Source: Pholiota molesta
Taxonomy: Eukaryota > Basidiomycota > Agaricomycetes > Agaricales > Strophariaceae
Assembly (NCBI GenBank): GCA_014925825.1
Contig: JACGCK010000025.1
Span: forward strand, 1 to 64,000
Direction: 5' to 3'
Length of the DNA: 64,000 nucleotides
The notes under the pieces are model-generated. The model saw nothing but the letters and a program-made list of their open reading frames with translations. It did not search any database and was not told the origin of the DNA. The stretch's first letter is position 1. Every line of letters begins with the position of its first letter. Positions 1 through 64,000 of this stretch are shown piece by piece. The position numbers were made by a program, and so were the translations under genes.

Positions 1-445
1 TGCACTACCCTGGCAGGGTCTAGTGATCGCCAGAAAATCTACACTAGGTCAAGGAATCCCATAAGTACGACCAGAATTCCATACAAAAGTCACAAGTGTC
101 GTAACAGCATTGGAAGAAAGCTCTGCCTCGGAATGTTCAGAATAATTCCGGTGTTTGCAATATAATTTCACGATAGAATCCATTAGAATTTACCTATTCA
201 TTACAAGGCGCTAGAATCCAACGTGTGGAATTTTGACACTACAAGTGCTTGGAAGCCTGAATAAGCCTTGTAAATGTATTCCATTACCTTTTCCTGCCTT
301 ATAACTATATAATGCTTGGTGGTAGAGCTGGGAGAGCGCGAGTGAAAATTAAAATTAATAAAGGTGACGCGGTGCACGTGACTTACGCGTCCTGTGTGTT
401 GATGTCCATTTTGGGCGGCCACTCTTCTTCTGCGATACCATTACG
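1..445. other. Upstream intergenic stretch
   Basis: No gene is supported here. The short open frames have no recognisable content. The last 100 bases are presumably promoter and leader of the spindle-pole gene that starts at 446. Confidence 0.5.
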
Positions 446-3400
446 ATGAAAAGGCAGTCCACAGGGCCTGCCTTCGACCTCAGCATCGCCGGCGACGAGC
501 TCGAGGCGCACCGCATCCAGCTCGAGCACAATCTCCAAAACACTGAGCTTTCCTTCCATCTCTCCAGCGACGACGGCCACTATCCTCGCCACCACCGCCA
601 GGACAGCTCGCTCGAATACCCCCGCCACATCTCAGAACCCTCCCTTCCCGATTTCCCCTCTTTTTCTCACCGTTCTCGGGAACATTTTGGCGACGAGGAG
701 CACAGTCACCTGCGCGGTTGGTCGTATCGCACCGGCGATGACGAAGAGGGCATCAGTCCGTACGGCGGGGAGACTGTATCTACTGCAGCCCATCACGCCA
801 GCGCGCTTACGCTGAGTGCGGGTCTCGGCGGAGGACGTGGCGCTCGCCGCGACGTCAGTCTCAGTGCTGCTGAATATGATCCCGACCGGCCCTTACATGC
901 CATGATTGCTGGAGTCAACAGCAAGCATAGCATGTTCGACATAGATCCCTCGAAAAACACCGTGCGATTTATTTCATTCATGCAATACAAAACACTAATA
1001 TCTTTGCCTAGGCAATGGGAATGACATACGACCCACTTGTGGTTGACAGCACCGCCGAACTCGACAGGATTCTCGAATCAGGACATGCCCCACCGCCCAA
1101 CCCGCAAGTTCAAGCCCGCCACCTCCGCCCACCCTCGCCCATCTCCTCCGCTTCCTCATCCACATCCGACTCCGACGCCCGACAGCCCCTCTCGCCCGCC
1201 TCGCGTCCGAAACTCGCCGACCATCTCCGCCACGTCTCTTTCTCCCCAAGCGGCCCCGCAGCGGGCAAGCAGCAGGGACGACCGCCCCTCTCTCTCCTTT
1301 TAACCGTTCCCGCGCCCTGCCAGATACAACCGCGGACGGCACTTCAATGTACATGAACGCACCCACACCGCGGGCGAGCCGCCAGCCCCACGTGCGGTTG
1401 CAGCCCGCCACGCCTTCGGGCGAGGGCTCGCAGTTCACGCGCATGGCGCGCGGGATCCACAAGGAGCTCGAGGAGACGCAGGAGCAGCTCAGCCGCCGGC
1501 AGGCTGCGCCGTCAGCGCCCCCTTTGCGTTCAGCGTCGTTTACGCGCATGGCGCGGGGCACTGAGGCGACGCAGCAGCAGGGCCACCACCGACAGGCCGC
1601 TGCGCATCGTGCCTCTGCGTCGGTCGAGCGGAATCCGTTCCATGATCCGCCAGAGCCCGTACGAGGCGGAAACGTAAGTACGAGGAGGGATCTCAACGCG
1701 AGTACGAATTCCACGAAAGGCCGCATCCATTTACCGGATGTGACGGGTCTCACGGCTGCCGTGGAGAGCCCAGCGCGGAACGGGACAGACTATTTCAAGT
1801 ATCCTGGAAATGGCCGGCCTAGGGACAGCGAAGGTGGGCGGTTGTTTTTATCGTACCCTTATTTACTAAACCCCATCAACACTAGTACGCCTGCTCCAGA
1901 CTCTGAACGCAGTGCAAGGCCAACTGCACGATCTCGAGGAGGAGAACGGGATCTCGCGCCGGCGCGTGCGCGAGCTCGAGATGGAGCTCGATGAGTGCAA
2001 GCGCGAGGTGGCCAGGGAGCGCACGAAATTATTCGAGCGCGAGGAGATCAGCGTGCGGCACCTGCACGACCTCCGCAACACCAGCAAAGGCAAGTCGAAA
2101 GCCCGGGCCAAAGAAGCCGCACCAGAGATGGACGACGCGCGCCTGCACGCGCGGTACCAGGACGCCGTGGACGAGAAGAAAGGTGGGTCGCCGCTGCGTC
2201 GGCGCCGATGTGTGTTCTCATTTTTTTTTTGGCTAGCCCTCGAAGCGCTCATCACCTCGTTGCGCACGCATTTGACGCGCCTGACCTCGGAGCTCGCGTC
2301 GCACCAAGCGCTGCTCTCCTCGCTGCGCCAGCTGCGCGACGCCGACGCGGCCGCCCTGCGCGCGCGCAGCACCGACATCCTGACGCTGAAGGACGAGGTG
2401 CAGCGGCTCGCGGGCGAGGTCGAGGTGCTGCGCGGCGTCGTGGAGGAGGGCCTGAAGGAGCGGCGGGCGTCGCGGGAGATGAGCAGGGTCGATGTGCCGG
2501 AGGAGGAGCGGGGGATGTCGAGGGATTTGGAGGAGGAAGATGAGCAAGAGGAGGAGGAGGACGAGCTTGCAGCGGGCGAGGAGAGCGCGCATGAGATGGA
2601 GGAGATGGAGGAAAGCGAGGAGGAGGAAGAGGAAGAACCAGAGCCGTTTGACCCTGTCTCGCTGGAGGAGCAGAGAAACCAGGTAGCGGATCGGACGATG
2701 CGGACGGACTTTGCGACGCTCGGTGAGTCGACCAACACAAACTCGGCACGCGGGCGGCTCGTGGACGTGGAGGAGCTGGACGACATTGCTGCGGAACTCG
2801 AGGAACGGCGCTCGAACCTCTCGAGCGGTTCACTGCAGGCGCGCTCGCCAGAGCCTGTGCGGCGGAACGCGCGAGCGACGGTTGAGGATGTTGAGGACGC
2901 GGACGAGGCGCGGCAGCGCAGACAGCACCGCGATCAGCACCAGCAAATACCCATTGCGAGCCAACACGCCAGAGCCCGCACGCACCCCCAACCGCCCACC
3001 GCGCGCCCTTCCGCGCCGACACCGAACCACGCCGCGCGGCGGCCCGCGAACCCCAACATGAGCAGCACGAGTAACCTACACCTGCGCGCTAGCACGCATC
3101 CTCAGGAGCCCGAGACGCCCTTCCCGCAGATCCGGGGCGCGCAGCTCGAGCGCCTGTTCTTCTCCGCGCCGGAGCACAACGCGAAGACCTGCACGGTGTG
3201 TTTCCGGCGGCGCGACCGCGAGCGCTGCGCGCGGGAGCCCTCGCCGTCGGGGTGGTCGCGGCCCAGGGCGCAGATGGGGGAGAAGGAAGAGGCACAGCAC
3301 TCCGACGAGGGGTACGAGGGGTCGGAAGGCGCGGAGGCGGAGCGTCCTGCGCTAGGGAAAGGTGGGGTCGAGGGTGTGCTGCTTAGTGGGGACATGGCGC

Positions 3401-3861
3401 AGTGGCGCACGGCGGCGAAGAAGCACGGGGTCCCGCCGCAAACAGTCGTCGCGCGCGTGATTCGCGAGCTCGAAGATGACTTCACGCATTATAAGAGGTA
3501 TGTGATGTTCTTTTCCATTCCCAAAAACTTGGTTCTGATTGGACCTAGTATATATGTGGAGCTCGCAGACCAGTATAAAGTGATGGACGCAGCGTCTGAC
3601 GTTCGCAGGAGGAACACGCTCGCGAAACATCTACGCGAGGTTGTTGACATTCTTGAACAAAAGGTGCTTACTCTCTCGCTCTGAAAAGCTCGCCCCATAA
3701 TATCACTGACATGAATCATCGATCTTCCCTAGGGCGACCAGATTGCTTCCCTCTACGATCTGCTGCAGTTCAAGGACAAGGCAGCGTCAGAGTCCGTCAT
3801 CCCTGAGAGGGGTACTGCCGCCGCCGACGCAGCATTATGGGCGGCCGCGCAGTCCCCGTGA
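446..3861 (+). CDS. Cep57/PPC89-type spindle pole body microtubule-binding protein
   Basis: Large coiled-coil protein that, by family, sits at the spindle pole body and binds microtubules. ATG at 446 opens an acidic N-terminus typical of the fungal family. Introns I can place: 962-1011, 1834-1885 (branch-like TACTAAAC), 2183-2236 (54 bases, in frame), 3498-3548 and 3664-3732. The coiled coil (LNAVQGQLHDLEEENGI and on) lies around 1890-2460, followed by a Glu-rich stretch. The C-terminal Cep57 microtubule-binding domain reads ELEDDFTHYK, then after the fourth intron SIYVELADQYKVMDAA, then EQKGDQIASLYDLLQFKDK; stop TGA 3859-3861. A CxxC pair in TCTVCFRRRD (about 3190) may bind metal. Between 1012 and about 1350 the frame changes once, so another intron or junction there is unresolved. 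Family call is firm, exon map partly inferred. Confidence 0.85.
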
Positions 3862-4933
3862 AACGCCGGTAAAATAATCGACGACAGGTCGAACTCCGCG
3901 GTGGTACTAGCACGTAGGATATGGTATGATATGATATATGGTTATGGTTACTATGATATGCCAACACTTTCTTTTCTTGTCACCAGTGGACTCTCCCCTA
4001 CCATCGTCTGAAATCTCCCTCGCACTTGTGAACTCGTTAGTAGGTGTTGAGGGTACCACACCAGCATATCGATATCGCTTTCCTTAGATTTCTTCTTCTG
4101 ATCCAAGCTTGATACGCTCGCTTTTCATATTGTTTCTTTTCTTTTTTTTTTTTTTTTTGAGTCCTTGCATTCTGTACTTGTTTTCTCTCCTCGCATTACG
4201 TTACATAAATCTCCGTCAATTATTTATTTGTGTTCTTTGGTTCTTCTAGTACTTTTATACTTGTGCCACTCTGTGATAGCTTCACTTTCAAGCTGAATAC
4301 AGTGGCGGGGAGTGTAGTTGATGTGAAGTGAACTATTGGAAGGAATCTCGACGACCTTAGACTTTAAGCGGCTGGATTTGATGATATCCCAGGGGCCAGC
4401 ACATCTATGAACATTCAACGAACCATTTCTTGTTGTTCACGTTTTTTCTGTCGATGTTTGCCGACCCTTTACCAAGCGCCACCAGTATCACTCGATGGGA
4501 TCTCTTCCGATATGTCATTGTTTTTGCCCTTTTATGCCCTTGTGATTGCCTTGTGACCTTGTTGTGCCTTTGTTGTAGGTCCATGCGTGTGAATATTCAA
4601 GGCGGTTGAAAGTTCGGTCGTAAATTTTCTGTTTTTCCATCCAGCTTTTCAACCACCACCCACCACCCCGTAAGTCCAATGCTTGATATTCCTCTAGACG
4701 TTGGTTGAACACCTCATCTCATCTATCATGTAGTCATTTGTCGTACGGCTCTGGACCCTGGTGGCCTGCCTCAACAACTCATCCACTTGGATAGACTGTC
4801 GCTGCTAACACGCTGCTTGCACGTCGAACGCCAAATTTCCATTCCCACTGGCAATCCTCGGGCTGTTCCGGAAAGTTCAGAACGCACTATAATATCTTCT
4901 TGAATCTAGGTGGCGAAGAGCTACAAGCATCTT
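3862..4933. other. Intergenic region
   Basis: Holds a long T-tract near 4140-4158 and several T-rich stretches, but no coding frame I can support. The last part is the promoter and leader of the F-box-like gene. A possible 3' splice site (ATCTAG) lies just before 4910, so an upstream leader exon is possible. Confidence 0.4.
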
Positions 4934-6207
4934 ATGATGTCGATGGACGTATCCAGTGATTCGAATATGGGAATCTTTGTTCCTCCAGAGCTCTGCGCTT
5001 GCATCATCGAGTCCGGGGCCCTTCCACAATGCGATCTCTACACCCTTGTCTCTGTCTCGCGTTCATTCTGGAAAGAGTGCGAGCGCCAGCTTTATAACCA
5101 TCCAACCCTGTTGAACAAGGCCAAAATCAAGAGATTTTGCGCCACTATCCGCCGCAGGCCGCATCTTGCCGAACGCATCTTCAAACTCACCCTCTATATG
5201 CCGCCACAAACGGACTTCCAGGTGGCCGATCTCTCTGGACTAACGAGAACCTTGCATCTGGCCGTCAATCTAAAATCGCTAGAAATCTTCTCTGACTCTA
5301 CGAAAGTAAAGTCACCTAACATACGATGTCCTGTAAAGGGGGAAGCACTACAGACTTGGATCTTGGAAGGCCACGCATTCAAGCTTAGGGAACTGACGAA
5401 CAATTATTTCGAGCTGACAGCACTTCAACCCTTTATTGAAAGTCAGCCGGTCCTTGAAAGGCTCAATCTGATTTGTGGCGGCAAAGTCGATCTGAAGCAT
5501 ATACCTTTGCGCGAACTGAAGATGCTGTTCTGCCTGGCGTCGGGTTTTCAGGAGATGGTTTCTGAGCCGCGACGGTATAATTGGAAGATACAAGTTTTGT
5601 TTCTGGTCAATGTTAATTCGTCGCAGGAGGCAGACACGACAATGATCCAGAACCTTTATACTTTACGTGGCACACTGCGCATGTTGCGCATAACGAGGTT
5701 TATGTGTGGAGAAGTTTGGGAAATCCAAAACCTTGTTGGGGGTGTTTCTCAGATGCGCTTATCTGCGCTCAAGATGCTGGAAATTCAAGACTTCTGCTGG
5801 AAAGTAAGCATTCCCTAGTCCTATTGCGCTGGAAATTATACTCATTCGAATTTGAATCCATTCTTCAGGACGGATATTCCAATTCTCCTTTCGGAGCATT
5901 TTCCTTCCCTCGCGGAACTTTCCCCCAGCTTGTGGCTCTTCGGCTATGCCCCCCGTTCAAACGACCAGACAATCCCTCTGTTTCGGCGACTGAAAGCTTC
6001 TATACCGAGCTGAATACAGAGGACGGACGTCTAGCTGCTGCAACCAGAATTATGGAAGCGATCCCGATGTTGCGGACGCTGACTTTAATGACGCCAAGAT
6101 ACGAGTACATTCATAACAGAAACACTGGGGATGGGCCTCTCGTGAAGCTAAGGCTGGCACGACCAATATTCCTGCAGTTTATTCCAGATGTATATCGGCG
6201 CCTGTAG
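4934..6207 (+). CDS. F-box-like protein
   Basis: Two-exon gene: 4934-5803 and 5869-6207, with a 65-base phase-0 GT-AG intron (5804-5868). The open frame reaches up to 4910, but that codon is GTG, so I use ATG 4934 (ATG 4943 or 4970 could serve). The N-terminal 40 residues read VPPELCACIIESG then LYTLVSVSRSFWKECE, a degenerate F-box helix pattern, followed by leucine-rich segments (SLEIF, VLERLNLICGG, LRMLRITRF, MLRTLTLMTP) as in many basidiomycete F-box proteins. By family these would act as substrate adaptors of SCF ubiquitin ligases, but no Skp1 contact can be proved here. A shortened paralogue lies convergently at 6766-7307. Confidence 0.6.
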
Positions 6208-6765
6208 AACCTCAACCTCCTTTCGTGGTCCCTCGCTGGCCGCCCGTAGCGCCAATATGGTAAATATGACAGCCCCCTTCTCCTGACTCCGAATACTCTT
6301 TCTTCCGCTCTCTGAGCTTTGCATTTGCGAATTGGTCAGATATTATTCGGCCATGCTCAGATTTTAGTAACAGACTCTCCATAGATTTCCTTCCTGCTAC
6401 GTCCACTGCTCTGATATATGCTACACCTGTTTTCTCGATGCTTTCTATGTTTTCTTGCACGCTATACTTGTTTTCTGGATGTTTCCTGATATCTTGCTTT
6501 ATTTCCTCGCTTTACACTCTACATACAATCTACAAAATGTCCGTCTATCGCTATTGGTTATTAGTTCTTTCTTAAATTTCCAATGGCGCAAGAAAGGGTG
6601 TGATAGCGATGCAAGTGTGATTCATACAGACCAAATACAGACTAACGACACCATTGCGATTTCCAAAGCTGCCGATATGCCGCGATATTGTTATCGTACT
6701 TTGGCCACTCGTTGGGATCTTTCTGCGACGTTGGTGCCGATAATTTCACGATACGCGAAAGATCA
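6208..6765. other. Convergent intergenic region
   Basis: About 560 bases between the 3' ends of two convergent paralogous genes. T-rich, with no supported gene. Confidence 0.4.
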
Positions 6766-7307
6766 TCACGAGTATATTCCGACAGCGTTTTCTCGATGAG
6801 GATGAATCGCCTCAAAGATAGACCCTACATACGGATAAAACAACGCCTGGATGATTTTCGCGGAACAACTTAGTCTTTTCAAGTGACACGAAGCTATGTA
6901 CCATGATGATTTGACTGCACTTTTTCTCTCTGGCGCCACGATAACGGTGTCAATCATTTTCTGGTGGTCCAGAAACGAGGTGAGCTCGATAAGAGAAAAA
7001 TACGAGTTCGCAAATGTTTTCAACTTACATTGAGGTTTCCTTCAGGGGGCATGTGGATAATCAGCGTGTCCAGGGATTCTGAGACTGCGAGGTACCGACT
7101 GGCAATGATCTTTTCGCAGAATGCCCTGATATTGCGCTTGCCGCGAAGATTTACTAGGTAGACGTTGACAATGCGCTCTGCTTCTTCGCGGAAGGCACGC
7201 GAGACCAGGCAGAGAGCGTAGAGGTCGGATTGGGCCAAAGATGGGTCTTCGCAGATGAGGCCGCATATTTCTTGAGGAATGACAAGCGAGCTACTTAGCA
7301 GAGCCAT
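6766..7307 (-). CDS. Shortened F-box-like paralogue, possibly a gene relic
   Basis: Minus strand, ATG at 7307. Exon 1 covers 7307-7029, a 44-base intron covers 7028-6985 (GTAAGT donor), exon 2 covers 6984-6766; frame is kept. The ~165-residue product aligns by eye with the start of the gene at 4934: IPQEICGLICED matches VPPELCACIIES, LYALCLVSRAFREEAER matches LYTLVSVSRSFWKECER, and LIIHMPPEGN matches LTLYMPPQTD. The partner has over 400 residues, so this copy lacks the leucine-rich C-terminal two thirds. It is either a truncated pseudogene of a tail-to-tail duplication or a short F-box-only protein. It could still be expressed, since both exons are intact. Confidence 0.55.
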
Positions 7308-7924
7308 GGGAAGGAAAAGCTTTGAGAATCCCCAGAGGCGTCAGATTCAAGTTGGAAGATGTTGGGTTGAGTTCGTATGACAGCAGCTATGCGTTGAATG
7401 AAACACGCAAAGAGATCATAAAAACGAACGATAACGCTGGCTTGAAGATCAGCATGCCAGTGCGAACCATTGTAGAAATAAAACATTCACACGATCTATG
7501 TTGGAAGCAAATGTGCGACCTGCTAAGACCTCGGACGCTCTACTGAGTCTGGACCAGCTGATCACTGCACACAATAGACGATGTTGATCTCGCGTTATCA
7601 CGTCTGCATCGTTCTCATCGACATCCATCATCACCTTTACTTCCTCTGGCGCTCGCAGCACTTTTATTGACTGACATCTACTTAATCTTTCCCTTGAGCC
7701 TTGAGGCGCACACGTTCCCATACACAGTTGTACATTTAACCTGCCTGTCCTCGTGGCCATTGTCCGATATCGCCTCGCGGAGTGACTACGCAGGATGCCG
7801 TGCAGCTTTGTCTCCAGTTCTTATCTTAGAACAAACTGTCTCCGTCGGTGTGGTGAGCATATCATGCATTCTAATCTGTCTGCGATGAATAGTGATTTAG
7901 ATTAATGTCTGTGCACCGTGCACG
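7308..7924. other. Divergent intergenic region
   Basis: Shared upstream region of the minus-strand F-box relic and the plus-strand gene at 7925. No gene or named motif is supported. Confidence 0.4.
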
Positions 7925-9067
7925 ATGATCACTACAGGCAGGATGCTCTCGCATCTCATCGATATCCCCGCCTCTCTGTTCTTCGCCGGGAGCGTCCGCT
8001 GGACGCTCTCTTGGATAATCCTTCTCTCCGCACTCTACACCTACTTCGTCAACCAGCTAAGCAAAGACGAAGAGACGCTCATACGCCGCACAGAGCCAGA
8101 CCCGGGACGAACAACGTCGAGGCAGTACTTCGCCCAGCTGCGGCGCCTGCAAAGCGAGCAGCGCGCACTGGACGAGAAGCGCCGGCGGATCGTCGAGGGC
8201 AACGCGTTCCGACTCCTTGACCTGCCCCCGGAGGTCGCCCTTCTCGTCCTCGCGCACGCGGCGGACTGGCCGTCGACGTACGCCAGCCTCGTGCGAGCCT
8301 CGCGGCGGTGTCAGGCCCTCACGTTCCGCGCGTGCCTGCCGCGCATGCCTGTGCGGCTGATCTCGCCGGAGCAGGTGCGGTCCTTCGACCTGCTCCTCCG
8401 CACGCGCGTGCAGCCGCAGCCGCTCGCGGGGCTCGTCCGCTACATGTGGGTGACGCCGCTGCAGGAGGCCTCGCTGGCCGCGGCGGTGGGGATCGTGAAG
8501 AAGTGCACGCAGCTCCGCGCGCTGGCGTCGAACACGCATGTCGTGAAGGAGGCGGTGACGCTGCGCGGGGCGCGGGTGAGCCACGCGGAGTGTAAGGACC
8601 TGACGCTGCTCTCGACGCGGGCGCAGGCGTGGGCGGGGCTCCTAGGCACAGCGCATGGCGCGGCGTTTTTCGCGCAGCTCACGCGCCTAAGGCTGATCGG
8701 CGATCGCGTGCCGGTGCACATCCCGCTGCCCAACCTCACGCAGCTGTCGTACGGCACGAGCGGGCGGGACGGCGATGCTGGCGCGGAGAACACGCCGCGG
8801 ATTGGGCTGGCGATGTTTGATGATCGTGAGATGTATCCGGCGCTGGAGATGGTGATCTTCACGCGGCCGAGGGGAAACGCAGGCGGACTGCGCGTGTCGC
8901 GGCCGGTGGCGAAGACGAGGCTGTTTGTACTGGAGCTGCCGGCGACGAATACTGAGCTAGAGATTTGGTGTGATAGTGCACATCGGAGGGGGATGTGGGA
9001 GCTGTGTGCGGACCCGCCGATGCATAGTCCTAGCCCAAAGGGAGGACGCCATTTACGTGTTAAATAG
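7925..9067 (+). CDS. F-box-like protein with an N-terminal hydrophobic segment
   Basis: Single-exon frame of 380 residues, ATG at 7925. Residues about 10-42 are hydrophobic (IPASLFFAG then WTLSWIILLSALYTYF), enough for one membrane segment, which is unusual for an F-box protein. A basic helix follows (SEQRALDEKRRRIVEG), then a pattern like an F-box at about 95-130 (RLLDLPPEVALLVLAHAADW, then SLVRASRRCQ). The remainder holds weak leucine-rich repeats (LTRLRLIG, LPNLTQLSYG). GC-rich codon use matches BMS1 and other resident genes, arguing that it is native. Function beyond the F-box resemblance is unknown. Confidence 0.6.
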   Translation: MITTGRMLSHLIDIPASLFFAGSVRWTLSWIILLSALYTYFVNQLSKDEETLIRRTEPDPGRTTSRQYFAQLRRLQSEQRALDEKRRRIVEGNAFRLLDLPPEVALLVLAHAADWPSTYASLVRASRRCQALTFRACLPRMPVRLISPEQVRSFDLLLRTRVQPQPLAGLVRYMWVTPLQEASLAAAVGIVKKCTQLRALASNTHVVKEAVTLRGARVSHAECKDLTLLSTRAQAWAGLLGTAHGAAFFAQLTRLRLIGDRVPVHIPLPNLTQLSYGTSGRDGDAGAENTPRIGLAMFDDREMYPALEMVIFTRPRGNAGGLRVSRPVAKTRLFVLELPATNTELEIWCDSAHRRGMWELCADPPMHSPSPKGGRHLRVK

Positions 9068-10268
9068 CTATGTAAGTAAAGAAATTAATGAGTTAGAACT
9101 TCATAGGCCAGGCTAGACTTTAAATTCATGTAGATGAGCTTGTTATTTGTGCCCTACTGTGTATTGAGCTATAGGTTTAGTACCTGTTCTCCCGCGTGAA
9201 GAATTCAAACAACATCATTTCAAGGAGCTACTATGACGGTTACTAGAGTCTTTAAATTTGGCATGAAGAATTCACATACCAGTGTTGTTGTATCAATATA
9301 TTGATGTGGGTGGATATCAAAATATCAAGATCAGAAAGCTAGTGCAGATGTATCCTTGCGTGAGGATAAAATGTCAGATATTTAAGCTCACGTCAAAAGC
9401 TCTGGCTCCTGCAGGTTACGAAGTCAATAGGGCAATGATATGACCATTCTTTGTCGTGTAGATAAATATCTATACTCTCATGCTATGCCCGTTTAGATAG
9501 AATATGTCTAAATAAATGTGGCCTCGATGCTGAGCGCCGAGATTTGCATGTACATAGCCTATCCGGGCGTATGGATAACCGTGGCGACGAACGAGGGTGA
9601 ACAGCCGCCCGCTCTTCAACACCGAGCCCGAAGCGGTTATACTTAGGCCATGTATCAGCTTCAGCCTTCAGGGAATCGGAGTCATGTTTCGTCTCACTGA
9701 CTCCTAGAACAGTTGCCGAATAGTTGCTCCTCAGAAATAGCGACGTTGACGGATATATAGATAATGTTGTACATTCTCGGACTCCATTTCCACGAAACGA
9801 CCTATGTATCTTACATTTAGACATGAGAACCGTGCCACCTATTCCTCGAGCTTTGAAGTTGTTTATTTTTATTGTGATGTGATGCGAAGCGCTGGGCCTT
9901 CATCACAAATTTAAATGTCGGCCAAATAACCAGCTCTCTCGTCCTCTCCCATCGATGCACATTACACTCGCCCCCCATGATACTCTGGCGCGAACTACAA
10001 GGCAATCCGGCATTTGTACAGACAGCTTGCGGGCGTGGCAGTGATCTGTTTGGATAGGCATCTCTTCGTTTCGGCCCGACCTCACTAGCGCTCATCCGAG
10101 GCTCTGTTCTTGGCAAATCTAAATGCAGTCCATCTTTCTCGCACATCGAGCTGTCTGATTCGACGACGTTATTCTGGATGTTGTCTACAAGTTTTGTCGT
10201 ATCGCGTACCCAAGGGCAGCAGCTCCCATGTAACAAAGAATGACCCGGAAAATGGGGTCAAGTTTGCG
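9068..10268. other. Intergenic region upstream of the peroxidase gene
   Basis: About 1.2 kb, AT-rich at first, with no supported gene. The last several hundred bases are the presumed promoter of the peroxidase. Confidence 0.4.
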
Positions 10269-10276
10269 TATAAAAG
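10269..10276 (+). promoter_or_regulatory. TATA box of the peroxidase gene
   Basis: TATAAAAG lies 81 bases before the ATG at 10350, a usual spacing for strongly induced fungal secreted-enzyme genes. Confidence 0.6.
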
Positions 10277-10348
10277 CTCTGCGCGGAACGCTCAATTTCT
10301 TCACCATCCTACCCACATTTCCTCTCAAATAATACTCTCATTTTATAA

Positions 10349-11729
<1,381 letters not shown>

Positions 11730-12251
11730 ACGATGGAATGGATTTATAGGGAGTAGTTTGTATTAAATAATTTATACTGCACGCGCCTCGGGTCTCTTGT
11801 GTCTTTTCAGTGTTCACGTAATTTTTGCCTTTATATGTGTGCATTTGTTGTACATATGGTCATTTATTTAATCTAATTTACTTGTCAGATTCTTGCAATG
11901 ACCTTTTATCTGATCCTGCACCCCGTGTTAGTTTTCTTTGAGCTGCCCCGCCCTATGTCGGTAGGGGCGATATAACACATACCTTCGTACTTAATCTCTG
12001 AATTAATTTTGCCTAGTCTCCCTTCTGCTATCTGAAAACGCCATCAAAATTTTGACACAGCTAGTTAGGTTGCTATTGATACTTGCTGAAATTTAGAGTT
12101 TCTCCCCACTCTTCGTTTGTTGTTTTTCATAAGCGCTTGCTTTTATTTTTGGTATATTATATCCGTGACTGTGACATACCATGATCGTGATCGTGACACA
12201 TTGTATTGGGTTTTTCAGAATCGTATGCAAATTGTATGTGATCACTCCGCC
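11730..12251. other. Intergenic region
   Basis: Peroxidase 3' region and BMS1 promoter. AT-rich, with no supported gene. Confidence 0.4.
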
Positions 12252-15200
12252 ATGGACGACCAGGCGCACAAGGCGCACAGAAAATCGGACAAGGGCGGCA
12301 AGGCCAACAAGAAGGAGAAGCAACATGGCTTCAACGAAAAGGCCTTTGCGCCCAAGTCTGGCCGCAGAGCCGACAGGCAGGGCCGCCGCAACGTCGAGCG
12401 AGACCAGACTCGCCTCCATGTCCCCCTCGTCAACCGCACGCCCGACGACGATCCCCCGCCCGTCATCATCGCTATCGTTGGGCCATCTGGGGTAGGGAAA
12501 ACGACCCTGCTCAAGTCACTCGTCCGCCGCTATGCGAAACAGACCCTTAACGAGGCCAAGGGCCCCATTACCGTCGTCAGCGGCAAGAAGAGACGGCTCA
12601 CGTTCATCGAGTGCAATAACGATATCAACAGTATGATTGATATCGGCAAGATCGCAGACCTTGTTTTGCTCATGGTCGACGGCTCGTTTGGCTTCGAAAT
12701 GGTATGTCATTTCGTCTCTCACAGCGGGGAGTCAACGATTGTTCAAACCACAAAACGTCTTGTCAATATACTAATTTTATACAACTTGAATCCAACCGTT
12801 CATGCATTTTTCGCCTCGAACAAGCGTTGACCTCCCGCAGTGTCTAATTTATTTTTTATTCTGACATCTTTTGTAGGAAACCTTCGAGTTCCTCAATATT
12901 CTCCAATCCCATGGCTTCCCCAAGGTCATCGGTATCCTCACCCATCTCGACCTCATCAAAAAGGCCTCCACCCTCAAAGACACCAAAAAAGCCCTCAAAA
13001 AGCGCTTCTGGACCGAAATCTACCAGGGCGCCAAACTCTTCTACCTCTCCGGCGTGCTCAACGGCCGCTACCCCGACACCGAGATCACCAACCTCACGCG
13101 CTTCATCTCCGTCATGAAGTTCCGCCCGCTCGTCTTCCGCAACACCCACCCCTACCTGCTCGCCGACCGCCTCGAGGACCTCACCCCGCGCGAGGCCGTG
13201 CGCACGTCCAAGGGCAAGTGCGACAGGAGCATCACGCTCTACGGCTACGTCCGCGGCACGCACCTGCGGCTGGGCACGAACGTGCACATCCCGGGCGTCG
13301 GCGACCTCCCGCTCGCGCGCGTCACCGCACTGGGCGACCCGTGCCCGCTGCCGACCGCGGACTCGGAGACGCGCCGCAAGCTCAGCGAGAAGAAGAAATT
13401 GTTGATCCACGCGCCGATGAGCGACGTCGGCGGCGTGATGTACGACAAGGACGCGGTGTGGGTGAACGTGCCGGGGAGCTTTACGCGGGGGAACGCGGAC
13501 GTGGCGCAGGGCGAGGGCGAGCGCATGGTGATGGACCTGCAGGATGTGGACCAGACGCTGGAGGACAGGGTCGCGCAGAGCGATATTCGGCTGTTTGGGT
13601 CGTCGTCGAAGGCGCTGATGGTGGACCAGGAGGAGAGCGAGGACGAGGAGGAAGAGGAGGAGAGCGAGCAGTCTGACTCGGGGATTGATTCGGACGAGGA
13701 AGACGATGGCATGGACGAGGACATCCCGCGGCATGCTGAGAACACTGGGCGCACGAGCCGGCGCACCGTCACACGGACCGTGCCTTCCAACACACAGGTG
13801 CGCACGGAGATCGATTACGCCGATAGCGACTCTGATCTAGGCGAGAACGAGGACGAGCGCGGCGCACGCGTCAAGCTAAAAGAGGACAACGACATTCCGG
13901 ATGACGACGATGACATCCCGAGCGACGAGGGCGAGGACGACGTGGACGAAGACGACGAATCAATACCCCGCTGGAAAGCGAATCTCGCGGACCGCGCCGC
14001 GCAGCTCGCCGCCGGCACCCACAGGCGGAAGAAAGACTGGATCAAACTCATCTACAGCTCGGCACTGTCGCCAGACGAGATCGTCCATGGCCCGCGGAAC
14101 GCCGCGGACGGCGCCAAGGACGAGGAGGAGGACGACTTTTTCCAGGTCAGGGCGACGGGGGCCGAGGACCCGGATGTGCTGGACCAGGGCAAGGAGGCGG
14201 TGGATGCGGAGGCGCTGCGGAAGTGGGAGGCGGAGGAGATGTTGGATTCGATTCGGAATTTGTTCATCACTGGGGCTGAGGCGGCCGTTGAGGGCGATGG
14301 CGGCAATGCTGTGGGTGGAGACGAAGACGACGGCGAGGACGAGGAGTTTGATGAGGAGGACGGTGACGAAGCGGGACGCGCGTCGAAACCCACCGGCAAC
14401 ATGTCCCGCGCGGAAGCGCTCGCGAGGAAGAAGGAGCTCCTGAAGCGCAAGTTCGACGAGCAGTACGACGATCCGTCGGGCCCCAAGGCGGACTTCTACG
14501 ACGAGAAGAAGGACGCGATCGCGGCGCAGCTCGCGCTGAACCGGGCCGAGTTCGAGGGCGTCGACGCGGAGGCGCGCACGCTCGTCGAGGGCTTCCGCCC
14601 GGGCCAGTACGTGCGCATCGAGCTGCACGACGTGCCGTGCGAGATGGTCGAGAACTTCGACCCGACGTTCCCCATCGTCGTCGGCGGGCTGCTGCCGGCG
14701 GAGGAGCGGTTCGGGTACGTGCAGGTGCGCATCAAGCGGCACCGGTGGTTCAGCCGCACGCTCAAGACGAACGACCCGCTCATCTTCTCGCTCGGGTGGC
14801 GAAGGTTCCAGAGCATACCGATCTACTCGCTCGACGACCACAGCATCCGGATGCGCATGCTCAAGTACACGCCGGAGCACATGCACTGCTATGCGACGTT
14901 CTACGGCCCCGTCGCGCTGCCCAATACGGGCTTCTGCGCGTTCAACACGCTGGGCGCGGATCAGCCTGGGTTCCGGGTGTCGGCGACGGGCGTGGTGCTC
15001 GACATCGACCGCTCGGCGAAGATCGTGAAGAAGATCAAGCTGACGGGTGTGCCGTACAAGATCTTCAAGAACACGGCGTTCATCAAGGATATGTTCGGGT
15101 CGGCGCTGGAGGTGGCGAAGTTTGAGGGCGCGAATGTGCGCACGGTGTCCGGGATCCGGGGGCAGGTGAAGAAGGCGCTGCCGAAGCCGGATGGCGCGTT

Positions 15201-15862
15201 CCGTGCGACGTTTGAGGATAAGGTGCTGAAGAGCGGTATGTTTTGTTTTTTATTTCATGATGAGAACGGGTGTTTACGATGTGGGACTACCTTCAGACAT
15301 CGTCTTCCTCCGCGCGTGGTACTCCATCCAGCCGCGCAAGTTCTACAACCCCGTTACCTCCCTCCTCCTTTCCGACAAGTCCAAATGGACCGGCATGCGG
15401 CTGACTGGCCAGATCCGGCGCGACGAAGGCCTCAAGACACCGCTCGACGTGAATTCGACATACAAGAAAATCGAGCGGGCGCCGCGGCGCTTCAACCCGC
15501 TCATCGTGCCCAAGAAGCTGCAGGCGGCGCTACCGTACGGCGCGAAGCCGAAGCTCATGGCGCCGCAGCGCGCGCCGACATACCTGCAGAAGCGCGCGGT
15601 CGTGCTGGAGCCCGAGGAGCGGAAAGCCGTGGCGCTGATGCAGCAGATACGCGCGCTAAGGAAGGACCAGGTAGCGAGAAGGCATGAGAAGAAGGAGGAG
15701 AAGAAGGCGGAAAGGGCGAAGAAGTTGGAGAAGGAGGAGCAGAAGAAGGGGGAGAAGGAGAAGGAGAGGAGGAAGGATGTGATGCGGATGGCGGGGCAGA
15801 AGAGTAAGCGGGAAGCGGAGATACAGGAGGGCGGTGGCCGGGCAAAGAGAAGGAAGACATAG
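12252..15862 (+). CDS. BMS1: Ribosome biogenesis GTPase BMS1
   Basis: Nucleolar GTPase of the small-subunit processome, needed for 40S pre-ribosome maturation. Three exons: 12252-12701, 12877-15235 and 15297-15862, separated by introns of 175 and 61 bases, giving 1124 residues, close to the yeast protein. ATG 12252 starts a Lys-rich nucleolar-type N-terminus ([18 protein letters not shown]). The P-loop [14 protein letters not shown] lies near residue 76, then [19 protein letters not shown] and [11 protein letters not shown]. An AARP2CN-like region follows (about 13130-13330), then very acidic Asp/Glu tracts (13620-14370), the conserved C-terminal RIBIOP region ([52 protein letters not shown]) and a Lys/Glu-rich tail. 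Long antisense frames across it are composition artefacts. Confidence 0.96.
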
Positions 15863-16076
15863 ATATATTTTATTTCGTTCGTTTCTCTACCGTACACTGC
15901 TTTTTTGTATACAATTTTATTCGCATTTGTGAGCCTTGCCAGCTTTCAGAGACAGAGTGACAAGCATCACGGGTGACCGGTGACCAAGGTACGCTGTCAC
16001 GCCATGCTCGCCAAATGAGGCCAAACAAGTAGTTGTATTCTCCGACACACTCCGAACGCTGTCCAACACATCCACC

Positions 16077-16562
16077 ATGCACGCATCCCTCATCCGCCGC
16101 CAACTCGGGGGCTTGGTCCCCCCCAAAATTGCCACTCCTAAACTCGTCGTAAGCACACTACACAGCACCCACTTCTACTGGCCTTTTCTCTGATTTTGTG
16201 CTTTTTTTCTCCACAACGAATGACTTGGCAATACAGTCGGGTGGATCTGGCGCAGGATTGGGCCCTCTCGTCAACTTTTACTCCAAGCTTCCAAAGGGAG
16301 AGGCTACAAAACGTGTCGGCGGTATCAAAGGACGCTACTTTGACGGCGAGAACGCGTCGGGCAAGCCCATCGTTGCTCTCATTTTCGGAATCTTCGCCGT
16401 TGGTTACACCATTGACTACAACAGTGAGTTGGCTTATACACACTCTCATGAAAACTGCTGACAAAGTTCTTTCGACAGTGCACTTGAGTACGTTTGTTCT
16501 TAGCTTAACTGTAGGCCTTTCTGACGAACTACGCAGAGCACCACAAGAACCATGCGCACTAG
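16077..16562 (+). CDS. ATP17: Mitochondrial ATP synthase subunit f
   Basis: Small membrane subunit of the F1Fo ATP synthase stator and dimer region in the inner mitochondrial membrane. Four exons: 16077-16148, 16237-16423, 16479-16487 (only 9 bases) and 16537-16562, totalling 294 bases and 97 residues, close to the ~100 of yeast subunit f. The protein starts with a basic presequence (MHASLIRRQLGG), then GPLVNFYSKLPKG and RVGGIKGRYFDGENASGKP. A single membrane helix follows (IVALIFGIFAVGYTIDY), ending NMHLKHHKNHAH. The micro-exon is required to keep frame and family sequence. The extended 198-base open frame read without splicing is not the product. Confidence 0.9.
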
Positions 16563-17682
16563 AGGGTGGTCGTGGGGCTAGAGAGATTTATGTCGTTGGG
16601 ATAGACAGTACGCGATGCAATAATTTTATTTTCCCTCGCCGTATTCATCCCATGAGCCCAATTTCGTCCGCCTTCCCTAAGATTTTTCTTCTTTTCGATG
16701 CTGACACCTTGCAACACGCTCTATATGCCAGAACATTTAAATTATGAAATCTATGCCTTATGTATACCTCGCGTCCCTTGCAGCACACCTCGCAGCGACT
16801 ATGATAATGGCCTAGAATATGGCTGTCAGTTAAGATCTAGTTTTAACTCATCGTTAACCAAAGAGTTATTTGGAGGAGACCCTCTACCTACTCTTTCCTT
16901 CTCACCCGTCGTCATCACAAACCTGGTCACCCTCAAAGTCTCCTTCCCAAGTGCGAATGCCTTAGGGATGCTATGAACCTGATCTCAGAAAAGCTCCGCG
17001 GATAGGTTTGCTACCGGTTTTTCCTAATTATGATGAGCCAGATCGAGTTACTTGTCGGCATCGTGGCCTCGCGTTCGTCATGCGTGCCACAAACGTACAG
17101 GCGCAGATCGATGTTTGCATAGAAGAGTAGTGATATTTTCAGGATAACCTCGTACTTCTTGTCCAGGAGGCTAAGGTTTGGATTTGCACTCTTGATATTT
17201 TTATCATCTGATGTACGTATCTTGTAAGTTGCGGAATGCTTCGGAGAAATTAGCAATAAATTTGTTCTCCTTCCACAAAACCATCACGATTTAATCGGTG
17301 CTTATTGGACATATTGTCCGGCTGATACTCATTTGGTGATGATTATTATTTGACAAGGTGGCATGTGTTCACAAGTGGCCATTTTCTTTCTTGACTTGAA
17401 ACTTCACAGCGCTCGGAAAATATTGTTATAAAGCAAGGTTCTTCGAAGTTCGGATTCGCGATGAAGTTGACCAATTGCGCAGCCCTGCGAACCACAGACC
17501 GTTGAGCCAAGTAACAGCGCTAGCACCACAATTCAAACCGTACATCATTGAATGATCATATAAGGCAACAAGAGAAGACAAGTAGCAATACAACATTATG
17601 ATACACATACACAGGAGCAAGGTATACAGAAAACTAACAGCCTTTGCAAATAAGTATAGGACAAAAAGGATCGAGATTTCTA
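16563..17682. other. Intergenic region between ATP synthase subunit f and SMC3
   Basis: About 1.1 kb between two convergent genes. AT-rich from 16600 on. No coding frame is supported. Confidence 0.4.
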
Positions 17683-22081
<4,399 letters not shown>

Positions 22082-22329
22082 CGTCGCCGTCCAAGAACAA
22101 CCTCGTTGACACGTCGTGACTGTGACATACCGCGATCGTGATGGTCTCGTGATCTCACTTGTAATGGGTCACCTTGCCCCCCACTAGGGCTGCGTAAAAA
22201 ACCTCCCCACCCTTTTTTACCGGTAATTTACCAGCAAGAAATCTCAGCCCCTCCAGAAGGGGTGTAATTTACAGTAAATTACTGGTAAATTACCTCTTCA
22301 CGTGATTTTTCGCCCCCCAAACATGATTT
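22082..22329. other. Intergenic region upstream of SMC3
   Basis: SMC3 promoter region, about 250 bases, ending in a short self-complementary patch around ACCGGTAATTTACC and GGTAAATTACC (22222-22294). No gene is seen. Confidence 0.4.
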
Positions 22330-23066
22330 TAAGGCTGAGCACGAGTGCACTCGCGAGTTACTCGCACTCGCAGCCACGAGTATTTTCGATGACAAAATCG
22401 ATACTCGCACTCGCACGAGTATTTGCCTGCGAGTACTTGTACTTGTGAGTCAAGTACTTGCATGCTCATAAGTACTTGCGAGTATTAGGGTTTTAGGGTT
22501 AGGGTTCTGCCATACACAAGTATTTACAAGTACTTGTAAGTATACTTACAAGTACTCATGATTACTTACATTTTTCTGCATTCAGAGAGACTGGGAATGT
22601 CAGTAAAATAAGAAACCACTGATTTAATTATAACTTAATCAGATCTTGTTCAATTAATAAGATAAAAAATGTGTTTTGTAGATATGTATGTCATCTAATT
22701 ATGCGCAAATTTGCGAAAGGTACGAATGCATAACGGTTGAAATATGGGCAAAAGTGTTTTTAAGCACTCAATACAATGAGCTGATACTAAACTATAAATA
22801 TCTCCATCATTTCGCATGCTAAAAATATGATTTTGTTATTGTTCAAAAGGGGTTTTAGTGCCCTACAATGCTAAAAATATTTCTATTAAATATTTATGGG
22901 GACACAAGTACTTGTGGCAAGTACTTGTGTCCTCCCAATGCCAGACTCGCACTCGCAAATACTTGCAGGCCCAAGTAACTCGCACTCGCGAGTATATTAC
23001 TCACAAGTATTCTCACGAGTTTACTTGCAAGTACTCATCTGGGACTCGCACTCGCGCTCAGCCTTA
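22330..23066. mobile_element. Non-autonomous TIR element rich in GAGTACTTG repeats
   Basis: A 737-bp element. The left end TAAGGCTGAGC (from 22330) is matched in inverse orientation by GCTCAGCCTTA (ending 23066). Inside both ends are runs of ACTCGC/GAGTACTTG units. The middle (about 22660-22900) resembles the cores of the hAT-like elements at 27201 and 42567 (GCGAAAGGTACGA; GCTAAAAATATGATTT), although the termini differ. No clear target duplication remains. It has no coding capacity and lies just upstream of SMC3. Confidence 0.65.
22485..22506 (+). repeat. Interstitial telomere-like TTAGGG repeats
   Basis: Three TTAGGG hexamers, two of them adjacent, inside the TIR element above. This is the usual fungal telomere unit, but the run is very short and internal to an element. 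Confidence 0.6.
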
Positions 23067-23616
23067 GTTAGAACTATGTATTCTGCACCCAAAAAATGAG
23101 GGTCAGCCCGGGGCCGACCCCGGGTCGATCCCGAGGGCCGGGTCAGTTAGGCACTGGCCCTGGCCCTCATAGGGGCCGGGCCAGCAGCCAATATGGTGGC
23201 CCTGGCCCCTGGCCCTCCAGGGCTGGGCCAGGGCCAGGCCCGGACCGCGGACAGTCTACTGGCATCTGAATTGTGTCCCTACTAAGGGTTTGGGCTTAGG
23301 ACTTGTTTAGGACTCATTCCTTTCTCCCCTTGGATCTGGGTCAGGTTGACTGTCCCTAACAGTCCCTACTCATTCTGAGGCTCTCCCTGATCCAGGTCAG
23401 GTTGACTCTCCTGCCAGCTGGCTTGGATATGTCCCTACTTGCATTGGGCCCAAAACCCTTTTATGCTCTCCCTTCACCTTTTTGCTATGCCCTTCACCCC
23501 TTTCCACCTTCCCTCTGGTCCTAGGAATGCTCCTCAGCCAAGGAGTTCCTCTGGAATTGGACTTATGATGATTTGGAGGGAAGATGATGATACTGGTTGG
23601 ATTGATGGCCCCATAT
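23067..23616. other. Gene-free stretch with GC-rich palindromic repeats
   Basis: 23085-23250 is dense in GGCCCTGG/CCAGGGCC and CCCGGG palindromes and looks like another decayed non-autonomous element. 23280-23430 contains a direct repeat around CAGGTTGACTGTCCCT / CAGGTTGACTCTCC. No gene. Confidence 0.45.
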
Positions 23617-24115
23617 CTCCCCAACCACTCCTTAGATCGACAAGCAGATTTTTGCGGCTTGTAGCCCTCGTCAAAGCGATATCGAACGCGCTCACGATGG
23701 CCCCAAACGACCCACCTTTGGGTGAGAAACAGATGCTGAGACATTTCGATGTCCTGAGACGAAATCGATTCGTTCTCGCTTCCCAAACCTCGGACCATCA
23801 AGATCTCCTCGCATTCGAGCTCGTCTCATTCGTCCGGTTCTTTTGAGCCCAAGATTGTTGAATTCCGAGCACAGGAAGCTTCCGAAATCTCTGCATGTCC
23901 TTGGCATGTCCTCATGCTCCTCTGTTCATGGTCTCAGAACAGAGATTCATCTGTTTCTCCCCAACCGCTCCATGGATCGTTAAGCGGTTTTTTGGGTCCT
24001 GTAGCCCCCGTTAAATCGATATCGAACACGCCCTTGACGGCCCCAAACAGCCCACCTTTGGGTGAGAAACAGATGCTGAGACATTTCGATGTCCTGAGAC
24101 GAAATCAATTCGTTC
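23617..24115 (+). repeat. ~340-bp tandem repeat array, left part
   Basis: Unit 1 runs from 23617 (CTCCCCAACCACTCC) to 23956. Unit 2 starts at 23957 (CTCCCCAACCGCTCC) and is cut at 24115 by the giant element. Landmarks such as GAGACATTTCGATGTCCTGAG recur once per unit. The rest of unit 2 is found at 46367-46544, which shows the array existed before the element arrived. Confidence 0.8.
24108..24115 (+). repeat. Left target-site duplication of the giant element
   Basis: ATTCGTTC directly precedes the left terminal repeat and recurs at 46367-46374 after the right one. The intact motif is also found in the unbroken repeat unit near 46694. Confidence 0.75.
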
Positions 24116-24772
24116 ACATAGCGATATAGGACAACACCATACCATATGGATCACCGACAATGTACAGTGTGCCATAGCATATGGAGCCACCGAATTCGGT
24201 GAGTCGGTGAGCTTGCATTCTGTACAAGGACGGTGCTTATGTACTGATACGGAGGGTGTTGATTGGCTGGAGAGCCATCCATAGGCGGGGGGGGGGACCG
24301 GAGGGTACAGTGGGTGCCCCCGGTGCAGCTGTAAGGGGGGGGGGGGAATGTACGGTGGGCACCGGTGCTGGGGGGGACCAGGAATGTCCGGTGGGTGGGC
24401 TGGGGAACCAGGGATATAGTGAGCCCCGGTTCTGATCTAGGGGTGGGGCACTGGGGATATATTGTGGGCCCCGGTGCTGATCTGGCGGTGGGGCCCCGGG
24501 GATATATGGTGGGCCCCAGTGCTGGGGGGGACCAGATGTACCGCGGGCAGGCAGGGGAACCGGGGATATGGTGGGCCCCGGTGCTGATGTAGCGGCGAGG
24601 CACCGGGGATGTATGGTGGGCCTTGGGTGGGCCCCCGGTGGTGGGGGGACCAGGGATGTACGGTGGGCGGGCGGGGGACCCCGCGAATAGTTCGTGGGAC
24701 CAGGGATGTACAGCGGATGGGCGGGGGGCCCGCGAATATATTGTGGGCCCCAGTGCTCATCTAGCGGCGTGG
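24116..24772 (+). repeat. Left terminal inverted repeat with sub-terminal repeat units
   Basis: Matches the reverse complement of 44709-46366 (without the nested 943-bp element). From about 24360 inward it consists of variants of a ~50 to 60 bp unit with the core GGGGATATATGGTGGGCCCC then AGTGCTGAT, at least five copies, and several G-runs (24289-24297, 24335-24345). Repeated sub-terminal motifs of this kind commonly serve as transposase binding sites. Confidence 0.75.
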
Positions 24773-26290
24773 GGGGATCGTGGGGATATATGGCGGGCCC
24801 CGGTGCTGATCTAGCGGGGGGGAGGGACAGGATATATGGGGTCCTAGGATGTATAGTGGGCAGGGTGGTCCATTGGAATGGTCGTAGCATACGGTAGGAT
24901 ACTGAGGGAGGGCAATAGTTGCACGCAGAGACAGCAGAAAGCAGGGGGTAAAAAATATGCTTGCAAAGAAAATAACATAAATAAGCACCGGTAACGAGAT
25001 TAGTTACATGCACTGGTGACGGAAGCATTGGAAAAACTACTGGTAATCACACCACCGGTGATGGGGTCAAAAAAGTTGGGCTAGGGTGACAGCTGTTGCA
25101 GCCTTCAGGATTAGGGAGATGGAAGACCCAGCGAGTGGCTCACAGGCTCTCAGGGGGCCTTGAGCAAGTATGGGGTGGTGGAGGAAATGGTATGTAATTT
25201 CCAATGCACAAGAGTAGAACTGTGATCCCGGTTGCAAAGTGTCGACACCAGCTCCAAACAAAAACCACCGGTGGTGGGAGCATCAATCTGAGCACCGGAC
25301 ATTAGTGGCCACCGGTGATATATGCATTTCTCCTGCAAAAACATTTCCAGAACAAGTTCAATCATATACCCCAGAATAGAGGGGTGTATGCTGGAAACCG
25401 CTACACCATAAGGGCATTTCTTCAACCACATCATGATGTGGCTATAGAGGATCCCTAGGGCATGGGAGCATCAATGTGAGCCCCAGTGATTGGTAGCCAC
25501 TGGTGATGGGAGCATCAATCTGAGCACCAGTGATTGGTGGCCACCGGTGATATACACATTTCTCCTGCAAAAACAGTTTCGAGTCATCCTGCAGATTTGG
25601 GCGGCCCCCATACAATACCGGCTGTCGAAATTGTTTACACCGGTGCCAAAGTTCATATCATCTCCTACATGTGGGGGAGATGGACCCTTAAGAGCGCTTG
25701 AGCACTTCATGGACAAACATCTTCATGCAAAGTAAATTGCTCTCGGTAGTGTTGTTGCCTGCTTGAGATACTGGTGTGGAGAAGGATGATGGCTGAAAAG
25801 CCATTTCTGAGCACCAAAAATTAGTGGGGACCGGTGATTGGTGGCCACCAGTGATATAGCGCTTGAGCACTTCATTGACAAACATCTTCTAGTGATGATG
25901 GCTGACAAGCCATGATGGTGGCTGGAATTGAACCAAGCACCCTATCTCCTGCAAAAACAGTTCCAGAATACAATCATATTCAGCAAGCATATAGGGGTGT
26001 ATTCTGGAACTGTTTTTACAGGGATATACCTATGATGGCACAGTGGACACCTTTACCACTGTGCAATCAAGGCATATCCTACCTATCACCATTATGATGT
26101 GCCCATATACCCTGCCGAGCATGGTGGTGGCACTGGTGACGGGAGCATGAGCACTGGTGATCCAAGATTTGACGGTCTCACTTGAATGTTCAAAGATCTC
26201 TTCACTAGGTGATGAAATAAAGGTGGATGCAGGCAGGGGTGGCAATTTCAGCAAGATAGAAATGTGTACATCATTATGTTTACAATTAAA
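24773..26290. other. Left inner region of the giant element, no gene
   Basis: Repetitive DNA with recurring phrases such as GCCACCGGTGATATA, TCTCCTGCAAAAACA and GGGAGCATCAATCTGAGCACC. CACCGGTG palindromes occur at 25053, 25266 and 25542, among others. A 23-bp-arm hairpin is at 25948-26022. No coding frame is supported. Confidence 0.5.
25948..26022. repeat. Hairpin with 23-bp arms
   Basis: CCTGCAAAAACAGTTCCAGA and following (25948-25970) is the reverse complement of 26000-26022 with one mismatch; the loop is 29 bases. A decayed relative is at 25328-25400. Confidence 0.65.
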
Positions 26291-26739
26291 CTAATCTATT
26301 CCTTCCAGCACTTCCCATGGATCGAAGTCAGATGAATATAATGACTCAAAGAAGTCATCAAAAAGGAAGGCGAAGTCAGAAGGATCCAAAGGGCGGGATG
26401 GGCTCATCGAATGATTCGGTATGATCTGCCTGGTACCGGTACCTTCGATGGCTGCGGTGGGCTGATGGTGGTCAGAAATCGAATCTTCTTCCCCTGTTTC
26501 TTCACTGTCACTGGAATTCATATCAGTAGATGTGTAACCATTAGATGAGGCACCAGAGGTACCAGTATCAGAGTTGGAAATAGTTCCGGCAACCTCTTCA
26601 TTATCAGTTTCATCTGCACTTGTCTCATCTGCGCTATCACTATCATCCTGAATCTGCTCCCGGTGGCGGAGGCCAGTCGAAAGAACAATGCTTGTGGAAG
26701 TGCCCTCAGCGATGGCGGCGGCACCGGCGCTTGTGGGCT

Positions 26740-27085
26740 GATCAGCCATGTGAAGCCAATGCTGGCCCATGTCAGTGACAGCAGTGGGGATGCGAGAGCT
26801 ATCACTGGTTTTGGCGGAAGACATCTGAAGCCAACGTTGACCAACATCAGCAGCGGGGGGTGTCTGGATGGCGGCACCGGTGGGCTGATCAACCATGTGA
26901 AGCCAACACTGGCCCACGTCAGTGACAGCAGTGGGGATGCGAGAGCTATCACTGGTTTTGGCAGAAGACATCTGAAGCCAACGTTGACCAACATCAGCAG
27001 CGGGGGGTGTCTGGATGGCGGCACCGGTGGGCTGATCAACCATGTGAAGCCAACGTTGGCCCACGTCGGCAGTGATGCTGCTGGG
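26740..27085 (-). repeat. 147-bp coding tandem repeat (49 residues)
   Basis: Within the C-terminal part of the transposase-gene product; the half units DVGQRWLHMVDQPTGA and DVGQRWLQMSSAKTSD alternate. Two full units and a partial third are visible, with start points near 26744, 26890 and 27037 on the plus strand. Confidence 0.8.
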
Positions 27086-27200
27086 GGTAGTGGCCGGGGC
27101 CGGTGCACGAATTATGACATCAGGGATAACCAAACACATCCATTGATGTTCCACCGGTGCAGTGGCGCGTTCTTTACCTTTCATGGATCTGGTTGGATGG

Positions 27201-28103
27201 TAGTGCTTGGAAGTCCGGTCTCAGGACCGAAAAAAGACTGAGACTGGACCAGACCTGAACCGGAAAAGACCGAAATATTGATGGACCGGAAAAGACCGAG
27301 ACCGCGGTCCGGTCCACGGTCCAACAAGATTTGAAAAATAGATAGACCGATCAAAGACCGGTTTGGACCGGTCTCAACCGGTCTTTAGCTGTAAAAATTT
27401 GTAGACTTATAAGACGTCAAAAGTCCTTTTGAATGATGCATAAATCGTATTTTTAGCTTGCGAATTGGCGAAGTTATTAATATTTTTGTTTAACTAATTA
27501 CTTTGAGCGCTTAAAAACGCTTTTACCCGCAGTTCAAGCGTTAAGCGCGCGTGTCTTTCGCAAACTTGCACATAAATAGAAAATTTAAGGATCTACAAGA
27601 TGCAGTTTAGACCTTAATATTTTAAAAACATTCGATTGAGATATAGTAATATCTATGTTTTCTACTCTTTTTGACTACTTTAAAGACGCTTTTGCCTATG
27701 CTTCGTTCGATATAGACATCGCCGTTTCGCAAACTGTGGTACAGTTAGATATTAAAATTACCTCTCTAACGAGCATACAATTATAATATTCGGTTGAGAA
27801 TTGACTGAGATATTACAAAATGCGCTCAACCACTGCATTTGCTAGTATTTTAGTTGTTTCTCAGTCATTTCTCTACCGATTTTCGTATTATTTGAAGTAC
27901 TACGTACTAGATACAGTCTACTACGCAAATATTACCAGTCTGGACCGGTCTCAGACCGGTTGAGACCAGTTTAGACTGTAACCGGTGTCTTGTGCGGTCC
28001 GGTCCGGTTTTTTGAACATTTTAAAAATAGATGGACCGGTCTCGGTCTCGGTCCAAGCCCTCGGAGGGTAAAAGACCGGACCGGACCGGACTTTCAAGCA
28101 CTA
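27201..28103 (+). mobile_element. hAT-like non-autonomous element, copy A
   Basis: Termini are TAGTGCTTGGAAGTCCGGTC and, inverted, TAGTGCTTGAAAGTCCGGTC. It is flanked by an exact 8-bp duplication, TTGGATGG (27193-27200 and 28104-28111). 903 bp, no coding capacity, subterminal ACCGGTCT repeats. Collapsing the duplication joins the frames on both sides of the KDZ gene (GGDHP to TRSMKGKERA) without a shift. Confidence 0.9.
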
Positions 28104-31100
28104 TTGGATGGTCACCACCAGTGGCATCATCCATGAGGACATCATTACCGGTGGCTGACAATGATGCACCGGCGATATCTAAATCACCTAGTTGCACATT
28201 TGAATCCCCCAAATCCTCTTGATGATCCAAAAATGACGGAATAGTGTGCTGGGTCGGCGGTGGGGACACATGGATGGTGGGAGATCCTGGCTCATCGATA
28301 CCGGTGCCGGCGCTACCCATGTCATCGCTTTGGACTAACAAGTCGCCCGCCAAGGAACCATCTGGCAATGATAAATTGTAACCAGAATGACCAGTGATAT
28401 GGCCACCACTGGAGGCCAGGGAGATAACCTCATCTTTGGTTAAGGTCTCACCCATAGTCCACTTGTGGTGGGGAGGGTCTGCTGGTGACAACAAACTGCG
28501 ATTGAGGGTTTCCCTTGCAAGTTGCCGAACTTGGCGACTAGAGCGTGCCGTCTCCGAGTCCCCAGACATTACTGGAAGTACAGCTGGTGGGGCGGTGTCG
28601 GCTTCTTTGCGGAGGGCCTCCTCATATAGTACAAAGCTAGCAGTGGCCTGGCGGGTGTGAACTTCCATATTTGCCTTTTTTGATGCAATGAGCGCTGAGG
28701 ATAATTGCTTCATAGTTTGTACCTTTGCAACGAGTGCTGTTACAAGGGCATGATTTGGTTCGCAGGAGGAACATGATGTCGAGCCGGCGGAAGTTTGGAC
28801 GGCTGGTATCGGCTGGATGACAAGTTTTGGAACACGTTGTCCACCTCTTTTGTAGTGCCTTCCGGTGATACTTCAAACAATCGTCTATAGTCCCATGCCC
28901 CATGATGACATCGGGCCTTGTGGTTCCATTCCACCATGTGAATGCATATGAGTCAACCACCCTCCCAAATTCTTCAATGTCGGTGCCAGCTTCAATTATT
29001 TGACAAAGTCCGAGGTCGAGAGGAATTCGCTTGCCGCCGGTGTCAGAGAATGTTCCTAAGCTATCTGCTAGGGACCGAACCACCAAGGGGATCTCTACCA
29101 CAATGCCAGCAGAGGCAGCCAATCCTACATAAGACATCACAAAGAGCTAAATGGGAGTAAGAAAAATGTTGTAAAACATAGCATCAATCACACAATACAA
29201 ACCAGTTCATCGTGGAGGGAATGTTGCTGCCATTCGTGTTGCTTGCCGGAGGCGTTGATGGCGGCAAGAATGGTGCGGAAACGCGACTCGCCATAGTAGA
29301 TCATTTCCTGCAACTTGGCATGCCATTCCTGATTGGATCCAAGTTGAGTTTGCAGTGGGTTAAAAGCTTGAATAGAACGTTGAGCCATGAAAAAATCACA
29401 GATATGATGGTGGTACGTGATATAGATCGATAAGCTTTAGGCCATGGAAGTTGTGGGACAACACTCGATGTACATAATTAAAGCGGAGATTTATAATTAC
29501 TGAAGCTACTTCTGAATGCACAATCCGCAATGATGGCCAGTTGTCTCCACGTGACTGCTTGCCGCCGGGCATATGCAGCAGCACCAGGGAGGGGTTGCCG
29601 ACCATGTGTGAGACTTGTTTCTGCACCAGCGACCCAGAAATTACTTTTATGAAGGAAGTAGCGCACAGTCCATTCCATTTCATACCAGACCAACATTCGT
29701 TCCTCTGTCCACCGGTGGAGTTGTGCACGGGCCCGAAGCCAATGCACCCGCCGAACTTAACACACTTAGCATATGAGCAAGACAATGAAAACATTTCACA
29801 TACATTCCAATTGGGTTGCAGGGTCGGCTTCATCATCTGCCATGGGACCGACACGTTCAGTAACGGACTGCCAAATCCAAGAGAGCTTCAGTTTAGTTGA
29901 ACCCGGCAGATTTGGCTCTAACACTGCTGTGCTGCACTTTGTATCATCTTTAGTCAGGTTCTGAAAGTGTTGAAGTGTAGCGGCGTCAGCACCAAGTGCT
30001 ACAAGCCGGGACTGACATCGGGTATAAACCTGAGAAAGGAATGACAATGCCTTTTCCATTTCTTTTAGGACAGCCCTTCCCCGGGTGCGGACATCTTTTC
30101 TGGGGGCTTCTCTAACTTGTTCAGTCCAGCGAAAGGACATGTTAGCGACAAGGTCCCGAATCTGGTTCAGTTCCAATATTGCCTGATTTTTGCGGACTTG
30201 CAACTCCATCTTTCGATATGCAGCCGGTGCATTGCCATTCGACGGAAGGCACAGATCAACATCTTCCTCCGGGGTGCCATCAGCTTCATCTTCCACCGGT
30301 GCCGGGGATGACACATTTGCTTCATCATGAAGATCATCCCAATTGGCTAGGTTGTCCTTTATGCCACCGGCGTACTGGGCATTGATTTCAAAAACACCGG
30401 CAGCAATTTGAAGTTTATGCAACCTCGTCAGTAATGGTGTTAATGCATCTCGCAGTTTTTGAACTTGATTCATGTCCGCATCGCGTTGATCACGCTTCCC
30501 ACAACGGATGAGATATTGAATCTCAAGTCTGGATAATAAATAAGATGGCAATTTAAGGAGAAAACATTAAAAACAACTGACTGTTTCTCCTCTACCGTAA
30601 TTGAAAATTCAAGCCAATCTTTAATGGTAGGGTCACCGGTGACTGGTTCCAGTGTTGAAAGATTGCCATTGAACCCAGAAATTCTTGCACAATAGATGTC
30701 CATCACAGCGGGATCCTCCAAGCGTTCATGCTCTGCTTTCAGAATCTCCATATTCCACATGGCAATGGCGTCTTTTCCGGCAGCATTGGATATGTCGTTG
30801 AAATATTTCTCTGTTTGTCTCACTGTTGTGCAAGCTTCCTCGTGCCATCGGCAAAGATAGTTGGCTATGCTCAAAGCTTTTTTGTGGTTGGAGTCACAAG
30901 CATGATCATCCAGCACTTCTGCGCGATGTGCCAAGGTAGCAGTTCGGACAGTAGGAGAAATCGAATTTAAAGTGGACCACAAGGACTCCAAAATTTCACC
31001 ACTAACAATGCCAGTGCCGGGAATTAAAGAAGAAGCATAGCGGAAGAAGCATTGATCTTTGTGCGCATGCACATGGAACAGTCCGATTGCCCGGTCCAAT

Positions 31101-31855
31101 TCGAGGCCCTGAGGTAGTTTGCCTTTAAGGCGCTCTTTAAGGTGAACAAAATATTGGCAAGCAATATCGTACATCAGCATAGCACCCTGTTCAGGTTCAA
31201 CGCCTGTGGTTTTGAGTGCTTGCAAGAATGCAAAGTCAATATTTTTTTGCTGCTCCCCCTTGAACAAATCCACAAGTGCATTCGGCACATAACATCCATG
31301 CCGGGCACATGCAATGGATGCCTTCCCAGTGCGATCACAGCATGATGAACCAATGAGGGCATTGATGATAGCCCGGAATGTGTTCTCACAAGGTGCTTTC
31401 TGTGCAACTGGTACCAATTAGATAAGCAGAGCAATATAGCACTAGCTTAAAATCACATACTGTGAACATCTCCATTGCCTGGGCAAGGAAGTCTTGGTAT
31501 TCTTGCCATTTGGGATCCATTCCACCGCCTTCCAACAGCCAGATATCATTGTCTCCATTTTTCTGCTTTACATGATCAGCTTTGAAGTTCCCATCTGCCA
31601 CAAATACACGCTGGTACACATATCTAGACAGAGGTCAGAATCTGCAAAACTCGAAACAAGATATTACATACCGGTTATTGTCACTCTTCCAATTGTCTCG
31701 GAGATTTTTTCCGGGTTGAGGACAAGCTGGACAATAATTTGCCAACTCGCCAGCATCCACATTCATAGGATCTTTTCCATTATGCCCAAAACCTGCACCT
31801 CTTAACTTCTTCATCCAACGCCACAAATGCCCCAGACGTCAAAATTCCCGATATA

Positions 31856-32761
31856 TAGTGAATGACACGGGTAACCCATGGGTACCAGGAGGCCGACCCG
31901 TACCCCTACCCGCGAAAAACCGTACCCGCGAGCATGGGTAGGGGTTTCGGCGGGTTTGGGTAGTGGGTGTGACGGGTTTCGAGGGTCTCAAAACCCGCCT
32001 GGGTCAGGGCCATGGGTGAGCTCCTTCAAGCGTCTGCATACCACAGAGGCTGCAATTGCAGCACTCGTTGTGTATGCAGACGGCTGACGAGCCGCCCTGG
32101 TACCATCCTCTGTCCTCGTCTGCATTGTCCACAGCTGGCATCGTCGTTGTCGAGTTGTTGGCGGCATCCGCCATGCCATCCGCCGTCATTGCGCTGTCCG
32201 CTGTCGTTGTGCGTCCGCTGGGTGGTCGTCATGCTGGTGTCAGGGGATGGGTTGTGAATGGGCAGGGCTGTCGCTGTCGGCAACCATGGTAGATGGGGGG
32301 TGGGAGTGGCGCACACTGTCGCCGTCGCCAGCCGTATCCTGCAAGGGGGGAGTTTGAGATGGGGGTGGATGAAACGGACGTCACGGACTTGGGGCGCACC
32401 TGTTGGATCTCCCGCTCCTGGGTCTTCCCTTTGCTCTCCAGCCCCCATTTCCTTCGTCTCCTGACGTCCTCGGTCGTCGTCGTCCACTATCTAGCCGGCC
32501 CACATCCCTTATTGAAGGGGAGGGGCACGCGGCCGTGAGGAAGGGTGGAGAAATCGAAATCAACGAAGTTGTTTCGTTGATTTCGATTTAAATCTCCGCT
32601 TTAATCGAACCACATTGGGCGGCCCGCGAGTGGCCGCGCACCCGCGCGACCCGTGACTGGGGGTACGGGTTGAGGCTGGGTGAGGAAACCAGACCCCAAC
32701 CCGTACCCGGCAAACCCACGGCTCAAACCCGCACGGGTTTGAAAACCCATGTCAATCACTA
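31856..32761 (+). mobile_element. hAT-like non-autonomous element, GC-rich family, copy D
   Basis: 906 bp, ends TAGTGAATGACACGGGT and, inverted, TAGTGATTGACATGGGT. Exact 8-bp duplication CCGATATA (31848-31855 and 32762-32769). Subterminal regions are full of GGGTACGGGT-like units. It interrupts exon 2 of the KDZ transposase between PDLYR and EF. Confidence 0.9.
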
Positions 32762-34377
32762 CCGATATAGATCGGGTACTGCGTCTGGTGCAACAGGGTT
32801 TGACAACCGCCGGAGCAACTGATAGAACTGATATGATGATGCTTTAAGTTCAAGGTTGCACAACCGGAAGTACCGGAGTAATTGATCAGTGAACAATGTT
32901 CGCATGGTATGGAAACTTGTAGGCCACAGTTGGCATGCGATCAGGTCAAGTGGAAGTTGGGTGTCACCGTGGCACCAGCAGCCCACCATGGCAATATGAT
33001 GAATGCCATTTGTGTGCATGACCCGCACATATGCATTTTGGAATGCATCTGCACGTGGAAATGGCCCTGATGACTCTGCATGTGGTACCGGCGCCGGTGA
33101 GTATGTTTGTGCTATATCACCGGGAGTCATATTGAACTCCCCAGCTGTCGGGAGATATCGTGGAACATTTGTCACTTCAGTTTCCACATCGCACACAGAG
33201 TCTGTATCATCATCGCAAGGTTCCTCGAACAGATCTTCATGTTGGTTGCCTGCATGAAATTCGTCCAATTTTGCCCAGAATGCTTCATCTTCCATAGCTT
33301 CATCGCCGGCATCCGGAGGACGGATCTCTTGGGTACCGGTGTCATCCCCCATTGCCCAATCTGTTTCCTCCTCCGTTATAGGATTCGATGACATATTACC
33401 CCCCTTTGTTGCTTCTGCAAGAAGTGCTTGCTGCTCTGCGTCATCTGTCGGATGCCGGGCCTGTTCCAGAAATTGTTGTTGAGTGCGGAGGAGATCACAC
33501 AGAGGTTTGCCTTCGTAATGTTGAACGAGGACATATGCACCAACCTCCCATAATTCTGCCTTTCGAAAATAGGTTCCCGTCCATCGTTGGATTAAATGAA
33601 ACGGATTGTCAACATGGAGATGGTGCATGCATCTGCGACAGACTGGCTGAGAAAAGCTGCAATCGATGCACCTCCACACGGCGTAATGTTGAGTGCAATT
33701 AGAACATAGCACATGCATCGAAGGCAAGGCTTCACGAGATAAGGACGCTTGCAGGAAAGCATCTGCACGTTGAACAAATTCCAGTACATAGTCCCGTGAA
33801 GTCTAATGATACACACATGTCAGTTGGGTTTATTGCAGGATGCTTGGAGTTGAAACCTTCTGTGCTCGAGAATGCATGTCTGGTGGATTATCCACTGGCA
33901 TGTCACTGAGATCAGTTGGAAAATCATCTAGCGGGATGTTCTGAATAAATCCAGAGGGTGGGTTTGATGTCCCAGCTACTTTGGATGGATTTATTGCAGA
34001 CATTGGCCCATCCAAAGCCACCTTCACTTTTGTCGCTTTCATCTTCCCCTTCTTTGTTGTTCTGATCTCTGTTTTAAATGTAATGCCATGGGCAGCATCA
34101 ACATCTGTTTCCCATAAGGTTTTTCGTTTTTTGCCTCTCTTGGTAGACTGAACGAGTACAATGCGACTCATTGTGGAGGAACGGAGGGGTAATGGGAGGA
34201 CAGAAGGGGTGAATGTATTTTCATCTCGACACCTACCTCATGTTTTCCTCATGTTTCTAACTGAACAATTAATTCTCGCCATATAATATTGCCTCATGCC
34301 TACCATGTGGCCCCCCATGACCAATAAAATATAAATAAGATGTGTGGTCGTATGCCCATGCACTGATTTTCCTCCCA

Positions 34378-36824
34378 ATGTCCACCCCACAGGAGGAGGC
34401 CATGCATGAAGAGCATTCTGAAAAGCCACAAAATGAAGCACGTCCTGACAAGCGACAAAGAGTTTACGATACCAATGAACGGAAATTTATCGATCCTTTC
34501 AAAGAGGAATACCTCAAGGCAGAGAATAAGGATCAACGCCGCAACATTGCTATTACTAAAATACTCACCCCATTGTTCAAATATTGGAGCAAGGAAGGAA
34601 AGATGCCAACTGTAGAGGTGGAAGCAGTGGTGCGTATTCAATATGTTCTGAACGGTACCTATGAATGTTACTGGTGCCTATGAATGGCACCGGTACCCAT
34701 GAATGGTACCGGTAATTATATTATAATTTGCTAACATGTTAATATACATAGGAACTCATGAAATGGATCCGCAATAATTGGCGCTTGTCTCGCGCGGACA
34801 AGCCAGTCCCATTAGTGGTAAAACGGTCAGAGGTACTTTGGTTGAATCACAGAGAAGAGGTCTTCGAAGAGATAGCTACCTTACTTGGGGTACCAAAAGC
34901 GGACACCAGTACACCAGGATGGTTTCCAAAGCATATGAAAGCATTAGGCAACATACTTGCACGGAAGACTGAAGAAGAACTGAATGCATTTGACCGGGAA
35001 TGTGAAAAAATAGCAGTAGAAGGGTATACAAAAGAGCAGAAAATCCAGTGTGTATGCCGGCACTGGTAATTAACATTGAATCCTCACCGGCTGCTTGTTT
35101 AGGTATGCTGAAAAATATGGGATGAAGCGCTTCGATAAAGTTGCCACGGTGCACTACAAAGAAATGGGTTTGCTTACCATTTCCTTTGTTGCCCGGCCTA
35201 CAGATGATGGTGCATTGGCTGTGCAACTGTGAGTGCCGCTGGGTGTTTTGAAGATAACTTCCGGTGTCCAATATGTTGAATATTTATGTTATAGACACGA
35301 CAGGATTGGGAAGCAGCTTGGGGTTCCTGATGCATCCTTTGAAGGCATGTATGGCGGACCGGTTCTTCACATGAAAAAAATGCTCTTTGAGTATGTATAT
35401 TAAAACAATTCAAACTATGTTGGCAGGCGGGCCCTCCAGAATGGCCGGTGTACCGGTGGTAGACCTAAAATCCAGTGTTAGACTAACAAATGAGGGATAT
35501 CCCACACTACTACCTCATTACATACCAAGAGACACCAACAAGAGAGATCTCGAGCAACTTCTACGCGTCTATTTGCGCTATCATTACAGTGAGTATGATT
35601 ATAGTACTTTTTGAGATACCACGGATGATTGATATATATGCTCCAGAGCTGGCTACCGGTGGCCGGGCCAAACAGCCACCCTATGGCAAGCTGAAAGAAA
35701 ACACACCGACCTACATACAATCCCAATTTCTGCCATCCGGTATCACCATTGATGACCCCAGGAATATGATCAAGGAAGACATTATATCATTCTTGGAGCA
35801 TATTCAAGAACGAGCGAAGACGGAAGAAATCAGCCAAGTCTTTTGTTTCCATAATATACAGACATCGCGGGGAGTTGCTAAATCCAAGTATCCCGATGAG
35901 AAAGTACCGGAGGATGCAGAACCAGTTACTCCGAAGAAAAAAACAAGAAAAGATCAAAAAAGAAAAACCATGTGCGGGAGGAGACCGAGGCAGGACTCTT
36001 GAAGCTGGTATAGCACTTTCCAAGCAACAAGTTTATATATGACTGATGCAATCACATAGAATGAGAATCTAGAAAATACCGGCAATGCTAGTTGGGCCAT
36101 GGGGACCATTGACTTTAGTAGCCCCGGTGGCAGTAACAATCACTACCCAACACCGGCTGCCTCATCCCCAGTCCCCGGCCCATCTGCGCAAGCTTCCTTG
36201 CATCCTCCTGAATTCCAACATGTTTATGATCCAAGTCTAGAAGGGCTGGCTTATCATCCAAAACCAAGGCTCCCACCAAGCCCAGCACCCTCTGATGCAC
36301 ATGAGAAGCAAATAGAAAATGGTCAAATGGAGGGTGGGATACAGTCAAGCAGTAATGCTCAAGGGGGTGCAGAGGAACCGGTGGCGGCAGATAATACCGG
36401 TGGACCCCAACGGAAAGGTGGCAGGCGACCATTACCGGTGGAAAAGGCTAGTGAGGAACCGGTGGCACCCGATAACACCGGTGGACCAAAACGGAAAGGT
36501 GGCAGGTGACCGTTACCGGTGGAAAAGGCTAGTGAGGAACCGGTGGCACCCGATAACACCGGTGGACCAAAATGGAAAGGTGGCAGGCGACCGTTACCGG
36601 TGGGGCAACCAGTGGAAGCTCTACATGCAGATACCAGCAATCCAAATCACAAAGGCAAACCTGTAAAGGGACGTCATAAGAAGGTGGCGATAGCTGTTGA
36701 GCCCTTGGTAGAGGAGGGTACAATGGCAGTTACCCAAGGAGAACATGCTCCAGCATCCGAAGATGCAAGTGGGTGCATCTGCAGCAAACGAGCCATCAAG
36801 GCTCCGAGCAGACTTAACTTGTAA
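34378..36824 (+). pseudogene. Resident gene of unknown family (KDZ-associated), with a nonsense codon
   Basis: ATG at 34378. Exons 34378-34629, 34752-35047, 35103-35228 and 35295 to about 35391 join in frame: MSTPQEEAMHEE; WIRNNWRLSRADKP; EVLWLNHREEVFEEIATLLG; YAEKYGMKRFDK; HYKEMGLLTISFVARP; HDRIGKQLGVPDASFEGMYG. The exons from 35400 to 35630 are ambiguous because two frames are open. The last long exon holds IDIYAPELATGGR and LPSGITIDDPRNM, a basic Lys/Arg stretch, then an 81-bp tandem repeat. In the second repeat GGCAGGCGA has become GGCAGGTGA, a stop at 36507-36509. The frame continues after it to TAA 36822-36824. I recognise the family only as an uncharacterised protein common in Agaricomycete genomes; function unknown. 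Confidence 0.65.
36372..36605 (+). repeat. 81-bp coding tandem repeat (27 residues), three copies
   Basis: Units start at 36372, 36453 and 36534 with GAGGAACCGGTGGC. Each codes EEPVAPDNTGGPKRKGG-like sequence and holds three ACCGGT motifs, concentrating that palindrome. Confidence 0.85.
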
Positions 36825-36993
36825 ATAATGTTCTCTCAAATTATTATTCTCTCATTGCGTCTCCCAAAAATATATCGATGACCGGTAAGACTATATACAA
36901 GAGGGTGGGCAGGTACAAAAGATGTGCAAGAACTCCCAAAAAATATGAACTACAAAAAATATTTTGCCAAAACAACCGGGCCCCGGTGATCTA

Positions 36994-39900
36994 CTAAATG
37001 TCCATGTCCGAACCATCATTATTGGTGGTGAAACGCGGGGAGCGGCGAAGAATTGCAGCTGGATCTCCACGTGGTGTGCATGAGCGGCGTGGAACATGAA
37101 GGTGTTCACCAGGATTGGATGCCGGGGCGGGAGTCAGATGGGCTGGTGCAAACAAGAGCGATGAAGTCGGAGGCAGGACGCTGCCAGTGATAGGGGAGGG
37201 TCTGGACTCCGCTGCAGGTGGCAGTGATGAGAGCGGTGACGACTGAGGGGATTGATGTGTGGTTGACTGTGCTGGCGCTGGAGAAGACGTATGTGCAGGG
37301 ACACCATCTTGCTCTGGCACCGGAGGCTGCGTTGTCATCGGAGAAGACAGTCCATGCACAGACTCCGGCATCGGAGATCTCTCACTCGCCACATTGATGG
37401 GGGTGCCATCTGCGGCAGCAACCTCCTGCATAGACCCTGGGACCGGAGCAGAATACAATGTTGTGGCCACCTGTTCGGTGTCTTGAGAATTCACAGGGGT
37501 TGGAGGAATGAGGTTGATGTTGGGCGGAGGGATGCCCATGTTGGTGGCTGCAGGCAATGTGACGTCCGGTGGATCCAAGTTCATGGTGTTGGTGTCAGCA
37601 CTGACAGGGGCCTCGACAGGGGCCTCCATTGAAATGTCATTTAGCGCAAGAGCTGGCCCATCAGGGGCGGGCGCCAGTGTCTTCTCAGACAGCGGACCCC
37701 GGTGCTCCGGAGGCCTCTCATCGTGCATTGCACTGTTACCTGGGGCACCGGGGGCCACTGTCTGGGCGCAGGCCAGTGCCATCTTCAGACGCGCGATGAT
37801 TTCGTCCTTCGACTCTTCCTCAGCGTCTGAGTCTAGTAAGATTGGTCCTTGCCAAGGGGGTGGTGTCCGGGCTTCGACCTTCAAGTGCATGAGCTCCTCT
37901 GCAATGGTCTGTGCCAATGCGCGTGGAGTCAACGCGGGATTGACGGGCTCGTGCTCTTCGTCCTCAAAGCCATAGTTGTTCCCGTAATAGGGGGCTCTCC
38001 CGGCTCCGCCAGTTCCAAGCCACCAGTGTCCATAGCTGTCATACATCTCACGTGCCTTAGGCCGGTTCAACCTCGGTGCTGGGAACACCCTACCATTGAG
38101 CTTGTGCTCAAGCGCGCTCACACGGTCGATGAGTGAGCTGAGTTGTAGGAAGTGCTCCGCCTCCATATCAGCAAAGTGGAGGAATAGGTCACGACATAGG
38201 CGCCGTGACTTGAGGACTTCAGCACGGAGCTCATTGAAGATGACGGGAAGGGAAGAGGTGCGCTGGTCCAGCAGGCTTTGATTGGTCTGGATCATCTCCT
38301 GCCACCGCTCAAACTCCTCCAAAGGGACAAAACAGGGGCGGTTTGATGGACCAGCGGTGGATGGACCAGCAGTCTGCTCCCAAATGGGGTGTGTCAGTTG
38401 GGGCACTGCCTCCGATATGATGTGTGGAATGGCATGGGGGTCTATAATCTGTTAGGTACCGGTATGTAATGCTAATGAGACAACTTACCAGTGAATTCAT
38501 CCATCAAGTCATCGTCCGTTACCGGTGGGCTGTATATGGCTTGAAACAGTTCTCAGCTACCGGTAACGCCACTGCCACAGATTACAGGCATACCTTTCTG
38601 TTTGCCTTTGCTTTTTGCCTGAGCTACCAGCACCAGTGTGTTCTCGGATTCCGTCACCGGTGGGGATTCTATAGCTTCAAACAAGTTGTCAGCTACCGGT
38701 AAGCGAATGCCACAGCTTACAGCCAGCTTACCTTTTGCTTTGCATTTTCCTTTTGGGTCACCTACCAGCGCCAGTGCATTCGGTCTGACGGCCTGAGAGG
38801 CTCCTGCCCGCATCTCCTGGCTCACTTGAAATGATGTCCGTCAGCTACCGGTGCACGCCCCAGCAAAGACAAAGCTTACCTTGTGCTTTCCTTTTGCCAG
38901 CTTTCGATGATCCTGCCGGTGGGTTGTTACCTGCAGTGGAGGGCTCACCAGTCGCCGGTGGACCAGTCGCCGGTGGAAGTCGGAGCGCCGGTGTTGTGAC
39001 TATCTCTTCCTCTTCCTCTGGCTCTTCATCTTCGTCTTCATCTTCGTCTTCCTCTTCCACTTCCTTGTCCCAATCACGCGGGCCACCAATGATCTTCCCG
39101 TTGACTGGTCTAGCCAGCAAGAAGATCCCTGTACACTGTCATCGCCGGTCCCAGGGCCCGGTGTGGGCTTGCTCTTCACCTTCCCTGGCTTCGAAGGTTT
39201 GCCACTTTCATCGTCGGTGTCGTCGTCTTCAGCGGCTGTCGCACTTTTGGCCATTTTGACTTTTGTGGCGGTACCGGCGCCGGTGTCACTGTCTACAATC
39301 ATTGCCACACTTTTGACCTTTTTTTTGTTTTTTGGCGACAATGGCACCCTTCGGATCTACCGCACTTTTGACCTTTTTCGGTTTTTTGGCGACAACGGCG
39401 CCCTTCGGAACTACCTTGCCCTCATCCTTTGCCTGATTCCACTGCTTTCTTGTCCGGTGGCAGGACATCTTGAGTTTTCTGCAGTGTTCACATGGCGGCC
39501 GGCGTGGGCCGGCCACAAGGCATTCTTGCTGCATCACTTGGCACCGAATGCATGCCGGGACCCACTTTCCATCAACCGCTTGCCGGTGATCACCATCGAC
39601 GATGTGGGACGGAAGCTCCTGGTTGTCCTCTTTCTTCGGACGCTTCCGGTCCTGGGCTTCCTTCCCTTTTCCCGTCTCCTCACCGGTATCTTCCTTTGGG
39701 TTGTACTCTCCCTTGTCATCCGTTGGACGTCCACGCTTTCTTTTTGGCGGTACCGGTGCTGGATCGATGTTCATCTTTGTTGTTGGGGTCGGATCGATTG
39801 TGGTCACCGGTTTTGGAGGGGTTGGATCGACATCCATCATGCCTGCCGGGGGCTCAATGGACATTCTTGCCATCTGGTTGACAGGCGGGTGTGTTCCATG

Positions 39901-40757
39901 ACCGGAGGGTCCCGCCGCCGGTGTGGTCACGGTCACCATCTGACCGGAGGGTCCAGTCTTCTTGAGCTTCAAGGCGGCCTCTTCATCCTTCTCCCGTTGC
40001 CAACGTACTTTGGGGAGTTCCTTCATGTCGAGGACGGTGCCCGGTGGGTAAGGTATCATAGACTTATCTTTTGCCCAAGTCTTGTGTGCACCGTGAGGCG
40101 AAATGCGCAACGGTCTTTGTACCACTGGTTTTTTCTTTGCCTGGGGTTTTTTCGCCGGTTCTGTTGTCGAGACCGGTGTCGCTGCTGCTTTTGTTGACAC
40201 CGGGTTTGCCGGTGCTGTTGTTGACACCGGTTTTGCCGCCGCTGCTTTTGTTGAGACCAGTTTTGCTGCCGGTTGTTTGCTTGACACCAGTTTCATTGCC
40301 GGGGCTGCTGTTGACTTCGGTTTCTCCACCGTGGCTTTTTGGCCTTTGAGTGCGGACGTTGTTGGGTGATTGGCCTCAGCTGATCCAGATGGCCTACCCG
40401 CGGGGGGAAAGTCGTGGTTAGCGATGTCCTGTCGCATGAGTTCGAGGACATCGGGAAGTTATGTGCTGATTTTCATTGAGGAACCTCTCTGCAAAGGGTA
40501 GCCAGATGGACTTTTTGGCGAATACGGAACGGAGATGGGCATGATTGGCGTGTCGGAGGGTAAACAAAGTTGTCTGCAAGGAATGAATGTTGGGGTAGAG
40601 GGTATTCAGTTGAAAAACTCACGAATTCGGCCATTTGGGCCTTCACCATCCTCTCGACCTTGTCCTTTCCCTCTTGGACAGCGGTTTGAATGATCATTTC
40701 TAGGACGGCGATCCTGTGCGTCAGGTCCATGGGAGTGATCGAATGTGGGTTAGACAT
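36994..40757 (-). pseudogene. Resident Zn-cluster protein gene, frameshifted
   Basis: Minus strand, ATG 40757. Exon 1 (40757-40623) codes 45 residues, MSNPHSITPMDLTHRIAVLE and on, then a coiled-coil-like part from 40573 (LRSVFAKKSIW, FAERFLNENQH). Near 40454-40463 the frame slips by one: the reading LPDVLELMRQDIANHD continues only in another frame. Next come Ala/Pro/Lys-rich repeats (PVSTKAAA), then CIRCQ, CLVAG, CEHCRKLKMSC near 39520-39450, a six-cysteine binuclear-zinc-like cluster usual in fungal DNA-binding proteins. Downstream are acidic tracts, a set of repeated small exons and introns (about 38450-39000) and a last long exon of 38406-36994 (CFVPLEEFERWQEM, HFLQLSSLIDRVSALEHKLN, GHWWLGTGGAGRAPYYG). 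Treating all of this as one gene is an inference. Confidence 0.55.
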
Positions 40758-41007
40758 GGCGGAACAAGTGTTAGATGGTGGAAGACCAGAGTACGCGTAG
40801 GGAACTGGGGAGCGGAGGGAAGAACTTGACAAAAAGAAGAAGAGGGAAGAGGTTCGTGCATGAGAAGCATGTTCGAAATTAACCATAAGCACATGGTGTG
40901 ACATGAACGTGCATGGCGCCACGCGGGTCATGTGCCTCGCCAAACATATGGACATAATTCTAATGTTTACTGATCAGATATGATTATCTAGTCTCCCAAC
41001 CATCATC

Positions 41008-41690
41008 ATGCCACCCAGAAAAGCTCCCCAACCTACTATTACATTATCTGATGTCCCAGATGGATTTGTACTTGGTACAGCCCCCAACCACAAACAATAT
41101 CTGGTCCCCGACTTTATGCTGCCAGCATTGAAGCATGGTTTTGCAACCCGCAAGCACAAAGATGATCTTGCCATCGCCGGGGCTCAAGGAGGAGTAAGTT
41201 CACATGTCAACCACCGGAGCGGCGCTAAACTAATTGTGTCCCCGGTATTACAATCACAGTGCCTTCAGGCCCAAAGCAAGCCCTTCAATGTAATTGCGGA
41301 GGGATACATACTATTCCCTCCGACCCGGTATGTTACCTTCCGTCTTCATTATTCTGGATGGTCAACTCATTTGAGATTAGCCTTTGAGTGAGCACGAGCT
41401 GCTGAGCGCCCATGCAGAAATTCTTGCGCTACAACAGCAGTATGGAATTTCCTACAAAGATGCCACACACCGGCTATATATGGCACAGGTGGAAAGGTTG
41501 AAAATATCCAATTACGAGTCTTTACGCAGTAAAGTGAGTTCTTTTCACCGAGCAAAAAAAACGTACGTGCTGTCATCCCCATCACTGATGCCATCAATCA
41601 CACAATTCATCACGTGTTATCTTTATCTCCACAGTGCTTTAAATAGCCTGATATTTGCCATCATTGATATGTTACTCAAATAGATTTGAT
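41008..41690 (+). CDS. Resident gene of unknown family, 3' end displaced
   Basis: ATG 41008, MPPRKAPQPTITLSDVPDGF and on. Exon 1 runs to about 41193, followed by an exon from about 41262 (CLQAQSKPFNVIAEGYIL) and one from about 41391 (SEHELLSAHAEILALQQQYG, then ISYKDATHRLYMAQVERLK) to the GTGAGT donor at 41533. After the next acceptor (about 41635) a stop comes almost at once. An exon-like tail, TAYKDVKRIDDELDAILRSL then GE-stop, lies at 44377-44445, beyond a segment ending in a Helitron 3' terminus. This suggests that the last exon was displaced by insertion. The family is known to me only as an uncharacterised protein of mushroom-forming fungi. Confidence 0.5.
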
Positions 41691-42480
41691 CAGATCAACA
41701 TGCATTATATAAGCCTTGTAATTTGCAGCCATCATGGATTGCCTCTATTTGTCTAAGGCTCCATCACACACAGCCCACTTTGATTTGATCAGATCAACTG
41801 CATTATATAACCCATGCAAATTGCAGCCATATTGAAGACTGAAAGAGACTCATAATGTGGACCGGACTTTAGTCCATCATTATTTTAAAATTAGAGAGAT
41901 CAAAGAACAACCAAGTTGAACCAGTCTGGAAAGGTCTTTGCTCATGAAACTTAACAGCATTGAAGTGTCTAAATTTAACTTTCTAACCAGCCCAAGATCT
42001 TAATTTTAGGATGTGTTTTGCCCAAGTTATTAGCAAATGCACTTTTCATCCTCATTTTGGGCACTTGAAAACCGTTTTGGGCGCTTTTCAATGAATAATA
42101 ACAGGGCACTTTCGTAATTTTGCAGTATTATAGTACCTTTATATACACCTTTTTAACAAAAAAATTAATTGTAAATTTGGATAAGAATTGACCTGACTAT
42201 AATTAATTCTATCTGTCCTACTCATTTTGAGTAAGTAAAGGGTTTAAATAAAGACATATAGGTGCTGAATATGCCTACAGGCTTTGATTGTCTTACATTA
42301 TGACGTACAGGGTGTTGGAAAAGGCGTCCTAACGGCATTTTGGTATGCCTGTACGTCATTATTCTGAGACATATCTTGAAATATACCTATTTTAGGGTCT
42401 CAAATCAGATTTAATCATTACTCAGTCAATTCTCGGGCGAAAGTTACGATCTTGGGCTAGTTAGAAAGGTATGATTTAAT
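41691..42480. other. Gene-free repetitive stretch inside the giant element
   Basis: Begins with a direct repeat of about 118 bp (TTGATCAGATCAAC with ATTATATAA and TTGCAGCCAT, at about 41686 and 41785). AT-rich DNA follows, with a small hairpin at 42300-42359 (ATGACGTACAGG / CCTGTACGTCAT). No gene. Confidence 0.45.
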
Positions 42481-42566
42481 ACTACATTTCTGCTTTTTTA
42501 CGATAGAAACCTCCAACTATACATCAAACCACAAGTAAAATGGGAGCAAGCTGTGTCTTATTCTGG

Positions 42567-43584
42567 TAGTGCTTGGAAGTCCGGTCTCAAGACTGGAAAA
42601 AAACTCAAAGACCGGTTCAGACTGGTAATAGTTAGGTAGAATACTTTTGTAGTATGTAGTGCTTCAAAAAATATGAAAATCGGTGGAGAATTGAGTGAAA
42701 AACAATTAAAATACTAGCTAATGCAGTGGTTGAGCGCATTTTGTGATATCTCAGTCAATTCTTTACCATATATTATGATTCTATGCTTGTTAAAAGGGTA
42801 ATTTTAATATCTAACTGTATCCCAATTTGCGAAAGGGCGATGTCTATACTGAACGAAGCATAGGCAAAAGTGTCTTTGAAGTAGTCAAAAAGAGTAGAAA
42901 ACATCGATATTGCTATAGCTCAACCAAATGTTTTCAAATATTAAGGTTTAAATTGCATCCTGTAGATCTATATGTCCTCTATCTATGTTTAAGTTTGCGA
43001 GAGGTACGACCCATTAACGTTTGCACTGCGGCTAAAAGCGTTTTTAGACACCCAAAGTAATTACTCAAACGAAACTATTAATAACTTTGTCAATCTCATG
43101 CTAAAAATATGATTTGGACATCGTTCGAGAGGAATTTTAATGTTTTACTAGCCTACAAATTTTCACGGCCAAAGACTGCTTGGGTCCGGTCCAGACTGGT
43201 TTTTGATTGGTCCATCTGTTTTTTCAAACCTGTTGGACCGTGGACCGGACCGCGGTCTTGGTCTTTTCCGGTCCATCAATTTTCCTGTCATTTCCGGTTC
43301 AGTTCCAGTCCAGTCTCGGTTTTTTTCCAGTCTTGAGACCGGACTTCCAAGCACTACCAGAATAAGACACAGCTTGCTCCCATTTTACTTGTGGTTTGAT
43401 GTATAGTTGGAGGTTTCTATCGTAAAAAAGCAGAAATGTAGTTGAACCGATTGAGACCGCAAAAAACCGGTTCAAGTCGGTCCAGTCCAGTTTTTTGCGG
43501 TTTCGAAAACTGAAAGACCGGTCTCGGTCTCGATCTTGCCAAATATGGGCAAAAAACCGGACTGGACCAGACTTTCAAGCACTA
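42567..43584 (+). mobile_element. hAT-like non-autonomous element, copy C, internally rearranged
   Basis: 1018 bp, with 8-bp duplication TATTCTGG (42559-42566 and 43585-43592) and the same termini as copies A and B. Inside, the body is inverted. At its right, 43319-43442 is an exact-looking reverse complement of 42481-42604, i.e. of the element's first 38 bases plus 86 bases of DNA outside its left end. The true right end follows at 43443-43584. Confidence 0.85.
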
Positions 43585-43789
43585 TATTCTGGGTATTCAA
43601 CCAATACATGTGTGCTCGGCAGAAATGCTAAATATAGTGTGTACATGATTTCAATGATCCTATCATTGATTTAGTGATATGGCATAGGTTTGTAAGCAGT
43701 GCATTTACGTTGCTGATGTAATAGGTTTCTTTTGGGATTGATTAATCAATCTGATGGGCTGATAATTATCTTCCTTCCTCTCCACCAGT

Positions 43790-44078
43790 ATAATACCATT
43801 CAAATGGTTCAAGGTCAAACATATGCAACTTGACAGAATCTCTTTCCACATTCTGTATGTGTATAACCATTATCCTCCTTTGCGTCTCGGCTATCCTGGT
43901 GACTTGTACATCCAATGTACATCCAAGGATCTTCTTCTTCATTATGGTACAAAGTCAACCAGGAACATCCTTTGTGGAATAATGAATCATTTGGTTGGGT
44001 TAGGGTACCAGGTGATTTAGGATTGGATTATCATATCCATATCAAGCACCCTTTGTGTCATTTCCACTTGGTGGCTTA
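43790..44078 (+). other. Possible captured gene fragment
   Basis: An open frame codes NHYPPLRLGYPGDLYIQ and, after a frame change, WVRVPGDLGLDYHIHIKHPL, more protein-like than the surrounding AT-rich DNA. It lies directly before the Helitron 3' end at 44079-44377 and in the same orientation, so it could be a fragment carried by that Helitron. Origin unknown. Confidence 0.3.
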
Positions 44079-44377
44079 ATGTAAGAAAGAAAAAACTATT
44101 GATCTTCTATCAGATACCAAATGGCTTAAAGATTCAGATGGTAAGCATATGGCATATTGTATATACAGAAAGTAAAATCTGAATAAAATAATAATATAAT
44201 TACAATTTATGTATTTTAGGTTGTATTAGTAGGTCAAGCAATATTTATATATTTTAGTAATTGTATTAATAGGCTATGCTTCGCATGGCAATACAAGTCT
44301 TTACATACAAAACTGTTAAGTTTAATTTGTGTAAAGACTCGTATTGCCATGCAAAGCAATGGCCCGCAACACAAGTA
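44079..44377 (+). mobile_element. Helitron 3' terminal fragment, plus-strand copy
   Basis: About 300 bp matching the last codons (KKEKTIDLLSDTKWLK to CIYRK-stop) and 3' end of the minus-strand Helitron at 46997-47300, but in the opposite direction. It includes the long terminal hairpin (ATTGCTTCGCATGGCAATAC type). Similarity to the other copy stops at GCAACACAAGTA (44377), which defines the 3' terminus. Confidence 0.8.
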
Positions 44378-44445
44378 CTGCTTACAAAGATGTTAAACGT
44401 ATTGATGATGAACTGGATGCAATCTTGAGGAGCTTGGGAGAGTGA

Positions 44446-44708
44446 TGATTCGGTATGGGGACGGTACTGGCGTTACATAGCTGTACGTACTTAATATAAT
44501 ACAACATATTTATTCAGTCGAACACAATTAAGAGAAGGATAGCAGTATAATAGCACTAGGAGACATTTCATATTACAAATGGCGGATGACCGGTTCTCAC
44601 ATTCATGCTCCCACCACCGGTGACAAGATTACCACCGGTGACAAGACCACCACCGGTGACCACCCAGAAGTATGAGCCACTCACTGGGACGTGTGCGCCT
44701 CCAATCCA
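44446..44708. other. Right inner region of the giant element
   Basis: Between the displaced exon tail and the right terminal repeat. Three successive CACCGGTGACAAG / CACCGGTGACC units lie at 44615-44662, the same palindrome that marks the left inner region. Confidence 0.5.
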
Positions 44709-46366
44709 ATCCCACCGCTAGATGAGCACTGGGGCCCACAATATATTCGCGGGCCCGCCCATCCGCTGTACATCCCTGGTCCCACAAAATATTCGGGGGG
44801 TCCCCCGCCCGCCCGCCGTACATCCCTGGTCCCCCCACCACCGGGGCCCACCCAAGGCCCACCATATATCCCCGGCGCCTCGCCGCTACATCAGCACCGG
44901 GGCCCACCATATCCCCGGTTCCCCTGCCCGCCCGCCGTACATCTGGTCCCCCCCAGCACTGGGGCCCACCATATATCCCCGGGGCCCCGCTGCCAGATCA
45001 GCACTGGTGCCCACCATGTATTCCGTCCCCCCCCCACTAGCTCAGCACCGGGGCCCACAATATATCCCCAGTGCCCCGCCCCTAGATCAGAACCGGGGCT
45101 CACCATATATCCCTGGTTCCCCAGCCCACCCACCGGTAGTGCTTGGAAGTCCGGTCTTAGGACCGGAAAAAGACCGAGACTGGACCGGACCTGAACCGGA
45201 AAAGACCGGAATATTGATGGACCGGAAAAGACCGAGACCGCGGTCCGGTCCATGGTCCAACAGGATTTGAAAAATAGATGGACCGATCAAAGACCGGTTT
45301 GGACCGGTCTCAACCGGTCTTTAGCTTTGAAATTTTGTAGACTTATAAAACGTCAAAAGTTCTTTTAAATGATGTATAAATCGTATTTTTAGCTCGAGAA
45401 TTGGCAAAGTTATTAATACTTTTGTTTAACTAATTACTTTGAGCGCTTAAAAACGCTTTTACCCACAGTTCAAACGTTAAGTGCGCGTACCTTTTGCAAA
45501 CTTGCACATAAATAGAAGACATATAGATCTATAAGATGCAATTTAAACCTTAATATTTAAAAAGCATTTGATTGAGCTATAGTAATATTTATGTTTTCTA
45601 CTCTTTTTGACTACTTCAAAGACGCTTTTGCCTATGCTTCATTCAATATAGACATCGCCCTTTCGTAAACTAGGTTAAAGTTAGATATTAGAATTACCTC
45701 TCTAACAAGCATACAGCCATAATATTCGGTTGAGAACTGACCGAGATATCACAAAATGCGCTGTACCACTGCATTTGCTAGTATTTTAGTTGTTTCTCAG
45801 TCATTTCTCCACCGATTTTCGTATTCTTTGAGATACTACATACTAGATACAGTATACTACCCAGTTGCTACCAGTCTGGACCGGTCTTTAACCGGTTGAG
45901 ACCGGTTTGGACCGTAACCGGTCTGAACCGGTCTTTGGACTGCTCAAGACCGCAGTGGACCGGTCTTATGCGGTCCAGTCCGGTTTTTTGAGCATTTTAA
46001 AAATAGATGGACCGGTCTCGGTCTCGGTCCAAGCCCTTGGAGGGTAAAAGACCGGACCGGACCGGACTTTCAAGCACTACCCACCGGACATTCCTGGTCC
46101 CCCCCCAGCACTGGTGCCCACCGTACATTCCCCCCCCCCCTTACAGCTGCACCGGGGGCACCCACTGTACCCTCCGGTCCCCCCCCCCCCCCCCCGCCTA
46201 TGGATGGCTCTCCAGCCAATCAACACCTCCGTATCAGTACATAAGCACCGTCCTTGTACAGAATGCAAGCTCACCGACTCACCGAATTCGGTGGCTCCAT
46301 ATGCTATGGCACACTGTACGTTGTCAGTGATCCATATCATATGGTGTTGACGTATGTCCCTACCTG
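44709..46366 (-). repeat. Right terminal inverted repeat, split by a nested element
   Basis: 44709-45136 plus 46080-46366 is the reverse complement of the left repeat 24116-24772, with a few indels, including one extra ~50-bp unit near 45000. Copy B of the hAT-like family sits in it. Confidence 0.8.
45137..46079 (+). mobile_element. hAT-like non-autonomous element, copy B
   Basis: 943 bp, flanked by the 8-bp duplication CCCACCGG (45129-45136 and 46080-46087). The left terminal repeat of the giant element shows the empty site at about 24386-24405, in inverse orientation. This confirms both the element ends and the target duplication. Confidence 0.92.
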
Positions 46367-46996
46367 ATTCGTTCTCGCCTTGCAGACCTCGGACAGCCAA
46401 GATCTTCTTGGATTCGAGCTCGTCTCATCCGTCCGGTTCTTTCGAGCCCAAGATTGTTGAATTCCAAGCACAGAAAGGTTCCGAAATCTCTGCATGTCCT
46501 CATGCTCCTCTGTTCTTGTTCTAAGAACAGACATGCATCTGTTTCTCCCCAGCCGTTCCATGGATTGCCAAGCGGTTTTTTGCGGCTTGTGGGCCTTGGC
46601 AAGTTGATATCGAATGCGCCTTCAATCGCCCCGAACGTTCCACATTTGAGTGAGAAGCGAATGATGAGACATTTCGATGTCTTGAGACGAAATCAATTCG
46701 TTCTCGCCTCCCAGACCTCGGATATTTAAGCTCTTTTCGGATTCGAGCTCAGCTCATTCGTCCGGTTCTGGCGAGCCCAGAATCATCGAATTCGGAGCAT
46801 ACAACATCTCCAAAATCTCCGATGTCCTCCTGCCCTTCTGTTCCTACTTTGAGGACAGAGATTCATCCGCCTCTCCTCAACAAGTCCACGGATCGTCAAG
46901 CGGTTTTTTGCGCTCCGTCGCGCCTGTCCAGGCGTTTCCAATGAGCCCCTGTGCGTGTCTAACAAGTGATTTCCAAGCGAGATATGGCCTTTGAGA
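46367..46996 (+). repeat. ~340-bp tandem repeat array, right part
   Basis: 46367-46544 completes repeat unit 2 that was cut at 24115 (the two parts add up to about 330 to 340 bases). Unit 3 starts at 46545 and a partial unit 4 at 46873. The array ends where the Helitron begins. Confidence 0.8.
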
Positions 46997-47026
46997 TACT
47001 TGTGTTGCGGGCCATTGCTTCGCATG

Positions 47027-47105
47027 GCAATACGAGTCTTTACACAAATTAAACTTAACAGTTGTAATAAATGTAAAGACTGTATTGCCATGTGAAGCAA
47101 TGGCC
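47027..47105 (-). repeat. Helitron 3' terminal hairpin
   Basis: Arms CCATTGCTTCGCATGGCAAT and on (from 47031) and TGTAAAGACTGTATTGCCAT to about 47105 pair over about 30 bases. The same hairpin is at 44273-44362. It is much longer than the ~16 to 20 bp hairpin of classical Helitron 3' ends. Confidence 0.75.
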
Positions 47106-47186
47106 TATTAACACAATTACTAAAATACATGACCTACTCATACAACTACTAAAATACATAAATTGTAACTATATTTTATTCAGTTT

Positions 47187-50100
47187 TTATTTTCTGTATA
47201 TGCAATATGCCATATGCTTGTCATCTGAATTTTTAAGCCATTTGGTATCTGATAGAAGATCAATGGTTTTCTCTTTCTTACATTTGCCTTCATTAAGTAA
47301 ACCATCATGAAACCAAACTGTACCTGATTTATCAATAAATCTTGATTGAAAGTGTCCTCCTCCACCATATATTATCCCGCATAGATACCGATAGTTTGGT
47401 TGTCCATTATGATTTAAAATTATTTCTACATCAGGTTCAATATCATTGTCATCCAGAATTTCACATACAATTATATCAGGTATATAATCAGTTATCCATG
47501 TTTGTCTATAGTATCCCTGCTCATTATTAAGTATACAATTTTGACATTCTTTGGTAGTTATATGATCAATTTTCCATCGAATGAAATTTGATATCAATCG
47601 CCTTGGTGATCCGGTGTGGGCATCATCTATTTTCAGAATAGGTATTTTATAATCAATTTTTCTACTAAGCAGGTTATGACTGTCATTACAGTTATTACAC
47701 GTTTCACAAATGTGGGCAAAGTATTTAGTACCTAATAATTTATTAAATAGTTGATCAATAAAAATATAATATTCACCTTGTTGAAAGATATCTGGATATT
47801 TATTATGCAATACACTTCTTATATTATCACGGGCCATTTCAAAGCTATTAAGTTTACTGTCTTTCAAGTCTGTAAAATTGGAACATACAACAGTCATCAA
47901 ATCGTGATATTCCTGAAAGGACACAGTCCAGTAATCTGAGTTTTCGTACCATATATTATATAATATGGTAAATAATGCATCATATCCACAACTAAAATTA
48001 TTGGCATCCCATTGTAGTCCCAATGGTTGCTCTTCATCTATAGTTATAGTAGTACGCAATCGTTTCTCCTTATGATTATATTTATTATTATCATTTTGAT
48101 TCATATTCTCTAGCATATCAGCCTTTCTAGCTTGTTTTTTCTTTTTTGTCTTGTTAATTGTATGAGAATAAATACTCGATTCATTCAATTCCATATTCCA
48201 AGTACCATCATTAGTAGGAGATTTTACTTTGCTTTCATTGGAATTCCATTTAATTGATGGATGCCAGTCAGATGATTGACACGCATTGCCTTTGAATTGT
48301 TGATATGACCTTATTAATGGATTACGGAGTAGTCCTGATATATTTTCAGGCAATTCATTCATATATTTAAGTTTAGTGATATCATTCAACATTTCTAATT
48401 CCCTAAATTCTTGTCTCAGGTAACCTCCTATTCCAGATGTAATTCTTTCAGAAGAAAATCCTTGGAGAATAACTGTGTTTGCTGCATTTGCACTACGCGA
48501 CAAACACGTATAATAAGACTGAGTTGTGTAACAATGTCCTAGATCAACAATATTGATGTCTCTGGTTTTTCCTTGAGAACTATAGTCTGTCATAGCAAAG
48601 TTGGGAAGCACTACAACTTGTTCATGATGTACAGAACGGATACTATCATTTGGTAATAAGCATTGAACGGTCGTTGAAGTACGTGGAATTGGTACTACAT
48701 TTAATGGTAGTCCTGGTATTTGAATATCTTTAGGAGGTTTGTCTAACTTTACAAATAATGTTAATAAGACTTCTTTTCCATGAGGCCCAGTACAACTATC
48801 CCATCCAGCAACAAAACCCTCTTGTCCTTTTGTTATACATAACTCAGTAGCATCATTATGTCTAATCATTATAGGCATACCCAAACATAGAGATAATTTG
48901 CCAGGAATATGATCACTTGTACATGGTGAAGAGTTCCAAAGTGTATCCCTTAAATGGGAAGTTAAAGGTCTATGTGGTTTCTTTTTTGATTTTGAACTAT
49001 GTCTACCCTTTTTGCTATTAGTTGTTTCATGATTATTATCTGTATCAATTGAATAGAAATCAGTTAATGTTTGTTTTGTATCCTGTGCAAATCTAAGACA
49101 TCCTTGTTCATTAATTCTGTCTTTTTGTGCATTCCATGCTGTAATTATTGAAACATGTCTGTATTTCTCTTCATTTATATGTATTGAATTAGATGTTTTA
49201 CCTGCCTTTAGTGTGCGTAAAAATGATATATCCTCCAAAGTACATGCTCCATATCTCATATTCTCTAGTGCTGCCCGCAATTTTGCATCTTCAGGTGTTT
49301 GTGAATGTTGTCTCATATTTTCTTTTAAGATGACAACAGTAGTAACTTGCTGCCATAATAGTTTTCCTATTGTACTTTCTTGTTGACGAGGAGTCATTGC
49401 ATGGTTATTAATAGATGAAACCTCTCCACTATATAAGGTAGCACCTTTTACGGGCGGTAACTGGGCAAAATCACCAGCAAAAATCATATTTTTTCCTCCA
49501 AATGCTTCACCATGTATATTAAAAATCTCTGCTAATCTGGCACTAATTGAATACAATTCATGACAGGCTATCATTGAAACTTCATCTATGAAAATATAGT
49601 CAACACCTGCTAGTTTAGATTTCAATTCATAGATTGTGTCTGATCTATTATTACTCATTCCACCTTCTTTATTATCATTCATTCTTATACCTAATGCTGA
49701 GTGATATGTAGATCCGTTTAACAAGGCAGCAGCTGTTCCAGTAGGAGCTAATACAATAAATCTATGGGATTCATTTTTGCGATGGAACATTTCAATCAAT
49801 GCCTTTATTACCTGGGATTTACCAGTACCTCCCATTCCTCCAAGATACATTTTTAATTGTGGTGGTTTGATACATGCAGCATGGTTTGCAATAATTTTAA
49901 AGGCTCTTGTTTGATCTTTATTTAGACTGAACTCCCTTATAATATCATCACGGATTTTATTGGCTTCATTCTTTTTGGCTTTGAAGTTATGTTTGAAATA
50001 TTCAGCATCTACAATCTTGACCTCATTATGTGCTAGAGTATCTTTATGTGATTTTGTTTCAGCTTCATATGATTGTATACTCTTTTGTTTATTACTTAAT

Positions 50101-50867
50101 ATAGAGGCTCTTTGAGTTTTAATAATTGCTTTCCAACCTGCTGGTGTCAGACGTTCCTCTGGTGACACTTTGTTTGCTATTGATGAGACTATAGTTGATG
50201 AGCAAGGTCTAGTCCATCCAGAATTATTTAGAATATCGTCAATTTCCAACATTATCTTTGCACGATTTTTAGCTTTACGACCTGGCATTGCATAGTCCAA
50301 AACTTTCTCTGGGTTCACAGTGTAATTATTTTCAATATCATAGTCATCAACATCGGTATCATCTTCAGAATCAGACATAGAATCATTTGCAGCTGCACGT
50401 TTTTTTCTATTCATTTCACCATGAAAATCATCCCTGGCATCTAGACACTCATATTTCAAGTTAAAGTTATTAATCAATTCTCTGTCTTTGGATGTAAAGG
50501 TATATGAATTAAATGCATCATCCCAGCTTTCATTATCTTGTTTAAGATCTGATCCACTATGCCATGGTTTGAATAAAGTAAGCATTGTCATACAATACTT
50601 TTCTCTATCACCAAGGTTTGGACGTGGCAATGCACCTCCTACAAAATTTGGCACAACAGAATGTAAACGGTTTTCATCACATACAACTTCATGTGTCAAA
50701 TACAAAGGATGATTTGATTGAAACGCTTGATATTTTGTATTAGGAGGCTCGGTTATTTCACAGTCTTCCTTTTTAATACTATCTGTATTTGTTATAGTAT
50801 TGACATATGCTTTAAACTGTTCAATCCTTTTTTTGAACGCCGTTTCTTGAGATGAGTCTGAATCCAT
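47187..50867 (-). pseudogene. Helitron Pif1-like helicase part with C-terminal ubiquitin-peptidase-like domain
   Basis: 1226-codon frame. The N-terminal part (VVPNFVGGALPRPNLGDREK, TLFKPWHSGSDLK, NLKYECLDARDDF) is the usual linker of Helitron proteins. The Pif1-type helicase follows: Walker A GGMGGTGKSQ near residue 341, IVLAPTGTAAALLNG, IFIDEVSMI and FAGDFAQLPPVKG. Later motifs include NFAMTDYSSQGKT. From about residue 950 comes a domain with NNFSCGYDALFTIL (Cys about 960) and GGGGHFQSRFIDKSGTVWFH (His about 1172), which resembles the Cys and His boxes of ubiquitin-specific proteases. The frame itself is intact to TAA 47187. It is severed from the Rep part by a slip in a run of seven A residues (plus-strand T run about 50828-50834). 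Confidence 0.85.
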
Positions 50868-52237
50868 TGATACAAGTTTAGATTACTATAACAATCCGGT
50901 CTGTACTTATAGTCATCAATATTTGATTTACCAACATAATTTCCATCTTCTCGTCCTAATATAACTTTATCTGTTATTTTATCATCATCTACATCATCAA
51001 GTACATCAAAACTTTCCAGTTTTTGATCTATATTTGACTCTACTTTGACTGATTGGTCTTTGTCATCCCAATATCTAGCCACTTCTGATACATAACTTTT
51101 CCACCAAAATGTAACAAATTCGTGACTAGTATAATGATCAGGATTCTCAAGTAAATACATGCAGGCCATGGGACTTCCAATTTCCATTTTTGACGTAAGA
51201 GCATTGACTATTTTCAGTATGAGTTTACGTGCAGCATCATGTTCCTTTACAGTTCCTCCTAATAGTTCTGAATTTTTATCATATACATCATATGTAGAAG
51301 AAAATATCTGGTGTGTTTTAAGACTTGGTTTAGTAATATAATCAGTAACATAAGAAATAATTGCTTTAATTGAGGTACCTGATAATAAACTAGAAACATC
51401 AGAGTTGGAACGTAGTAGATATGTCAGACATGGTGTAAATGTATTCATCATAGGCTCTAATTTCTTCATAAAAATATGGCCATCATTCTTATCAACTATT
51501 GTTGAGGGATAAACATCTCTTGGAAAGCGAGCCATACATACACCATCTTTGTTGAGACAGCCTTTCACATTACTCCGAATAGATTCAGGCGAAGTATTTT
51601 TCTCTAAATTTAAGGTTTCATTATTATTGTCAACATTATCTTGAGTAGGTTTCTTATTTTTTCCAGAAGCCATTCTACAAGTATGGATATTTGATCGTAA
51701 TAATAAATCATCCACTGTATCTTGATACTTATTCCACCATTCTCGAAAATTATAACACGTCTTACAATCTGTAGTAGGGCTTTCATGGATGTTACACATT
51801 GGTGGTGGCGGAGTAGGGAGTGTCTGTGTAGGATCCTTATAAGTTAGAGGAATGTTCTTTATTTGTTCAGAAGTTTTTATTGCATGTATACCTTTTTTGC
51901 CTTCTTTTTGAATAGGTACCTTTGATTTAATTTCATCCATAGGGCCTGTTATAAATTCACCCATATGTACAGATTCTAAATATTGTATTAATGATTTCTG
52001 AAATTCAGAATCTGATGACATAATCCTGTCTCTTATTTGCTGGGGAGTAAGTGCACCTTTTATCCATAACATCATATGCATATGTAATGTGAGACGCCCT
52101 TGCTGCTCTACTGTACCATAATAAGCTGATGTATCCCCATATAATCCTGGATGATCTGAACCAACACCTAAGACATGCTTAATTACCATTTCAACCATGA
52201 AATGAAAGAAACGTGCTGCAGCAACAGGATTTTTCAA
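50792..52237 (-). pseudogene. Helitron Rep (HUH endonuclease) part
   Basis: 481-codon frame. The metal-binding motif reads QGRLTLHMHMMLW near residues 46-58, and the two-tyrosine motif SYVTDYITK lies near 296-304, as expected for the rolling-circle nuclease of Helitrons. The apparent start codon is TTG, so this is a continuation of the upstream frame (KNPVAAARFFH), not a separate gene. It overlaps the helicase frame by 76 bases because of the slip near 50830. Confidence 0.85.
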
Positions 52238-54272
52238 TACAAGTAAGTCCTTTCATTTGAAGACCGCAATTCTGGCTTAAAATATGTATCTGTATCTGCA
52301 TAATACAAACAATGGGATGACGATTATCAGCTGGTGCAAATGTAATAAACCATGAAGGAGCGCCTTTAAATGCCACTAAAGACCATATTTCATTGCGCAT
52401 ATATTTTTTGCTAGTAAGAGAACCTTGAATATGTCCCCCTACATGATCTAGATCTTGCATTATACTAAAGCATAGTTTCTCTTGTTCAGTTTCTGGAATC
52501 ACTCTTTCACCTGCAGCCATACGTTTTGCCAGCTTGTCTAATATGCTAGAGTCAATGTTTAATAACCTCTTTGAAATTTGATGGAAATTTTGTCTTTTGG
52601 CTAACAAAAAACTACTTGTTGTGCTACTACGCAGCTGCTGCTGATTAAATGCTATCATTGGAAAATATAGATCAGTTTGGAATCGCTTGTCATGGTACAT
52701 TAATAAATGTTTTTTATGTGCAGCTTCAGAATAATTCCTCTTATGGTGAAGCTGTCCAATACCACCTAGTCCATAAGGAAAAAGCCAAGGAAACATTTGT
52801 GGATATATCTGAGGATTATCATACATAGACTCTGGATGTTCTTCATGACCAATAGCAAGTGTCTTTCCTCCATTTTCCAAGTGTTGTAGTGCTTTAATTT
52901 TTAGAGCAGCTATTGTTGTATTTTCATATTCTTTACCAGTAAGACCATGTACGGTAAAAGGACAGGGACCCTCTGTTGTACCTTCTTCTATTTCATTATC
53001 AAATTTTGACATAGCAGCTGGTATTTTGTTACCGGCATCTGGCTCAACCTTTTTGAAATCTATAAACACAGGTACTCCAGATTCAGGATATGAGTCCAAG
53101 TTTTCTTTGGATATTTCAAGGTCTGCATAATCAATATGGTTTAGCTTAAGCCATTCTAAGGCATTTGCTACATTGTTTCTTCGCACTAACATTGGTGTAC
53201 GTTGATATTCATCTTCTGTTGGACGGGCACTTCCAATAAAGATGAAGGCAAGAACCTCACTCAATTCCTCACGGCTAGGTGGTAGCTTGTGATAGACTTT
53301 GACTGTTGGATTTGCAAACATTATACAATTTGCAATCATTTTGGCCCGACCAGATGATACCCGAACCAAACAGCGATTATGACGAATACGGGCAATTAAC
53401 ATCTGTTCTGCAAATGTTAGACATTTAAGAACAGATGGAACTTCACCTATCCATAAACCATTGGCTAAAGAATTTACAGGTACTTTATTCTTTTCCAATG
53501 ATTTACAGCATTCCTGACACACAGTTTTACAATTAGGAATTATAATTGGACCTTCCAATTCAATGATAGGGTCTTCTTTAGATTTGCGCTCTGATCTTGT
53601 AACTGTTGTATTTGAGTCTTCTTCATGTGTTGGATTATTATTGACTAGTGGGTTTAGGTTAACATCTGATATATCACTCATATCTTGAAGTAAATTAAGT
53701 TCTCCACAAACGGCACAAGCACTTTCTTGAAACTTTGATGGGTCTGTATCTTTGCAAAAATCTGTAACAATTTTGTGGATCAATTCTGTGTCCAGAGAGT
53801 TTGGGGGAAAATTGACATGTTTGTCCTGCTGGTCTATATTTATTTGCGGATTATTATGCATCGTATTTTTTGAGTAGGATTTGTTTCCTTGTCCCTCAGA
53901 TTTAGACTTCATTTGTTTCTGATGATCTCTATTTTTCTGAGATCTTAAACGTTCTTTTGCACCTTTCTCAGCCTTTGTCATTGCTGGTGAGAATACAGAG
54001 AAGTGGTTATTGCAATTTGGACAGTAATGGCCCTTAAAACGTGACATACATGTATCTTTACTTAAACGTTTATTGATTGGAATATTATGGATTTTTCCGA
54101 TTGCTATAGCTTCTTTGATATTCAAAGCATTTGATAATGTTTCAAGAGGTAAACAGGTAGCCAAATAGCGTGGATTATCATTTAAAATGTTAGAAAGATG
54201 GTAAGCATCAGCATAGCAAATGAACAAGTAGTCTTTTTCTGCACGTATTTCTGCATTTGCCGGAAGATACAA
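52191..54272 (-). pseudogene. Helitron N-terminal part
   Basis: 693-codon frame. Motifs include HYCPNCNNHFSVF (zinc-like), SGRAKMIANCIMFANP, PSREELSEVLAFIFIGSARP and MFPWLFPYGLGGIGQ, then the Helitron-like N domain (YFPMIAFNQQQLRSS, LDHVGGHIQGS, PSWFITFAPADNRHPI). Two slips then occur: after HPI (about 52312) the sequence YYADTDTY, FKPELRS is in another frame, and at about 52245 the frame changes again into VLKNPVAAAR. The first in-frame codon used at 54272 is TTG, so the true N-terminus lies upstream or is lost. Confidence 0.8.
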
Positions 54273-54280
54273 GTAATCAA

Positions 54281-55639
54281 TTAATCACTACCTTTGAGTG
54301 GTCTGTACTGCTTAAGACCGCCACCCTGGAATTTGTTATCTGAAATCACTATAGGTATAGTATTGGAAGTTTTGTATATAGGAATCAACAAAGAGCCATA
54401 CTGAGTAGCATTTCTAAAGCAAACAAATTTAAGAATGACAAAGTCATGACGGTATACACAGTTACGATATAGATTGATCTTAATCATTGATATCATATAG
54501 TATATTCTATGATGCATATTATACTGTAGAGCACCATCCAGTATAGTCCATGAATAATACTGGCACTTTATAGTTCCAGATTTTTTCATTACAGGCCATA
54601 TGTAATACAAAAAATCTTTCAATTTGTGGCTGACTATATATATATCAATCATCATTCTAGAGCCCACTAACAGAGATTTGTTGGTATGCACAGACATATA
54701 TTGTATTTGATTGGAAGATAATGGGATTGTATGCTTTCTATAATCACCGCACTGCCTGTTGGGCATGCCAGGAAATTGATATACACTCAAAGTGTTGAGA
54801 ATGATAGGAGATTGGGCAGTTTCATGCTTGTTAGGCATACCAGGTAATTGATATACACTCAAAGCGTCGAAAACAATAGGGGCTTGGACAGTATCATGCC
54901 TGTTAGACATGCCGGGTAATTGATATACGCTCAAAGCGTCAAAAACAATAGGGGATTGGACAGTATCATGCCTATTCGACATGCCGGGTAATTTATATAC
55001 GCTTGAAGCGTCGTGAACAATAGGGGATTGGACAGTACCATGCCTGTTAGACACGCCCGATAACTGATATATGCTCGAAGCGTCGTGAACAATAGGGGAT
55101 TGGACAGTACCATGCCTGTTAGACATGCTTGATAACTGATATACGCTCGAAGCGTCAAGAACAATAGGGGATTGGGTAGCATCATCAAGTGTGGTTGATG
55201 GAAATGGGTGTTGTGGATGCAGGATCACACTCCATAGACAAGTTATTGGAAGCAGTATTGCCGTTATAAGAGCAATACGCCTTATAACATTGCTGGAGGT
55301 CGAAAGATATAACATATTGTACTGGCGGTAGATGACAGTGGAAGAAACAGAGTAGGATTCAGAGGCACCATATTTAACAAAATCGGTTGAAATCGGATCC
55401 AAAGTCATATGATCAATAGCATAGCCTGGTGATGTGGCTGTGTTTTTATATGATATAAGCAACGCATTTTGCAATACTGAGTGGGATATATAACATGCAA
55501 TACAATTAACTGATGACTTAAACTTCGCGTGCGCCGAAGATGGATTTTTCGAGAGCGTGGGTCCAGATCCGTGGAGATAGGGAGTTGTATGCACTGTAAA
55601 TGGCAGATTCGGAGCGTGCATCAGACCCAAGATCGTCAC
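54281..55639 (-). CDS. Repeat-containing open frame of unknown function
   Basis: 452-codon frame upstream of the Helitron N-terminal part. Its middle holds six 24-residue repeats of the form QSPIVxDASSVYQLPGMSNR then HxTV (about 54752-55185). Outside the repeats there is no recognisable domain, apart from a hydrophobic run (RIALITAILLPITCLWSVIL). Its 5' part overlaps another frame (55518-55991), so at most one is real there. It may be part of the Helitron's 5' region, a chance frame held open by the minisatellite, or a small surface-type protein. Confidence 0.3.
   Translation of the reverse strand: MTILGLMHAPNLPFTVHTTPYLHGSGPTLSKNPSSAHAKFKSSVNCIACYISHSVLQNALLISYKNTATSPGYAIDHMTLDPISTDFVKYGASESYSVSSTVIYRQYNMLYLSTSSNVIRRIALITAILLPITCLWSVILHPQHPFPSTTLDDATQSPIVLDASSVYQLSSMSNRHGTVQSPIVHDASSIYQLSGVSNRHGTVQSPIVHDASSVYKLPGMSNRHDTVQSPIVFDALSVYQLPGMSNRHDTVQAPIVFDALSVYQLPGMPNKHETAQSPIILNTLSVYQFPGMPNRQCGDYRKHTIPLSSNQIQYMSVHTNKSLLVGSRMMIDIYIVSHKLKDFLYYIWPVMKKSGTIKCQYYSWTILDGALQYNMHHRIYYMISMIKINLYRNCVYRHDFVILKFVCFRNATQYGSLLIPIYKTSNTIPIVISDNKFQGGGLKQYRPLKGSD
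54752..55185 (-). repeat. 72-bp minisatellite, six copies
   Basis: Six units, each with CAATAGGGGATTGG and CATGCCTGTTAGACATGC type phrases on the plus strand. The period of 72 keeps frame. The outermost copy (near 54760) is the most diverged. Confidence 0.85.
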
Positions 55640-55991
55640 CCGTCATGGGAATGCCTTTCACAGCGAGCTCGCAAGAAGTTCGCTCGGAATTGGGAAGGTG
55701 GCTTGGAGGGCATCGCCCCCACAATATTCTAGATTGATAGGCAAGTCCATAGCAGGCTGACACAGTGCGAGGTCTGCAGGCGCAGTGTCGATGTCCTGCT
55801 GCTGGTCGATAAATAGAATCGGCATGCTGAAGGTTTTGCTTTGTTACGGTTCTAAAGCGCCTATCGATCTCGACATAGAATAGTCTAAGAGAGGCGGATT
55901 TTGGCCCGGTAAAGGTATGAGCATGGAGCTCCAATGGCGGGCAAACGCCGAAGGTCGGACCATCGTTTACTGGAGATGCGCTATAGTACAT
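55518..55991 (-). CDS. Small hypothetical protein frame
   Basis: 157-codon frame with an ATG at 55991 and a plausible, non-repetitive composition: FGVCPPLELHAHTFTGPKSA, VEIDRRFRTVTKQN, CELAVKGIPMTGDDLGSDAR, YNSLSPRIWTHALEKSIFG. It reads like a conserved hypothetical protein of mushroom-forming fungi, but I cannot name it. It may be a full small gene or an exon of a gene cut by the neighbouring mobile DNA. Confidence 0.4.
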   Translation of the reverse strand: MYYSASPVNDGPTFGVCPPLELHAHTFTGPKSASLRLFYVEIDRRFRTVTKQNLQHADSIYRPAAGHRHCACRPRTVSACYGLAYQSRILWGRCPPSHLPNSERTSCELAVKGIPMTGDDLGSDARSESAIYSAYNSLSPRIWTHALEKSIFGAREV

Positions 55992-57236
55992 TGGCGCCGT
56001 TGGGCACTTGAAATTAATTTAGCTTAGTGACTCTGATATTGCAAGGCGCTTATACTTACCGTTCAAGTGATTCTGAATGCATTACAGCAGTTGCATCTTG
56101 CATGTACGCGTATGTACAAAATCCTCTATAATGACCTAACTTGGGCTATTTTAATTATGACACGTGTTTATGACGTATAGGCGTACAAAAACCCCAAAGT
56201 TGGGTGTTTTGTACGCGTATACGTCATAATGTCTAGGACACATCCCTGGTCCCAATACAAAATTACCTATTTATAGATCTTCCCGGACAGGCTATTATTA
56301 GTATCGCCATCTGTACTTTTACTTATATAAGCATTGCACATATGCATTGCTTATATCAGCAATGTATTGGGATGGACCTATGGGAGATGCGCTATCAGTA
56401 GTACATTGGCGCACATGGGCACATGAAGAAAAGATATGGTCCGTCCCAATACAATGCTGAATGCATCTGTGCAATGCTTATATAAATAATTGTTTACTAA
56501 TACTAGCCTGTCCGGAAGACTGTGTTCGAAGCAAGTCCCGGGGTCGCATTCCGTTGCTCAGAAGTCAATCAGGGACGCTCTGGCAGGCGCATGGTGGTAC
56601 GTACTTGTCGCGACCCCTTAATTCTTTTTCTTTCGTATATTCTATCACGCACACGAGGCTCTCACTCCGCCTGGTTATAGATTGCTATGTATTCTTCATC
56701 ACCGAATTCGTTAACTATTCCGAGGCAGTCCGTGCTTCTAAAAAGCTTGTTTTAAGGCATAGCAACGCTAACTCAGCGCCTTATTCCTGCTAAAATGCAC
56801 AATCACCCTCTATATAATACGGATATCAATCATCTTCTTTTTGTATTCTATTGGCTATGCCGTGCAAGAGCAGCAAAGTCCGGTCCCGGCCAGCTGTTCA
56901 GTTATATTCTACGACCAATTTACAACCGTGTTGTTGCTATTTTTAGCCAGTCTTCTTAACACCGTGTTTCCAGCTTCTTTGACTGGACATGACTCATAGA
57001 AGGCCGGATTCGCGCAGACCAATGTGTGTCTCAAGGAGATCACCTCCATTTGGCATTAACTATACCAAATGAGAAATATACCCTGCAAGTCTCGTTAAAA
57101 GCTATCGCATCGATCGCCCACTTTCCTGCTTATTTAAAAGCATCTAAGCTCGCGCCAAATACTCATTCCCCCATCCCCATTCATTGAATTTGTGCATTCA
57201 TATTTCTGTAACTCCCATCGTACACGTGCACGAAGG
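55992..57236. other. Gene-free region with palindromes
   Basis: Contains a hairpin at 56168-56229 (TTATGACGTATA with TATACGTCATAA) and a large inverted repeat (56277-56376 and 56440-56520). It ends in the promoter of the gene at 57237. No gene is supported; the frame at 56461-56793 lacks recognisable content. Confidence 0.45.
56168..56229. repeat. Small palindromic element
   Basis: Arms of about 26 bases (TTTATGACGTATAGGCGTAC and its inverse) with a 9-base loop. The shorter hairpin at 42300-42359 shares the ATGACGTA start, suggesting one small element family. Confidence 0.55.
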
Positions 57237-58149
57237 ATGCCCCGAACACTGCACGTCCAGAACGACTACGTCTCTGCGCTTCGTCCCGTCTTGAACATCG
57301 CTGTTGAAGGATTTTTTGCACCGGGCTTTGAAGGCGAACGCGCCTACCGCGCGTTAACCATTGTACCTCGACATTTGGTTAGTTTCATTCGTATATACTT
57401 CACTCTATATTAATTATGATTTGATCAAAACGCACTCCAGAACCGGTGGCTACATCAAAACCCTCGGGCTATCTTCGAATGCGCTGAAATTTCGAGATTC
57501 TGCTATTCGCTGTCGCGCATAGTTGATGCAAGACCACTTGGACAAGAGCTTGTGATCGACCATACTTGGTATCTTCCGCGGCTCCAGGACTCCATTGTGC
57601 ATAAATTTTATTACTGTCTCTCTTCTTTTATTTCCTATTGAATTTGTTTTTATTGTAGAATCACCGTGCTGCAGTATGGTCCAACGAGGACTGCCTGCCG
57701 GTCCATGCGCCACCTCCGCGTCCTGACGAAATGAACCCGTTTTGGTGGATGACCGTCCCTTCCGACCCTCCCCCTCCTTACATGGTGCCTTCACCACGGG
57801 TCGCAAGCTCGTTCATGTCACGTCCTGTCTCGGGTTCCTCTAGTAGCACTGAGCGCCAAATGTTTTCCGTCAAGAAACCCAAGTTTTTTTATTCCAACTA
57901 TAGAAGAGACGGCCAAGGAGATGGCGTGCCTGCATGCCGGATACATTCTGCATATCTTATTAAGCGTCAAGCACACAAAGGTAGATTGCCTTGGTTGCTG
58001 TCCGGTTCACTTCTTGCTTACGATAAGCTTTTATTGCGCGGAAAGTTCTTGCCAGGACGCGTTATGTAGAGACTGACAACGAGGATGAAAACAGTCGTGA
58101 CGAAGAGAGCAGCAGTAGTGACGAGGGGAATAGTGATAGAGACGAGTGA
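57237..58149 (+). CDS. Hypothetical spliced protein
   Basis: ATG 57237 (MPRTLHVQNDYVSALRPVLN). Exon 1 is 57237-57377, exon 2 57441-57596, exon 3 starts at 57659; both introns are clean GT-AG and keep frame. The product is non-repetitive: FAPGFEGERAYRALTIVPRH, ELVIDHTWYLPRLQDSI, RAAVWSNEDCLPVHAPPPRP, MNPFWWMTVPSDPPPPYMVP. The third exon's frame stops at 58069. An acidic Ser/Asp/Glu tail (ETDNEDENSRDEESSSSDEG) is open in another frame to TGA 58147-58149, so a further intron or a frameshift near 57900-58040 is likely. I do not recognise the family. It is convergent with the JmjC gene. Confidence 0.5.
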
Positions 58150-58893
58150 TTTTGGACCTTGCTTTTTTTGTACATTCTTGTTGCTTCTTTGTCGCGCGGG
58201 CTTACCATCAATGGACATTTTGAGATTGTGGTTTATGCATGACATTCCCTGCAGCTAACTGTCAAAAACGGTTGGCCTATAATTATATCGAAGCATCATG
58301 CTGTAGGCCAGTAACTGTGATCTTCAAATACAAAAATGATGAAGTTAAATTCTGTTCAGAGGAAGAGAGCTATTACATACCTTCATAGAATTGGAATGCA
58401 AGTCCTTGACTTCGGCGAGCTTTTCCAATGTAAATGACCAAAAGCCCACACTGAAAATCAAAGATGAATAGGACCGAAAAATGAAATACGTCGAAGCGGT
58501 GATCACACACTCTGGTGATTGTGCATGACCTTTGTCCACATGAGCCTCCAGTTTCGAAATATAGATAGTAAGGCGATGGAGTGTATCCATGTGTGATCTG
58601 CACAAATATAAAATTTGAGCCTCCAGATTCGAAACACAGATAGTACGGCGCTGAGGTGTGCCCACGCGTGTGCTGCGCAATCACACTTGCATCGCCACCA
58701 CTTAGGGCATCGCCGTTACACTTCTATACGCGGCCATTGTTTCATCGTTGCAACAAAAAGACAGCATGTGTCAAATCAATGTATACAGAGACTATGGCAT
58801 GATTATAGCAAACAGAGTTCAAAATATAGAAAGTCCAATTGATAACATATGGTTCCAACAAGCAAATGTAGATAAAAAAACAAGTTTAATCAA
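58150..58893. other. Convergent intergenic region
   Basis: Contains an imperfect direct repeat of about 61 bases, period 75 (CCTCCAGTTTCGAAATATAG at 58550 and CCTCCAGATTCGAAACACAG at about 58620). No gene is supported. Confidence 0.4.
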
Positions 58894-61800
58894 TTAAGTT
58901 GTTCTTGTTTTTTTCATTGGGGGTTCTGTTTCTATGTAAGTCATTTATGTATAAAATGGAATAATAGCGACACTTACCAATGTTGATATCAAAGTTGACT
59001 TTGAAGCCTTCTTCGAATTTATGATCCAATGGTGTTTTGTACCACAAATCCTTATCTGATGTAGGAAGCGCAAATTCCAGCGGTGTTTCTCTGAGGGCTA
59101 CGGTGTATGCGTCAAAGTCGGCATTTAAGGTTTTCATGTAGTTGTCCTTGTGAAGAAATTTATCCAGGCAATTGGTGATGTGATGCGAAGGAGCAAAGGT
59201 TCCGCGTATCTGCCGCTCAAGCGCAGACAACGAACACCCAGGGAAACCATCTAAACCATCTTCAACTGCTATTTTCTTGGCGGTGTAGATCGCACATGCT
59301 TGCGCAGAGAGTTTGTAATTCATTAGCCGGTCCGTGGCTGGATATACCGTTTTTTTGTTGGCCCTTACACATTGGAATGTATAGTGTGCAATCAACCATT
59401 CAAGCAGAGTATAGGCTATGCCTCTAGCGTTTGCACAAGCATTCCTTTCCATGACTGACATGGCGTTTAAGTCGTATTTGGCCATTTGTTCCAGTTGTTC
59501 GGCATTTGGTTCGGAACCAGCGTCAACTGCTGGGTGGAGATACGTTTGGGGATCCAAGACATTTGAGAAGATAGCCAAGCTACATGCAGCAAATAGCTGT
59601 TCTATAGCTTGAATGGAATTAACGTCGGGATCGTCGCACGGTGCACCCGATGGCCTTAGTTTAGGCAGATGTTCCCAAACAGGATCTGAATAGATAAAAA
59701 TAAAAGTTATTAGTAAACACCAAATGAAAACAAAACCAAAAAAGAAAAAAAGGCCCACCATCCATGTCGACTTTGTTCTGCACAAGTCCTTCATAGTAGA
59801 AGATGACAATTTGACGAAGTATTGAACGTGAACGCGGATGGTGAGTGTTTGTCACATATTGAGATGCCGCGAATGCTTGGACGACGCCGCAGAGTGTGTC
59901 CTTCATAGTCGACGTGGCGAAGAAATGACCACCGTGAATGATTGCATTTTCGGAGGTGTATGCCGCATGCATCGTGTTAGGACGCATATATCTGTGAGAT
60001 GAGAGCAAAATCGAAATGGTCATAATAAAGATAAGAATTTGAACCGAACTCACAAACGAGTACCAGGAGTCAAGACAACAGCTTCTACGATGCTGTCTCC
60101 AACATCGATTAGATCGAAATGCTCACCCATAAACCTCCCAAGCTGCCTAAATTCAGCATAATCACCAGCTTCTTTTGGGCACACTACCAACCAAACCTTG
60201 ACACCCGTTATGACTTCGATGTAGGTACAGAAGCCATCGCTATCTATATGAAAGGTATGAGCAGCACCACTAGTTGCGCAAAGGCCCCAGCGCATGTCGG
60301 CAGTAGGATACTGAGCATCGAGTTCAACATGCGACGCGGACGACGTCGTTTCCTGCCATGCCACACAGTCCGTAGCGAAGTCCCCAGCGGATTGCGTACC
60401 ACCAGGCATAGGAATATCTAGGGCGTTGAGTGCCTTCTTGTCTTTGCCATTCACCATCAATTTGAGGGTGCCCTTTGTATTCCAATCGTTCATGTTCTCC
60501 GAACCATCGAGGGTTTGGTCTATGATAATGATAAGATAAATAAACAAATAATTCTTTAAAAAAAACGAGTACCTTGTATGTCCAATATTTTTGATAACGA
60601 ACAGTTTAAAACGCTCAAGCCCTTTTTGTCAAAAGAGACAGGTAAAACCGGACGTCCAGTCTCGAGAACCAATCCCTGTTCTAACAGTTTCAGTTTAGCG
60701 GCGGTTGACATTTGCAGCATGTCACTGTATGGTACGACGGTAAAGCTCGATGCTTTAGGATTAACGACATGAAGTGGACGTCCTTCTTGATACTGAGCCT
60801 CAATACGTTTCGCATGTTTTTGCCAGAACTCCAACAAAAATTCTTGCTAATAAATCACGAGTGATGAGAGTGAGACAATGAGCGCGTTTTAAAAAGAAAA
60901 AAGATGCCTACGTGCGCACGGAAGACGATCTCGTGAGCTTTGCCTTCAGGGGAGAACACCATGAACGGAGGTAGTTCCAACTGATGTACAGGCTCATCAG
61001 TGACTTCAAGACTAACTTCTGCTAGCTCGATTTTAAACCGGTCGGGGAATGGAGTATTCCGAATGGACATGTCGGGTGTGTCGTCCTCTATGAACTCGGC
61101 GGATTTCACGGTATTCTTTTCGCGCTTACGCTTTCTCGTCGAGTTAGCAGTTTTTGCAGCAACAGCAGACGTCGAATTGGAAGTGGTGGCAGAACGCGGT
61201 GTATTTTTCTTCATCGCGGATGGTTTCGGGGAATCGACATCCATGGGCGTGGCTGCAGAGCGGGGTGTCTTTTTCTTCCTAGTAGGCGGTTGCGGCGAAT
61301 CGACGTCCATAGCGTTGCCAGCTGCCTTAAGAGTGTGTGAAGCGCGCGCCAATTTTATTTTCTTGGGCGACTCGCCGTATGTCCCATCGACATCCATGTC
61401 GTTGCTTTCCTCGGAATCCTCCTCCTCAGAAACCTCCTCATCAAAACCCTTATTTCCCCGGGTTTGCGAGGAATGACTAGAAGGGTCGGAGTCCGTATCC
61501 GAACTCGATTCCGAATCATCGTTCTTTTTAGTAGACAAACGAGTTTTGGCTTTAATCCTAGTGTCGCCGTCCTCGTCAATATCATCAACTTCCCTGTGTG
61601 GTAAGGAATGACGAGAAGAGTCGGAATCTGTTTCCGAACCCGATTCCGAATTATCATTTTTTCCACTGTGTTGTTGATGGGTAGACAAGGATCGAATAGG
61701 AGGGGCAGAGCGAGGGCGAACAGAGTTTTCCTTTGACACAGAAGGACGCTCTGCATCATCCGCAGGAACGGCCTCATCCGTATCGTCATCATCGCCTGTT

Positions 61801-63921
61801 TCTTGATATTGACTGTGTGACAAGGATTGCGGAGGAGAGGACCTCATTGACGGTGGAACTGTTGTAAGCGAGGAACTAGAACTGGGCGAAGGGGATAGCA
61901 TAACATGTCGAGCAGGCGGTATCGGAGCCTTGTGAGCTGCCAAACGAGATGTAGCATCCAAATCCGATTCATCCTCATTTACACCATGAGGGGGGGGAGT
62001 GTGTTCCTCTGACATAGAACGACGTTGATAGGCCTCCTTTAAAGTGTCCTCGTTCATCGGATGATCAACACTTGCATCCTGATCTTTTCCAGGTGGTAAG
62101 GAATGCTGAGGAGATGGCATCCTTGACGATAGAGGTGATCCAAGTGAAGAGGGTAAAAGTGATGGAGCTCCAGGTAGATGAGGTGACCCGATTGGTACAG
62201 TGACTGTAGCAGCAACCCCTTCTGTATCTGGCACTGTTGACAACGAATTTCCAGTAGAAGTTGGAACTTTGGGAGATGTGACATCAGTTGTACTCTGTTG
62301 TTCTCCGGACGATGAGGCACACGGATTCGCTTCATTTTGGGGCGATGGTTGCACAGGCGGGTCTGTTGATGCAGAATCACGCATTTGCATTGGAAGAGTG
62401 AACGAGGACCCGACGAGGGACGTGGAGAGGGCCGTAGACATCGTAGCCTGAATCGGAGCTATCGGCTGCGAGGATTCATCCGTGGCATCGACAACTGAAA
62501 CTGGATCAAAAAAAGGTACGAAGGGTTAAGAAAACTGATACGGACCACGTCGGAATCTGACGTTCGTAGGATCCTCCGCATCTAGTGCTGTTATATCGTT
62601 CCAAGGCAACGTGTTGATGATATGCGCAAAAGCTTGAGTAACGTCTATTGAACCGTTGGCAAGATCGTAAACACAGTCCAAAATTGTCGACTCGATTTGG
62701 ACAAGCAATGGCGAACGCCAATTTCCCAATTCTTGCGATACCTGAGGAATAACATGAGCATGTATTTGATTATATGTCATAGCTATGGAATACCCGGTAG
62801 ATGTTCGCCAAAGTCCAACGAGCTCTGTCCATTTCAATGTTCACAAGTAAAAACAATGGCGATATTGTAAAGACCACATGTGCCGTCTTAAATAACGTCT
62901 TGGGTTGGGCTTTTTTGCCCTTATCTTTGCAGTGGAGCATTTGGACCAAGGTTTCTATTTCGTGGGCGTCGAAATTGGAGCCCCTGTATAAAAGTGTTAG
63001 TGGCGGTAGGTCATTAATACGAATGTTAGAACGTACCGGGCCATCGATATGAGTTTGTTAACCTCTTCGTCGTCCTCTTCTGAAGCAGAAGGCGCGGACA
63101 GCAAATTGAGGGTCATGGCCGTAATCAGGAAATTACGCTCGATTCTAGCAATATTGTTTCTGGATCCAAGTACCGCAAGGTCTTTTAGTTGCTGAAGGAT
63201 GCCTGTTCCTTGCGGAAGTCTTGGCCCATAATTTGTAGATCCCGCAACCACGACACTTTGGTTCCCAGTTGTTTTGCCCGGTTTCCCAGTTACCACCCGC
63301 CAGAATTTTTCTAATAACCCCTTTACATTCTCGATATTGCTATAAGGCTAACAGATGTGTCAGGTTTGGGTTCAAACATTAGACAAAAACCCACCAGATA
63401 CCCAGGATCTTTGAGCGTTTTTGCACGAATAGGGACATCGCTCGTTTGCACTGGGTTGTACAGCCATATCCTGTCGAATACGCAGTAGCAAACCATTAAT
63501 TGCACAAATTTTGTCCTTGCTGCGCCCATCGCTAACGTGTTCCCCGCGGGAGGTTCATACCCTAGGCTTGACGTGTTCCCCGCAGGAGGTTCATACCCTA
63601 GGACTGTTCTCAATTCGGAATACACTTGATTATGGCTCACGAATATGACATCCTCGAAAGCTAGGAGGCTCTTCACCAGAGGCTGATGACCGGTCAATAA
63701 GTATTGAAACATCAATGTAGTTCATACGCGCACCTCGAACTCGGGCCTCAACTTGACACATTCCTCAAATCTGATTTGCTGGAACACGGCGTCAGTGTAC
63801 CATGGCGCGTCCACTATAGCCTTGCATCGATCACGACGGGTAACGGAAGATTGACCTGCATCAGACCTTAACACATTGAATTACTCGACGTAACAACGAC
63901 TTTACCGGTTTGCGTCGACAT
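58894..63921 (-). CDS. Large JmjC-domain protein
   Basis: ATG 63921 (MSTQTG), spliced to an exon reading RCKAIVDAPWYTDAVFQQIR. Several short exons (63715-62526) lead into a long, disordered Ser/Asp/Glu-rich region (62500-60950) with Lys-rich repeats around MDVDSPQPPTRKKKTPRSAA. The catalytic cupin follows: AHTFHIDSDGFCTYIEVITG (about 60265-60205) gives the His-x-Asp iron ligands, and YMRPNTMHAAYTSENA (about 59990-59945) gives the second His; then HGGHFFATSTM. The C-terminus ends EPPMKKTRTT and TAA at 58896-58894. By family it is an iron/2-oxoglutarate oxygenase, usually a histone or protein demethylase/hydroxylase, but no reader domain supports a substrate. That the N-terminal exons belong to the same gene is inferred from continuous splicing. 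It could be two genes. Confidence 0.65.
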
Positions 63922-64000
63922 TATCCTTTCAGATGAGTATATTCAGATTAATTATAACTATATCTAATCTAGTCTATAAGGACACGCGTCGAACTCAGGT
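63922..64000. other. Window edge upstream of the JmjC gene
   Basis: AT-rich presumed promoter. Nothing further is visible. Confidence 0.3.

Follow-up and report, generated by a model that had tools for sequence, protein, structure and literature searches.

Nature of a 22-kb unit in Pholiota molesta

In a contig of the Pholiota molesta genome, a stretch of 64,000 nucleotides (the window) holds a segment of some 22 kb that lies between long inverted repeats and encloses several genes. The question raised by this locus is whether the segment is a mobile element and, if so, whether the enclosed genes are passengers or belong to the element itself. Features of the window element and of its full-length relatives are collected in Table 1.

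Table 1. Features of the window element and full-length copies of related families
Feature	Position	Strand	Remarks
Left copy of target site duplication	24108..24114	.	7 bp, ATTCGTT, exact
Whole KDZ element	24115..46366	.	22,252 bp; unlike termini, the left starting CACATAGCG, the right reading CAGGTAGGG inward
Left terminal inverted repeat (TIR)	24115..24770	+	inner limit approximate
Nested 903-bp insert	27201..28103	.	TAGTG...CACTA; 8-bp duplication TTGGATGG; missing in sibling copy on contig C127
KDZ transposase gene	28024..34237	-	several exons; CxC2 in 32762-33802, KDZ core in 30473-31417; interrupted by nested insert
Nested 906-bp insert	31856..32761	.	8-bp duplication CCGATATA; within transposase gene
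Gene 2	34339..35999	+	multi-exon; no Pfam match
Six-cysteine gene	36997..40973	-	C-x2-C-x6-C-x9-C-x2-C-x6-C in 39289-40458; charged and coiled-coil-like parts
Gene 5, first part	40984..41510	+	small gene; frame resumes at ~44377 past nested insert
Nested 2.9-kb high-copy repeat	41511..44376 (limits approximate)	.	sits in gene 5; 98% copy on contig C179
Right TIR	44704..46366 (start ~44704)	-	interrupted by 943-bp insert
Nested 943-bp insert in right TIR	45137..46079	.	8-bp duplication CCCACCGG
Right copy of target site duplication	46367..46373	.	ATTCGTT, exact
Full-length element, C533 family	C533:161332-174795		13,464 bp; exact duplication GACCTCG
Full-length element, C25 family	C25:56164-71170		15,007 bp; exact duplication ACCTGAA
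Full-length element, C223 family	C223:1134348-1152219		17,872 bp; exact duplication CCTGGAT

Borders of the element

The window element is a real, cleanly bounded mobile DNA element. It is flanked by an exact duplication (in 200,000 draws of two random 7-mers from the window, 22 pairs agreed) and splits one unit of a ~340-bp tandem repeat. When its flanks are joined, they align to the adjacent unit at 83% over 499 columns, with a 1-base gap that is a base skipped in the joining. The diverged array was not listed by Tandem Repeats Finder, but was listed by another repeat search. The arms of the TIRs measure about 0.65 kb, with aligned blocks of 93% over 286 columns and 86% over 426 columns; at the same threshold, none of 20 pairs of stretches from outside the element gave an inverted match.

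A sequence-only reading had placed the element at 24116..46366, with a duplication of 7 to 8 bp, TIRs of about 650 to 700 bp (the interruption of the right arm is seen here) and a split tandem unit. Repeats and split unit are borne out and the right border is kept, whereas the left border moves to 24115. The duplication is present as well, but is called 7 bp and not 8, because extension to 8 bp is impossible on either side in 15 of 22 duplicated pairs of related ends; the other seven, including that of the window element, can be extended by one terminal base.

Genes and later insertions

Both transposase domains score well above the curated Pfam cut-offs: KDZ (PF18758) with 131.8 bits against 26.6 (E 3.8e-38), and CxC2 with 62.9 bits against 27 (E 3.7e-17). 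CxC2 is considered part of the transposase because the two are neighbouring same-strand exons in relatives; exon limits are those of open frames and not of a gene model. The three other genes (the residents) lie on both strands and are supported by relatives, and no Pfam family was found for any of them. For the six cysteines the Zn_clus matches (E 0.013, 0.038 and 0.21) each fall below the Pfam cut-off. Of the gene set described earlier, the transposase, the three residents on both strands and the six cysteines stand. The six-cysteine gene was joined by inference from two frames (36997-38451 and 39289-40458), and in family B the sixth cysteine falls outside the open frame.

Structure prediction for gene 2 (P0001 with 6 sequences) reached a mean pLDDT of 46.6, and its profile gave a single match among solved structures (E 0.33), taken as chance. 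For gene 5 (35 sequences) a hairpin with long helices was predicted at pLDDT 84.4. A fold search returned 142 matches at E <= 10, but none reached E <= 0.001; the top rows were WW domains at E ~1, and no fold is assigned.

Four nested inserts, 5,618 bp in total, inflate the length of the element. The 903-bp insert, which we take to be hAT-like from its features, is related to the 943-bp insert, and the right ~300 bp of the 2.9-kb repeat match, inverted, the end of a Helitron at 46997. The frame that hosts the 906-bp insert is single and unbroken in families B, C533 and C25. Since one insert breaks a transposase exon and another a resident gene, the window copy is probably dead, disabled by these later inserts; both known copies of its family (window and C127) are damaged.

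A four-gene block in five families

Five families of such elements are found in the P. molesta genome: that of the window (A), B, C533, C25 and C223. All share a colinear block of KDZ transposase, gene 2, a six-cysteine coiled-coil gene and gene 5. Order and strands are identical in A, B, C533 and C25 (blastp); in C223 the block was found from the positions of the KDZ, gene 2, gene 5 and six-cysteine matches, all in inverted order. Four of the five families have a full-length, exactly duplicated copy on one contig; in C223 the duplication was read from the left flank before the right-end sequence was obtained.

In this genome, 8 of 9 gene 2 loci and 7 of 9 gene 5 loci lie no more than 13 kb from a KDZ match. 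The remaining loci are on truncated contigs, and the element ends there can be paired with ends on other contigs through exact duplications of 7 bp; a 17-kb contig (C484) has gene 5 and a six-cysteine match without gene 2 or KDZ. In P. conissans, gene 2 and gene 5 lie on contigs of equal size (21,160) and their locus tags differ by two, as in P. molesta. For the transposase, gene 2 and gene 5, 36 comparisons of exons gave pN/pS ratios of 0.21-0.69, and 6 comparisons of the six-cysteine gene gave 0.58-0.71; these values are a rough guide, as synonymous sites are mostly saturated. Because every family has these residents in colinear order, and their age is close to that of the transposase divergence, they look like core genes. 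Judged from these sequences, the three residents look like an intrinsic kit of the element that diverges together under purifying selection, rather than variable cargo.

Unlike ends

In these KDZ elements one terminus is of a CACA type and the opposite one of a CAGGTA type. Among 25 end pairs linked on one contig, an exact 7-bp duplication accompanies 22, every one of them an unlike pair; it is missing from all three like pairs. The other 1,745 end pairs yield 5 exact 7-bp matches, again all unlike (end pairs are not independent, since copies of two short non-autonomous families supply many of them). All five families agree in the first six bases (CAGGTA) at one end and in CACA at the other, with arms that are largely unalike between families. 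Beyond position 60 the arms of A and C25 are 99% and 100% identical, with tips still differing, against only 74% and 77% in C533 and C223. The notion that tips are kept apart against homogenisation therefore rests on A and C25, since the arms of C533 and C223 have themselves diverged. Relative to the tips, the gene block points one way in A, C533 and C25 and the other way in C223; A and C127 are also opposite. From these patterns we infer that the two ends may be functionally distinct.

The asymmetry might also be ordinary, with TIR tips that became imperfect through chance divergence and were inherited by copying, without any functional rule; we regard this as a serious possibility, though at somewhat less than even chances. 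Many DNA transposons are known with a left end unlike the right end, the ends of non-autonomous copies are inherited, and the TIRs of C533 and C223 have diverged well inward of the tips too. Less easily explained in this way are the retention of both tips in five of five families despite largely unalike arms, the three like pairs without duplications, and the occurrence of the gene block in both orientations. A full unlike-ends rule goes further: a transpososome would form only on CACA plus CAGGTA tips, selection would hold the tips apart, the TIRs would recombine and flip the block, and the residents would be obligate, making this a four-protein eukaryotic transposition system. Taken as a whole, we consider that rule possible but rather doubtful.

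Residents or cargo

The sequence-only reading had seen a delimited KDZ unit with a fixed gene set, which the five families confirm, and had suggested looking for the residents beside KDZ transposases within related ends, where they indeed recur in P. molesta. That residents would usually lie away from KDZ transposases is contradicted in this genome, although gene 5 has hundreds of relatives elsewhere. The label 'cargo-bearing', and with it the counterpart to cargo-carrying giant elements, is not upheld, as every family examined has the same colinear residents.

It is very unlikely that the element is a cargo carrier in the Starship sense, with residents that are host genes picked up as passengers and differing from element to element. 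The residents are without Pfam family, and 537 relatives of gene 5 were found at E <= 0.001 (many named as other Agaricales proteins among the 120 matches listed), so that free-standing host copies may exist elsewhere. Nevertheless, set, order and strands are identical in all five families, which speaks against the cargo reading, and this is rejected for these residents; moreover, gene 2 and gene 5 were found in the P. molesta genome at such elements only, and the residents appear to be under purifying selection. The five families showed no variable cargo of host origin, and among 20 frames of the window element scanned with Pfam neither TET/JBP nor a tyrosine recombinase captain was matched. 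TET/JBP cargo was also considered and rejected: of five matches in the genome, none has coordinates close to those of a KDZ match. The Starship-like reading finds no support.

Probably misjoined or recombined contigs

Contigs C356, C212 and C5 carry like ends, lack a duplication and share one flank with another contig; the assembly is probably misjoined or recombined in such repeats here. C356 and C212, whose homology extends to the end of contig C356, were considered as intact family-B copies and rejected as recombinant or misjoined, given their like ends, absent duplication and common right flank. Despite these three contigs, it is extremely improbable that the window element is an artefact of assembly or a non-mobile inverted repeat that arose by chance, given the exact duplication at a single split point of the tandem array and the related copies at unrelated sites, which likewise have exact duplications.

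Relation to known KDZ elements

Overall, the window element is very probably a degraded copy of a large KDZ-superfamily DNA transposon, Kyakuja-like (7-bp duplication, CA...TG termini), with intrinsic residents and a proposed mixed-end cut-and-paste mode. The superfamily is indicated by PF18758 and the CxC cluster, and the 8-bp duplication of Zisupton is excluded in 15 of 22 related pairs. Comparisons below refer to excerpts of the published reports. Kyakuja (KDZ superfamily, Agaricomycetes; Kojima 2025) likewise has a KDZ transposase, a 7-bp target duplication, 5'-CA...TG-3' termini and Agaricales hosts, but is described as carrying a TET/JBP gene and lacking TIRs (two Laccaria families), whereas the P. 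molesta elements have TIRs of ~0.65-0.8 kb and three other residents (PMC12730594). Absence of TIRs is reported for two Laccaria families only, which is why we write 'Kyakuja-like' despite the long TIRs here.

KDZ1, KDZ2 and KDZ3 of Cryptococcus neoformans, mobile as ~9-11 kb units, also combine a KDZ transposase and a cysteine-cluster domain with TIRs; they differ in having CxC1 instead of CxC2, TIRs of 139-241 bp and 4-8-bp duplications, and the excerpt describes no such resident set (PMC12810828). Giant KDZ elements of Ectocarpus and an active 31.7-kb KDZ element of Chlamydomonas are similar in their very large size, extra genes and nested inserts, but occur in other hosts, with no common gene set in the part consulted (PMC12477816). 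Since large KDZ elements that carry accessory genes have thus been described before, the kind of element is not new. As in intact Pleurotus ostreatus transposases, CxC2 precedes KDZ (PMC7641404), and TIR motifs are reported for KDZ of Marasmius oreades (PMC8290104); neither excerpt describes resident genes or unlike ends. Starships, also reported in the basidiomycete Tremella, are likewise large multi-gene fungal elements, but are of the tyrosine recombinase class, far larger and with variable cargo, in contrast to the fixed residents of this KDZ element (PMC13066641).

Proposed mechanism and significance

An intact family would move by cut-and-paste with its DDE transposase, which would pair one CACA-type end with one CAGGTA-type end. 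The three residents may be intrinsic genes that aid or regulate transposition; DNA binding is one possible role for the six-cysteine protein and the gene 5 product is perhaps a coiled-coil partner, roles that are guesses because the gene 2 structure is poor and that of gene 5 has no confident match. Recombination between the long TIRs might even out the arms and could turn the gene block around with respect to the tips. In the window copy, later inserts would then have ended activity.

If this is true, the Agaricales harbour large DNA transposons that form a family with two distinguishable ends and a conserved set of several genes, three of whose proteins belong to no Pfam family. The end rule together with the 7-bp duplication would be a cheap means to delimit elements and detect misjoined contigs, and the family would offer a defined unit for testing KDZ end choice and the function of accessory proteins in large eukaryotic transposons.

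Element borders and later inserts

The sequence-only reading had proposed a delimited transposon in the window, and its borders are confirmed (see the table of features): one copy of the duplication ATTCGTT stands in each flank, and both flanks joined give a single unit of the ~340-bp tandem repeat. The terminal inverted repeats (TIRs) were likewise recovered (against 0/20 matching pairs in the control). The proposed size of 22 kb is correct for the full span, to which later inserts, four in number, contribute 5,618 bp in total; without them the element measures ~16.6 kb.

Coordinates of features in the window and in other contigs of the Pholiota molesta genome
Feature	Position	Strand	Details
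Element	24115-46366
Left duplication	24108-24114		ATTCGTT
Right duplication	46367-46373		ATTCGTT
Nested insert	27201-28103		TAGTG...CACTA ends, 8-bp duplication
Nested insert	31856-32761		TAGTG...CACTA ends, 8-bp duplication
Nested high-copy repeat	~41511-44376		2.9 kb
Nested insert	45137-46079		TAGTG...CACTA ends, 8-bp duplication
Helitron, right of element	46997-54284	-	PIF1 helicase and Helitron_like_N frames
Tandem repeat	54681-55184		72 bp, ~6 copies, in open frame adjoining Helitron
Gene 5, contig C223	1135761	-
Six-cysteine gene, C223	1138034	+
Gene 2, C223	1141061-1141833	-
KDZ, C223	1145871	+
Copy with C25-type ends, contig C108	29188-40733		11.5 kb, exact duplication GAGCTTC

The insert at 31856 sits in a frame that is stop-free in families B, C533 and C25 (three further element families of this genome), so the transposase of the window copy is probably broken, unless splicing removes this insert. 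The 2.9-kb repeat cuts the final exon of gene 5 in two; the frame of gene 5 picks up again as YKDVKRIDDELDA. A sibling copy on contig C127 is 98% identical across 3.7 kb (the match ends at window position 31785), and a search of the P. molesta genome for a third copy of this family found none. The end of the neighboring Helitron and the nested repeat (~44078-44377) have ~300 bp in common, in inverted orientation.

A four-gene block in five families

Both the KDZ core and CxC2, the cysteine cluster belonging to the transposase, exceed the Pfam cut-offs in the window element. Open-frame comparison of the window's own family (A) with B (represented on contigs C356, C212, C94 and others), C533 and C25 shows that all four carry one colinear block, which consists of the transposase (-), gene 2 (+), the six-cysteine gene (-) and gene 5 (+). 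The fifth family, C223, has the same four genes in inverted order. Exons of the KDZ core are 63-76% identical between families; the figures are 30-58% in gene 2 (two exons measured), 29-64% in gene 5 and 26-37% in the six-cysteine frame. With synonymous sites mostly saturated, pN/pS is 0.21-0.69 for transposase, gene 2 and gene 5 (36 comparisons) and 0.58-0.71 for the six-cysteine gene (6 comparisons).

In the genome of P. molesta (Strophariaceae, Agaricales; 65.6 Mb, 625 contigs) a KDZ profile search gave 128 matches, merged into 70 loci (starts at most 3 kb apart); genome match counts are lower bounds, as the best candidates alone were scored. KDZ lies within 13 kb at 8 of the 9 gene 2 loci and at 7 of the 9 gene 5 loci, against at most 2.8% of the genome within that distance. 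Recurrence of these residents beside KDZ, the check put forward with the sequence-only reading, is thus seen in P. molesta, although several of the loci represent a single family, which leaves five families as the independent count. For the two contigs that lack KDZ, C193 and C484, exact 7-bp duplications link their ends to others on C61 and C602, and the C61 end adjoins the C-terminal part of a family-B transposase. The majority of the 70 KDZ loci have no gene 2 or gene 5 match nearby; therefore the kit is a mark of one subgroup of KDZ elements.

Five TET/JBP matches were also seen (C1:11550, C34:35000, C268:304883, C1:615047 and C124:10405), one of which is over the cut-off (together with its neighbors in frame). 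Among the genome matches listed, no KDZ match is near any of them.

For gene 2, a first protein search returned 8 proteins at E <= 0.001 (5 P. molesta, 1 Hebeloma cylindrosporum, 2 weak) and a second returned 3, with P. conissans newly among them (~8,000 candidates scored in each). Gene 5 has 537 protein relatives at E <= 0.001; the 120 listed include Agaricales such as Flammula, Hebeloma, Phlegmacium, Psilocybe and Amanita, and many metagenome proteins. Locus tags of gene 2 and gene 5 are 900849 and 900851 in P. conissans (on contigs sized 21,160) and 927055/927057 and 928435/928437 in P. molesta. Since the tags are two apart, this numbering suggests that P. conissans has one gene between the two, as in the window element.

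Two unlike ends

We collected 60 ends, giving 25 same-contig pairs. An exact 7-bp duplication is present in 22 of these, all with unlike ends (one CACA-type tip, one CAGGTA-type tip), whereas the three like pairs (C5, C356, C212) show 5-7 mismatches of 7 at the would-be duplication. The remaining 1,745 end pairs yield 5 exact matches, again all unlike (2 of the 5 repeat one shared flank). The three copies with like ends and no duplication each have one flank in common with another contig; they probably represent either misassembly or recombination between elements.

Tips of the five families and letters matching between arms
Family	Left type	Right type	Tip (columns 3-16)	Columns 61-160
A	CACATAGCG	CAGGTAGGG	9/14	99/100
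C533	CACATTGTA	CAGGTAGGC	6/14	74/100
C25	CACAAAGCG	CAGGTAGCG	11/14	100/100
C223	CACATAGCG	CAGGTACCT	7/14	77/100
B	CACATACCC	CAGGTAGCG

A and C25 thus combine near-identical arms with differing tips. Relative to the tips, the gene block of C223 is reversed when set against A, C533 and C25, as is that of the C127 sibling when set against A.

Short non-autonomous copies, of either the C25 or the C223 type, account for most of the duplicated pairs, which shows that these two types have moved repeatedly. Short, apparently non-autonomous copies with exact 7-bp duplications and C223-type or C25-type ends (mostly ~3.4-3.9 kb) are found on contigs C112, C603, C179, C100, C71, C24, C590 and C97, and on C300, C14, C605, C589, C57 and C25 (73223-76799). 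For the longer copy on C108, the genome matches listed place neither KDZ nor gene 2 nor gene 5 between the ends; possibly it carries other DNA.

Probable mechanism and relation to known elements

The duplications show insertion with a 7-bp staggered cut. Transposases of the KDZ superfamily are of the DDE type; movement would be by cut-and-paste with unlike ends paired, the resident proteins may have accessory roles, and recombination between TIRs may occur.

Kojima 2025 (PMC12730594) describes Kyakuja, a KDZ group, with 7-bp duplications and CA...TG termini, without TIRs. PMC12477816, citing Iyer et al. 2014, treats large KDZ elements that carry accessory genes as known. No description of the resident set or of the unlike-ends rule was found in the literature searched, whose coverage leaves out most subscription journals and supplements. 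The earlier interpretation is partly supported: it holds for the fixed gene set (the block is present in 5/5 families examined), but the reading as a cargo carrier is not supported. Extra genes are already known from giant KDZ elements; what deserves following is the conserved kit together with the end pattern.
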